The translations under genes and the position numbers were made by a program. The notes under the pieces were generated by a model that worked only from the letters and a program-made list of their open reading frames with translations, was not told where the DNA came from and did no database searches. Positions 1 through 64,000 of a stretch of 64,000 bases of DNA are shown here, one piece after another; the first letter of the stretch is position 1; each line of letters starts with the position of its first letter. This stretch comes from Asterochloris sp. CNOR1 (Eukaryota; Chlorophyta; Trebouxiophyceae; Trebouxiales; Trebouxiaceae): assembly GCA_963969365.1 (NCBI GenBank), contig OZ017756.1:1488001-1552000 (forward strand), read 5' to 3'.

Positions 1-496
1 ACTGAATACAGGAGACACAGAGGGAACTTTGCAGCACAACATCCCAGGTTGTGCTACCGGACAGCGCAGCTGGCAGCCAAAAGGGTGTCCATGCCTGTTT
101 GTGATATCGGCACACACAAGAAACAATGACCAGAAGACAGCAGCAGCTCGCACACGGCTTCGTGGGACTTGCTCCATGCATTGCTGGCAGCTGGTTCTGA
201 TGGCCCAGTCAGGCGCTATTGCTCAGCACTCCACCTACAGGATTGCCCTGCTTGATGCGGGTTGCTGCGCAGCCTGCGCTGGCTATGCCTGCAGAGGATC
301 AGCCAGCTCAGCTGAGCGCCAGTGCCCAGCCTCCACCCTGCTGAAAGGGGCTGCCCGACTGTCTTTACGCCTGAGCTGGCTGACAACCGCAGAACAGCGC
401 CTGCAGGCACCGACAGCCCAGTGCTAGGGTCACCTCCTGACCAGCTGCAAGCAGCAATCCACTTGACTGACTGCGTGCTGCTGTCTGGCGCTGCAG
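1..496. other. Non-coding, probably intron of the MscS-like gene
   Basis: No reading frame here resembles a known family. The segment ends in a CTGCAG acceptor at 491-496 that opens the first recognisable exon of the downstream channel gene, so it is most simply the 3' part of an intron. The N-terminal exons of that gene, including its first membrane helices, would lie left of the window. Confidence 0.5.
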
Positions 497-3400
497 GAGT
501 ACTTCCTGCTCGCACTGTCTCAGCCGAGGACGGATCGGGAGATTGATGACCCTCTCAAAGAGAAGCCATCTGGACTGGCAGGCCTACGCACCAAGTCCTT
601 TGCAGCCACCGGCAAGCTGGTGGGTGGCGTGGGCGGACAGGGCGCAGCATGTCAGCGCTGTGCTGTGGTGCCGCTGGCAGGCTGCTGGTTGCCTTCACAG
701 AGTCCAGCAGGCCGCTGCTTTGCTTGTCTGTTCACCAGCATGCTGGTGCGCATGGCAGGCTAGGATGTGCTCTTCTGTCAATGTCTTTGAGCCTGTCATG
801 CCCCTGCCTGTGCTGCCACCGCAAGGGGAAGCACGCCTCACCGAGAGCTGGGCATATTTGCCAGCACTCCGGCCGGTGTGAGTAGAAGATCTTGGCTAGC
901 TGCGGCTTGTGCTGCCTTGTAACGTACAGGACATTGGGCTGTGGGCCTGATGCTGGAGGCAGGCTGAGATGTTGCTGCCTGAGCTGGTAAGCGCCCAGCA
1001 CTGTGTGCGCGCCCAGGGGGCCTTGGCGCGGGCAGGCGCTGTCAGGACCAGACCTCTCCAGTGCCTTGGCCCAGCGCCGCAGATGAAAGGGCGTGCAGGC
1101 CTCCTGGCAGAGATTGCTCACCATGCAGCTGCACTGGTTGGAAGGGCTTACGTACATCCCTTCAATGGCCCCACCATCCAGGCGCTCTAGTCCTTCGGGC
1201 CCTTCCAAGAAGCGTCAGCTTTGTAGGCCACAGCCCAAAACCTGCTTCTTAGGCACACTGCCCTTCATCTGCGGATCCAACGGCCGAACCCCTCCTAGTC
1301 CATGAAGCTTCATTACGCACCCTGGAGGTCCGGTGGCATGTCGTGATGTCACAGTGTGCCGTCACCTTGCACCACATCTGCCCGCAGATCCAGGGCCTGA
1401 AATCCTTCAAGTCCATGAAGCGCGGACCTGCCTCAGCAGCAGGAGCCCCCGTGCCTCTGGCGTCCCAGGACAGCCTGGCTTCCCACGACTCCCTGACGGA
1501 CACAGATGACGAAGAGGAAGAGGAGATGCGGCAGAGGGAGGCAGCAGAGCGGCGGGAGAAGCGGAAGCAAAACACGGCTGGCAGCCAGCCCACCGCCAGT
1601 CATACTGGGGAGGAAGAGGGGCTGATTGTGGTGCCCTCGGCAGCCAGCATCTCAAATGCCGAGGTGGGCTGGGGCCCCTGCTGGTTGCCTTCTGTGCGGA
1701 ATGTGTAAGGGAGGGGGGAGGGATTGGCAACAGGCCCCTTGCCTGCTCCTAGTTGCAGTGTGAGGGGTGGCTGTATACTTGCCATGCTGGAGAGGAGGGA
1801 GGGCCTTGTGGTGCCCTCAGGCGTCAGCATCCCAGATGCTGAGGTGGGGCTGGAGCCACCTGCTGGTGGCTTCTGGGGCACTGGGGAGGCAAGCAAGACT
1901 AAACTGAGTCCTTGCCTGTGGAGCCTGGCATTTAGGCTGCTGGGCCACCGCCCTCCTCTCCATCATGACACATTAGTCGTGGCTCGTTCAGCTAGCGACT
2001 CAAACACTGAGGTGACTTGCATGCTTTGCCTTGGTGCTGGGATGCAAGGCAATGTATCCTGGATTGTGAGGTGCCTGATTAGCTTAGTGCAGACCTCACT
2101 GCCCCTGTGTAGCCTTGGCATGCCCTGAATGCAGCCACTGCCAGGGGCAACTCCTCTGTTTGGGTGGATGCTCCTTGTCAGGCACGCAGAGGGTTTTGGT
2201 CTCCGTGGGGTCTGATTGCGAGCTTGCCCGCCAGCATTCCAGACGCTGGGTTGCAACCTGGTGCTGCTGGTCATGGCCACGGAGCTGCACAGCTGCCTGG
2301 GGAGGCATCCCCTGCACCATTACATCGTAGGGTGGTACCATGCTCCTGGACTTTCACTTCTGCGCCACTTGCTGCCTGCCAAGCGCTGTTCCATCTGCCC
2401 TTCAACCTGCCTGTCCGTCCTGCAGTGTGTGGGCGCCATCCCTTTTGGCAGTCGCTTGAGTCGACAAGCGTCCATGCAGCAGGCACCGTCTCTGATTCAG
2501 GTGCCATCCAGAGGGGCGATGGTGAAGGGGCACAGCATTAGCAATGCTGCGGTGAGGCGCACTGGTGCTGTGCCTGGCAGCTTCTCTCAGATAGCTGCCT
2601 GCTTTGTGGTCCCTGTGCTCACAAGTAAGGTTCAGTAGCAGAGAGGCCACGGCAAAACGGCACAGCTTCAGCTAGCGAGTGAGCAGCATGCTGTGCAGCA
2701 CTCTGGGTAAGTCATCCAAGCCTCTCAGACAGCAGTCCTGCTGACTGGCCAGTCCTTGGTGGCAGCGTAAAGTGCCGCTGACGACAGACAGTAAGCTTGC
2801 AGCACATTCTTACTGGCCTGGCGCGGCGCGGCAGCGCTGTCTCCTCTGCATGCAAGCAGCTACGTGTTGCTTTCCAGCTGAGGCACGTAGCAGCAGCAGC
2901 AATGGCAGCATCATGCAGCACGCCAGCAGTGGCTCCAGACACCCTTCAGACTCTACAGACAGCCTCTAAGATAGCTCGTCGGCTGCTGTGCTTGCCATGG
3001 TGGTGCTGTCAGGCAGGCATGAACACGTCACCTGGTGTCCTGCAGGCCACTGGAGCAGCCGCGTATGGTGGCGGCCCCATCCCTGCCAGTCTGACCCTGC
3101 GGGGCTCTGGCAAGCGCAAGCTGCAAAACATCAGCAGCGACCTGCAGGTGGATCCTCTGAAGCTGCAGCGAACCAGCCCTCCTACATGTTTGGGACCCCT
3201 GCATAGGCACAGACTTGGCTGCTGCAAAGGTTTTGGCACCTGCAGCATACAGCTGTCACCTCGACTGTGTCCCCCGCGCACGCAGCCAGGGGTCCAATGG
3301 CTGCCCTGTCCGTTCTCAGGCTGCGGTGCTGTGCACATGCTGCGGGTCGCAGAGACCAGGATTGACTGGCTATCTCTGCTGCGCTGCAGGGGAAGCGGCA

Positions 3401-6400
3401 GAGTACCAAGCTGCTGTCAGGGCTGCGCAGCAGCACTGCAGGGCAGACGGTGCAGGTGCGATGGCTGGTTTGACCTACGCACTTTAGGCAAGCCGTGAGC
3501 CTGCCTGGCCGTAGTGGGTGTGCATTCTGCAAGTCTGCGTTGCAGCGCCTGCCAATGCATGTCAGACCTGCTCAAAGCAGGCGGTCAGCTGCCGCCGGTG
3601 CTGCCATGCCTGTCAGCCTCTAAGGCAGGCATCAGCCACTGGGGCGGTGCACTGCATGGCTAGGTTATGTCCCCTGTTTCACCTGACCATTGTTCCTGAT
3701 ATCGCAGGCCATCTTCACCGACAGCAGCTAGGGCTGGGAAGGCATGCGCTGCACACCCAGTGTGGCTGTGCCAGCCTGATACAAGCCCCTGACCCTTGCT
3801 GTGCCTTCACCTGCAGGCCATCTTCAGTCGCCGCCCCCTGGGTGGCGACAACAGCGAGGATGAGGAGGAGATGGTGGTGGCCAGCTTTGTCAGCCGCGCC
3901 AACTCGGGTTACACCAACCGCAGCGATGACCGCAAGAGCATGGCCTCCCTGGCAAGCATGATGTCGGGACGGGTGAGGCTCCAGCGCTCTGCTGTTGACT
4001 GGGCTGCACGCGAGCATCCCCTCTGGCCAGCCAAGGAATGGGTGCAGGGGGCTACAAAGGTTGAGCAAGAGCCTCATGTCTGGACGTCTGGGGGCATGCT
4101 GCTCTGCACTGCTGTTCATTCCCCAGCTGCAAGCACGCATGCTCTCTGGGCACATGAGGATCGGCGTGTGGGGGGCTTCACTGCTTTTGTCATGCAAGAG
4201 CAAGGTCTTCCTGGCCAGGATGCCCTTGGACCGGGTGGAGGGCGGCATGTAGCTTTCAGGCTGATGCTGGGCTGCTTGTGGCGCGCCAGTGGCATTGGAG
4301 CGTCCTGCGCTCCCAGAGTCCCCTGCAGACATGCTGATACCAGGCGGCAAGCCAACAAGGTGTCTGCAGGAGAAGCACCCTGGGGCCTTGGGGCAGCCTG
4401 GGCTACTGATTCAGTAGAACCCTCTCATCCCTAGCTGAGGCTGGGCCCTGTGGCTGCAGGAGAAGCGGCGGGGGCCTCTGGGCAGCCTGGGGGGCGGGCG
4501 CCTCAGTGCGACAGGGGAGGGACGTGCCCACATGGTGGAGGTGCTGCCGCCCAAGCCTGTCAGCGGGCAGGTGGACTATGAGTTCCTGGCAAAGCTGCAT
4601 AAGGTGAGTCAGGGGGTATTCCTGGGGCACTGGCTTGCTGTCATCTGAGCTCAAGCTACTCTGCAAGAAGAGAGGTGGACCACAATTTCTGGCAAAGCTG
4701 CACACGCTGAGCTAGCAGGGGATGACTGAGATTCTTTTGTCCTGTCAGACATGTTCGAACTGAACCCTGAGCTTCAGTATATTACACTTTCAGCAGGCAG
4801 CTGCCAGCAATGCACATGCTGAGCTAGCAGGGGATGACTGGGGCCTTCCATTTGTCAGGCGGGTTTGATCTGAGGCCTGAGCTTTGGGAACATAAGCTTT
4901 CAGCAGGCAGTGGACTATCAGTCATAATAAAGCTGTGCAGGGTGAGTCAGAGAGGTCTTGCTGGGGCCCTTTTTTGCTGTCAGGCAAGTCTGAGCTGCTG
5001 GCCCCAAGCGCAGTCTCCGCATCATCCACTGGGCAATGCTGCACAAGAGCACTTGAAGCCCTGCTGGTGCGTCTTGCTTGGGGTCACTGAGTTGCTAGCC
5101 GCTGGACTGTCCAGGCTCCAGCATTATTGCCAGGGCTGGGTGTTAGAAAGCAGTGGGGGGCCATGGGGACTGGTGCCCCTCAAGCGTTGACACAGATGCG
5201 GGCTCTCGCATGGTGTTGCAACTCCTGCAGGTGGGCAAGGACACCCCTCTGAACCTTGCGTTGTGCCCCTGGCCCCCTTTCCTTCCCGCCAGCTGCAGGT
5301 AGACAAGCTGTGCCTCACACTCAGGCAATGGTCTGTCGCCTGCAGGTGGAGAAACACATACGGAAAAGGAAGTTGAAGATGACCTTCATAGAGCAGGTAG
5401 GGAGGTCGCAGGACGCCGCGGCAGACGAGGTGGCCTCCAAGAATGAGGCCAAGAAGCTGGCCTTCTACCTGTTCTGGAACATGAAGCCCGTCTTCAGCAG
5501 GTGGGCAAGCAGAGCTGGCCGCTCTTGGTGTCAGGCAGGGTGCCTTGGGTGGGCTGTTGGCTTTTGCTTTATGGGGGGCAAGAAAGGAGGGGTGAGCTGG
5601 CGAGCGTCCCATCTCAGCAGGTGATACAATGGTAGCCTTGCGATGATAAGTGGCCAAGAAGCTGGCACTACACCTCTTCTGGAATGCCGCCTGTCTGTGG
5701 CAGCTGGGCGGCTGAGGCTGCTGGTGAGGCAGGCGCGCAGAACAAGGGAGCGCATGCAGCAGGCCCTGGCCGACCAGTCCAGCAGGTGGTGCTGCTCGTG
5801 AGACACATGCAGCCCACCTTGAGTAATGGGGACACCGGCTGCCTTTACTATGGGGCTCAAGTGGAGCAGCCTGATGTGCTCATGCGTTGGGGCCCTGGGC
5901 TTCTCCTGAGAGTGAGGCTGAGGTGCAGACTGTGGCAAGCCTATCCTGTGCAGGCTCAGTCACTCAGATGACCTGTGTGCAGGAATCATTGCCCGCTAAA
6001 TGACCTGGGAGTGCCTGCCTGGCCTCAATGCAGTTGTGAAGAGTTCAGCGTGCTCAATCCATTCAAAGTGACCTGGAGTGCTCTTTCAGCTTCACACCTT
6101 GTGCAAATTGCCTGTATGCAGAAATCACATTCTGCTGAGTGACCTGGAGTACTTTCTGGACCCCAAGTCGGCTAAGGAGTGCTTTGACATCCTGGATCTG
6201 GATCGGGACAATAAGATCAGCCTGCAGGTAGGCTGGGCTTGGGGGCACCCATGCTGCCTGCAGGAGTGCAGCAGGGAGGCTTGGCTGCCTATGGAGTTGC
6301 CTACATATGCTGGTGCGCCAGCATGATGGCAATTCACCATGGTTCCTCAGCCAGTGCAGTGCTGCACATCTTCGCAGCTTGTCATGGCTCCTGCCGCACA

Positions 6401-9400
6401 TATGTTTTGGGCACCAGACCTCTCCACCTTGATGCATGTGAGCAGATCTGGGGTTGCCTTTGGGGGCGTGCGCATTTTATGGAAATCTGTCAGTCTGGCT
6501 TCACTCCGCTAGCAGCCTCCCACTGCCACGCCGTGCACCAGACATGCGTGAGCTTGTAAAAAATGGTACTTTACCCCTCCCGCTGTGCCTGCAAGACATA
6601 CGCGACATGGGGTTCATGGCCTTCCGCCCCTGCAGCGCAACTGTGGCATGTACAGTGTGCCAGCAGGCGCTCGGGATCCCTTCCCTGCCAAACATGCGCA
6701 CCACAGTAGTGGAGAGCACTTGGTCCTCCCTGCAGAGGCCGGCACAGCCCTTGCAGATCATGCACAGCGCAGTGCTGGGTTTGTTGACAGCTGCCCCTGC
6801 CAGCAAGCTATGCACTGCAGTGCACCCCAGCTTCATTCCGACTTGTCCATGTAGGACATGCGTGACGCAGTGCTGAAGATCTACCAGAACCGCAAGGACC
6901 TGGCACTGACGCTGCGGGACACCAAGACGGTGGTGGGCAAGCTGGAGCTCATCTTCGGGGTGGCCATCCACATCATCTGCCTCTTTTTCTACCTGACCAT
7001 CTTCAATGTGAGTCGGGGTGCCTAGACTGTGCAGTGCTGATGGGCACCACTGAACTCTCTTGGCTATATGAGGCGCTGTGCATGGAGAGCTCCGTTGTGG
7101 ACATCCATGCTTGTGCAGTGCGGCCAAGACTTGCCAGGCAGTTGGGCTGCAGTATGCAGCTGTTGCACTGTTGTCAGGCCTGCAATATCTTGAAGCCTGC
7201 AGCCTTTGCACCTGCACAGCTCTGGTGCTGCGCAGCAGCCACAGCATCCTTGCCAGCCCCTACAGATCTGCTGAGACCGCCATTGCTGTGCCTGCCCACT
7301 ATGGAACAATGGGATGGTGGAACAAATGTGCCGGTGCTCACAGCATCGCTCCTTGCGTGACGTGCAGATCAATGTGACGAAGCTGTGGCTCCAGTTCTCC
7401 ACAATGATCCTGGCCTTCGTCTTTGTGTTTGGCAACAGCTTGAAGGTGGTGTTTGAGGCAGTCGTGTTCCTCTTTGTGGTGCACCCATTTGACATCGGCG
7501 ATGGAGTGATCATTGGGACAGGCGCATCGGACTACTACAGGGTGAGGCCGCACATCTGTCCTGCTCCTGCGAGTTCGCAGCTGCTGCTCCCTTTACTGCT
7601 GCTGCTGGGCTTCTCTTGCTGGCTTCATACCTGATTTGGGGTCAGATAGTTTGCTGGAGTATGGGAGCCAGGAGTATGCAGGAGCAACCTTGCTGCAAGT
7701 CAAGATGTGAGCATGTCCACCTTGAATGCCTGCTGACAGGACCACTGCTCTGCGTCCCAAGGGCTGAGGCGCCAGCCACTTGTCAAGACAGGCCATCTGG
7801 GGAGGGGTCCTTGCTGCTGATGTCCGGAGCTCCTGCAGAGCTGCCGCGATGCTGTGCCAGCCAGACAGCTACCATGCCAAGTGCAGCTCTGCTGCTCGTG
7901 CAGGCCCTGTTCCTGCTGTGACCAATGCTGTTGTTGCTCTGCAGGTAGAGAAGATAGCACTGCTCAATACCACTTTAATGAAGTGGGATGGTTCCTGTGT
8001 TCTGTACCCCAACGCCAAGATGGCCACAGACATGGTGCTCAACATCAATCGGTCGGAGAACAAGGGCGAGGTCTTCTCGGTGGGTTTGAGATGCACCAGA
8101 CAGAAGCCAGTGTGGTGGTTGTTCCCTCAATGAGCCATGCAAGGGCTTGATGTTGGCAGCGCCACACTGCTGCCCGTATGCCATCAGGAGGGCCAGGGAG
8201 GTCAGGCTGGCCTGATTGCCATGATGAGTCACCTCCCCTGAGAGGACATCAGAAACCCCGGCAGTCTGCATGGGGGTTGCAGATGTGCTGCAAGGCTGCC
8301 ATCATGTCAGACACAGCTGCTGCTGCCTACGGCGCGGACACGTTGGTGTGCCGGCAGCCCCTGCAGCACAATGGCACCAGACCAACAGCAGGCCGCTGTG
8401 GCTGCCTTACGCGCTTCACCCTGTAAAGCAGTCTTGAGCTCAAACACACTGTGCTGTGAGATGCTGGTGGCCACTGGCACCCCTACCTGTGTGTGTGAGT
8501 GGTGCTGACCTGTAGCCAGCAGGGTGCAAGCCTGCCGCCGCCACCGCCATGCTGCCAGAGGCATGCTGCTGGCACCGAGCTCTCCTCAGCACTGTGCCTG
8601 CGCCTGCGCGTGCTGGCAGACAGCAGCAAGCTGGTGCAGCACCTGTATGCTGTAGGCCAACCTTTGTGTATCCTCATTGGCTTCCAGGCGTCACACCTCA
8701 GTCTTGTGCATATTGTGCTGTGCAGGTGCTGGTGGACATTGGCACCCCTTGCAGCGTGTTTGAGGCTGTGGAGGCGGAGCTGAAGAAGTTTGTGACTTCC
8801 AACCCCGATTTCAGCGGCGGCATAGCTGTTGCAGCCTCCAACTCAGCCAACCCCATGAAGTTCACCCTGGCAGTGTGGTATGAGTTCAGCTTCAACAGTG
8901 AGTCCCCCCTAGGGTGGCATACATGCCTTCATGCCGCTGGGTTGAAGCCCTGATGGTGAGGCATGACATGGCTACCTGCAGTATGGCTGTGTGCTTGGTT
9001 GGCAAGGCAGATTAGCCTGGTTGTGGCTTCGCAACAGGGGACTGTACAGGATGGCCTGCACTGTGAGGTTCTTCCCGAGGTTGGATGACCCAAGTGGTGG
9101 AGCATGAGCTCAGCTGTGACAAAGAGTGCCTCTTGGGGTGCTCTTGAACAGGGCCCAGTCTTATATGTTGCAGCTCTGACAAGCAGGCGGCAGCTCAGCA
9201 GCGAGTGCCTCTCAGGTAGCGTTTGAAGCCGACATCAGCCAACGACCTGCTACAGAGCTGGGTGCCTGCTTAAGGTTCTCCCGGCAGCACCTGGTGTTGT
9301 CTGCTTACCTACATGCTTTGGCTTTCAGGGTTTGGAGTATAGTAGATGCCTGACCACAAGGCCACAATGAATCGACCTGAGCTGTGCTGCGTCACTCAGC

Positions 9401-9769
9401 CCGCATTCATTCACTTGCTGGTGCCTGCACACTGCCTGTCTCTGCTTGGCTTGCCTCCGAGTGCTCTGCACCCACTCAACACGCAGGCATGATTGGGGCC
9501 GCTACTGTGGTGCGCGAGACAGAGCTCTGCTGGCTGTTCACTGCTTGGTCTGTCTCTGTCTCTAAGTGCTGTGCACCTGCTGTGCAGGTGCGGACAGGGG
9601 CCGCTATGGTAACGCGCGCAACAAGCTCCTGCACGTCATCAACTCAGAGCTGGCCAAGCACAACATCCAGTACACCTTGCCGCCCTACAAGGCTTTGCAG
9701 GAGCGTGTGCCGATGCCACCCACAGTTGCGTTGCCCCCCGACGCCATCCCGGGCTTTGCCTCCTCCTGA
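497..9769 (+). CDS. MscS-like mechanosensitive ion channel with EF-hand, 5' partial
   Basis: Mechanosensitive anion channel of the plant/fungal MscS-like (MSL/Msy) type, expected in plasma or organelle membrane. Twelve exons join in phase into 625 residues: 497-619, 1388-1663, 3045-3146, 3817-3972, 4460-4603, 5346-5500, 6122-6227, 6855-7007, 7368-7541, 7945-8079, 8726-8897, 9588-9769 (TGA). The first exon matches the MSL region after the early helices (YFLLALSQPR). Exons 2-5 encode an acidic, basic and serine-rich loop. Exons 6-8 carry an EF-hand (DLDRDNKISLQD) split by an intron, then a membrane helix at 6925-7007. Exon 9 has the pore-lining helix and the MscS signature HPFDIGDG; exon 10 has LYPNAK. 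The C-terminal beta and alpha/beta domains follow. The gene start is outside the window. Exon 3045-3146 is the least certain. Introns carry many degenerate copies of exon edges. Confidence 0.9.
1609..2570 (+). repeat. Five-step ladder of copies of an exon 3' edge
   Basis: The end of exon 1388-1663 (about 1630-1690, reading SISNAEVG across the donor) recurs in the following intron at about 1808-1871, 1986-2020, 2229-2275 and 2538-2570, increasingly diverged. The first copy keeps both the coding sense (VVPSGVSIPDAEVG) and a GAG|GTGGG donor. Spacing is about 180-300 bp. Confidence 0.85.
4571..4990 (+). repeat. Four copies of an exon 3' edge and donor
   Basis: The exon end at 4571-4603 plus its donor and the next about 50 intron bases recur at about 4675-4750, 4798-4870 and 4911-4990. 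The last copy retains GTGGACTAT and a GGTGAGTCAG donor but has an in-frame stop, so it is not a usable exon. Confidence 0.85.
5440..5715 (+). repeat. Duplicated exon 3' edge
   Basis: Exon end 5440-5500 with its donor is echoed at 5645-5715. GGCCAAGAAGCTGGC and TTCTGGAA are shared, and the copy is diverged around them. Confidence 0.8.
5951..6160 (+). repeat. Copies of the EF-hand exon 5' edge
   Basis: The acceptor and start of exon 6122-6227 (GCAG then AATCAC, TGACCTGGAG) are echoed upstream at about 5951-5975, 5976-6012 and 6060-6085. The 5976 copy retains a TGCAG acceptor. Confidence 0.75.
8459..8772 (+). repeat. Copy of exon 5' edge at 8726
   Basis: The start of exon 8726-8897 (GTGCTGGTGGACATTGGCACC) is echoed at 8463-8508 with GTGCTGG-like, GGTGG and TGGCACCCCT blocks conserved. 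Confidence 0.8.
9478..9635 (+). repeat. Copy of the last MSL exon 5' edge
   Basis: The acceptor and first about 40 bases of exon 9588-9769 are echoed at 9481-9527, with GCAGG, GGGGCCGCTA, GGT and CGCG blocks conserved in order. Confidence 0.8.
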
Positions 9770-10308
9770 GCGCTGCTGCAGGCAGCCTGAGACTCCCGTG
9801 CCTCCAAGCATGCCAGGGCCCACCTGCTAAGGTGCTGCCGCACAGCTCGAGCGCTTGTGCATGCCCTGCCGTGGACACTCTGCCAGCACCGTACAGGCCT
9901 GAGCTGCACCTGTGTGCCTGCAACATAAATGTGTGCAGCTGGCAGCTCTCCCCTTGCTGTTTCATTCAGCCGCTGCACCACATGTCGTACAGCCATGCTG
10001 CAGTCAATTTCATGATCATCCTTTGAACTAGCATCTCTGTCCAGCAACCCACAGTGATAAGTAAATTGTCCACCAATGATGCTAAAATGACTTCTGCTGA
10101 CTCTTTTTAAGGAAGTGCCTGTCGCTGACACATGCAGTTTGAGTGATATAGCGGTAGCCTTACAATAACTTCATTGCAGCATCAAATTCTGAATGTTATT
10201 AGGTGTGGGTGCACAGCAGATCTGCTGGCGAAGAATCAGCGGAAGGAACTCAGTATGGTCGAGGCAGGCCATAAGACTTGGGTCCCGGCAGGGTACAATG
10301 CCTGCCGG
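9770..10308. other. Convergent intergenic spacer (3' UTRs)
   Basis: Lies between the stop of the MscS-like gene (+) and the stop of the ankyrin-RING gene (-). No coding potential was recognised. It holds the 3' UTRs of both genes and a TGTAA signal for the minus-strand gene. Confidence 0.7.
10160..10164 (-). terminator. TGTAA polyadenylation signal of the ankyrin-RING gene
   Basis: TTACA on the + strand reads TGTAA on the minus strand, 145 bases beyond the stop at 10309. TGTAA is the usual chlorophyte poly(A) signal. Confidence 0.5.
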
Positions 10309-13300
10309 TCAGGCTGTGCAGTGAAAAGACGTCACCTGATGGCGGCAGATGGGGCATCTCAAGAGAACAGGACCGTCAGCCTGGCTGCAGAACGCTACTG
10401 CACACTCGCTACACATGGGGTGCAGGCAGCTGGCAATTCGTACTGACTGGCTGCCACTAACAGCAGCCTCCTGGCAAATGCAGCACTCGAGCTGGCTGCT
10501 GGCATGCACACTGACTACTGGCACAGAGCGGGCTGGCCCTTTGACTGGTGAGCCTACATCCTGGAAGGTCTGGTTGGGCGTCTGCTGGGCTATCAGCTGA
10601 GCAAGCTGACACAGCAGATTTTGCCTATGTGCAGCTGCCGCCAGTTTCTGAAGGGAGGGTGCTCCTCGCGGGCCCAGCATGCCCAGCAGGTCAACGCGGT
10701 CAATCTCTTCAAGGGCAGTCCGGGGGTTCAGCACCTGCAGAGAGCAGATAGCGATTTGCCTTGAACATGGTCGTTGCTGGCATGTTGCGTTGCAGATGCA
10801 AAGATTGAGCAAAAAGTGGCAAAGCAAGACTGCAGCCAACCAATTTGTGCTGCAGCCAAATTCGTGCAGGAACAGCAGGTGCTGTCAATGCGTCTGCGCA
10901 CCAATTTGGTCTGTGCACTTGGGAGGCACAGGCCTCTTCCCCTGGCAATGCCCGACAGATCTCAGACGCTTGCCCATGGCGCTTGATGCCAGCATTCACA
11001 TGCAGGCCTGGGCAAAGCGCACCTGCTGCAGTTCGGCATGGTCTGGCATGACCTCTGCAGCCAAGTCGCCAGCAGTGCGTGCCACTGCGTCACGCAGCAT
11101 GCGGACGTCAAAGCCTGACAGCAGGGGCACTTCTGACCCATACACCTGCAGAGGGCGCAGTTGAGCATCAAGGGTAAACAAAAATGGGGGCAGCCAAGAA
11201 CCAAGGGTTCATGAGGTCATGCAGGCTAGGCTACACAGGGTGCCAGTTGCCTGCTGCACAGCAAGGTTGCTGTGGCTGTGGAATACACACACACACAACC
11301 GTGCTGTGCCATGATGCAAGGCAGCATTGAATGTGACTCAGGAAGTGTGCAGCGCAGGAAACTCACATACTCCCTGAGGAGCAGCCCCACAGCCTGAAGG
11401 TCCCTATTGCCCACAGCAATGTGCAGGGCCGTCGAGTTGGCCCTCCAGAGGGGCAGGCCCTGCACAGCAAAGGGAATCACATTAGTTGCCGCTGTGTGAG
11501 TACTTTGCACTACTTGTCACTTGTGCATAGCAATGGAGGCGCCCAGCTGAGTGACACAGGCCAAGGACTTTAACAGCAGCACTTGGCAGTCCGTACAGAC
11601 AGCAGGATCTGGTGGAGTGAGTCTTTGCACCACTGTCAGGGGCTGACTTGTCTGCGCCCAGCCGCAGGCGACAGCATCCAATCAGCCACAAGCAGCTACT
11701 GGTGCCGGGAGGGGGGCATGTAGCATGAGACGAGCACATGCGTAAGCAGACAGTGAGCCCACCACCAGCGCCTGTCGTCGCTGGCACCAACAGGCGGAGG
11801 CCTCACCACTTGAGGGTCGATCAGCACTCCACGGCAGACGGGTAACTGCGTGGCGCCATGGTCCAGCAGGACCTTCATGCTGGCCACATCCCCCAGAGCT
11901 GTGGCAAGGTGCAACGGCGTGATGTTGAGCAGCGCTCCCAGGTCAATGAACCTGCACATGTACCGCAGGTCTTAGCTGTGCTTACTGTTGCTTGGGGTGC
12001 AATGCTCAGCAGCGCTCCCAGTGCTACAGGTCTGCACCTGGTGAGCAGATTGAACATTGTCTGCTGTTCTTCACATGGTCCACCAGGTGCGACCGCTGAG
12101 CACGCCCCCGCTCAATGCACATGCAGGTGCAGTGAGCTGTAGTGCGTGTATGTTGCAGGCTGCAGGCAAGTCAGCGCCCTAAACGCCCAGGCAGCAGGCG
12201 TGGCGGTGCAGGCTAGACAGAGATGTCCTGGCAAGCCGTCTGGAGGCAGGACAGACTCCATGGAGCATGAGGGATGGCAGCAAAGCAGGTGCATGTGCTG
12301 CAGGCATCACAGCAGCAAGCAGGTACCCAAAGCAACCAGAGCAGTCCTCACCTGGAGGGGCGGCCCCTGTACCCCATCATGCACAGGTCCTTGAGCAGCA
12401 CGCCTCCCTCGGTGCTGGCACGGTGGTGCACGACTACTTTGCGGGGCAATGCAGTCACCTGCAGGCGTCAGGAGGCTGTAGCCAGTGCTACACATAGGTG
12501 GAGCCAGGCAGTGTGTGTGCCCCAGTGCCCGTGCGGACTGGCAAATGCTCTGTCGTTGTCAGCTGCCTTAGCAGTGATCAGGGTGCAGATCCAGGCTACC
12601 TTTTCAGTTGACACCGATGGTTCGGTAATCCAGGAAGGTGTATGGGGTCAGCACAGCCAGCTGCTCACAAAACAACTGGCTGGTGGTCAGCTGCTTGCTC
12701 AGCTGCCGCCCTATCAGGACAATGACGTGGCACACTGCGCCCAGCCCGCCAGCACACTGCGCAGCCCACCTTGTGCTTGAGCAGCTCCTCAATACACTCT
12801 GGGGACTGGCCCATCACAGCATGGTGCATGCACGTGCGCAGCCCGGTGTCTGGCAGTGTGGGGTCTGCCCCAGACTTGAGAAGGTAGGACACCACATCAG
12901 GGTGCCTGCAACAGACAAGTCGCAGAGTCAGCAACTGTCAGCCAGGCAGGTGAGGGGGCAGGGCGTCAGCAAAACCCTTCAAAAGTGGCCTCCAGCCATG
13001 ATGAAGGAGACGAAGACCATGTGAAGAGCCGCTCTGGCCAGGAATGCAGCCCGTCCGAGGCTCAGGGGAGGAGACCCCATTTCAAGAGTGGTATTTTGAG
13101 GGTCATGATATTTTGCAGACATGCCCCCTCAGCATCTTCATGAATGACGGCTGCCTGCAGCTGCAGGCCATACTCATTCTTGACAGCCGTCACCAGCCTG
13201 GCTTAGGCCAGGATCGTCCTTGCAGCATGCCTGCAGAATCGGTCCCTGAAATGCCTAACAGCTGGAGAAGACTGTTCGACCCACCCATATGCGCAAGCCA

Positions 13301-13837
13301 GCATGAGTGCTGTTTCTCCCTTCTCGCTCCTGGCATCCAGCAGCTTGTGAAGCCGCTGCTCCATATCGAGAGGATCCCTGTCGCTGGGATTGTTCTTGGC
13401 CGCCTCCACAAGCGCTACCACAGCGCCTGTGAACCCCCGCCTGGCAGCAATGTGCAGAGGCCTGTCCCTACCCCTGTAGCGCAGCGGCTTGGACGCTAGG
13501 CCGGGTGCATCTGCCAGCACCTGCGGCAGCAGAGAAGAGGCTCAGGTCACATTTTCAGGGCCTCAGCTGCAGCTGACATGAGCCAGCTGCATCCCACTGC
13601 CGTTAGCTGCTGATGTCTTGGGCATGCACTGCAGGCTGTATGACTTGTGCACATTGCCCACGAGATGACACGTTGTAGGAAGAAGGTGTGCTGGTGCATC
13701 AAGGGACTTGATTTCATCATGGCAGCCTATAGGCTCCAGCAGCGAGGGGGGCACACCTTGAGGACCTTCTGATGATTTTTCTCCTCCACAGCGGCTTGCA
13801 GACGAGTCCTGCCCTCTGAAGAGAGACTTGCTCCCAT
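10309..13837 (-). CDS. Ankyrin-repeat RING E3 ubiquitin ligase (XBAT-like)
   Basis: Eight exons join in phase into 448 residues: 13837-13757, 13520-13285, 12905-12770, 12458-12352, 11951-11807, 11459-11367, 11145-11023, 10734-10309. The protein begins MGASLSSEG, an N-myristoylation-type start as in plant XBAT34/35. Ankyrin repeats follow (PLHIAARRGFTGAVVALVEA, TALMLACAYG|HPDVVSYLL, TPLHLATALGDVASMKVLL, ALHIAVGNRDLQAVGLLL). A C-terminal C3HC4 RING lies at residues about 391-436 (CCICQE, CLHPMCSEC, CPICRH). The length matches XBAT35-type ligases (about 460 aa). The expected role is membrane-anchored substrate ubiquitination; the substrate is unknown. The start was chosen because it gives the myristoylation motif and an 81-nt first exon ending in phase 0. 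Confidence 0.9.
11920..12050 (-). repeat. Copy of ankyrin exon 5' edge
   Basis: The minus-strand exon start at 11951 (with acceptor, + strand 11925-11968) is echoed at 12000-12045. Both share AGCAGCGCTCCCAG and TCTGCAC/CCTGCAC blocks. The copy lies upstream of the exon in gene orientation, inside the intron. Confidence 0.8.
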
Positions 13838-13947
13838 GCTTCAACAGATGCAGGTGCCGATGGGTACTCGATGAGCCTGCCCAGGCTCTGAGCTCAGTCC
13901 TGTCTCTTGAAAACGGATCTGAAATTCGGGGCCCCTCAACTCCATGT

Positions 13948-13952
13948 TTACA
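13948..13952 (-). terminator. TGTAA polyadenylation signal of the GT32 gene
   Basis: Minus-strand TGTAA 57 bases beyond the glycosyltransferase stop at 14009. It leaves only about 110 bases before the start codon of the next gene on the same strand. Confidence 0.5.
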
Positions 13953-14008
13953 CAATTAAAATCCCCCTTTTTTCAAGGGCTGACAAAAATCGAACTTCTT
14001 GAAGAAAT

Positions 14009-16971
14009 TCAGTTGATGGCAGGGTCCTTGGGAGTGTTGAACTGCCACCACCTCCTCTGGTACTTGGCATCTGGCTTGAGCTGGCCCCTCCAGCTGCCAG
14101 AGAAGTGGTGCATGACAAACTGAGGGGTGTCCAGCGTGATGTCATGCCGCACAGGGAGCTCATCACTCTGGCCCTTGGGGCCATATCCAAATGCCTGCAG
14201 CATGCAGTGCACAGTTCCTGGGTCACCGAGGAAGCACTCATCTTGTGCAGGCAGCCAAGCTGCAGGCGCAGCTGCTGGGTGATCTGACACCAAGGGCCAA
14301 CCGTGAACTGGCTGCACCTTCATAGCGCACACCAGTGTCCTGCTTGAAGCAGCAGCAAGTGATGTACACCTCTCCTGGCAAGACAGGAACGCTTGTACCT
14401 GCTGGCCCATGATGGCCACATCCCCGACCATGGAGGGTGCCTCCGTGGCGACCTGCAGGGGGTCCTGGCCCTGGTCCTGAATCCAGGCAATGAGGGCCTG
14501 GGTGTAGATCCAGGGCCCCGCTGAGAGCATGACCTCAGTCTCTGTGCGGCTTGCATTCTGGGTCACATACCGTTGCTGCAACAGGTACTGGGCAATGATG
14601 TGGTCCACCTGCACACTGCCAGAGACACAAGTCAGACAAGGATAGAAAGAACACCGTTTGTTTGCAAAAACCCCCTCCTTGAGCAAGCTGCCCTCTAGCC
14701 GAGCAGATGCAGAATATCCTTGCGCTGGCACAGCAGGGCGTCACACAGCTCATGCCAGCAGGCTGCAGCGCCCCTCTCTGCTGGTGCAACCCAGGGTCCT
14801 AGCTGATCACAGACCTTTTTGGCCAACAAAGCCCAACACTGCGGACCTTATGCAGGCTGTCTCTTACTTACCACGGAGGCCAGCAGGGGGTGGGCTGGTC
14901 GGCTGCCAATGGCCCATTGACAAAATTGAACGGGGTTCCAATGCCGGAAGTGGGGCGGCGCCTGTATGGACTCCACCCCAATGAAGATGCGGGCAGGCAA
15001 CTTACTGTGGGTGGCTTTCTGCAAGGCAGGCAGATCCTCGCTTAGTGGACTGCATGCTGCTGATGGATTTGTGGGGCATGCTTGGGGTGGAATGCACCTG
15101 ATGGATTTGTGGGGCATGCTTGGGGTGGAATGCACCTGCCAAGCAGAGCTTGGCAGAACAGGGCCAGGCCTGCTCAGGCATGCAGAGAGGTGTTTGCGGA
15201 CTGGTTGCTCTGCAAGTGTTGATGGGCCATCTGCTGGGGCTGCCTCTCTGCAGAAGCAGGGCAGGGCCTGTCCAGTGCGCGGAGGCAGGTGGTTGCTGGA
15301 GGTCAGCACGGCAATACCACCCCATGGTGGTTCCCTGCTGAGGCAAGCAGGATGCCAGGCAGCACAAAACTGCTGGCTATGAATGGTTGCAAAGGCATGC
15401 AGGCATGCTGAGGGGAGATGCTACCTGACGTCAGGTGGGGTAGCACCATATCACCAGCACTCCCCAGCAGCACATGTTGCAGTTGCTGCTCACAGCTCAG
15501 CTCAACAGCCAGTCAGTCCTCACTTGCCACTGATCAAAGGGGGTGATGCACTGCACGTCCCAGTCGAGGTACACGCCTCCCAGCCAGTAAAGAATCAGGT
15601 AGCGCCACATGTCAGCCTTCTCCACCATCGTGAAGCTGGCCATCATGGGGAGCAGCCTGGGAGCCAGCTCAGAAACATCAGCCATCATGCCCGCATCGTC
15701 AACCACCCTGCAGCAGGCAGGGACGCTCCCACCTCATGACATCACCTGCACATGCCTCTCTCCACTGCCCTGGAACAGGAACTGGGCCAGAGGCACGTGA
15801 ACCTCATGTGCACTGCAGAGCTGCTGTGACAGCCTGGGGGCCATCTCTGCCATTGTTGCGCATCATCAACGATACTGCAGCAGGCAGGGTTGATTGTTGA
15901 CTGTGCTGCAGAGCTGCTGGTCAGGCAGGCAAGCTGCAGCAGGAGGCAGCCTGAGGCCCACACTGCCCTGCACTGTACTGAGGGCTGCTGGGGCAGCTTC
16001 ACTGGCCTGCGGCAGGCGAAAAAGTACGAGGCTCATGAGCTAGCTGCGGCAGCCTGCAATCTGGCTCAGCTGTGTTCACCAACATCATTGCATCGTTGAC
16101 TAAACTGCAGTAGAGGGGCGCCTGGGGTACACGAGCCTGGCCCTGCAGTGTTGCCACTTTGTTTGGCAGCCTCCTGCATGGAGGGGCCTACAGGTACAAC
16201 ATCCTGCACTGGAATGCAACGCAGACAAAATCCGATTCGTGGGGGAGTTACCCATCAGTCCTGGCTCCTGCAGTCCCCCGAGGTGTCAGAGGTGCTTGCT
16301 GCCGTACCAATCAGCTGTGGTGCTGTCAACCCCTTGTGCAGGAAGTTGGGGTGGCTGCCTCTTGCTGCTTTGCAATGCGCTTGGCAGCCATGTGGCCCCC
16401 ACCGTGCCTTCCACCCTCGATTCATGCTGAGGCACTCCTCCAGGTAGGTGGGCAGGGTGCTGTTGTCTTGCACCGTCATGTGGATGGTCTTGGGCCAGTC
16501 TCTGATGCGCCGTGAGTACTGCATCAGGGCAATGGTCCTCAGCAAGCCAGCACTGCATGGCATGCAGCGCCTTTCTGAGGACCTCGTGCAGACAAGCAAG
16601 AAGCTCATCTCCCCAACAGCACCCTTACTTCTGCAGACTGTCAGGTACTTGCTGCAGCTTGGATCAAGCCTGCAGGACATCCATGGTCATGCATGCTTGG
16701 GAAAGCCTCTGCCCAGCCTGCACACCTGCAGTGGCCCCGCCCTCAGGTCGTCCTTCCAGGTCAGAAGGCCTTCAGCCAGCTGCAGAGGGCTGGCTGTCCA
16801 GTTGGGGTGCTGTGCCAGCTCCAGTCGCCGCCTGCTGATGGATCTGGGGCTGCGCACTGCTGGGCGCATGATGAAGTCAAGACCTGGCAAGCACTGACAG
16901 CCGCCCAGCATGAGCCAGCCAAACAGGAGGCCTGCCCACATGGCTCCCCCTGCACAGTCAGCAGAACTCAT
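14009..16971 (-). CDS. GT32 / OCH1-like type II Golgi glycosyltransferase
   Basis: Five exons join in phase into 430 residues: 16971-16726, 16518-16403, 15707-15524, 15018-14872, 14608-14009. A signal anchor lies at residues about 10-27 (AMWAGLLFGWLMLGG). An OCH1-type IHMTVQDNSTLPTYLEECL block follows, then the glycosyltransferase-sugar DXD domain (ADMWRYLILYWLGGVYLDWD). Next come a FIGVES block and a C-terminal HHFSGSW block, all typical of PF04488-type retaining transferases that use nucleotide sugars in the Golgi lumen. Donor and acceptor sugars cannot be told from sequence. The last exon is long (200 codons), and a small unrecognised intron around 14300-14450 is possible. The 695-bp intron before the DXD exon contains two echoes of that exon's start. 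Confidence 0.85.
15061..15136. repeat. Perfect 38-bp tandem repeat, two units
   Basis: Units 15061-15098 and 15099-15136 are identical, so this is a recent duplication. It lies inside the GT32 intron between the exons at 15524 and 15018. Confidence 0.95.
15685..16125 (-). repeat. Three copies of the DXD-exon 5' edge
   Basis: On the + strand the true exon edge 15685-15720 (GCATCGTCAACCACC then CTGCAG) is echoed at 15852-15892 and 16084-16115. Each copy has a GCATC-like block, TCAAC or TTGAC, and a CTGCAG acceptor. Confidence 0.8.
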
Positions 16972-17363
16972 GAGGTGCAAGCACTTGCAGTAGGCAGCAG
17001 CAGCTGGCTGAAGGACCACATCACCTTGGAATAGCCAGGGACACACGAGGCAGCAGTCAGCCTGCAGAACTGCTGGACATCTCAATAGGTGTGGCCCTGC
17101 GCCCTTTTCAGATGGAATCTGGTAGAGGGAGGTGGAGTAGCCTGTATTTTCACAAGGCCTCACGAGTGCTTTCTAAGATGAGATGGCATCATGCCCTGCT
17201 GAGTTCAGTTGAAGATCTTAAACGGATCACGACCAGCCCATGCCAGTGTTCTCGAGTGATTATTTGCCCTAGGCCAGAATAATTCGTAACCACGCGTCTG
17301 ACAGGTAGGGCATTTCATGCATTGCACTGAGATCTAGAGATGTGCTGGGGCAACATTAATCTA

Positions 17364-19051
17364 TCAAGGTAGCCGGGTGGCGGCTCGCAAAGCCAAGTTG
17401 CCCTCCTCTGGTTCGAGCACCTGCAGGAGACGATAGCCCCCCTCAGCATGCAAGCACTGGTGAAGCAAGATTTGCAGAAGCTCTCTCAGGCTGCCTCGTA
17501 CCTTATCAATGAGGCCCCACTCCACGGCTTCATAGGGCTCAAAGTACCGCGGCCGGTTGATCTCTTTGTCAACCTCCTCAATAGTGTGCCCTGTGTGCCG
17601 TGACAGCAGTCTGACCTGCAAGAAGAGCAGGAACTCATGCAGCAGCAGAACGGGCCATGGCAATCGTGGACTGGGAATGCATTCATGCTCATGAAGGCGC
17701 CTGTTGAGGGCACCTATCTGCAGCAGGTGCAGGCAAGCAGGCACTCACAAGTTCATTCTTTGTCTTCCTGATCTCATTCCTGTAGATGTCGATGTCTGAG
17801 GCCTGCATCTGTGCAAAGCGCTGCATCGGCTGCCGGATCATGATGGATGCGGATGGCAGCGATGCCCTCTGCCCCTGCAGCAGCGGCAGCAGAAGATCAA
17901 TGTGTTGCGCAACTGCTGACATGGCTGGATGCAGCTCGGGCAACTCAGTGGCAGCTGTACTCTGCAGTGATGTGGGCAGGAGGCGCACAGCAGCTGACAG
18001 GGGTTGCTCATCAGCAGTTGATGCTCAAGTAGCAGGTAAGAGTGCATGAGCTGCTGTCAGGGACCCAGCACGTTGAGGCCAGCATGTGTCTTGCTTTCCA
18101 GCCATGTGCAGGGATAGGGCATGCTGACCTGCTCGCCTGCTGCCAGCAGCATGGCTGACTCGCCAAACGCATTGCCCACACACAGTGTGTGTACAGCCGG
18201 CTTGACGTATCTCATGGTGTCATAGATTGCAAAGGCCTCAGTCTCATAGCCAAGCTTGTCGCCTCCTTTCTGCAGCATAGCAGCAGAGCAATCATACACC
18301 GAATTGCACATGGTGGTGTGCTCATGCCTCAGTTAGGCAGCCAGAAGAGGGCCACTGGGCAGCAGCAGTGCATGAGCCATGGAGCATCCTTTGCGGCTAT
18401 CCTCCCACTGTGCCCTGCGAGCAATTGAGCAAATGCACGTGCAGAGTTTGAGCTGCACAAACTGACCGTGACGCCAGCTGAGTTGATGTACATATAAATG
18501 GGCTTCTTGGGGTCATCGTATTGCAAATAAAGCAGCTCCGCCAACATCAGCTCTGTCACCGAGGGCACTAGGCTCATCCCCTGCACCAAGAAAGATTCAT
18601 TGCTTCTGCCTCAGGCTGGCGCATGTGCCGGTGACCACTGGAAAGCAAAAGGCTCTGAGCTCTGCAGCATGCTCACCAGGTAGACAATGCGCTCCTTGAA
18701 CAGGTATGATGGCAGGTCTGGCGGTGTCTGGTTGCGGGCATTCCCTTGCAGTTGTGGAATGACCTGCAGAGGAGATTGCCCATCAGCTGCAGCACGTCAC
18801 TGATGATTGTAAGCCATACGCTTGCATTAAGGACTCACAGCTTCAATCTTCAAACCAGACCGTGCCAGCTGCCTGGTGCACTGCCTGACTTGCTGCTGCA
18901 GTGCTCTGCCCCGCAGACAGTGCCTGCTCCGCCTCAAGGGGATGTGCTCTTTACAGGGCCGCCCTGAGAAGCCTGCCACACCCTCAGATCGCGCACTGGC
19001 ACTTACCTGGGCAGACATGTTGCCTGTGGCTCGGGCCTGGGTCACATTCAT
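17364..19051 (-). CDS. CLPR4: ClpR4-like non-catalytic chloroplast Clp core subunit, 5' end unresolved
   Basis: Seven exons join in phase into 227 residues: 19051-19007, 18763-18677, 18580-18467, 18269-18129, 17874-17749, 17615-17502, 17420-17364. The PPDLPSYLFKERIVYLGMSL opening, KGGDKLGYETEAFAIYD and RPRYFEPYEAVEWGLIDK match the ClpP/ClpR fold, closest to plastid ClpR4. The catalytic Ser position in CVGNAFGESAM is Gly (about residue 118) and the His position in MIRQP is Arg (about 143), so it is a structural ClpR, not a protease. A transit peptide is expected but is not found in the called exon. An upstream exon may lie near 19060-19110 or beyond, overlapping the divergent gene start. Confidence 0.88.
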
Positions 19052-19148
19052 CCTGTCTGACACTGCGACAGTTTCATAGCAAGCTCCAACACTCGAAGCC
19101 TTACATGCAGGAAGATGTGCTCCTGCTGCATCACCAGCTGAGCTGCAA
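19052..19148. promoter_or_regulatory. Short divergent intergenic region ClpR4 / GRF gene
   Basis: Only 97 bases separate the called ClpR4 ATG (minus) and the GRF-protein ATG (plus), so the two 5' ends probably share a bidirectional promoter or overlap. No TATA-like element is obvious. It depends on both called starts, neither of which is certain. Confidence 0.4.
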
Positions 19149-22100
19149 ATGAGTCAAGGTGTGAAAACGCCAGCTTAGCTGCTGCCTGAATGCCCTCAAG
19201 TGCCTGTCTTCAGGAGGCATCTGGTTGCTTTGCTGCCCGATTGGGGCCTCACCTTGTATCTGTTTTCCTGTCCCAGGCAAGCGCAAGGCTGAGGACCTCG
19301 AGGGGGCTCCTGACTGTGTGTGTGGCGCAGGCCCATGCGCCAAACACTTCTCCATCAAGCCAAGAAGCAAGGGAAGGCCATTCTGGCGCTGCCCTGCCCA
19401 GGTTTGGCCCTGCCAAGATGCTGCCTTCAACCTGCATTGGCCTACTTGGCCCACACTTAAGCCTGGCAGCACCACCTGCAACACTGTACAGCTGATGTAC
19501 ATCACAGACACCGCTGCTGCTGCGCGTTCCTGTCACGCCTTGCCAGCTGCACCTGGGCTGTCTCATCCTGGCATCTGCAGCCTGCAACTTCTGCAAAGAA
19601 CCCTGACTTGGGTTTTGGAGCTGCAGCAGGGGCCTACCTTGCTGCAGGCATGCACAGAGCAGCACCCTCACATTGAAGTCTGTTGTCCCTCAAGCGCCAA
19701 CTGTGGGCAGCACCCTATGAGCAATGCCGATCTGCGCCAGTCACTGATGTAGCACCATGGTGCCATACAACCAATCTCAGACCACCCTCAGCCCTCAGGA
19801 AGGCAGTCACAGAAATGTGGTGCCACTCTGTATGCCTGCAGGGTGAGAAGCTGTGCGCTCACTTTGCCTTGGCAAATATCCCTTTCTGGGGCACTGCTGA
19901 GCTTATAACCCAGGTTTGTGCCATGCAGGGTGCAAAGCAGTGCTCTTACTTTGCCTGGGCAGACCAGCTGCCCAATAAGGCGCCTACTTCTGGGCAGCAG
20001 CGTTCAGCTCCCGGCACTGGCATATGTGGCACGCCTCGGGCCTCCGCTGCAACGGGGCAGTCTGGGGACGGCTCCCAGCCAGGGCCTACCCAGTCGGCAG
20101 CTGGGGCTGCTGGCAGCTGGGAGCACTCAGAGGGTGAGGCTAAAGCCTCCAGGTTGTGTGCACTGCATGTGCGCGAGAGCGCCATACCCCTACAGGGTTG
20201 GCCGAGCGAGGCAACATCCATCCGTGGTGAGGCTTTGCACGCTTGGCCCTCTGATTGCGCTGCTTGGCTTTGTCCACTGTCCTGAGGGGTGAGTGCATCC
20301 AACCAGCTGCCAGCAGCGCCAGCTGGGGTTGCTGGCAGCTGGGGGACTGCTTCACCCCCCTCAGGACAATGGAAATAGCCAAGCAGCGCACTCAGGGGGT
20401 GAGGCTGTAGACTCCAGGCTGTGTGCACTGCATGTGCGCACGGGAGAGTGCCACACCCCTCCTGGGGATCGGTTGAGCCAGGCAGCATCCTTCCATGGTG
20501 AGGCTTTGCACACTTGGCTTGGCTCACTGCACTGCATGTGGGCGTGGGAGTTGCCACAGCCCTCCAGTGTCCTCCCAAGGTATGGGCATGCATCCCCTGC
20601 TCGGCCGCGTCTGTGCTGGCAGCGGGACAGCACCACTGCCTCCAGGGTAGCACGCCACGCCAGGCAGCATGACCCCAGGGTGAGGCTGTGAACTCCAGGC
20701 TGGTGCATTGCAGGACATCCCAAGGTGCACTGGCGACACCATGTTGTGCACACCTCATTCCCTGCAGCGGCAGTAGCTAGAATTGGGTGGTTCGCCCGCA
20801 GAAACATGAGGGGCAAGACAGAGTGTATGCTTCTTTGCCTGCAGCTGCCCCTGCAGCTGCTCACCTGGCGCCACCGTAAGCATGTTCTCCTTAGGAGCCT
20901 CGAGAGACAGTGCTTCAGGCTGCAGGACAAGACATGGTCCATGAGACACGCTCCACCGCACGCTCGCCACACTTGCAGTTTGGATGGAGCAAGCCCTGCT
21001 TGTGACTGCAGGACAAGCTGGCAGTCAGAAGCAGGCCCTGCCCCCTCCAAGCTGCCAGTGTGGTGAGCCTGCAACGGAGCGCGTCTCATGGACCACCAAC
21101 AACCCAGAGCGCAAGTTCTACAAGTGCAGCCAGGCCAAGGTCAGTCTGGCGTCTTGTGTCTCGGCATGTTCTGCAGCAGAAGCACAATGTGTATTGATCA
21201 TATTTGAACGCCTGCACAGCAGGGCAGCCGGGGCCTGGTTTTAAGAGCTGCTGCAGACGCGGAGTCATGAGGGTGTCAATGTCAAGATGGCACCACAATA
21301 TTTCTCGGGCGGCAAGTGCAAGCAGATTGCCTGACAGAGACTAGTTGAGCAGGGCTCTGGGCAGAAATGTCCTCTTTGCTGGGCTTGAGAGGAACACTGT
21401 TGCCTGGCAGGGCTCAACCCTGGCTGCATGCTGCTGCAGGGGTATACTCATGTCCTGAGTGCTTGTGGACACGCCAGGACTGCCAGGAAGAGTATGCGTG
21501 CACCTGCCTGCACAGCAGGGTGCCAAGCTGGCTGCATGATGCCTGCAGGGGCCAGCAGGCAACTCTCATTCTGCCTGCAAGCACATGTGCTATCAGTGAT
21601 TGGGCCATACCTGCAGGGGCCCGCCTGCAACTGCTTTGGCGATGTCTCCATGCGCTTGCGCTCAAGGTGGCTGCACGTTGCCTGCAGGGAGAGGGCTGCA
21701 ACTACTTTGCCTGGGCCGATGAGCTGGGCAAGGCAGCTGCCTCTGGAGGTGGCCCCTTAAGCTCGCCGTTGGGCTCTCCAGCAGCATCCCAGCAGGGCAG
21801 CGCAGGCAGCTCAGGTAGGCCTCTATCTTGATGACGAAGGACAGAATTGCTGGCATAGTGTGCCATATGCTGGCGGAGGTTCAAGGCTCCCCAAACTCTG
21901 AGATGACAGTTCTGCAGCTGAGGGCTGTGCCTCATGCAGTACAGCTGCCTTGCAATGCCCTAACTTGTTACATCTGCGTGCAGGGCTCACTGTGCTGTGT
22001 GATTGTGGAATTCAGTGCCGGAGGCTGCAGAGCCACTCAGCTGCCAACCCTGACCGGTGGTTTTACAAGTGAGCCAGAAGGCTCATTGTCTTTCAAGTCA

Positions 22101-23960
22101 CTGATGGTGCAGCACAACGCCAAGCCTGCTTGGCACGTTGACCGGAGAAACACACAGCAGCAGGCATGGCAGAGCTGTAGCAGATGCATGCTGCTTTGAA
22201 CCATGACAGGCAAGGAATTTTGCAAGCTCAAGCCAGGCCTGTGCCTAGCAGACTCGGCATCTGCTTGGGCCGTTCATTGGTCAGGCCAAACCAGCCCTGT
22301 CACCCCTAGAGTCAAATGCTTCAGACTTTGTCTTGATCTACAATGTCCAACATGTTGTGCCCTGCATGGGGTGCTAGACAGACGCCTTGCTGCCACCGGC
22401 ACCTTATCTTAGAGAGCTGCCAGTGCAAGCCAGGCTCGTGCGCTTGACCAACCCAGTGACCGCTTTTGCAGGTGCTCGAAGCCACAGGGCCAGCAGTGCA
22501 AGAAATTCGTGTGGGAGGATCAGCACGTGAGCAGTCCAAGTGAGTTGCTCCAAGCACTTGTGGTCATGCTCACAAGTGCTTGTGCAGTGGTCATGCCGCA
22601 GCCTGTACTTGGAGGCTGGCGCATTAGGTGTTGGCAGTCTGCCCGCTGCAGCAGAATCTATAGTTTGAGCTTGCCTGCTTGCCTGAGGGCTAGCACGGAT
22701 GCGATGCAAGTTGGAACATGTCAAGTCCTTCAGAGCTGAGCTCCTCCCTCTATACTGACAGAGCATCGCCCTCACAGTGACACCTCTGGGCTTGCCTGCA
22801 GGTGTGCAGGCCACTTCTTGGGGGACGCCAGCCACCTCTGCGCTGCCAGCTGGTCCGAACCCCTATGGTGGGTTGTGCTGCTGCAGGCATGAGCAAGGTT
22901 GCAAACCTGTGCCTTGGCAGTTTCAGCCCACACGAGCTTGCAGAGTGAGACCGAGCATCTGTAAATATGGAGCAATATTGATGGACATGTCCTGACAACC
23001 ACCAGCTGGTTGTTTAGGACTGACATGTGAGGGGTCTCAGAGGCGGACTGGCGCTGCTGCAGGCAGCCCCATAGGCATTGCGCCTGGCTTCAGCGTGCCC
23101 AAGCCACAGCCGAGCTTCGACAGCCCGCCGGGGCCAGGTGGAGGTGGCGCGCCAACTGGGAACTGCTTTAAATGTGGCCAGTCAGGTAAGCAGCTGCCTT
23201 GGGCCCTGCTGACCTGCACGCAGGCCCACCCAACTTGACATCTCGATGCCACTCCGCCAAGTCAGACATGCTAGTGCTGATCCGCGCATCTGGCAGCGAG
23301 ATGCTGGATTCCAGGCTGCAGTGTGAGTTGCTACAGCTGGGACCCCCTGCCCCTGTGCAGGGCACTGTGCTGACGCTTGCCTTGCACTGCTCAGCGCCTG
23401 GTCTTGCATCGAGGGCATGTACTGTTGTGGCTTGCAGTGGCACGTCTGACACAAAGGTCCCAATGACCTGATGGGCCCCAAGACCTCAAAGTGGGCTGAT
23501 CAGATGAATGTACCTTTGCAGGGCACTGGGCAAAAGACTGTCCCCAGCAGTCTGGGGCAGGACGCGGCAGTGGTGGGCGTGGCAGCGGAAGGGGATGGAG
23601 AGGCCCTCAGCCCTGCTTCAAATGCGGGGAGATAGGTGAGACATGATAATGCTCTGCTGTGGGGGCAAAGTGCTGCAGGATTCAGACAAAGTGCTGGCAG
23701 GCAATTTGCAGAAGCATCTTGCTGACTGATAGATGTGTTGGCCAGGCAATACTGACGCCCATGCAGTGGCATGCAGTGCAGCATTGACTGGCCAGCAGAC
23801 ACAATTTGCTAATCTAACCTCTAAGCATGGGGCTGCAAGGCGCTGCAGGGCCTGCCCCAAGCTTTGGGCGTCCTTGCAGCCAAAGCCTTGCTGAAGGTAA
23901 ATGCTGGCGCTGTCTGCAGGGCACTGGGCACGAGACTGCCCCCAGCGCAGCAAAGTATGA
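19149..23960 (+). CDS. Protein with three GRF zinc fingers and two CCHC zinc knuckles
   Basis: Eleven exons join in phase into 356 residues: 19149-19158, 19277-19401, 19929-20133, 21012-21139, 21688-21814, 21984-22068, 22472-22526, 22810-22867, 23063-23185, 23522-23635, 23920-23960. Three zf-GRF modules (PF06839) are each split between two exons: CVCG...FWRCPAQ|GAKQCSYFAWAD, CQCG...FYKCSQAK|GEGCNYFAWAD, CDCG...WFYK|CSKPQGQQCKKFVWED. Two CX2CX4HX4C knuckles follow: CFKCGQSG|HWAKDC and CFKCGEIG|HWARDC. GRF plus CCHC is the tail arrangement of eukaryotic topoisomerase III alpha, but no topoisomerase catalytic domain lies upstream, where ClpR4 occupies the other strand. A single-stranded nucleic-acid-binding role is inferred. 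The 10-nt first exon rests only on phase (MSQ|GKRK). Confidence 0.82.
19842..19965 (+). repeat. Echo of GRF exon 5' edge
   Basis: Exon start 19921-19962 (ATGCAG|GGTG, CACTTTGCCTTGGCA-like) is echoed at 19839-19882, including CTGCAG|GGTGA and TCACTTTGCCTTGGCA. Confidence 0.85.
20101..20720 (+). repeat. About 250-bp tandem repeat built on an exon end
   Basis: The segment around exon end 20101-20195 recurs at 20326-20470 and, shorter, at 20660-20720. Each copy repeats the GGTGAGGCT donor, a CTCCAGG block, and (first two copies) TGTGTGCACTGCATGTGCGC. Confidence 0.85.
20935..21095. repeat. Inverted repeat pairing intron with GRF exon 2
   Basis: Intron bases 20935-20988 are about 80% identical to the reverse complement of 21042-21095, which spans the coding part of the second GRF exon. 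TGGTCCATGAGAC is exact against GTCTCATGGACCA. The pre-mRNA could fold into a hairpin of about 54 bp with a loop of about 53 bases covering the acceptor at 21011. Confidence 0.85.
21540..21725 (+). repeat. Three copies of a GRF exon 5' edge
   Basis: The true edge 21681-21725 (CCTGCAG|GGAGAGGGCTGCAACTA) is preceded by copies at 21609-21645 and 21540-21575. Both keep GCCTGCAGGGG-like acceptors. The 21609 copy also keeps CTGCAACTGCTTTG. Confidence 0.85.
22865..23122 (+). repeat. Echo of the first CCHC exon 5' edge
   Basis: Exon start 23053-23121 is echoed at 22869-22936: GCTGCTGCAGGCA, GGC(A)G, TTCAGC and CGAGCTT blocks occur in the same order and spacing. Confidence 0.75.
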
Positions 23961-24231
23961 GGTTGTGTGAGCTCTCAAATGACAGGCCATGAACATAAGC
24001 CAGTGTCACTGTCACTGTCATTGCAGCAATCCTGTACAAAAGGCTGCCTGTTAGCATTTGAACATAGCAGGAGCGGTTTATTTTGCAACATGCTCATGTA
24101 GTGTAGTTGATGGCTCAGCGCCTTTTAGGCAAGGCTTCCCGCTAGAGGGGCAGGAACATGTCTCAGTGCTTGTGGTCGACATCTTATTAGAACAGAAATG
24201 TGCGTACTGCTCGGGTCAAGAGTCGCTTGCT
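23961..24231. other. Convergent spacer GRF gene / CASP
   Basis: Holds the facing 3' UTRs. No coding sequence or clear TGTAA signal was identified on either strand. Confidence 0.6.
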
Positions 24232-27200
24232 TCACAAGCCGACAGGTAGCCTGGGATCACCAGCCTCAGCCCCGTTAGCCTGCAACATGGCTGAGCTCAG
24301 TTGCAGCCTTGCTAGGCGCACCTGGGTGTCTTGTATGTGAATGTGCATTGCAGCTGCAGACCAGCCTGGCCCCAAAGTGCATGGCACCCTGGTCTGCACA
24401 CGCCCAATCAGTCCAGTGCTCAAAATTGGAGATGTGTTTGGGTGTGGTGGCAGAGTCAGGGTCACCTGCTTGGCGCACAGGGCCACAAGGTCCTTGATGC
24501 TGGTGCTGTGCCTGTGGCTCCAGCGCATGAGTATAGCAAAGATCAGCAGGTGGAGTATCACTGTGTAGCTAAACACAAAGACACGGGCATGCCTGCAGCA
24601 TCAGCACGGAGGAGGTTCACAGGCTTGTCTGCACATCACCTGAGACAACATGCCTGCCTGCCAGCCAACTTTGGACAGCAGTCTTAAAGCCAACGCCAAT
24701 ATCCTATGACGCAGTCTCGCTGAGCACCTGTGGACCCACAAGCTTGGCAGCATGCCAGCTCTGCCCTCATGAGCACCCACGTGGAACACCTTGAATGCCA
24801 GCAGCCAGCCAACCCTGAAATGCCGGCGCACCAGCATGTTACTCGCACCCCAACAGCAGTCTGGACCCTTCTCAGGCCCCACCCCTGCCCGCCACACTGA
24901 GCTGAAAGATTCACAATTGAGCCTGCAAGCACACCAGAAGGCAGAAGGGACTCACCATTTGCCCAACACAAGCTCTCCATGCTCTTGGTCATCACAGCCT
25001 CTGTGCCCCACTCCCACCAGCATGCTGCCCACCTTCCCCAGATGCCACAGCCCCTGGGACTCACCAGCTGCCCGAGATGAACTGTCCAAACTCAAACATG
25101 ACCTTATCCAGCACATTCATTTTGGATCTGCGCTGGTCGCGTTCCCGCGCCCTGAAATCAGAGAAGGGGTTGACCTTCTCCTCGTAGGCAGTGCTGTAGC
25201 GGGTCTCCACCTCACCCAGCTCCGCGTCAAGGGCTGCAGGCAGCACACAGGGCCAATGAGTGCCCCGACACCTGACGAACACGGCACCTGGCCAACCTTC
25301 TCAGAAAGCTTGCGTGCAGCATGCTGCTGTGCACTGCCTGCCGTCTGGCAACCCTGAACACACTTGCTGGCTGACGACAATCAGCAGCACACCTTTCCTG
25401 CTGCGTCCGGCTGACTGGTAGCCCTGAACATACTTCAGCCTCTCCACCAGGGCAATGTTGTCTGCCCGCGAAGCTTCCAGGTCATTGCGGAGGCGCGAGA
25501 CCTGCACACTGACCTGCAGGAGCACAGGCGCAGTCAGCGTCTTTTGAGGCAAACTTCACAGCCTCTTGCAGGAAGTGTTGAGGAGAGAGCTCGCTTATAA
25601 CTGTGCTGGAGGCTGGCGCACATGCACAGCAAGGCATGCACAGCAAGGGATGCAGTGCAGGCCTGGGGGACCCTGGCACCCACCTCATTGTGACACAAAA
25701 GCCAGTGCTTACATGGCTCAAGGCACAGCAAGTGCTTGGGATTGCACAACACCTGCTGCACTGAGTGCTTGCCTGGCTGCTGTGCCGTGTTGGCATCCCA
25801 ATCGTGAATACAGAGCACTCACGATGTTACTTACTGAAAGCCCATGTTTGAAAACAAAGCACTCACGAAATCTTGAAGCTGGATTGGAGCCCTGCACCGT
25901 GGCCTCCTCCACATGCAGTGCTCACCCCTTACTTGCCACATCAGGACCCAAGGCACTGCAGAGAGCCACCTATGCTACCTGCTCCACCCCCTGCTGTGCC
26001 CTGCCCTTCTGGCAGAAGCCCTGTGTCAAACGCAGAGTCTTTCAGCCCTCAGCCCAGTTGCTGTGCCTGCTCCTTGACTTGCTGTGCCCAAACCCAGAGC
26101 ACACTGCTGACAACCATTCAACATTGCACAAGCCCCACCTGTGCTGCCTGCTCCTCCAGCTGCTGTGCCCGGGACCTGAAGCGGTCCCTTTGGCTGACCA
26201 ACACCCGCAACATGGCATGCTCCCCCTCGTCGGCCCCCTCTGCTGCCTGCTGAGCCGCCACGCTCGCCGGTGCTGCAAATCAGAGCCACAAGTGATTGGG
26301 GGGCAGGGCTGACTTCAGTGCTCCTGTGAGATGGAGTCAGAATGGGGTGACTTGCAGACACCGCAAAGCATGGAGATGGGCGCCTTTGGGGAACGCAGGC
26401 CACTTGGCTCATGCAGTGGGTCACTGGTCGCCTGTGCAACAACACCCTCAATGTTTAATGCCACAATCGTCAAGCATAGGCAGGAGCAGGCAGCAGCGCA
26501 CCTTCAAAGTCTAGGATCTCTGCCTGAGGGGTGCCATGGTCTCCCATGGTTTCGCTGCCAGACCTCCTGCAGCAGGAGGATCTGGAGTCAAGAGCGGTTG
26601 CACACACAAGCACCCTCCCTCAATGCTCGGCCATGCCCTTGTCTTTGTCAGGTGAAGTGCTTCTTGCTGCCAGCAAGTAGGGGAGTGCCGCCAGCGCTGC
26701 AATGATCACAGTAGACGGCCTGCCCAGGTCTGCCAGATGGGCTTGTGGACCCTGCTGTGCCTCGCCTTTGCACCATGTGCCCGGCTGCTGCATCAGCCCT
26801 CACCTCAAGGCCCCTCCCAGATCTTGGAGAACAGAGAGCCAAAGAAGGGCTGCTCACCTGTGCAGCTGGCGCCCCACGCTGCGCTCAGCCGCCAGCAGGT
26901 CCTCCTCCAGATGGCTGTTCAGGGCCTGGAGCATCTGCAGTTCGGCCTGCAGCTTCCCCACCTGGGCCTCCGCAGCCTCAATGCTGTCTGCAGGGGGCAA
27001 GTGCTCTTGACTACGATGCAATGCACAAAAATCTGTGTATGCCAGTGCCAAGATGCCTCAGCTGAGAGGCCTGCAGCTTGTCAACACGGGCGGTGGCGAC
27101 ATGTTGCTGACGCAGCACTTTAGGCAACCGTCAAACCTGCGCTGCTCTGAGCGGCAGGGGCCAGCATGCAAACAAGTCCCAGCTCCAGCCTGGTGTCCTG

Positions 27201-30200
27201 TCCTCACCACAAGATGGACTACTCCCAACATACAGCTGAGCTCACCTCCAGCCTCTGCCACCTGCAGCCTGGCCATGGTCAACTGATGCTCCAGGTGCCG
27301 ATTTTTCCTCAAGAGCAGTACCTCCATGCTGCTTGAGCCCTCTCCTGCACCAGCTGCATGCACATGGTGACTGCTCAATGGGTGCCTGCTGTGCAGCCGT
27401 GTGCAGCTAAGGTCCCAAACAGTGCGCCACATTCTGCTGCACTGGCCTTGATTTGTTGTCAAGCATAGAGGCTCGCATCAAATGGCATGACTCAGGGTAG
27501 CTTGCTGTCATGCAGGCACAACGCAGCTGAGGCACCATGAATTGAGACAAAGTGCGTCTGAGGGCCTAGGGTCATAGCACCTGCTGTCCCCTCCTCCTCG
27601 CCGGCAAAGCCCTCCAAGCTGTTGTACCCCACTGCCTGCAGCACCTGCACCTGCTGCCGCAGCTCCTCCACCTGCATGGCATACAATTCTGTTAGTCACA
27701 AGGAATGGTGTTGGTTTAACGACCCACTGCCTGCAGCGTCCGCGCCAGCCGCTGCAGCTTCTTCACCTTGCAGAGCATAGCCCAGGTGATGATCATTGCA
27801 GCTGTCCCTCGGACACCTTTGTCATTTGCACTGTACTGTCACTCCTACAGCAGGCCATGAGGGGCTGGAGCTCGAACAGACGAAGGCACCAGCGTGGCTT
27901 GGATGCTGGCTGTACATGGCCCACGGAGTCATGGAGACATAGCCTGCAATGCGGATGCAGCGTGTCTGGGCTGCCCTGGCAAGACAACTGCAGCCAATGC
28001 TAGCACCTGTTCATGGTGTCAAGTGAGGGTCCAGAAGGTTTCAATGAGAGCTTGCTCGTGGGTCTGCTCCTGCTGGCGGCTCACCTGCTGGTGCGTAGGG
28101 CGCTGTGCAAGCTCCTGTAGCAGCCTGGCCTCCTCAGCAGCCGCCTGGTCTGTCGCGGCCTGCAGAGCCTGGCACCTGGACTGCCACGCCGCTGTCTCTG
28201 CCTCGAAAGTCGCTGACAGCTGGCTGTAGTCCTGCTGCAGGCGGCTGGCAGCGGCCCTCTGCAGGGAGCAGCACAGCCTGTCAGCCCTGTCACGTGTCAG
28301 CAGAGGAAAGTGTCTGCCTGGGTACCTGTGCTGGCAGCTGGGCCCTGTGCAGGGATGAGCATCTATGACTGGCTCCTTGCACTATCAGCAGTGGACGCTG
28401 GCTGGTTGCAGACTGCTGGCAGCGGCCTGTGTAGGAAGCAGCAGCAGGGCCGCGCCCAGTGTGGGTGGCCTGCGGCAGCCCTCTGCGGGTAGCTGCAGCC
28501 ATTCACCTGGCACCGCATGGGCTGTGGACCTCCTCTGGACACGTCCCCGGCACAGACCATCGCAGCTGCCAGCCATGTCTGAGGCAAGCAGGCCCCAGTG
28601 GATCATTGTGCAGGTCCCCATGGTGTGCTGCCTTCAGCAGGGCCCCTGCTGGCCTATGCGGTGTTCAGCAGCCCCACTAGTGTAGCACTCGACTGACCTG
28701 GCTCTGCAGCTCACTGCGCAGGCTCTGCTCCACCACGCGGGTCTGCTGCTCCTGTGCGCTGTCATCAGCAGGGACCACAGAAGCCTGCAGCTGACAGAGC
28801 ACTGCTGAGCGCTCGAGTTGGTTTCCAATGCTTGGACCAGCGGCTGCCAGCATCCAGCACCACCAATGCAGCAGCACCTTGCGGTGTGAACGTTTACAGG
28901 CAGGGTCGGTCTGGCAGGCCAATGCCTGAACCTGCGGGCTTGGCCTTCTGCCTACCTGCTGCATGACCTTCTCACGCTCCCCCTCCAGTGCCAGCAGGCG
29001 CTGCTGGGCCCTGTCAACTTCAGCTGTCGCAATGTCCAGCTCGCTGCGCAGCCCAGCCTGCTCCTCTTCAGTACGGCTCTGCAGCCATGGTGGGGCAGCA
29101 TTGGGGCACAGTACAGGTTGCAGCAGGCACAGCTGAGCCCCTGTCCTCTCTGAGCACAGTTGAGCACACTGCGCAGCCCAGTCTGTTCCTCCTCCCAATG
29201 CGCCTCGGCAGCCCACAGCGCTGTGAAGGTGCCAACCGCAGCCCCTGAGAGGGACAGCTGCCTGAACAGTCACGGCAGCTGCAAGGCGGCCCGCTCCCTT
29301 CTCAGCATGGCTCTGCAGCCACAGCTATGGGGGCATATGCAGCGTTGCAGAGTGTGGAGACTGGTGGGTGGCATGCACGGCAGCAAGCGCATCCAAGCCC
29401 GGCGCAACCCACAAGTTTACCAAGCAATGCAGGCAGCAACTCATCTGCAGGACTGTCAGCTGCTTGGGTGCATGCCACTGGCAGGGCGTGGCTGCATCTC
29501 AGGAGGCTGGTGGTGTATCTTTGCACCCAAGCAAGATATCCAGGTCAGTCAGTGCGCAGAGGGCTGCCTTGATGCATAACAGCTGGTCCGGGGAGTGATG
29601 ATGCAGGCATGCTGTGCCTGCAGAGGCTGGGCTGTCCACCTAGGTGTCAGATGCTTCATCCTGGGGGCCCCTGGTGCATAGGTCCTGTCAGGGCTGTAGA
29701 CCTCACCTGGATGCTGAACAGCTGATTCTGTGAGGCCTGGTGCAGGCGCTGCATGTTGGTCAGGCTGGCACGAGCCTCCTCCAGAGCAGCTGCCAGGGTC
29801 TGCTCCCTCTGCTGGGCCTCCTGCAGCTCGCGCTCACTGGAGGCTGCGGCTGCTGTCTGGGAGGCCTCTTCCAGCTGGCGGTCCTGCAGGAGGGCAACTC
29901 AAGACGTTGCTGCCCTGCAGGCATTGAGCTACGCTGCTGGGCCTAAACAAGCACGTCCGGAATTTTAGAGGCTGATAGTACAGGTTCAGGTTGCTAAGCT
30001 GCTGTGACATGCCTGATGTTGCAGGGCTGCCTGCAGCCTGCACTCCCTGCAGGCTGCACTGCTGTCTGCGATAATTCCAGACTTGCAGAAAACCAGGCAG
30101 TGCTGAAGACGAGACATGACGTACTCTTGGCCCTCCTGCACCATTTGGCTGCAACATGAGGCCTAAGGAATGCTTGGCCTGACTTGCTGTAAGCTGTTGG

Positions 30201-31961
30201 GCAGGGCCAGCATCCAGCCTCTATGTCAGCTGTGCTTGCTTTGCCCTAGCCAAGACTGCTGCCGGCCTGCAAGACTGCAGGTTGTCGAGCCAGGTCCACT
30301 CGTCCCTTGGTATCACAGCAACAGGAACCCTACCTTGTCGGCCAGCTGGGCCTCCAGCTGGCGGATGCGCTGGTTGAGGCTGGTGATTTTTATGTCCTGG
30401 TTCTTCAGGTGGCTGCTCTCCTCCTTGTACTCTGCCAGCTCCACTGCCACCTTCTTCAAGTCAGTCTCCAGCTCAGCCGTGCGGGCCAGTGCCTCCTGCA
30501 TGTTACAGGCTCGATCTCTGACACAGAGGCCTGCCCGATGCCGGGGCGGCAGGTGTCACTTGCAGGCGCTGTGCTCCGCAAACAGGTCCTCACACGGATG
30601 CTGCGTGGCAGCGCATGGTGAGGTGATACCACTGTTGTTCATGCTGGTAGAAATGCAGGGCAGGGCTCTGGACTGCCCTGCCAACTTTACCCAATGTATG
30701 CTAGCCTGCGGCAGCTTTGGCGGTGGAGCTTAGCATGCAGGCAGCATCCTCTTGCCACATTGAGCCGGCTGCCAGGCGGCAGATGACCACTTACCAGAGC
30801 TGCCTGCAGGGCCTGGGCAGGGTCTGGGGCCTCATACAGCTTCTGATAGACTTCCAGGAAGCTCCCCTCTGCCATCTTGGCCCTGCAAGCATGCAGGCGC
30901 CCTCAGGCAATGCTGCAAATACCAACTGTGAGCAGAAAGCAGCAGCCCCCTCGAATGCAGGAAGGCGTTCAACAGCGCGAGCATGCTGTCAGCAATGCTG
31001 GCGCAGCAGCCCAGGCGGTTTGAGCCCCTGCTCAAACAGATCCATCAGCTTGAGCCAAACCCCCCTGCCAAGGAGCAGGGTCGATGCCAGCCTAAAGATG
31101 TCAGCCAAAGACGTGTGCAGCAGCGCTTTGCATGCAAGCAGCAACAGAGCATGGAGCGACAGCTCGCCCTGCCGGCCTGGTCAGCACTCCTCATACTAAG
31201 CTTAATGAATGCAAGCTTCCTCCTGAGCAGTCCCCTTACCTTGTTGTCAGGCGATCCACTTCCTCCTGATAGGCCCGCAGCAGAGCCCCCACTTCCTTGG
31301 CCACCTCTGCAGATGCAGCCTTCCTGAACTCTGCAGGGGCATGCATGCTGAGGTGTCAAGCAGCAATCGTGGGTCAGGGGCAGGCTGTAATGTGACATCT
31401 GCAGGGACACAATGAGCTCTGCATGGTCCCCCCACGTTCAGGTAGGCATCAAGGCCAGGCATTCTGCCATAGCCCTGGTGCAAGCAGCCATGGGATGCGG
31501 CGCAGCCTGCCATGGCATAGCAGATCTTGTACTAGCATCTCCAGGCACCAGCAGCGCTCCTTCCTGCAATCTGCCGCCCTTGCATCCAAGACAGCAGCGA
31601 TCAGTGCCTCATTTCAGGATTGATTCGTCAGGCTTCAGCCATGCCAGACAGCTAGTGCTTGAAGCCCACCCTTGGTGGTCTCTGCCAGCTTGCGCCTGTT
31701 CTTGACAGACGCCTCCTGCTGCTCTGCCACCCTCATGCCTTTCTCGTCCAGCTGACTTCTGAACCTCTCCAATTCAAAATCTGCATCAAACACCACATCC
31801 AATTGGCCAGTCATCTCATGAGCCGATCCTGCCACAGTGTGGCTGCAAGCAGCTGCATCACCTTTCCAGAAGGCACAGACCCCATGTAGGCCTGCAATAG
31901 GGCTGCCTTTGGTGTCTTGAGGGGCCTCTCCTGAGCCCACTCTGGCCAGGATTCTCTTCAT
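24232..31961 (-). CDS. CASP: CASP golgin, tail-anchored Golgi coiled-coil protein
   Basis: Seventeen exons join in phase into 690 residues, close to plant CASP (about 690): 31961-31862, 31780-31670, 31330-31240, 30882-30795, 30495-30334, 29883-29707, 29078-28956, 28784-28698, 28258-28085, 27671-27581, 27353-27246, 26987-26858, 26262-26139, 25513-25393, 25233-25065, 24592-24466, 24321-24232. Hallmarks in order: CAFWK|DFELERFRSQLDEKG and VKNRRKLAETTK at the N terminus, EVYQKLYEAPDP, a long coiled coil, QVQVLQAVGYNSLE, VSQRDRFRSR, YEEKVNPFSDF at about residue 579, and a single C-terminal membrane span (VFSYTVILHLLIFAILM) with WSHRHS after it. It tethers intra-Golgi vesicles. The acceptor at 26262 (GAG) is unusual but required by phase. 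The gene starts 104 bp after the CDCA7-like stop on the same strand. Confidence 0.93.
25961..26184 (-). repeat. Three copies of a CASP exon 3' edge at about 84-bp spacing
   Basis: The exon end and donor at 26131-26184 are echoed at 26051-26100 and 25961-26014. CCTGCTCC and CTGCTGTGCCC blocks align, and the outer copy still has a CCACCTAT (donor ATAGGTGG in gene sense). Both copies lie downstream in gene orientation. Confidence 0.85.
27621..27772 (-). repeat. Echo of the VEEL exon inside the upstream intron
   Basis: The true exon (+ strand 27625-27671) encodes VEELRQQVQVLQAVGYN. At 27729-27775 a copy reads VKKLQRLARTLQ and shares CACTGCCTGCAGC, GCACC/GCGCC and CTGCAGC blocks. Conserved CASP homology joins QRPTHQQ directly to VEELRQQ, so the copy is not needed as an exon. 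Confidence 0.75.
28230..28500 (-). repeat. Copies of a CASP exon 5' edge
   Basis: The edge at 28234-28276 (GGCTGGCAGCGGCC..GCAGGGAGCAGCA) is echoed at 28404-28444 (TGCTGGCAGCGGCCTGTG..GGAAGCAGCAG) and more weakly at 28464-28497. Confidence 0.8.
29037..29345 (-). repeat. Copies of a CASP exon start region
   Basis: The exon start region 29037-29085 is echoed at 29157-29200 (CTGCGCAGCCCAG and CTG/TTCCTCC blocks) and at 29302-29330 (GGCTCTGCAGCCA acceptor block). Confidence 0.8.
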
Positions 31962-32065
31962 CGCGTGCGAGTGCCTGGCTCAAGCTCAAGCCAGGCTCTA
32001 GTCGCGGCACACGGCTTTCAAGTTCTCGACGAGATAGGCATATGTACTCGATTCACGAAGACTGG

Positions 32066-35000
32066 TCAACAATGCTGCATGAGTTCCTCAGAATTCTGCT
32101 TTGCTGCGGCTCTTGCACTGCGGCGTGAGCCAGGCTGCACCTCCTCAGGTTGGCTGGCTGGCCGTGCTGCAGATGCAACCTTCTGCTGAGCCCTGGCAGG
32201 CATCTGAGGCGGCGCTGCACTATCGCCGTCATCCTTAAAAGCTGCAGACGCGCTGCCGACGCCAATGCTCAACGAGCCTGAGTCGCCACTGCCAATTGAC
32301 TCTGCCAGCGCTGGCACAGGGCCTTCGACCTCCACACTGCAGCCCAGAGACAAGCCATGGCCTGCACTCCCGGGGCGCTGCAAAGCAGCCTTGCCGATCC
32401 TGGAAGCTGTCGCGAGTGGCTTTCAATACAGTGTGCGACATGCTCAACAGCAGCGTGCATTACCTCTCCCCTTCAGCTCCGCTTGCAGCCTTGATGGCCC
32501 CAGCCAGGCCGGCCAGCACTTCTGCAGCCAGCACAGCATCCTGCAAGCAGTCCTCCTCCTTGCTGCCAGCAGCCTTGCCTGCTGGGAGAGTCTCCTCAGC
32601 CACAGCAGACTTCTTGGTGGCCTGCTGCTCCCTGCGCTTGCCCAGCTGTGCCTGCATGGTCATTTAAAGGCGTGGTGTGAGCAGATAAGTGCGTGACCCC
32701 AGTCAGACAACTGCCCACAAGCTCACACCAGCAACACATGCCTGTCACGGCCATGTAGCACTATCAAGGCGACTATGCGCCACTGGGTATTGGAGGGATG
32801 CAATGATGAGTCAAGGGATGGTTTGCGTGTTGCCCAATATCAGAATGCAGGGCAGTGTCTCAGGCCTCACCTGCACATAATGCGCCACTGAGGGAAACCC
32901 CTTCGCCTGGGCCTCAAAGATGGCAATGCCTGTGGGCTTCAAACCCCTCCTTGTCATACAGATGCTGCTGTTGCAGATCCAGCCCTGCAGGACAGGGTGA
33001 CATCCCTGGGAGCAGTTGTTTTGCGCTCAGTGCCTGCAAAGGACATTTGCTGAGAGCATAAGTTTGTGCATGATGTTGTCTTGTATGTGCTCAGAGGCCG
33101 GCGGGAGGGGTGACATGTTTTTGGGCTGTCTCATGTAGTCAGTTTGCCACAGTGGGGCCACTGTGTCAATCACCAGCTGAATGCATACAAAGGAGTGAGG
33201 CAATGTTGAAGGGCTGTCATTTGCGTCTTCAGGACACTGCAGGCACTGCCTGATGCCAGCTCATTGTATAAGCAGCTTGGTGTTTACTTTTAGCCGGCTG
33301 CAGCTTTCAGAGTGTCCCAGGCACAACAGCTTCAGGAAAAGCAAACCTCATTTGGGTGGTCATCCTCATAGCAGTGCGGGCACAGCCACGTGCCAGCAGC
33401 CATCTCCCTCTGCACATCCTCCAGCTCCATGCCGTAGCGCACCAGCAGGCAGGCCCTGCAGAAACGCCCGGTGGCCATGCCGCATCGCTGGCACTCTGAC
33501 TTGCCTGCACAAGCCAGCTAGTGCTGCATCGTCTTGGGCTCTTGAGGGTCTAGATGGCAGCTGACACACATGGGGAGGACCCCTAGCTATTGTACAGTGA
33601 TAAGTGTGGTGCCTGTCAGGTACCACGGGTGATGGAAAGCGAGCTGAAAGCTTAGCTGAGTACAAGTTGGCATGAATGGGCAGTAAGTTTGAGGCAGTGG
33701 AAAACAGCAGTCAGCATTGTAACGCTGTGAACAGTTGGCCAGAGTTGCAAGTACTCGGCCATGAAAGCTTGCATGACTAGCTCTGAGGGGCCAATCAGAT
33801 TGTGCAGCACAAATAGGCTGACCTGTGCAGGGCCTGGTGTCGTCCAGCACGCTGCAGCGGACGCAGTCCTCCTCGGCACACAGCTTCTTCTGGCGGCAGA
33901 AATGGCAGCATACACCTGCAGGCAAATTTTGAGCAGTCCAGGTAGATGCACTGTTATGTATCTGAACAGGGCAGCCTGATTTGCGGCAGGATGTGGCAAA
34001 GCAAGGAATGGGTCCCAACAGCCTGGCCATCAGACTGAGGCAGGTGCAACAGAGCTGGCAAAAACCAAGCTTGCACAGCAGCTATCCACAGACCGCTCAG
34101 TGACTTACCCTTATTGCTGTAGATGCTGCCGCGCCCCTTTGCATCGCATCTACGCTCTTTGACATATTTTTTCCACTTCTCCTGGTCAGTGTTCACCACA
34201 TCCTTGGGCAGCACAATCTTGCCTGCACAGAGAACAGGATGGAGAGTGAAGAGCTTCTATGTGCAGCAGGTGGCCCACAGAGCATGGCAGTCAATGCATA
34301 GCTTTCACAGTGGGTAGCCGCCGCCGCCCGCCTGGGCAGCATCACTATGCAACTTCAGACTGCCTGCAGTGCATCCATGGTGTTGGCATGGGCCTCACTC
34401 AACTGCATGGCTCTCAGCCAGTGTGTGCAGATGGGCTGCAGCACATTTCACACCTGAGTGGTCTTCCACAGTGCCATCATCGTCTTCAAGGCCCTTGCAT
34501 GGCGCTGCTGTGCCCTGCAGCCTGGCACTATGGCGCTGAGGGCCACTGGGCTTGGCCTGCAGCCAGTGAAAGGGAGCCCACACGTAGGAAACATGCTGTA
34601 TGGTGTCCAGTGGCACGCTGCGCTGCTGGTCAGGGATCCCACCTTAACAGTGCGTGCTGCCCGCTCAGGCTTGATGATCGGCAGACCAGCCTCCATTAGG
34701 GTCCTCTGGCCGGTGATGCCCAGCTGCTCTGCGCCAGGGGGTGGCATGTCATCAGTGAGGTCTGACAAAGTTGATGTGCCATGTCCAGCTTTTGGTGATG
34801 CAGCTGCTAGCTAAGATGCGCAGTTGGTGAGGAGGCATCTGGGGCACCATACCCCTCTGGAAAATGACAGAGTAGCCACTTTGTCACTCACTCCCTTCTG
34901 AGAGCTTGTCAGGTGTACTGACCACCCCGGAATGTCCTGTGAGTGCTGAGTGCCACAAGACTTGTCAGAAGTGTCCCCACATATACTTGCTAGGCAAGGA

Positions 35001-35134
35001 AAACAGTTGCCCGAATCTGGTGAGGAGGTTGCTCAGATCAGAAATGTTAACAATGCCTGATTTTGCGCACCGAGCCTCTCTGCATTCTGCTTGATTCTCC
35101 CCTGCCTCTGCAGCTCATATTCACTGGCTCTCAT
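32066..35134 (-). CDS. CDCA7-like zf-4CXXC_R1 zinc-finger protein
   Basis: Nine exons join in phase into 407 residues: 35134-35071, 34803-34643, 34514-34454, 34222-34109, 33915-33823, 33504-33347, 32984-32871, 32651-32464, 32336-32066. The N terminus MRASEYELQRQGRIKQNAER is the CDCA7-family leader helix. Residues about 134-255 form the cysteine-rich zf-4CXXC_R1 domain (PF10497): CHFCRQKKLC, CVRCSVLDD, CQRCGMATGRFCRACLLVRY, WLCPHCYEDD, WICNSSICMTRRGLKPTGI. The last two blocks resemble the plant group with extended WICNSSIC segments rather than vertebrate CDCA7. The family links DNA methylation maintenance to DDM1/HELLS remodelling; that role is inferred. The C-terminal third is acidic and alanine-rich, ending in a basic SRRSARAAAK block. 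The second acceptor was set by phase. Confidence 0.9.
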
Positions 35135-35420
35135 GAGGGTGCTGATCAAGAAGTGCTGATGGGCAGCAGAATAGCAGAGTTGACTTTCCACCAAGCGGGA
35201 GGCTGGGATGATCAGGACCTGAATGGCTGCCACATTACTGGGGATCAGCCCTTTGTACTGAGGGATTGGCTTCCACCAGCTTTTCAGTTTTCCATGAACA
35301 TCTAGAAGCCTAGAAAGAAGTAAGCAACACAGTGAGAGACGTGGCTCAACCCTCGCCGTGGCCGACCAGATCTCCTTACTTTGAGCTCAAACCTCATTCA
35401 CAGCACATCCAATCGCCAAC
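35135..35420. promoter_or_regulatory. Divergent promoter region CDCA7-like / LHCSR
   Basis: The 286 bases lie between two divergent start codons. They must hold both 5' UTRs and a shared or overlapping promoter. No obvious TATA box was seen. Confidence 0.45.
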
Positions 35421-38258
35421 ATGAACGTCGTCGCTATGCAGCAGCTGCAGGTCGGCTCCACCCGCCCACTGACCCAGGTCAGGCAGCCAAGGAGCGCTCG
35501 TTCACTCAGGTAGGCCACATCATGCGTCGGGACCCCTATGATCCTTCGGGCGGGATCTTTGAGTGGCTGGCCGCGTGAAGGGCCGCCCCAGCTGCAACAG
35601 CCAGGAAGACTTGTGCTCCACCAGCATCTGAACTGCAGCCAGCCAGGGATGCCCTCTGATGTAGCCAGTCTCTCAGGGCAGCCATCAGATTGGGGTCAGC
35701 TGCACGGCAGTTGCCTGTGTGCCCGGCATGTGCTGATCCTAGCCAGCATATTCATCAACTGAGCAAAAAATGGCTGACACTGCTGGGTACTGTGGTGGCT
35801 TGGCATGCCATCCAGGCAAGGGCCTCAGAAGTGCTAGATCTGTACATGCATGCACACCACGCTTTTGCGCAGGCGGCACTGTTGAAAGTTCTGGTGCTTG
35901 CATCAACATTGCCAAATTTTGGGGGGCCGCCCGGGTTTAGCACATGAACAGATCGTCTAGCTCAGTGCACGCTGCACATATTACCTCTCTGCCCACTCTC
36001 CAAGTGTCACACCTGCAGGAGCAGCGTTCGTGCCTCAGCCCAGCCAGAGAAGGACCCCTATGGTGCCCCTGACGTCGACGCCGTCCCAGGAAGCGCCCTG
36101 GAGTATGCAGTAAGTTTGTGGGGAGCTTTGATTAGTGCTTCTCAGTTCTGGGGCTTCACATCACTTTTACCAGTCAGCCATGCCGGTGTGCGTCTCTTTT
36201 GCGTTGGAGCTGGCTAGCCTGTCAGCCCTGAGCTGCTTGACTACCTTTTCATGGCCATTGTTGACTCTCTTGTGCATTACTCGGGCCCATCATTCAGCTT
36301 TGTGGCCCAGCTGGCTTGTCAACAATGAGCCAGTCCTTCGTGTCACCTTCCCAGTCAGGCCAAGCATTGCCTTCATGCACACATTGCTTCGCGGCTGCTT
36401 GTAGCTGTGTGCTGGAGTAGCCTTGGCGCAAGTGCTATGCTGCTGCCAGCATCTAAGGATGCTCGCCCCATGCTGTTCTTAGTGCTATCTATCACCTGCC
36501 AAACCTCTGACCACTCTTTGGTATCTGCCCTGCAGAAGACGATGCCAGGCATCTCCCAGCCATTCCCCAACATCTTTGACCCCCTGAGCTTCCTGTCCAA
36601 CGCTGGCTCCAGCAACACTGCTGTCCGTGACCTCAAGAGGTGGCGCGAGTCTGAGATCACTCACGGGCGTGTGGCCATGCTGGTGAGCTTGCATTCTCTG
36701 AATGCCCATGGATGTGCATGCCCTTCAAATTGCCCACTGCAACTGTACTGTTCCTTCTGCAATGTTCCTCTTCCAAGTATATGCATCTGGGCCTTGCCAT
36801 TTCCAGTGATGTCAGCCACTTGTTGCGTGCTGTAAGGGGCTTTTGAGTCTGATTCTGCCTGCTTGGTCTGCCTAGCATGTGCCTGAGCCAGATCACTTTT
36901 GGCTGCAGGCGTCTCTGGGCTTCATTGTACAGGAGCAGAAGCTGCCTGGCCCCTTCCCCCATGTGTCAGGTGGGTTTGCTCTGGCGCAGTCTAGCCCAGG
37001 CCTGCTAACAGCCCTATCATTGGTAGATGCAAGCAACACTTTTTGTGTTGATTTCCAAGCAGCAAGCATTTTGCAAAGATGACACAAGCATTGGGGTTGT
37101 GCGTGCTAAATTCTGGCAAACTTGGGCAAGCCTCACAAATGTGGCCGCTATTAAGCGGTTTACTGCCTGCTTGCAGTCAGCATCATGCCTGTTTGCAACT
37201 CCTTGCCACTTTCACGGCCTCCATGGCTTACCTTGAGATGAAGCACTTTCTGGGCAGCAACACCTCATGTTGTGTACCTTTGATATGCAGGCCTGCAATC
37301 AGTGTGCAGCGCCATCTCAGGTTAAGTACCATTGGATTTGCAGGCCCTGCAATCAACCACTTCCAGCAGGTGGAGTCTAAGGGTGCCATCTTCTGGGAGC
37401 CCCTGGTGCTGGCCATTGGTGTTGCCGAGGCCTACCGTGTCGGCCGTGGGTGGGAGACACCCACCAGCGAGAAGTTCTATGCCCTGAGGGTGAGCCCACT
37501 TGAACTATGGTCCTCACCTTGCCCCTTGCTGCAAACGAAAAGCTCTGCCCCCTTTGAGTGGGTGCTCCACCTTGTTTTTGTGTGTACACCTGCTTCTTGG
37601 CCACAGCTGTAGCACGCAACCCAGGCCTGCCAACCCTGTGTCTGCACAGCTCATGCAACCAGCTGTCGTTGCCCTTGTCCAGGATGACTACACCCCTGGA
37701 GACCTGGGCTTCGACCCTCTGGGCCTGTACCCCACTGTGAGTGCTGCAAACAGTGTTCTTTGTCACACAGCGATATCTGTGAGGGCTTCGACCCCTAGCT
37801 CTGGTGTCTTTCTTAAGTCATGCTCCGCATTGTGGGTGCTTGGCCACAGGCTCTTGCTGCTGCCTCTTGTGTCCTCTTTGAAACACAGACATGTACCTGG
37901 TGGTGCTGTGGCTGTGCCTTGCTGCACCTGCAGTCCACTTCTGCCTGCATCTGTATTTTGCAGGACCCCAAGGAGCAGTATGACCTGAAGACCAAGGAGT
38001 GAGTGCCAGCAGTAGCCGACACCGCCCCAGCATCTGCAGCTATGCCTGGATGCGGAGCCTAAGAGTTTTGCACTTGTGTTCATCTTCCTGTTCGTACTGT
38101 TGTATCAGCCAGCATTAACACCTCCAATCTTGCTCTGTAGGCTGAACAACGGTCGCCTGGCCATGATTGCCATCGCTGCCTTTGTGGCCCAGGAGCTGCG
38201 TGTGCAGGAGCCCATCTTTGAGAACTTGGGCGCAAAGATCAGCAACAACACCGTCTGA
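35421..38258 (+). CDS. LHCSR: Light-harvesting complex stress-related protein (LHCSR)
   Basis: Eight exons join in phase into 246 residues: 35421-35509, 36019-36109, 36536-36682, 36909-36969, 37344-37489, 37683-37736, 37964-37998, 38141-38258. The first about 40 residues are a chloroplast transit peptide rich in Arg, Ser and Gln. The three LHC helices follow: helix 1 RWRESEITHGRVAML|ASLGF, the middle SGPAINHFQQV...WEPLVLAIGVAEAYRVGRGW, the DDYTPGDLGFDPLGLYP loop, and helix 3 KELNNGRLAMIAIAAFVAQE. The SGPAI-HFQQ and GW-TPT blocks are LHCSR-specific among LHC proteins. The role is energy-dependent quenching (qE) in photosystem antennae. The protein stops nine residues after IFENL, so it lacks the acidic C-terminal extension known from Chlamydomonas LHCSR3. 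Confidence 0.95.
37287..37378 (+). repeat. Echo of LHCSR exon 5 5' edge
   Basis: The acceptor and start of exon 37344 (GCAGGCCCTGCAATCAACCAC..CAGCAGG) are echoed 52 bp upstream at 37287-37324 (GCAGGCCTGCAATCAGTG..CATCTCAGG). Confidence 0.85.
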
Positions 38259-39122
38259 GTCAGCCATGCCAGTGCCCTAAATATCATCCCCAATTCTTCA
38301 TGCAACACAATCTCTTGAGGGAATCACATGCTTGAAGATGAGAGATTCCCCGCTGCTCATTATGCTTTTTGATTCTTGAGCCCCATTGTCTGGCTTACAA
38401 TGGTACATGTGAGATGTGAACGTTGTGTCCACGTATAAGCGTGTAATCACAACTGAGTGTCTTTGACTTGGTACGGGCTATGAGCAAGCTTCACTGACCT
38501 ACGGTAAGCCATGTGGCGCCCCGCAACAAGGCGTGAAACTTAGAGGCCTGCTCCAGGATCACAAAATACGGCAACTTTTCGATTGAATACGCAGAATTCG
38601 CACTTTTCAAGCTTTCCTTGCAGAATACCAGCAAATGCGTCCCACATTCTGCTTTCCTTATGCTTGCCCTGCGTCCCACCCTGGTGCAGGCTAAAATCGA
38701 GCAATACTGCAGCTGTGGGCGGTTCTAAGGTTGAACACTGTGACAAGGGGCTGCAGCCTGCCAGCAGAATGCCAAACTTCGGCAGTGGGTTGAGCCTCTG
38801 CCAGTTGAGGAGGCTGCTGAAGTTGAGTCCTGAGCCTACAGCCTGCTTTCTAACTTCCAAGGCTCTGCTCCAACATGAAAAGGCGTCACGTAGTGCTGTA
38901 TTATGTAAAACCGTATAAACCCGCATGTTGGGGCTGAACGGAATACTCGCGTATGCAGTATGGCGTATGCAGTATGAAGTATGCCGTGTTTTGTAACCCT
39001 GGCCCCTCCGCGACAGAGCCTAGTCACGGTGTTCATGCCCACCTGAAGACTTCTTGAGAATGTTTGAAATTCATATCAATGAGCTTAGGCCTGTGTGCCT
39101 ACTTAGAGCTTTTTAATCTCAC
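38259..39122. other. Intergenic region after LHCSR
   Basis: Contains the LHCSR 3' UTR and an AT-richer stretch. Near 38950-38990 is a short run of GTATGC/GTATG repeats. A minus-strand frame of 128 codons (38540-38926) has no recognised homology and no splice-supported extension. No gene can be supported here. Confidence 0.5.
38442..38446 (+). terminator. TGTAA polyadenylation signal of LHCSR
   Basis: TGTAA 184 bases after the LHCSR stop, the normal chlorophyte signal and distance. Confidence 0.6.
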
Positions 39123-39142
39123 CCCATAGGAAGGCAGGCCAG

Positions 39143-40211
39143 ATGAAGTCTAAGCCAGGCAGCGGCAAGAGGCAAGACCGCAACTTTGAGATTGTTGTCA
39201 ACCACATCACCATCAATGAAGACCTGCTGCCCCAGGTCTCGCGGCAGAGCGTGGCAGCTCTGAAGAATGTCTTTGGACACAACATAAAGAAGTACTCAGG
39301 CACCCCTTCACCACAAGCCGGGCAATGACCATGGCCATTTCCTAGTGATGTCTGAGGCTCCCAAGTCCAAGAGCGCTGTCAAAGCCCGTATTGCTGACTC
39401 CATGGCACTCACCTTTGGCACAGAGACTGGGTCTGTGGAGGTCAAGGTGTTCAATGAGTTGACAGCAGATGCTGGACCAGCTCACGGCCTGAAGGGGCTT
39501 GGCGACTACAGGTCGCTGTACTTGAACAACAACGACCATGAGAATCATCGCCCAAAGGATCCTGAGCACAGGACAGTGGAAACCTTGTGCAGTGGAGAGT
39601 GGGAGATCTCGCATGGAGGTGCCAGAAATGGCTCTGGGCGGCAAGGCCCGGTGCAGGTGGCAACAGCAGCTATCAAGGCAGGAACTCCAGAATTTCAATG
39701 CAAGACGTATGAGGGGTTTGAGCGTCTGCTGGAAGCCGCGGCAGAGAGTCTGGGTTGCACGAAAAGCGCCTTGCCGATATTTTTGGCCAAGGACTCTTTT
39801 GGCACTGTGCTAAGGCGGAAGGAAGGCAACCTGATTCGCAACCCTGCCTATGACGAGGAGGAGTTCAAGGCCCTCCCAAAGAAGGAGCAGACTGACAAGC
39901 GGAAGCGCTCCTTGAAGTACCTGCAAGGGCCCAACGGATGCCTGCGAGAGGAACTGTTGGTTGATCATGAATTTTTAGAAGCGCACCCTCCTGACTTTTA
40001 TCGATTCAGGCTCCTTGGGCCTGTCAGGAAATTATCTAGACGTGGCAACCTTTCTATCGCCAAGCTGAAGCAGCACTATGAGGAGGCATTCATGGATCTT
40101 TTTGAGCAAGGCCCCTCTTTTGAATGGTTAGCTGATCGCGCGCCAGCACGGGCACAAGTCAGATATGACCTGCCACCAGCTGTCATTGCTGATGTGATGA
40201 AGGCCAGATGA
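39143..40211 (+). CDS. Unknown intron-poor gene, two consecutive reading frames
   Basis: Two open frames follow each other: 39143-39328 (basic 61 aa, MKSKPGSGKRQDRNFEI...) and 39345-40211 (about 288 aa, ending ADVMKAR). They may form one gene. A 46-nt intron 39300-39345 with a weak GC donor would keep phase, but this is not secure. The larger product is hydrophilic and charged, with KKEQTDKRKRSLKYL and RPHFYRF-like basic/aromatic stretches (residues about 180-240). It has no membrane span and no family I recognise. A TGTAA signal 85 bases past the stop supports its end. Its long uninterrupted frame and lack of exon-edge echoes differ from all neighbours, which fits a recent arrival or a mobile-element gene. 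Confidence 0.55.
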
Positions 40212-40295
40212 AGCAAGCTTGTTTACAAGATCATGAAGTTGTTTGCCACAGCACAGGTGTGGGGAGCGCACCCACGTTCCCACACCGTATGACTT

Positions 40296-40300
40296 TGTAA
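40296..40300 (+). terminator. TGTAA polyadenylation signal of the unknown gene
   Basis: TGTAA 85 bases past the stop at 40211. Confidence 0.4.
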
Positions 40301-40593
40301 CAGATGCACAGATTGCGTGGGTGCAGCCCATTTCAAGCCCCCAGGAGGTCCTCTTTTGCAACCAGGGATTCAAGTCTAGCCAGTGCCAGGTCCAAAAATC
40401 CACCACATGTGAGACATGTTTTGGTCAGGCTGGTTCCCTCAGGTTGATGTCTTCAAGTGAAGTTCAAGTGTAGTGAAACTTTGTTGTGCAGTGGCTAGCC
40501 AGAGATGTTTAATTGGCCCAGAGAACAGGGTTACGCGGGAATGCAGATCATCGATTCATGTAGACCAAGAGTGTTTCAAGTGTAGTCTGTCAG

Positions 40594-40617
40594 GGGGCAA
40601 GCCTGCAGGCTTGCCCC
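40594..40617. repeat. Perfect 24-bp palindrome
   Basis: Two 12-base arms, GGGGCAAGCCTG and CAGGCTTGCCCC, meet without a spacer. It lies eight bases after the second copy of a 12-bp direct repeat. Confidence 0.95.
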
Positions 40618-41628
40618 TCAAGATGACATGTGGTTTTGTGGGGTGATCTCTCACTTTCTGAGTGGCATTTGACACCACTCAGTAAAATGTGACTTTTAGC
40701 AGGTCAATGTGACTTGCTGAGCAAGGAAACTGGCACACAGAGGCTGGGTTTGAGAAGGGGAGACCAGCCACTTCAGCATTGAGGACAAGTCTCATGAAAA
40801 TCATGCAGAATTGTCAGCAGAACAGGGGGCAGCTTTGGGCTGTAGCCACACAAGGGTTCAGACAGATTTCGGTCCCTGCTGCATCAATGAAGAGGGGCAA
40901 AGTCTCACATGTGGCAGCACCTGAGCCCCCCTCACACGTGGGTCAAGGGGAAGGGAGCCATGAGAGCTCTCTTGATGGGGCATGATAGCACTGACACAAA
41001 GGACACACAGGACACAACAAGATCATCCCACTGGGCATACTCAGCAAGCTCACGAGTCTGCTCCAGGCACCCAGGCAGATTGCAGGCTTGCCAGCAGCTG
41101 CGGTCCTGGCAGACTGCAGTGTACAGCTGTGTCCTTTGTGTCGGTGTGTCTCAAAGAGACGTGGAGATTCTTGGGACATGGCACACGGATGGCCTCATGC
41201 CAATCCGTGAAGGGCAGGATTGGCCAAAACCACCTGGCTTTCCCCAGTTCACCAGGGCGACGCTGCTGCAGCATGTGATGACCAAAGGTGGTATGTTGCC
41301 TTCCTAACCTTTGAGCATCTTGCTGGTCCTCCCTGAGACCCTGCCTTTCACTGAGCCTTCTTTAAGCCCTGCAGGCCCTGATCAGGGCTTTGGCCTGCCA
41401 TGCTGCCACTTAAACCACCTCAAGCTGATGTTTCAGCCTAGTAATTCTGATCATTCGTTGCGTGCCACTCAGTCCAGTCTCCGAGATGCTTGCAAGGGGA
41501 ATTGTGACACTAGATATGTAGACCAAGCCTGGTGTCACGGCAAGTCTGAGAGAACAGGCCGCAAGGGGCTTGCCCTGGTGGTAAGCATGCGTGTCTGTGG
41601 AGTGCTTTCTCACCTTTGAATGATATGT

Positions 41629-41645
41629 TACACTGCTCAATGTAA
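41629..41645. terminator. Facing TGTAA signals
   Basis: TTACA at 41629-41633 reads TGTAA on the minus strand, about 100 bases past the Ndc10-like stop. TGTAA at 41641-41645 is on the plus strand. They may serve transcripts converging from both sides. Confidence 0.4.
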
Positions 41646-41734
41646 CATGACTTTCAGCAGAAAAGACTGACCTGTTCATTCAAACGGCTGTAGGAATCGT
41701 CATTGAAAGTTTCAGCAAACAATCAAAGGCATGC

Positions 41735-44700
41735 TCAGCCGCTCTGCTTACGCTTGCCAAGCAGCTTGAAATCACTGCTGTACCTGCTGCATAGCTGCTT
41801 CAACGAGCTGACTGTGCTGGTGGCAGGAATGCGCTCACGTTCCATTTCTAAAGCCCCGACAACAGCTGCCATGGTGCTTCCCAGGGCATCCATGCGGTGC
41901 CTTGACCTCAGCAGCAAGGCCATTCTTGAATCTTGAAAAGGCCATGCTGCTGGCTCTTGCCTCCTTCTTGCTGCCATGCCACCTGCGGATCTCTGAAGGC
42001 ACCGCTGAGATCTTGCAGAACGCCACAAATGCTTCTGGGACTGTTTGAAGATCTGAGAGCCAGACCTGCAGTTCACAAGGGAACAAGTTCTGACCAACAC
42101 ACTGGCGCTCAAGCTGAAAGGCCATCGACTGCGCACCTGCTTCTCGAGCAACAAGGAGTCCCTCTCATCCGGGGCACTCGGCGCACTGAGGGACTGAGGC
42201 GGCAGAGTAACGCCATAGCTGGCCTGTGAAGCCAGAGGCACCCACGGCATGGTCTTGGCGGATGCTGGGGGCTGAGCACCGAAAAGAGGCACCTGAGGCA
42301 GCATCACCACAGGGGCAGGAGGCATAGGCGTGGCCTCCTTTCCACTCAGCGCCTTGAAGAAGAAGCCTGCGACATGGAAGGGCAAAGGTTCAGAGCAATG
42401 CATGTTTGGTTACGACACCTAGGGGCTGCAGTGCTCACCATTGGGTTGGTGAAGAACTCAGGTTTTTGGCTAAGAACCGCCTCAGCAGCAACGTGTTTGT
42501 CCCACGTCTCCTGCCGCAGCTGCTTGCCTACAGCGCTCTGCAGAAGGCTTTTGGCCGCTGGCGGGATGTTGCGCAGCCACTGGTCCCCATATGACTGAAT
42601 TCTCAAGCTGGCGTTCTGCACAAACACCTGCCGCAGGTGGTCGATGGCCCGTAAGGACGCCAGCAAAGGATGTGCTGGGTGGCATCGCATGCCAGCTTGG
42701 CGCAGGAGCACTGTCAAGCCTGGGATGATGCGGTCCAGCACAGGCTCCTCCGCCTGCAGGACACAATCAGATCAGTCCCCCCTCTCCCCCAATTTTGGTG
42801 ATTTGCGTGAGAAGCACTGGCACCGCAATCACCTTGAAATCAGCCTGGCCCAAACGATGATTGTCCTGCCAGTCCGTCCCCACCCAGCCAGCCTGTGGGC
42901 TGTGTCCGGGTCAAAGATGCAATACAGGTCTGTGGTGTCAGACTCATGCCTGCAAGGCAAAACACTGGTCAGCCGGGGACAATCTTGTTCGGAGTGCACA
43001 GCATGTGCTGAGTTGCCTACCTCGCCGCCATCTTGATCTCCACTTTGTTGATGCCCACGCTTTTAGCCGCCTCGACACCATGCTTCTTGAATTTGTGGCT
43101 GACCTCTCCTTTAACTGAGTACCCATCAAGCCTGCCACAGGGCACGCCTGCGGTGTAACAAGCCACAGATGTCACCGACAGCCATGATCCAAAAACTGCA
43201 GCATTCACGCACTGGCTCACCAGCAAGTTCAAAAGCCTGCCGAAGGTGAACGTTGAGGGTCTCCCCGCTCATGGGCTGGTTCCCCTGCATACTAGGTGCT
43301 GCAACAATGTACTTGGCCAGATCCTCAAGTTTGATGCCCCTGTGGAAGGTGGCGACAGCCAGGTCGGCAAGCGCTGACTGAGGACAGATGCGATGGTCTC
43401 GGTACCTGTGGCAGAGGAGGCATAATAAGTGAGAACACCCTGCAACACACTGCCCAACTGCGTCTGACAGCATGACTGCGCATACCTGACAACACCAGGA
43501 ATATCCAACTGCCCAGGCTTCACAGTCTTCCCCTGCATGCTAGCAAAGAGGATTGCCACAGCGGGGACTGGGCCCACATGATCCTGCGTCCTTAGTGCCA
43601 GGCAGCTCCAGGGAAGCTTGCGCAGGGCATCAGAGCGGCCCAGTGTGGCTGGCATGAACGTCATTGCCGTCCTCAGCAGAAAAGCCCACTGCCACTGCTT
43701 CTGCTGGAAAGCTGTTTGCAGGGACTGGCGAAGCTGCCCTGCGCTCAGTGCAGCATCCACCTGCAGAGCAGCAACTTGACGCATGGAAGTCACAAGTAGC
43801 TGGACTTGTGCCAGCTGAGCTGATGTTGTATTTCAAGACAGACACAGAATCTGGTAGAGAGAAGTGGATGAACAAAGCAGAGCTAGGAAGCATGTCAGTC
43901 ATCTGTTCAGCCAACTCTGAGAGCACCCAGCACTGATACTTCTTGGCCGATGGCAGCTGGGAAGCCATCGACAGGACAAAAAAGCCAGCTGCATTGATCC
44001 AGGCCGCTGCCAGCCCACCACAGGCCACCGACAGCGATCCCAAAACAGGGAGACCCATGCACACCTGAGCTGCCACTTGCGCATTGAGGTTCTCAGCCTG
44101 CATCTCCTTGCCACGTGCACGGACTAAGTTCCTCACTGCCTGAATCTCCAGGGGTGCAGGTACATCTGAGGTGATGCGGCCCTGTGAGTACTGCTCTCTG
44201 CGGACTTCCTTGAGGTGGCATAGATAGTCACTGCATGCACCAGGCCAAAGGTCGGGGAGGGCAGGACATGAGCGCAGCTCAGACACAGCAGTGGAGGGAC
44301 CTCTCACCCTACACTGCTGAACGAGTAGCGAGCACCACTCTGCTGCACTGCCTCATCCACAAGCCACTCCAAGAACTCAAGAGTCTTGGCCTGAGACATG
44401 AGGTCGCCATCAGCGAATGCCATCTGCTCACAGTATCTCTGCAGGATCGGGTGGGTGTGAGTGACGTGTGCCTTGGAAGCGTCAAGGGTGCCATGAAGAA
44501 CGAGATCAAAGGCCATGTGGCGCCTACCTTCCAGAGCTTGGCAGCAGACCTTTCAGCCTGGACTGTGTTCTGTGGCTTAGCTGCAGCATGACGGACATTG
44601 ATTCTCTGGGTGGACAGCAGGATTCGAGCTGCCTCCTGAGGAGTGTTGGGCATGGCTGCTGCCAAGCCAGATGCTGCCTTTGGGACTGGTGCTCCATTCT

Positions 44701-45004
44701 GCTGGCCCAAAGTCTCTAAACTGTGCACACCAGGGGCAGAGGCCGGCACTGGCTGGAGATCATCCACCACTCCAGACAGGTGTCTGCAGGCTTGATCAAT
44801 GGCCGCTCTGAGGGAAGGGGGGCTATTTGGGGAGCAGCTGGCACGCAGTTGTGCTGTATAGTCCTCAGCCAGCCCCAGACTGATGACATGGTTGATGTAG
44901 CTGCTGTACTCAGCAGATGGCACCTGGTAATGCTGCATGGGTGGGTGGTGGTGGGTCGATCCGGTTTGGCGCGCTAGGGTTATTTGAATTAGGTCGGGAG
45001 CCAT
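41735..45004 (-). CDS. Crypton/Ndc10-type (tyrosine recombinase-like) domain protein
   Basis: Phase-consistent exons: 45004-44528, 44438-44308, 44230-44065, 43760-43486, 43405-43221, 43114-43021, then 42949 to about 42860, 42753-42439, and about 42362-41735. An N-terminal SAM-like core-binding segment (AAKLWK|RYCEQMAFADG...LEFLEWLVDEAV) precedes a block with MQGKTVKPGQLDIPGVV|RYRDHRICPQSALADLAV. Next comes VSHKFKKHGVEAAKSVGINK...MAA|RHESDTTDLY. This order (lysine-containing hairpin, H-x-x-R/K, late Tyr) is that of NDC10_II domains, which derive from Crypton tyrosine recombinases. The H-x-x-R position reads HKFK, so activity is doubtful. A proline-rich linker and a short charged C-terminal helix (LEMERERI..LGKRKQSG) follow. 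Exon borders after 42949 and the acceptor at 43114 are tentative. It could be a transposon relic or a domesticated DNA-binding protein. Confidence 0.65.
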
Positions 45005-45847
45005 AATCCGAGTGACGCTGTCAAGCCTTGCTGCATCAGTTCGCTAAAACAAGCCAAACTAGAGATAGTTGGCGTACACTGAGGGAGGTGCGCATCGACA
45101 ATGTGCAGCACCATCCAGTGGCTCAGTCTACATGTGACAGAGCTCTGCCAGCCCATCTCATATGGCTGATTGTCCTTGCTGCAGGCAACAGGTCACAGGA
45201 CAGCAGTACTGTTGGCAAGAGACTTGCTCATCTTGCAGGGGTGAGGCTGCATGTCGTCAGTGGCTGCAGTGGCACAGCCTGTTTTTGGGTATCTCGCTTT
45301 ACAGAGTCCAGCCTGATCCCAGGCTCAGCCTGGCATGCCTGCATGTGCACTTCAGTGTTGGACTCGTGGGGCGCGTCCCCCAGCAGCCCGTTTGGGATGA
45401 TGACAACAGCATTTAGGCATGTCCACAACCTTGAATCATGCATCCATTCATCTGCTGCTGGGGTTTGCTGTTTGTAAGTCTGTTGTGAGAGCGATGCATC
45501 GGTGGTGACAAGTGCTGACATGCCCTGATCAGGCAGCGCGCTTCCATTGGTAGCGGCAGGTCACTCCCTGCAGAAGTCCATCATGTTGGCCTTGGTGCTG
45601 AACCTGGGCCTTAGCTTGCTGCACTTGGCGTGCTGTCCGCTGTTGCTTCCAGTACAGCTGAATGCAGAGAGAGAGGCATTTGGGTGAAGTGTAGGGGGCA
45701 AGCATAGATGCCCCTGCTTTGCTACAGCCCCTGCACTCGTTCAAGATATTGCTGCGCTGCATCCATGCAGGCTACCATGACTGCATTCCAGCTGTTCACA
45801 ACAGCAACCCTGCAACATGGCACACCTCCCTGCAGGCGCTGCTCAAA
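45005..45847. promoter_or_regulatory. Divergent region Ndc10-like / Crinkler-like genes
   Basis: 843 bases separate two divergent genes. No coding homology was recognised. It must contain the promoter of the Ndc10-like gene and the promoter, 5' UTR or an unseen first exon of the Crinkler-like gene. Confidence 0.4.
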
Positions 45848-48800
45848 ATGAGACCCCACCTCGAGTCTCTTAAGGCTCACATCAAGGTCCTGCGGGGCGA
45901 GGCGGCGGCCAACAAGTTTTTAGAGGAGGATCTTCAGCTGCTCTGGGACAAGCGCTGCCGTGACCAGGAGGACCTGAAGGTGGTGTCAAGGGATGGGTTG
46001 CGGCACATGGGGCTAGAAGAGATTTTGATCGCTCACCTCAAGCCCGAGACAGAGGGTGCGCCTGGCTGCTTCCAAGTGCATGGGCGCTCCCAACAGCTAT
46101 TTGCTGGCCGGTGCTGCAAACGGCTGACCTGATGGCTGTGCAAGAGGCATTGTCTTCTGGAGCATGCTGCCTTGTGGGTCTGCGGTAAAGGTGAGCTGCC
46201 TGCTGGGCAGGGCAGCGTCTGGAGGTGGGCCTGGCCTCCAGGCCTACAGCAAGGGCTTTCAAGCACACAGCTACTTCTGCTTCAGCACGTTCTGCTCACA
46301 GCTATGGTCTTGCTGGTGCAGGCACCATGGCACTGATGTCCACAAGGCAGTGGCTCCAGCAGGAGCTGGGGGGTCTCAAGCTGGCGAGCAGCATGGACAG
46401 TAAGAATGAGGGAGATAAGTACTCTCAGGGGCCCAAGACAGTGGCAACTTGGAATGTGACAGGCTCCATACAAGCGCACGTGCAGGATGCAGATGATGTG
46501 CGTCTCCTGCACCCCCCGCTCAGCCAGGACTGGAAGCTGGATGCTGGCACAAACGAGGGCACTGTGACCAGCTTCGTCCAGACCATCACCAGGTGCCTCA
46601 CCTCCCTATGCAGCTGCCAGATGCTTGCCAGATGGTAGCAGTGTTCTGGTGCAGTCACTGTGCTGAGGCCAGTCTGTTTGCCCAGATGTGTCTCTCTCTG
46701 CCGAGGAGTCATGAACACGCTCCACAGAGCGGCTGGTGTTGGGGACGAAGGACGATACCTCTGGAGTTGGCTGGAGGCTACTCCATCCATCTCTCAGCCT
46801 GCAACTGGGCCAATAGTATCTGTGAGCGAAGGGCAGGCTGCAGCCGCAGAGGCGCAGCCAGACAGCCCACTCATGCAGGCAGCTGCCAGCAGGCCAACAG
46901 CAACCAGTGAGGCAGCCAAGCGTCTTGCAGCGGCAGCGACGCCCTCTGGTGGCCGGAAGCAGCGCAGAGGCTTTGCGGACGCTGTGCTGCAGGACGCAGT
47001 GTCGCAGTGCCAGCTGATGGCCTGGGAGCTGAAGCGCCCCAGCGTGATCCCAGTGGCACAGCAGCGTGCACCAGATGCAGTCATCTGCTGGGACGTCCGC
47101 TCAGGTGATGCTCCGCCAAGCACCAGCATACCTGACCGATGGGGTACGTTTGGTAGCTGCTGGTGCAGTCATCAAGGGGAAGCCTTCAAGTCGTCGCCTG
47201 GCTCACAGTAAGTGAATCAAATGCAGGCAAGGGTAGGGAGGTTGACCTGAGAGGCATTGCCTCAGGTGTGGTGGACAACATCGTCGAGGTCATCTGCCAG
47301 CTGTGGCTCTGCCTGACGAGGCAAGTTGCATGCATGCTGCGCAGCTTGTGCCTCAGCTGCCCACGCACACTGTGCGCATCTGCAGCACCATTCCTGCCAG
47401 CAACTCACTGTTCTGCATGCCCATGAGCGTGGCCTTGCTGCAGCCTGCAGCACACATGCCGTTACACTGGCCAGGATTGACTGGCCTGGGTGCAGCCTGC
47501 AGCACACTTTTGCTGCTTGATCGGCCAGTGGTGACTGGCTGTGCTCTTCTGCAGGTTTACTGCCCGCTATGGTGTGATAACCACAGGGCGGACTTGGTAC
47601 TTTTGCAAGGTGGACAATGGAGCCCTGCACATCTCGCCGCCCATTGCCTGGGACAGCACGAACCCTCCACTGCTGGCAGCTGTTTCATACATCATGACCA
47701 AGGCGTGGGAGGCCAAGGACAACACCATCTCAGACTTCCCAACAGGTCAGGGGGGAAGCCACGCCTCGCAGTGTATTGTTGAGGTGCATGTGCCACACTT
47801 CAGGGTGACTGCCGAGCTTCTTACCAGCCTTTGGCTGCATCAATATCCTCATTGCGCATCATGCCGCTGGCAAGGGGACCCCTGTGCAGGCCATGTCGCA
47901 AGCAGCCCTTGCCAGCCACCCTGCCAGCCCTAGTGCAGGAGATAAGCCACAGGATGGCTACAGCAGCTCGGACCACTGTGCGGAGACCAGTTCAGAAGAT
48001 GACATGGACAGCGACTACCAAGGAGGACGGCGAACTGACACACCATCGGAAGCATATACTAGCACACGGTTCGCCCAGTAGCTTATCGCTCAGCTGCTGT
48101 TGTCTGGTAAATGCTCATTTGAGTGAAGGCGGCCCGGCCAGCCTGACTTGCTCAGCCTGTGCAGTCGCAGCCAGCAGAGCATGAGTTTGGTACTGCTCTG
48201 AGCATTCTACTCTGCTTCAGTCAAGTCTTGCCTGGCAGCCTCCCAGGCGCACTGGCATGTGCTTGCCTGCAGGCACGGCTCAAGCAGCCACCGTGAGGGG
48301 GGCGCCCGCTCCACCAGAACCAGGAAGCAGCAATCAGACCACAGGGCGCACAGTCAGGCTGGGCTGCTTCCAAGGCTGCAAGACTGCCCTGCAGAGGTGC
48401 TGGAGATGCAGGCACAGCCATTTGCCCACGGCTGGAGCGGGCGCCTGTGGCGTGAGCACATTGGCAGCGCGGAGGTCGTCTACAAGCTCGCTCTGATCCA
48501 CTCTGCTAGGGGAAAGGTGCACAGCTGAAAGCCTAGGTGCCATGCATTGTACCTGCCATCTGCTGGGCCGCCGGACTGTCAGCTGCGGTGCATCAGGCCT
48601 TGCTTGACAGGCAGTGCACGGTGCTTCTCTATCTTTGCGCTCTGTACTCCATCACAGAAGCACCAGAGCTCAGCAAGCCTGTGACAGCCTACATGAGCAT
48701 GCAGGTACTGCTGAACGAAATCCGTGCCTACATCCGGCTGGTTCACCTCTGGAGCCAGCATGTGCCCAAGTTGCGGTACTGGGGCACAACCTGCAATGGC

Positions 48801-49103
48801 AGTGTGTTGGTGCTGGCCACAGAGCTGCTGTCAGGCGCCTCGTTGGCGCAGCGCGGTTTGATGAACAGTCAGGAAGCTGCGCAGGATGCCCTGGCTGCGC
48901 TGAGCGCTGTGCATGCCGCTGGCGTGCTGCATGGCGACATTCGCCCTGAGAATGTGATGCTGCTTTCCGATGACGCCCGCCCCTCTGTACGACTGATAGA
49001 TTTTGGGTTTGCACAAGATGCTCAGGCTGACAGGATGGGTAGGGAAAGCAAGCAGTTCAAGCAACTGTTGAACAAGCACACCAAGCCTGCATCAGTCAAG
49101 TGA
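45848..49103 (+). CDS. Crinkler-like protein: SAM-like, nuclease-fold and kinase domains
   Basis: Eight exons join in phase into 688 residues: 45848-46055, 46322-46592, 46686-47104, 47227-47320, 47555-47745, 47828-48068, 48273-48516, 48705-49103. A SAM-like helical region (FLEEDLQLLWDKRCRDQEDL, RDGLRHMGLEEILIAHL) is at residues about 10-65. A restriction-endonuclease-like region of the type found in Crinkler (CRN) proteins follows: AWELKRP at about 272, VDLRGIASGVVDNIVEVICQ, then RYGVITTGRTWYFCK at about 334. After an acidic linker comes a short kinase-like domain: VVYKLAL (Lys), LLNEIRAY (Glu), HGDIRPENV, and IDFGFAQ, ending soon after. Such fusions are described as eukaryotic effectors or intragenomic conflict proteins; function here is unknown. 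The 47320 donor is GC (AG|GCAAGT). The 48069 donor is weak; if unused, the nuclease part would stop at 48081. Confidence 0.7.
47436..47520 (+). repeat. Short tandem duplication in Crinkler-like intron
   Basis: GCAGCCTGCAGCACAC occurs at about 47440-47455 and again at about 47490-47506, with similar flanks. It lies upstream of the acceptor at 47554. Confidence 0.75.
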
Positions 49104-49386
49104 TATCTGCATCTTGTGTGGATGTCTCTGTGTTTGGCACCCATCAATTCAGGAAATGTATGTTGCCCTTCTGGACAGGGGCTCACTTTAAGCCTGCTGG
49201 CTGCCAAATGCAACAACTTGGATGGGGACTTGAACTTTTGGTAGCTCTCAAGACCCTGCTTAGCACTTCAGACAGCGCCAGCAATAATTTTCATATGCTG
49301 CAAAGATGTCATCGATCTCCAGCCTGGGCCTGATCGTGGGAGGGTTGTCACAAGACCTGCAGGTCTAACAAGGCAGCATGTTGCGT

Positions 49387-49490
49387 GGTGTCACATGGCC
49401 TGATATATCATGACCTGTTACAGGGTGTCACATGGCCTGTGATAATGTGACCTGTTACAGGGTGTCACATGGCCTGTGCTAACGGGACCT
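49387..49490 (+). repeat. 37-bp tandem repeat, 2.8 units, upstream of SMU2
   Basis: Units start at 49387, 49424 and 49461. Each begins GGTGTCACATGGCCTG, and the first two end in GACCTGTTACAG. They contain TGTCACA/TGTGACC inverted pairs, and the array ends about 85 bases before the RED/IK start codon. Confidence 0.9.
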
Positions 49491-49574
49491 ATCTGGAATG
49501 CAAATGCCGATTGGGTGACTACAGTCCACAGTGCCATCTACAACTCCTCTGTTGTTTCTCTGCTCTTCTCCAAC

Positions 49575-52500
49575 ATGGCGGACGTCATGCCACCCCCCAA
49601 GCCACGCACCAATGCTGACTTCAGAAAGCTGCTGGAGACCCTTAGAAGTGAGAGGCTGCCTGATCTGGGAGCACAAGGAGGGCAGGCAAGAAAGCAGCAT
49701 AGCAACAAACAGCAGCAGCCCAAGAAGGCCAGACCTTACAAGCCAAAGGCTCAGGCAGAGGAGAAGGCTGACCCTGATGAGCCTCAGTACAGGTGTGAGA
49801 GCATGCCTGAAGCGTTTCAGCGGCATCTATCGGCATGTGCATGAGCCAAACAGATGGTGCTCAGTCATCACAGGCTCCCTCTGCGCGCCGCGCCCTCCCA
49901 AAGACACTTGCGTGATGACCCTGCCGCCTTCGGCAGAGCAGCACGGTTGAGGTGGTGTCAGCCCTGGAGGTCCAAATGGCTCACCGTGCAGGGATCGAGC
50001 AGAGGAGCGGCGCAAGGGCCAGCAGCCTGACTATGAGCGCACTGCCCTGTCGGGGCTGCCCGGCCAGGGAGTGCTGGAGAGCCAGCAGGACCTACTCACA
50101 GTGGAAGAGACCAAGTACCTTGGAGGCGACTTGGAGCATACCCATCTTGTGAAGGGTCTCGACTATGCCCTGCTGCAGAAGGTACAGCCGAAGTAGCAGC
50201 TCTGCGGCCTCCTGCCTGCCTGATCCTCAGGCCGGTTGCTCAAAAAGGTCTTGCTTGCAGCATGGGCTGCTGTATGTTCTGGCGACCCTGATACATCCAG
50301 CAAGCATGACACCTGCTGCAACAAGCTGTGCAGAGCAGCCTGCAGCAGAGCCAGCTTGCAGCCTACTGCTGTGTGATGCAGCCTGCTGCCACCTCAGGCT
50401 CTGCTGGCTGCTGCAGGTCAAGGGTGAGATGGAGCCGGCGGCAGACGCTAGGGATGCACAGGCTAAGCGCAAGCCACTGCAGCCCCCAAGTCAGGTGAAT
50501 GGCACCGGTGCAGGAGCAGCTGCTGTGCTAGGTCCTGCTGGCACTCATGAGACATTCAGGCTTGGAGGAAGGGCCATGCAGATGCCAACATGTGCTTTGT
50601 AGTCAATTCCCAGTCAATTGTGAGCCTGCCAGCCGTGTTGGTTCGCTTACAGCCAGCCGCAGCATGCAAAGGGATTGCAGCAGCAGCCCAGAGCCTGCAA
50701 ACCGACATGGTTGTGACTTCTGAGACCGCCACCCAACAGGAAGCACTACACTCAAGTCCACCTGCACCCGCCCATTGGCCTGCCAAGCTATCCTCTAGCG
50801 GATACACCCAAGCAGCAGGGAAGCACTCCAGGCCTGCATACCGTCCACAGCACTGCCACTCTAATTACCCTTACTTCTGTTGAATCGCCCAACACCATAG
50901 AGGAGGGGCCTCTGCTGACAGCCCTTCAAGCTGCACGCCATGTAGTCTAGATAGATAGCAACACTGCACACACAGCCAGCCTGCACACACACACTGCATG
51001 GCAGGACAGGGTTAGCTGCCTTAAGCCCACAGGTGCCCTTTGAGACACCTTTTTGTGCTGCAGACAATGCAGTTCCACACGGCTCTGGGGCGGGCGGTCT
51101 GGGCAGCCATCATGCATCGACCCAAGAACATGGCTAGCGAGATGTTCCTGCCCCGGCGTACAGCCTTTGTGTATGACCTCGACGAGTCTGGGCCGACCTC
51201 AGATGTCCCCACCACAGTGCGACGCTCCAAGGCGGACTGCCCACCGGTGAGCCTGTGTCCAGGGCGCCATGGCCAGCTGGCAGGTTCTGCAGTCTGCTGC
51301 TGCTGCTCAGACTTCATCTGGTACAGCCAGCTTGCTGTGTGCGTCTGCCTGCAGGGTGCCCTGGCCAGATCGCAGGTTCCCCAACATGCTGCTGTTGGTC
51401 AAACTCCACAGCACAGCACACTGCTTGCTTTGTATGTGAGCTTCAGGCTCTGGGCAGGCCTCAAAAGTTCCCAGTACAGTGCAGCACTTTCAGGCCCCGC
51501 AGACGAGCCTGTCAGATAGCTCACTCAGTATGCCACAGATTGCAGACTTTGTCATGTGCTGCATCAAGCTGCACTGGGCCAGTCTGCAAGCCTGCCAGTG
51601 TCCGTTTTTGTTGTGTACCACTGCATAACCCCACTTGGCTTGCAAGCCCAAGTTGGCCTGCAATCATGTCAGGTTTGATCAGGGAGGTGATGCAGGTCTA
51701 TCAGCAACTGCTTGCTGATCGGAAGTGCCTTTTGGCTGAAGACAGGCATGGCTACCCAGCCATACCCCGTCACTGCAAGTCATTGCAACAAAGCTTGCCT
51801 GGCAGCCTGACCAGCATATGGCATCCAGCTCCAGGTGGTGCATGACGTCTTGGCGTCAGGTCACTGCTGGCTGATCGGCGCAGCCCCGCCTTGTCTGCCA
51901 CACCACCAGCAGTCCCTGCCAACAGGGCTGCATATTGTAAGAGCGATTGTGGCTGCTATAAGCTGGAGGGCATCACAGCAAAAGATTGTGGGCTCCAACG
52001 CAGCTGACGGGCACATGTACCGTGCTGCAGGTGGTGGAAGCAATTGTGGGGGGAGTGGACCGCCGTGAGCTGGAGGGCATCAACAAGGTCATGTCCTACA
52101 TGAGAGTCAGTGGGACCAAGCCGGGAAAGAAGGTCAAGAAGCGGGACAGGGCGCGCCCAACGGGGCCCGAGGATGTCGCAGAGCTGCGCAGCGCAGGCAG
52201 CGACACCCCACGCTCTCAGGCTGCAACCCCAGGTTTGAGTGGCTTCTGGTCTGCTGCGTGCATTGGCAGGGAACGGCACCTGGTCAAGGGTGTTGCGTCT
52301 GGTGTTGCCGCCTCTGCCGTGGCCTGACAGATGCATACCCGCTGCTGCAAGCGGAGGCAGCCCAGGCTCAGCAGCCTGCCACACTGAGAGCTTGTGGCCA
52401 TCACAGTGCCTGCGCCTACTGCTTCATGCTGGCCTGCTGCCCAGCTGACAGCGCTGCTCCTACTGGCAGCGTAAATGATGTCATCTGCCACACTGGATGC

Positions 52501-55500
52501 TTAAGCAAGGGACTTGCTGCTGCAATGGGGGCGGCCTGGACAGCAATGCAACTGCTCCAAGACTGGCACTGGACAGCCACTGCTGGCTGACGGCCAAGGA
52601 CCCCTCCTGCCGCAAAGCCCTCAAGCTGACAGTCATGCCTCTACCTGCTGCTGCAGTGAATGGCAGCCTGGATGGGGGCGCAGCTGCTGCAAGGGCGAAA
52701 GTGGATGACAATGAGGGTGATATCTTTGGAGATGCCGGCACAGACTATGTTTGTGAGCTGCCCCAGGTACAGCTACATAGCTTGCGTCTGCAGTGCACAG
52801 TCACCATTGCATGCGACACCTGCAGGCATCTGTCCGCCTTGGCTGCTGCACATGCAAGCAGCCGCCTGCAGCACTCATTCTCTCTAGTGCATGCTGTTTG
52901 CCCTGAATGCCTGCTCCATGCCATGTCTGTGCCACCCTCCCAACATGCTGCTTATGCTGCAGTCTTTCCCTGCCTGCAGAGGCGCGGCGGCGACAGCGCT
53001 GCCCCATCCATCAAGCCTGAGAGCTCCTATTTTGGTGACAAGGCAGATGGGATGGAGGACTTACCGCCCCTGCCCAAGGACACAGGTGCTGCTGCTCAGC
53101 CTTGGGACCCTAGCAGCCCTCAAGTGACCAACACTTGCCCTGCATGCCAAAAGAGGAAGGCTCTGAGCAGGGGCTGACTGCTTCCATAAGACAGAAGCTG
53201 CTTGTCCAAGCACATGGGCGCGCCTGGCCAGCCTCAGCAGACTAGCGACCCAAGGGCACATTGCCTTTCTACATCAAGCAATGCACTGCGAACTTCATCA
53301 AACAGCCCATGCTGTGAACGACTGCTGCTCGTGCTGGCGTCAATGGCTCTCAGCCTTGAGGCGACCATTGCGACTTTTGCTCACCTCAGCCTTGCCAGGT
53401 GTCCCTTGTGCCCTTGCTACAGAGGAGAGACTGTGATGCAGAGGAGGCCTGCTGGCGTATTGCAGGGACTGGCCTGACTATAGTCATGACCTAGAGGTTG
53501 CATCAAAGTCCCAACACTGCTGCATCATGCCGTTGCTGCAGGTGATGATGTAGCCCTCCAGGCGAGAGCCCTGAGAGCCCTGTCCTCACCCCTAAAACCC
53601 CTCTGCAGTCTCCTGCTCAACTCTTACTCAATTTGCCTGTGCCACTTTTGCAGGGGATGACATGGACGTGGAGGAGGAGGGGCAACTGCCCCCACCCCCA
53701 CCAGACTCCGACGCAGTGGGCCCGGCGCGTCCGCCTGCAGACTACGATGCGGCAGCTGCCTATGCAGCCTACCCTGAGCCTACTGAGCAGCAGTGGTGCG
53801 CTGTGTGGGCCGTGCGCAGCACTGCGGATGCAGCTAGTCATGGCCAGTGTGGCGTACCAGGCGCACTCCTTCTCCACCTCTGCCCTCTCATGTTCAGGCA
53901 GCAGCACCCACAAGGATCTGCTCGTGTGCAGGCAGGACCCCAGCAGCATGCAGGCGGCTGTGGATGCCAACGTGGCCTACCAGGCGCGCAATGACCCAGA
54001 GTACCAGCAGCTTGTAGCCCAGCAGCAGGAGATGAGGGGGCCAGGGGCCCTTGGCGCCATGCAGGTGGGGCAGGCGGCTTTGTGCAGGCCCCTGTGTCTG
54101 CATGTAGTGCCTGTGTCCGAGTAGCAGGAGGTGAGGCGTGGCAGGGGCCCTGACGCCATGCATTCATGCTGCACGCCACATGCTGCATGTTGGTGGGGCA
54201 GTCTATGTTTGCCAAGCCCTGTCTGCACGGTGCGATGGTGATCAAGAGAGATGCAAAGGGCAGAGGCCCTGCTACAAAGCAAGTGGGCCTGCTGTTGCTG
54301 GGCGCATTACATCTGCAAGGCCTGCTTGGCTCTGCCCTGCACAGCACGTGGAGAGACCAGCAGGAACTGGGCTTCCGTCTTTCAGTAGTTCGGCAGGGGG
54401 ATGTTTGCCGAGCCCTGTACTGTGGCTGCTTGCAGTTGAGCATGTCCAAGGAGCAGAAGGAGGCGGGACTGGCATCAGTTTTCAAACGGGACGACTCCCA
54501 GCAGAAGGGGAGAAAGGAAGTAGACGCGAGAGAGAAAGACCCTGCCTTTGTGTCAGATGCCTACTCGGAGTGCTATCCTGACTACCACGCCTTTGGCACC
54601 ACTGTAATGGATGACGAGGATGCAGACTTCACACACATGGACAACAAGGTCAGTGGTGGAGAGTGAGTCATCATGCTCGCGTCTTGGGCACTGAGTGGCT
54701 CTTTGGGCAGACGCAGCTCATTGTGTGACCTTGACCCATGCCACCTATTGGAAAGTACAGCCGCTGTAACATGACCTGCACCTAATGTGGGTGGCAGTGC
54801 TGCTGCAAGATGACGACGTCGCAGGTCTCACCCACATGGACAGCAAGGTCAGTGATCAGGTGTGCATGGGGCCCAAAAGCATTGAGCAGCTGCGTTTCCA
54901 CAGACACAGCTCACACTGCCGATCTGCCCGGCTGTCGTCTGAGGCTGCCTCTGAAAGCTCAACATAGCTTCAGCATTCACTGAGGAGGAGTGGAGTGGCA
55001 GGCTGATAGGTTGACATGCCAGTTTGCCAGCAGGGTTGCTGTGTAGGGTGCAAGAGCCAGTCTGACAGGTTGCCATGCCCTGCTGCAGGAAGCTGGCAAG
55101 TCAGCAGCCGGGCTGCCACTCAAGCTGCAGGGCACCAGGCAAGCTCACATCCCGGACATATCTGCAGGAGGCTTGGATGGTGTGATCTGCCTGGCAGGCC
55201 TTGACTTGGCTGACAGGCTTCCACCTCACTGTGCAGGAGGCTGGAAAATCGCGCTACGACTTCAACACAGAGGAGGAGTGGGAGTTGTACAAGAATGCGA
55301 AGGAGGCTGCCCCCAAAGCTGCCTTCCAGTTTGGGCTGAAAAACAAGGATGGGAGGAAGGCGCACAAGGACCTGGGCAAGCAGAATAATGCCAAGATCAA
55401 CACCCAGCTGGGAAAGATCAAGGGCATCTTGGAAGAGAAGGTGGGCACTGCTATTGATGTTGCCAACATTGACAAGAAAGGGTGCCAGCTACTGGCTGAT

Positions 55501-56014
55501 AAGGGTTGTCTTGACGGGGAAGATAGGTGCTTTCCCTTTGGTGAGACTAAAGGCAGACAAGTTGCAGCAGGCAAGGTCAGAGCTTGGCATGTGCGGGAAT
55601 CCACCGGCTGACAGCAGCACACTAGCAGCCAGCTGGAGGAGATCAAGGGCATTGTGCATGTGGGTGGGTAAATGCCCCCTAAAGGTTTGAGGGGGCCACC
55701 TCGATCTATTTCAAGTGCCCCAATGTTTGGCTGCAGCTGCTTTTGTACAGATTCATGCAGGCAAATGGCGATGCGGCTGCAATCTTGAGGAGCGTGGGCT
55801 GCATACACGATCACCTGCCTCGAGCCCAGCTTACCCACCGGAGGTGGCAAATGTCAATGCTGCTGCTGTTTGTGTCTAGAGTCACTGCTCGCAAGATGCA
55901 CAGTTGCTGCAGGGTGGGGACTATGGCAAGGCATTTGGGACTGGTGGAGGCTCAAGCTCTGGACCCAGCGACGAGCCGGCCCAAGCAGCGCCAAGCAAGC
56001 GGAGACGGATTTAG
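49575..56014 (+). CDS. SMU2: RED/IK spliceosome-associated protein
   Basis: Twelve exons join in phase into 626 residues: 49575-49792, 49992-50181, 50417-50494, 51064-51246, 52031-52232, 52657-52766, 52980-53085, 53654-53795, 53932-54064, 54436-54648, 55237-55440, 55913-56014. RED_N hallmarks are PRTNADFRKLLET at the start, Y|RDRAEERRKGQQPDYE, KYLGGDLEHTHLVKGLDYAL and EMFLPRRTAFVYDLDE. GDIFGDAGTDYVCELP follows. The C-terminal RED part carries AYSECYPDYH, RYDFNTEEEWELYKNAKEA and PKAAFQFGLKNKDGRK. It ends in a basic PSKRRRI nuclear-signal-like tail. The protein is an activating factor of the pre-catalytic spliceosome with SMU1 and acts in the nucleus. The RED dipeptide-repeat stretch of animal RED is not visible. 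Introns here carry the clearest exon-edge echoes in the window. Confidence 0.93.
51935..52095 (+). repeat. Echo of SMU2 exon 5 5' edge
   Basis: Exon start 52031-52090 is echoed at 51935-51979. GCGATTGTGG/GCAATTGTGG and AGCTGGAGGGCATCA(A/C) are shared in the same order. Confidence 0.85.
53815..53992 (+). repeat. Echo of SMU2 exon 9 5' edge
   Basis: Exon bases 53942-53992 are echoed at 53816-53868, sharing TGGCCTACCAGGCGC-like and GCAGC..GGATGC blocks. Confidence 0.8.
54015..54165 (+). repeat. Echo of SMU2 exon 9 3' edge
   Basis: Exon end 54018-54064 (TAGCCCAGCAGCAGGAGATGAGG..GGGGCCCTTGGCGCCATGCA) is echoed at 54120-54165 (TAGCAGGAGGTGAGG..GGGGCCCTGACGCCATGCA). Confidence 0.88.
54605..54860 (+). 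repeat. Echo of SMU2 exon 10 3' edge with intact donor
   Basis: Exon end 54608-54655 is echoed 200 bp downstream at 54807-54856. GATGACGA, TCACACACATGGACAACAAG versus TCACCCACATGGACAGCAAG, and the following GTCAGTG donor are all present in the copy. Confidence 0.92.
55080..55265 (+). repeat. Two echoes of SMU2 exon 11 5' edge
   Basis: The true edge 55230-55260 (GTGCAG|GAGGCTGGAAAATCG) is preceded by copies at 55084-55106 (CTGCAG|GAAGCTGGCAAGTCAG) and 55163-55185 (CTGCAG|GAGGCTTGGATGG). Confidence 0.88.
55400..55676 (+). repeat. Echo of SMU2 exon 11 3' edge
   Basis: Exon end 55401-55446 is echoed at 55628-55672. CAGCTGG, AGATCAAGGGCAT and a GGTGGG donor are retained in order. Confidence 0.88.
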
Positions 56015-57037
56015 CCGGACATGCCTCTCAGCCAGCATGTTGTTGCCCACCGGCCTGGCCACCTTGGTGCAGGCATTCCTCATCAGGCATTGCACACTCC
56101 TATTCAGATTACTGAGGGCCACAAGCTGGCCTCGCCATGCCAGCAATCTATGGGGGCTCTCACAAAGGCCCTCAGACTCGGCTGCATCCAACCCTTACCA
56201 GACAGCAGTATGACTGTTTTTCTCAGATCTCTCTGGGGCTCAACAATACATGCTGCTCTTAGACCCCTCAGGGAAAGCCTGTCCGTCCAGAGGTTTGACT
56301 GCTGGAGGGACAGGCTTTGGCCACAACAGCTTCAGTGCACATGTGGTGGCAGTCAGTCCAACTGAGCTGCCAGAGACTGTCACCGCAGACCAAGGCTGAC
56401 CTCTCTGAGACACCAGTTTTTATGCTGAAGCACAGGCATGCTTCGTCCTGACACACTTGAAGCATGCTTCCTTCTCAGACAGCTGTCTTCAGAAGCATGT
56501 CATGCAGCTGTATCGTTGTGACATGGTGCAGGAGTTCGCCTTGCAGCGCTGCATGCGGTGTCACAATGTCCTGCAAAAAGAGGGCAGCAGAAGTGGCTCG
56601 ACCCATTCCTTGGTACATTGTCGTTCAATGATTGGAGCTGCAGATCAGGCATGAGGACCAAGAACACACCGTTCACCTGAACGCCCTGCTACATTAAGGC
56701 CGTCTCCCCAGTGCTCTCAAATCACCGCCTACCTTCAGGAGCACGAGTCAAAGTTTTCTGCGATCTTCTTTGTGACACTGGTCAAAGGTTTGCAGCTGCT
56801 GTCAATAAACGTGCTGTCAACAGCATTACTCAGTGCACTGACATCACTCTAACCCTCAATCTCATCCACCTGGACGTTCACCTATTTGAAAACTGACCTG
56901 GGATCTGGATCACTGCGAGTTAAGCCGCAGATGGGCCCTCCACGGTTGATATGTCCTGTATATGCTGAGTTGCGACGCTAACCAGAATGCCGGAGTCACA
57001 CAGCACTGGCAGCACAGCATGGGACACAGCTGCTGGC
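56015..57037. other. Intergenic region SMU2 / mitochondrial carrier
   Basis: About 1 kb with the SMU2 3' UTR and the carrier promoter. No gene recognised. The notable content is a strong hairpin at 56274-56318. Confidence 0.6.
56274..56318. repeat. 15-bp stem hairpin
   Basis: Arms 56274-56288 (AAAGCCTGTCCGTCC) and 56304-56318 (GGAGGGACAGGCTTT) pair at 14 of 15 positions around a 15-base loop. It lies 260 bases after the SMU2 stop. Confidence 0.9.
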
Positions 57038-59913
57038 ATGATTGCTGGCAGTGCCAAGTAAGCAGACCTTGCACAGCATCTGCACCAATGGGGTATTGTC
57101 TCTCAGGGCTTCTGTTGGCTGTGCTAGTCACTCTTCCACTGCCCCCTGCAGCATTGGAACTGGCTTTCCGTTTGACACGGTGCGACTTGACAGCACCAGA
57201 AATGCTGATACCAAGCTGTTGTCATTGATGTCTATGGCCATGCCTGTCTAACCAAAGCATTTGCCCACCACATTGCCAGACAACGCGCTTGACAAGAAGA
57301 GAACCCAACTGCAGGTCAAAGTCAGGCTGCAGGCCTCGCCAAGGGGCACATACAGCGGCGCCTGGCACTGTTTCAGATCCATCCTTAAGTTTGAGGGGGT
57401 GAGAGAGACTTAGATACCATCTCAGTCAGCTTCACCAGGCCAGGGTGCCAGCTGTTGTTGTACCTATCTCCACTACCCCTGCCAAAGGCAGTTGGCTGCA
57501 GTGGGCCGCACGCAATGGTGCTCAGGTTGCCAGCAGCCCACTGACTGTGCCTCTTGAGGCCGGGCTGACTGTCATCACAAAATGCCGATAGCGTGTCTGC
57601 TGCAGGTTAGAGGGCTCTACCGGGGCCTGACCCCGCCCCTCATAGGAGGTGCCTTGGAGACTGGCATCAACTACGCAGTGAGTTGCTCTGGCAAGCCACC
57701 ACATGCTGGGCCGTCCTGTACTGCCCAGCAGTGCTCCCACGCTGTGGCGCACTTTGGTCTCTCCAAAGGGCTTCACAGACTTTGGCCTGTCTCAACAGCT
57801 TGCAAGGCTTGCAAAGTGTCCATCGCACCTTTGCACAGGTGGTCATTCTGCTGCAGGTGTACACTAGCATGTTGGCTGCGCTCACGGTGGGTCTGCTGGG
57901 CTCCCAAGCAGTGTGCAGACTTTTGCTATGGTCAAGCTCATTGAGCCCCAGTCGGCTGCTTCCTGCAGCCAAGCAATGAGATCCCCGCCCTCTTACCTAC
58001 CATTCCCATCGCAGCCGGCGCGGCAGGCATCGTGCTCAGCGTCGCGCTGAGTCCCTTTGAGCTGGTCAAGGTGAGCAGTCAAGCCTCCCCATGGCCTGAC
58101 GCTCCTGCCGGCGGCACCTGCATGTCACAGGTGTACCTGCAGCAGAGGCCCTGCACCTGCAGCTGGTGCATGTACGCGGCAGGCCGATTCCACAGCTGGG
58201 GCTTTGATGCCGCCCCCTCCCGCAGCAGGGGAACCTACAGCCTGCTCAGGGGTGCCGCCGCCAGGTCTGACGTGCGGTCTGCCCTGCACAGCAGCGTGCA
58301 GCTGGGTGTCTGCACGCTCCCCTCTGCAGCAGGGGCACACCTCCAGCAGCTGGTGTGTTCATACCCACTCCTGCAGCAGGGGGCCCCTGCTGCCTGCTGT
58401 GAGCATGCTACCCTGCATCACCCCATGCAGAAGCACAGCACCCCCCTGCCTGCTCTGCAGTGCCGCATGCAGCTGGGGCGCTTTGGCGTCCTGCACAGCC
58501 ACAGCAACAGCTGGCAGTGCATCCGCCACCTGTTGCGGACAGAGGGTGCCTGGGGGCTGACCCGGGGGATGGGGGCCACCATGGCCCGCGAGTGCCCAGG
58601 CAAGCGCTGCAGAGCCAGCTGCAGCAAACCTCCTGTCAGGCAGGCTGAGCGTGCCCCACAGCGGCCAGGCCCTGCAATCAAGGTTTTGGTGGCCTGTGGG
58701 AAAGCAAGCGCTGCCTCTTGCTGTCAATGTGCACTCTGCAGTGGCAGGTGATGCCAGCAGGGGTATTAAGAACAATGCTGTGCACAGCAGTGTCTGCCTG
58801 CCTCATGCAGTCGCTGCGGTGCATCTCTTAAGCCTGCTGGAGCTTGTCACTCCTGAGATCTCAGGCAGTGGTGGCGCCTTGGAGGCAGTGAGCCCTGCAC
58901 TGCTGTGCCCTGGCAGTCACTTCCGCCTGATAACAGGTCAGCCTGCTGTGTCCCAACCCTCTCAAGCTTATGGACCTGCTGAGCCCTCCACCTCCAGCCC
59001 TGCAGGGAATGCCGTCTTTTTCACAACCTATGAAGGACTGCGGAGGACCTTTCCAGGGCGCAGGCAGCCCGAGCGGCAGGACTCCACCCTGCTGAGCGTG
59101 CTGGCAGACTCAGCCTCAGCCATCACCTGCGGCGGCATTGCTGGGACCGTCATGTGGGCAGTTGGTGTGTTCGCTGCTTAAGAGACAGCTTTGCTGCCCT
59201 GCTGCCTCCTGCTGCAGAAGTGTGCCTTCACGCAATAAATCACATGCGGCAGCATCGCAGCCACCTTTGGGTGGCAGCTGACATGCCATTGCCCCAGGCA
59301 CTCGCTGCAATGCTGTCTGGCAGTGCAGCGGTGTCACGAGTGCTGCTGCTGCCTGCAGCTGCTGCACCCTGCCTGCCAAATGCTCAGCCAGCTCCCAAGC
59401 CAGCAGCAAGCATCGCCGCCACATGCTTCCCCTGCTCTGTCTGCAGTCCTGCCCATTGACGTGGCTAAGACGAGGATACAGACCGCCTTCCCAGGGAGCG
59501 CCAACAATGTTGGCATCCTTCAGAACATGCGATTGATGTGGCAGACAGGTGACACAGCATGCTGACTCTCAGCGACTGCGAGGTACGGGCAGCCTGCTTT
59601 GAACAGAGAGCTGCATGTCCTGTGAGAGAAGTGATATCCTGCAATACTGACGAAGGTGGACGTTTCTGCCTGGAAGGCACAGGCCTCTGTGTGCTGTGCT
59701 CACCGGTCAAGACGAGCATTCTGCTTTGCAAGCCGTTTCGTCAAAGAATGTCACATGACCACACAGCACTATATGTTGCCAATTTCTTGCTGTGCAGGAC
59801 GCTGGTCATCCCTGTATGCTGGCCTGACACCCACCCTGATCCGCGCCTTTCCCGCAAATGCAGCACAGTGGCTTGGCTGGGAGCTCTGCCTTCGTCAGCT
59901 GGCCAAGAATTGA
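57038..59913 (+). CDS. Mitochondrial carrier family protein (basic amino-acid/ornithine-carrier-like)
   Basis: Ten exons join in phase into 283 residues: 57038-57057, 57152-57179, 57315-57398, 57606-57677, 57857-57886, 57969-58070, 58461-58599, 59006-59164, 59447-59548, 59798-59913. All three repeats of the SLC25 fold are present, with signature PFDT|VKVRLQ, PFELVK|CRMQ and PIDVAKTRIQ, and GLYRG, GLTRG and LYAGL after helices. Helix ends IGGALETGINYA, REC PG|NAVFFTTYEGLRR and RAFPANAAQWLGWE resemble the ornithine/arginine carrier group; the substrate is inferred only. It acts in the inner mitochondrial membrane. The 20-nt first exon (MIAGSA|N) rests on phase plus the family pattern. The donor at 58600 is GC (CAG|GCAAGC). 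Confidence 0.9.
59115..59285 (+). repeat. Echo of carrier exon 8 3' edge
   Basis: Exon end 59120-59165 (ATCACCTGCGGCGGCATTGC..ATGTGGGCAGTTGG) is echoed at 59238-59280 (ATCACATGCGGCAGCATCGC..TGGGTGGCAGCTG). Confidence 0.85.
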
Positions 59914-60020
59914 GAGCCACATCTGGCATAGACAGTTGCACCAGCTGCTTCTGCTGATATGCCTTTGCGCTCAAGTCTCTGGAGGTACCTCGCTGTCAGC
60001 AAAGCCCCACCTGGGTGGGT

Positions 60021-60025
60021 TGTAA
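60021..60025 (+). terminator. TGTAA polyadenylation signal of the carrier gene
   Basis: TGTAA 108 bases past the stop at 59913. Confidence 0.55.
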
Positions 60026-60272
60026 AGTTTGCCAATTGACAGTGCTGGCTGATGGCCCTCGACCCTCAGCTCGTTCAACATGATGCCGGGCACTGCATCA
60101 CGCCTTCAAAGAAATCGCTGAAAGCAGATATATCTGGCGTATACGCCAATAGGCACTACTACTCACTCAGTCTGTCACTCAGAAGTCTCTGGAAAGCAAG
60201 ACGCGGAGATGGGGTGGAGCTCCTGGCAGCTCAATGCAACTGCCTGTGGACAAGAATGTGGGAAGCTGACTC

Positions 60273-63200
60273 TTACTGCCATCTGACGATGGCGCTGCCC
60301 CAGGTCAGTCCAGCTCCAAAGCCAGCCAGTGCTAGCTGCAAGGCATGCAGACCAGCTCAGGGCAGAGCGTACGCTTAGCGTAGGCAGCGCAATTGCAAAG
60401 ACACCTCAAGGTGCCGCAGCAGTGCGCAAGTCTGGGAAATCCCTAAGCTCAAAGAGCGTGCAGGTCATCGACGTAAAGCCTGGAAACAGAATGTTACAAA
60501 ATGTGTGCAGAAGTCCCAAAGCACAAAGGGCCGTATGCTCACCACATCGCCAGACTTGATGGTGCCATCCCGCACCCTCTCGTCCAGCACAAGGGGTATT
60601 GAAGCTGCAGAGGTGTTGCCGTAATCCGCCAGGTTGGACACAACCTGGAAAGCATGTGTCATGCTTTTGATACCCAGCTCAACAGTTTTATTGGTGTGGG
60701 AGTTTGGGACAGGCAAATCATCTATAGAGCTTTGCTTGCTACTACTCACTGTGGCTTCTGTATGCCACAGAAGCCATTAGCAAGTGCCCTGGCAGCTGGC
60801 AACTTTGCTGCAGCAAACTCAGGCAGCCCACAGGACAGCTTCTCATGCCTGTATGCCTTTCTGCTTGCGGCATACCCCACCGCTAGCTGTGGCAGGGTCA
60901 TGTGATGTCAGTCATTTACAGCCTACCTTGGAAGGATCAATATCCAATTTCTTGGCTGCTGCATCCAGAATCCGCTGATTGGCCTGGTGCAGGACCAGCC
61001 AGTCCAGCTGATCCTTGTTCATGCCAGCATCCTTCAGCGATGACTTGAGGGTCTGCAGGGAGGCAGAATGACGGTGTCAGCACCAGAGATGGATCCCCGT
61101 TCGTCGACATGGCGCCATTCTCTGGCAACCAGCTTGAGGGTCTTCACAGAACGACCACAATGTAGAACTCCAGCCATCATATGCGCAGAACCAGCCAAGC
61201 CGGCTGGCATGTGTTTATATTGATGCTGATGTACGATGACTGGAAGGTTTGCTTGGTCACCCGCGACGTCAAGTCTGCTTTGTGTCTGCATCCCTGCCAT
61301 GCAGCCCCTGCATGCCTGCTATAGAGCTGCAGCCTGCTCCATATGCAGGCACTCCCTCATGTGCAGTCACTATCTGGCGTAGATAGAGTCAACGCCCTGC
61401 CGCTCATTGCAGCAGATGTCAGCATACCGCTGGCTGGGTGAGCACAAGGCATGTGAGCAGCCTGAAGCTGAAGCAGCTTGCCTCGGGGACCTTGCTGACG
61501 GCAAAGCGGAAGACGTCCTGGCCGTTCATTGCGATGTTGTGAAAGGCTCCCATGCTGGAGGCATGCGACTGGCTGAGCGCCTTGGCGTCATCAGCGCCCG
61601 AAAAGTAACACTGCAGGCAGCAGTGTGGGCTCCAGTCAGGAAGTCTGCTTGTTCAGTCTGGCATGCTTGTGCTGTCAGGCATGCGACCCCAGCTGGAGCG
61701 GTCAGCATAGTATGCCTGTGCTGTCTGGCATGTGACCCCAAGCTGGAGCATCAATTGCCCAGGCTTCATCCACAGGAGAAGACTAGCACTGCAAGCACTA
61801 GCATGGGGCCAGTCAGCAAGCGTACATCTTCAGTCTGGCAGAGGCCCAAGAGGCGAGCACCCCTGCCTAATTCAGGAACAGCCCAGACATGTCCTGCGCC
61901 TGGTCAGTAGAGCTGCAGGCAGCAGGCTGCTCTCCAGCCAGCAAGGCCTACACGTGCTGTCGGGCAGCAGCTGGGTTCAGCAAATCAGTCGGAATTAGCA
62001 AAAGGCTGAGACTATAAGATGTGCAGCGTGCAAGATGCCCAATGGCATCGCATGCTCGCACTGTGGGAGATCCTATTTGCAGGATTGTGGGCTCAGCAGG
62101 TCGTCATCTCCCTATGGATGGTGCCTGCTAAGCAAGCCCATGCACTACAAGGGGGTGAGGAAGTTGTCATTGCCCAAGCAGCAGCATCCTGCATCAACTG
62201 TGCAAAGATGCTTGCAGCAGCTAAGCAGCACATGAAGAGTAGCTTGGCTGTCGCTCCTCATGTGCAGAGCGCATGCACTGCACACTATACAGGCATTTGC
62301 AGAAGTTCTGTGTACATGGCCCAAGGCAAATTCGTCACCCCCGGCTGATGCAAAGCAGCCTGCACGACCCCTCAAGGGACACACAGGGCCTGCAACAGCC
62401 CACATCTCACATTTAGGTGCTTCTGCCCGTCACCATTGCTGTGCATGTCAGCCCCCAACAGGCTGCAAGCCTCGTCCTGTTGCGTCATCAGCACGGCGCC
62501 TGAGCCGTCACCAAATAGAATGCAAGTGGCTGCAGACACAGGAAGACGTCAACATTGCTGCCCACAAGTTGTCACCAAGCTGCTTTTGACGGGCCCAGTC
62601 AGTGTCAGTTGGTAATGGTAATGGCTTTGCAGCACAAAGGAGGCAGTGGCGGCTACTACTGCACAGGTGGTCAGGCTGCTATGCTGGCCAGAACTGTCAC
62701 AGCAGGCTCCAGCCTGCAAAGCTTCGGTGGGGGCCAACAGAGCTGCAACACAGCCTGGGGCCATTGTGTTCCACGTACAGCTCTGCTGCTCTGCTCACCT
62801 GCTACAACTCAGCCTGCTCAGCAACAGGTACAAGCCAAATGCATGAGACAGATGCCTGTCTGCTGCATGCCCAGGATGCAATGAGGGCTCACATCTGTCA
62901 CGCCAGTCCACATATCTGGACAGGGCATCAGCACCTATGACCAGGATGTTGCGGCACATGCCCGTCCTGATGAACTGCGCAGCAGTCACCACACCAAGCA
63001 CAAAGCCACTGCAGGCGGCCGTCAGATCCATTGCAGTGGCGTTATGGGCGCCAATGATCTGTTGTACCTGCAGCAATTCTGTTGATGTTCCCCAATGTAG
63101 GTGACCAGCCTTGCAGAGCAGCAGTGCAGGCACAAGGCCAGGCACAGCCCAAGCCTGACGCCAGCAGGAGGCAGCCTCTCAAGGTCCCTCTTCAGACAAA

Positions 63201-63989
63201 AGGGCTTGTGCTCTGAAGCACAAGACTTGTATGGCAGGCTGCCAAGACAGGGAGCAGTGCAAAACAGCTGGGTGTCCCTCACAGGCCACCAGGAGCCACC
63301 TGGGTCGCTCTTACTGCATCTGTGCCCCCGGCAGACCTGACAATCACCTGGCAGGCGCTCCCAAACAAGTCATCAGGGCTGGATGTGGCCAGTAAAATCA
63401 TGTCCACGTCCTCAGGTGCCACGCCAGCCATCTCCAGAGCTAGCTGTGCTGACTTAGCAGCATGGTCGCTCAAGTTCTCATTGCGCCCCAGGATGTGCCG
63501 CTGCCGGATGCCCGTCCTCTGCAGGTAGCAGCCAGGGATGCTGAATGGCTGGCCCCTCCCGTTTGTCAGCCAGCGCCATGCTCCCCCGTAGGCCTGCTTG
63601 CATGCTGTTTGCATGCACAAAAGGTCAGCAGGGTGCATGCACCTCACCTGTCTGATCCAATCATCATCAGTGTCCACAAGCTTCTCGAGATCAGCATTGG
63701 TGAGCACTGCTGATGGCGCGGAACTGCCGCAGCCCGCCAGCTTGCAGCCTGCAAGGCCCCTGCCTGGCCGTGCAGACGCAGTCTCGTTGGGGACTGCTGC
63801 AGAGGCTCTCAACAGGCACAGCCGGCGACAATGAGGCCTGTGCAAGCCTTCAAGATTGGGTTGCCAATGCCTATGCTGCCTGATTGTCTTGCTTCTGCAC
63901 AGCCTATGATTTTGGCTGTGAATGCTGCGATGCAACAGGCTACTGTGTGAATGGCAAGCGGAGCATTGATCAGGAATGGTGCTGGTCAT
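60273..63989 (-). CDS. KAS3: 3-ketoacyl-ACP synthase III, plastid fatty-acid initiation
   Basis: Eight exons join in phase into 408 residues: 63989-63648, 63518-63348, 63067-62893, 62529-62411, 61610-61482, 61052-60927, 60644-60543, 60335-60273. It condenses acetyl-CoA with malonyl-ACP in the plastid stroma. The catalytic triad is visible: Cys in TAACSGF (about residue 190), His in LHQANQR (about 334) and Asn in DYGNTSAAS (about 364). Other hallmarks are [20 protein letters not shown] and the C-terminal [16 protein letters not shown]. The first about 75 residues, rich in Ser, His and Arg, serve as a transit peptide. The ATG at 63989 keeps the frame, but an upstream exon beyond the window cannot be excluded. 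The donor at 61481 is GC (GAG|GCAAGC). Confidence 0.94.
61655..61755. repeat. Two-copy about 58-bp tandem repeat in KAS III intron
   Basis: Copies about 61660-61707 and 61716-61752 share CTGTGCTGTC, GGCATGYGACCCC and AGCTGGAGC blocks. They lie upstream, in gene sense, of the exon at 61610. Confidence 0.8.
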
Positions 63990-64000
63990 GAGGCAGCAGC

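Follow-up and report, generated by a model that had tools for sequence, protein, structure and literature searches.

Exon edges of Asterochloris sp. CNOR1 are echoed in their adjacent introns, and these echoes are confirmed as real and as extending beyond the window, by which we mean the whole 64,000-nucleotide stretch of DNA that was analysed. The explanation that we favour, with a probability of about 0.7, is that short, direct, local duplications across exon-intron borders, mainly head-to-tail and mostly old, left worn copies of the exon edges in the introns.

Exon edges are echoed in their own introns

Gene models were built ab initio for the 64-kb window and for 200 kb from ten other contigs (11 sampled regions); their chains merge neighbouring genes, and some echoes are called as exons. 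Adjacency, intron and frame counts were based on 362 of the 655 introns, those of 80-900 bp with both flanking exons scoring at least 12. At a score of at least 15, the own adjacent intron held a copy for 57 of the 724 exon edges, against 2/4332 for the same probes in the introns of other genes and 0/1830 in introns at least three positions away within the gene, and this comparison of adjacent with random pairs bore out the preliminary description, which had proposed that introns carry copies of the exon edges beside them. Only one of 724 reverse-complemented edge probes matched at this score, which indicates direct orientation. Lowering the score to at least 13 gave 87/724 for the own intron, 18/4332 for other genes, 3/1830 for distant introns within the gene and 3/724 for the reverse complement. 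With shorter probes in 236 introns (80-700 bp, flanking exons scoring at least 15), copies scoring at least 15 were found in the own intron for 24/471, in reverse complement for 1/471 and in introns three away for 0/156; exon-end probes against the upstream intron and exon-start probes against the downstream intron each gave 0/131, and mid-exon probes 0/223.

Echoes scoring at least 15 are carried by 51 of the 362 introns, about one in seven, and every one of the 11 sampled regions is represented. Echoes had been said to occur throughout the window; they are present there, but at this score in 11 of its 110 introns. Short-range similarity within the window amounted to 42 segments scoring at least 16 at spacings of 20-400, against 2 on 400 far diagonals, and in the ten other regions similarity scoring at least 15 at spacings of 50-100 had a frequency of 7.03 per million positions, far diagonals giving 0.05. 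All five of the best cases named beforehand were found where they had been placed, with P values of 0.0025-0.005 in comparison with 400 controls of random intron sequence per case, and these values are conservative, since the control pool also contained the test introns.

Words resembling CTGCAG are abundant in introns and the exons are ab initio calls, and chance, base composition or an artefact of the gene finder could in principle produce such matches. This is hardly credible, as the same probes match the introns of other genes so rarely, the near/far excess is independent of any gene model, and one of the strongest echoes lies in an intron defined by protein alignment, that of a RED/IK-like gene. 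The features of this gene and of a mitochondrial-carrier gene are as follows.

54610..54655, forward strand: RED/IK-like exon end 54610-54648 with donor GTCAGTG (donor placed by eye; exon extended to 54655 by the gene finder)
54809..54854, forward strand: echo of 54610-54655 inside the intron, 199 bp downstream, donor-like GTCAGTG kept (score 27.6)
58450..58477, forward strand: mitochondrial-carrier acceptor and exon start (Pfam Mito_carr E 1.3e-48)
58279..58306, forward strand: echo of 58450-58477, offset 171 (score 16.5, P 0.0025)
59122..59148, forward strand: mitochondrial-carrier exon end region before the donor at 59165
59239..59265, forward strand: weak echo of 59122-59148, offset 117 (score 13.2, P 0.005)

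In the RED/IK-like gene (Pfam RED_C, E 1.3e-24; PDB Protein Red, E 5.3e-17), the alignment to human Red is broken by the echo exon and becomes continuous across the join once this exon is omitted, the match scoring 65.7 bits with the echo exon omitted and 43.5 bits with it included. In the mitochondrial-carrier gene, the alignment to uncoupling proteins ends at FELVK, ahead of the suspected echo exons, and the join at the 58450 exon was read by the mitochondrial carrier motif as PFELVK followed by CRMQ. The outermost copy had been proposed to be the functional one; alignment upholds this for the RED gene and indicates it for one mitochondrial-carrier intron, and elsewhere it rests on the gene models.

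Further echo sites in the window are listed below.

54010..54063, forward strand: exon end before the donor at 54065
54109..54162, forward strand: echo of 54010-54063, offset 99 (score 19.5)
1626..1668, forward strand: exon end with donor GTGGGC, junction 1663/1664
1806..1848, forward strand: echo of 1626-1668, offset 180 (score 26.9; region called exon by the gene finder)
21681..21709, forward strand: acceptor CTGCAG and exon start, junction 21687/21688, in a GRF zinc-finger gene whose chain matches Pfam Zn_ribbon_GRF (E 1.5e-14)
21610..21638, forward strand: first echo of 21681-21709, offset 71 (the 21681 set scores 15.2)
21539..21564, forward strand: second echo of 21681-21709, 68 bp further upstream
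26135..26170, reverse strand: exon end with donor GTGG, intron 25514-26138
26064..26089, reverse strand: echo of exon end 26135-26170, offset 81
25966..26001, reverse strand: further echo of exon end 26135-26170, offset 169 (score 24.5)
4583..4608, forward strand: exon end with donor GTGAG
4686..4711, forward strand: echo of 4583-4608, offset 103 (surrounding stretch 4699-4910 repeats again at +112 and +110)
3932..3975, forward strand: exon end with donor GTG
4194..4237, forward strand: echo of 3932-3975, offset 262 (score 18.7)
5447..5479, forward strand: exon end region before the donor at 5501
5652..5684, forward strand: echo of 5447-5479, offset 205 (score 21.5)
27628..27673, reverse strand: exon start with acceptor, intron 27672-28084
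27723..27768, reverse strand: echo of 27628-27673, offset 95 (score 25.3; predicted unit lacks intron-side similarity)
15692..15722, reverse strand: acceptor TGCTGCAG and exon start
15859..15889, reverse strand: echo of 15692-15722, offset 167 (score 21.8)
61594..61643, reverse strand: exon start with acceptor of a FabH-like gene, intron 61611-62410 (FabH match of the gene E 5.8e-76)
61896..61945, reverse strand: echo of 61594-61643, offset 302 (score 13.9 for part of the alignment)

Across 72 echoes scoring at least 14, the spacing ranged from 33 to 383 bp with a median of 118, against the approximately 50-300 bp first given. One extra copy is usual and two occur at 21539/21610/21681 and 25966/26064/26135; of the 1-4 extra copies first described, no case with four was seen, and one extra copy being the norm, the image of a ladder is not supported. 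Tandem Repeats Finder with a minimum score of 40 returned 20 rows in the window, and the five best cases are absent from them.

Probable tandem units and possible patch copies

We propose that many sites within genes underwent direct duplication of a short stretch, with offsets mostly of 60-200 bp. A duplication inside an intron or across an exon-intron border could be tolerated, because splicing would continue at the original, outer junction and remove the copy together with the intron. Head-to-tail duplication was probably the main route, the intron part of many units having presumably worn past recognition; the exon copy would be constrained by protein function and the echo free to drift, so that exon-edge copies should remain recognisable for longer than intron-intron copies. 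The outcome would be extra intron sequence carrying worn decoy splice sites.

A tandem unit predicts similarity on the intron side as well, and 64 of the 72 echoes could be tested for it, the other 8 being too short. At P≤0.05 it was found at the predicted place in 15 (global alignment) or 17 (local alignment) of the 64, with 3.2 expected, and the predicted place beat at least 95% of the other places in the same intron for 10 of 52 echoes, with 2.6 expected. Whole head-to-tail units could be read at C9 offset 100, C7 offset 63, C9 offset 120 and C1 offset 180 (third copy); these are individual examples and give no fraction, many of the 26 displays drawn having slid onto trivial self-overlap.

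The remaining 47-49 of the 64 testable echoes, strong ones among them, have no significant intron-side similarity. The strongest echo of all, C1 offset -98, scores 57.8, and its 31 intron-side bases give P 0.09 in global and 0.95 in local alignment; this counts against a tandem unit, since a recent one should still match on the intron side; W offsets -95 and -112 likewise failed the test. DNA-repair synthesis could instead have copied a short piece of exon edge, not a whole tandem unit, into the nearby intron, and with intron-side similarity in so few echoes such patch copying is a serious rival, the strong echoes that lack the intron part having raised its odds and lowered those of tandem duplication. 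In keeping with it, similarity covers about 50 exon bases and fades within 5-10 intron bases, although seeds from mainly exonic probes favour such a picture. Against it, several cases align across the full unit, intron part included, intron-side similarity occurs where it is predicted about five times as often as expected, and the evenly spaced copies (68 and 71 bp; 103, 112 and 110 bp) resemble tandem arrays. On balance we regard patch copying as possible but unlikely. The preliminary description had invoked local tandem duplication across junctions; local duplication is supported, and its tandem nature for part of the echoes.

Decoy splice sites and reading frame

Decoy scores and splice dinucleotides were taken from echoes whose match reaches the junction (24/40 donors and 31/47 acceptors), which biases the set towards splice-like decoys. 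Median donor scores were 2.3 for decoys, 6.8 for real sites and -8.7 for random intron positions, and the corresponding acceptor scores were 4.0, 7.7 and -13.2, in agreement with the proposal that the copies leave decoy splice sites. GT is retained in 12/24 donor and AG in 22/31 acceptor echoes, roughly the level expected from drift.

Most echoes are unlikely to be alternative exons, because the frame is not preserved and paths are open only as often as in random intron: offsets modulo 3 are distributed 19/18/20 (score at least 15), and an open path exists in 30 of 87 echoes, against a fraction of 0.347 for random intron. Functional use as alternative exons or splice sites would fit the splice-site likeness of the decoys, with 9/31 acceptors and 2/24 donors equalling or exceeding the score of their own real site, and 7 of 57 echoes (score at least 15) combine an open path with a kept frame, as many as chance would give. 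The codon signature is slight, exon-echo mismatches at the three codon positions being nearly level (0.178/0.164/0.209), and in the listed alignments one exon edge is copied and not a whole exon with both splice sites. Functional use is therefore very improbable.

Junction bias and probable age

The junction-peak test was performed on 224 introns (120-700 bp, flanking exons scoring at least 15). Matches at P≤1/301 were obtained for 41/447 exon-edge, 32/894 intron-interior and 12/739 deeper-exon probes. The observed ratios set against the simulations were 2.85 for edge/interior (95% range 1.7-4.9) and 0.23 for deeper-exon/edge. In 200 rotations, the 86 junction-intron pairs (44.0 expected, 1.95x) and the 23 junction-junction pairs (6.0 expected, 3.83x) were never reached; intron-intron pairs stood at 0.75x expectation. 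Exon-exon pairs (16 against 22.1 expected, with 19/200 rotations as low) were only mildly fewer, and loss inside exons is not established by this number.

Position-blind steady duplication is not a sufficient cause. Nine simulated settings gave edge/interior ratios of 1.21-1.47 and a tenth 1.18, deeper-exon/edge ratios in the nine were 0.48-0.70, and an earlier simulation with other settings likewise fell well below the observed edge/interior ratio. Steady duplication also leaves too many fresh copies, with scores of at least 22 in 43% of simulated against 4/37 of observed edge matches, and for this reason the ongoing, recurrent process first envisaged is not supported. When only selection against long exon parts was imposed, edge echoes became less frequent than interior ones (ratio 0.46-0.75), and ended births alone left too many deep-exon echoes (0.51-0.66). 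Four settings combined ended births with selection; two came near most measures, and the others gave edge/interior ratios of 1.60 and 6.05. The near-fitting pair, in which births had ceased 0.3 ago, the unit median was 115 and the selection length was 40 or 60, still remained below observation, with edge echoes at 0.045-0.069 against 0.083 and interior echoes at 0.016 against 0.029. These simulations suggest that most events are old and that selection acted against duplications whose exon part was long; more than one age model is conceivable, two of ten simulated settings coming close. Fungal RIP mutates repeats rapidly, and no sign of such fast mutation was seen here, the exon-to-echo changes being mixed (201/395 transitions; C>T 0.097 and A>G 0.126 per base).

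The edge/interior ratio, higher than in any position-blind steady simulation, and the rotation excess at junctions but not between introns could also mean that duplication starts at splice junctions or that selection favours it there, through repeated TGCAG/GTGAG microhomology or a second splice signal that aids splicing, and this would be compatible with either copying route. An old wave of duplication, however, raises the edge/interior ratio in simulation without any targeting, and the splice dinucleotides of the echoes have persisted only at about the level of drift, so we consider a junction-directed process rather unlikely. In its wider form, which we likewise doubt, the splice junctions of this lineage were preferred for making or keeping short-range duplications, and a past episode rebuilt many introns from exon edges and left worn decoys genome-wide.

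Relation to known duplications

One new intron of a potato RdRp gene arose when a tandem duplication spanned an intron-exon boundary (Ma et al. 2016, PMC4974935). The echoes resemble that case in that a duplication, tandem in part of them, crosses the boundary and carries the splice signals along; they differ in lying in existing introns, 51 of 362, with the outer junction still used where this can be checked. In the Drosophila AGGT model of Rogers, as described by Lehmann et al. (2010, PMC2891723), an exonic AG/GY is duplicated and a new intron is created. Intron sequence is there too fed by local exon duplication with a splice-like site, but the piece copied here contains an existing donor or acceptor. 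The model would place an echo of the upstream exon end at the intron's 3' end, with an offset equal to the intron length; the listed donor echoes have offsets smaller than their intron, as seen with a probe that left out the last 8 bases.

Vertebrate repair-mediated duplications were studied in interrupted transposons, copies within 50 bp being excluded as tandem, and partial exon/intron donors made up 4/824, according to Pace et al. (2009, PMC2671141), who also cite the vertebrate 'doublets' of Thomas et al. Like the echoes they are short and local, some with splice sites, and they would offer the closest parallel should patch copying prove correct; the echoes differ in lying within genes and in being far denser at junctions. 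Non-tandem insertion of this type is contradicted where whole units are readable and compatible with the echoes that lack intron-side similarity. Short tandem repeats (minisatellites) are also head-to-tail, as the echoes are where readable, sometimes with three evenly spaced copies; here there are mostly two worn copies. Introner elements, near-identical intron sequences shared by unrelated genes, do not fit, edge probes giving 2/4332 in other genes' introns and far-diagonal similarity being slight inside the sampled regions.

Single cases are thus already known from potato, and the density of echoes appears new as far as the open-licence literature, mostly titles and abstract openings, extends; no genome-wide description of exon-edge copies in introns was found in it, and the available portions of PMC7919458 and PMC3488318 give no figure for duplications of this size class.

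Echoes touch on two open questions, the source of cryptic splice sites and the means by which introns lengthen when no transposons are involved. If about one-seventh of introns hold a datable copy of their own edge, the exon provides a fixed reference with which local duplications could be dated, counted and delimited, and if junctions were indeed preferred, a measurable share of intron DNA would be former exon edge. The gene finder called probable echoes as exons at 54798-54859, 58183-58264 and 21549-21576, and other gene finders may also do so.

Echoes of exon edges are specific to the adjoining intron

The preliminary description of the window held that introns contain copies of their flanking exon edges, and edge probes, made of up to 60 exon bases and 15 intron bases, were run against the adjoining intron and control introns. 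The assembly comprises 56,383,464 bases in 21 contigs; to the window (G000:C11:1488001-1552000) we added 200 kb, two adjoining 10-kb stretches per contig for C1 to C10. The 264 kb so covered come from 11 of the 21 contigs and make up about half a percent of the genome. Exons and introns were modelled by a purpose-written ab initio gene finder trained on the same 264 kb, which often fused adjacent genes into one chain. It learnt the donor consensus CAG|GTGAGC and the acceptor consensus CTGCAG|G, which resemble those of green algae, and predicted 655 introns (median 217 bp). The predicted proteins, where tested, fall into known families.

Table. Family matches of predicted proteins.
ClpP with ankyrin repeats, E 3e-50
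GRF zinc finger, E 1.5e-14
zf-4CXXC_R1, E 1.8e-25
RED_C, E 1.3e-24
Mitochondrial carrier, E 1.3e-48
FabH, E 5.8e-76
Light-harvesting protein, window 35421-38258, + strand, E 1.7e-40

At a similarity score of at least 15, an echo, a worn copy of the exon edge, was found in the own intron for 29 donors and 28 acceptors, out of 362 each. Donors and acceptors each gave 1 match in 2166 pairings with introns of other genes and 0 in 915 pairings with introns of the same gene lying three or more introns off, and the reverse complement gave 0 and 1 of 362, respectively. The claimed adjacency thus holds against non-adjacent pairing (57 of 724 edges in own introns versus 2 of 4332 in other genes). At a score of at least 13, own introns gave 40 donors and 47 acceptors, and the controls 5 and 13 (other genes), 0 and 3 (same gene) and 1 and 2 (reverse complement). 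Shorter probes matched at 13/236 and 11/235 own edges, at 0/131 and 0/131 on the opposite side of the same exon and at 0/223 in mid-exon. Echoes are therefore specific to the adjoining intron. Those scoring at least 15 occur in 51 of 362 introns and in every one of the 11 regions, ranging between 1/33 introns (C10) and 10/32 (C9), and their frequency rises with intron length (5/62 at 80-150 bp, 15/56 at 500-900 bp). For the case at 21681, one of the best initially proposed, the host gene has repeated GRF zinc fingers, and copied domains could add likeness.

Earlier papers describe one tandem duplication across an intron-exon boundary in potato (PMC4974935), intron gain through tandem duplication in Drosophila (PMC2891723) and short local duplications, splice sites included, in vertebrates (PMC2671141). 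Among the matches listed in a search of mostly open-licence literature there was no account of genome-wide exon-edge echoes; an earlier description is possible.

Decoy splice sites and the copy in use

The distances between edge and echo (offsets) modulo 3 number 19, 18 and 20 at a score of at least 15 and 27, 28 and 32 at a score of at least 13, an open path from echo to real junction exists in 30/87 versus 0.347 of random intron pieces, and exon and echo differ at the three codon positions by 0.178, 0.164 and 0.209. Judged by these frame properties, echoes are probably for the most part not alternative exons. For echoes whose match extends to the junction, GT is kept in 12/24 donors and AG in 22/31 acceptors, by our estimate about the level that drift would leave. 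These decoys retain splice-site likeness, with median scores of 2.3 for donors (real sites 6.8, random −8.7) and 4.0 for acceptors (7.7 and −13.2), and 2/24 donors and 9/31 acceptors score at least as high as their own real site.

Two genes bear on which copy is used:

54610-54655, + strand, exon end of the RED-like gene
54809-54854, its echo, within a predicted echo exon at 54798-54859
58279-58306, echo in the mitochondrial-carrier gene, score 16.5
59239-59265, weak echo in the same gene, score 13.2

With the echo exon, the RED-like protein matches human Red at 43.5 bits in a significant block that begins past the echo, the block ahead of it being weak (8.7 bits), and the blocks are separated by 7 residues in human Red versus 32 in the model. 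Dropping the echo exon gives a single alignment that passes the join without a break, at 65.7 bits (E 5.3e-17), so the upstream outer copy is coding and the echo intronic. In this clear case the alignment supports the proposal that the outermost copy is the functional one. The mitochondrial carrier aligns with uncoupling proteins as far as FELVK, directly ahead of the suspected echo exons; the joins PFELVK|CRMQ and, further on, 59164/59447 are putative, placed by the carrier motif.

Tandem units or copied patches

Tandem duplication had been proposed as the source of the echoes, and in several alignment displays the copied unit continues on the intron side over roughly the full offset (26 displays were made, many of which slid onto self-overlap):

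C9, offset 100: about 58 bases of intron and 42 of exon
C7, offset 63: about the whole offset
C9, offset 120: about the whole offset
C1, offset 180: about the whole offset, third copy present

At P≤0.05, intron-side similarity at the tandem-predicted place was found in a first test for 17 of 66 echoes, and in a stricter one (72 echoes scoring at least 14, 64 testable) for 15/64 by global and 17/64 by local alignment, with 3.2 expected. In 10/52 it exceeded the similarity at 95% or more of the remaining places of that intron, with 2.6 expected. Evenly spaced ladders at window 21539-21709 (68 and 71 bp) and 4583-4910 (103, 112 and 110 bp) also favour tandem units. Against this, the strongest echo (C1, offset −98) lacks a convincing intron part (P 0.09 by global and 0.95 by local alignment), and in the stricter test none was found for window offsets −95 and −112. 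In our reading, tandem duplication accounts for part of the echoes, the remainder being either worn tandem units or copied patches.

Similarity peaks at the junction

We also counted ungapped similar segments by spacing, independently of gene models. The window holds 42 segments scoring at least 16 at spacings of 20-400, versus 2 on 400 far diagonals. Pooling the ten other regions (score at least 15) gives frequencies per million positions of 7.03 at spacings of 50-100, 5.64 at 100-150, 4.74 at 150-200 and 1.07 at 300-400, with 0.05 on far diagonals; duplication of this local size is common across the sampled regions. Of these ten regions, C8 (L016-L017) has the most short-range similarity and C10 (L020-L021) the least, which suggests that the density of duplications differs from one part of the genome to another.

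When a 38-base probe was moved across the junction, own-intron matches at P≤1/301 numbered 21/224 at the exon end and 20/223 at the exon start. Four positions in the intron interior gave 5 to 11 matches each among about 224 probes, and four positions deeper in the exon gave 0 to 8 each among 160-210. All 325 short-range segments scoring at least 15 were then placed on randomly rotated gene models (200 rotations). Junction-intron pairs numbered 86 versus 44.0 expected, junction-junction pairs 23 versus 6.0, intron-intron pairs 96 versus 128.0 (no rotation as low), exon-intron pairs 57 versus 69.6 and exon-exon pairs 16 versus 22.1 (19/200 rotations as low). Together, scan and rotations indicate that the junction peak is real, that duplications exist in the intron interior too, and that their loss within exons is at most mild.

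In neutral simulations that placed duplications at random and kept the exon conserved, the edge/interior ratio was 1.21-1.47 over nine settings, versus 2.85 observed (95% range 1.7-4.9), and scores of at least 22 made up 43% of edge and 45% of interior hits, versus 4/37 and 2/26 observed. If copies arise steadily and are lost at any rate, young ones outnumber old ones, so their scarcity points to a past wave, copies imperfect from birth or young ones lost in assembly. In a further run, two of ten settings, in which births stopped 0.3 substitutions per site ago and selection acted against long exon parts, came near, with edge/interior ratios of 2.88 and 4.32 (observed 2.85), deeper-exon ratios of 0.22-0.30 and 0.10-0.13 (0.23 and 0.04) and 10-11% of edge hits at a score of at least 22 (11%); they fell short of the observed frequency of edge echoes (0.045 and 0.069 versus 0.083) and of interior echoes (0.016 versus 0.029). 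The model of an old wave with selection is a fit, not proof; under it junction targeting would not be required, though it may still occur.

Other features of the window

Fresh short tandem arrays, examples of younger duplication, lie at 15060-15138 (38 bp × 2.1, 100%) and 49387-49490 (37 bp × 2.8, 88%), and several overlapping repeats (offsets about 87, 222 and 265-281 bp) at 19837-20700, on the border of two predicted genes. Among the best 60 of 236 solved-structure matches of the light-harvesting protein (35421-38258, + strand), LHCI chains of entry 9vfj come first, and those after them are mainly chains of the fucoxanthin type and other chlorophyll-c types. A 16-exon chain at 41735-45443 (− strand) encodes, by eye, a candidate tyrosine-recombinase protein, and the gene chain at 45836-49099 (+ strand) ends in a domain resembling a protein kinase (Pfam Pkinase, E 6.9e-10).
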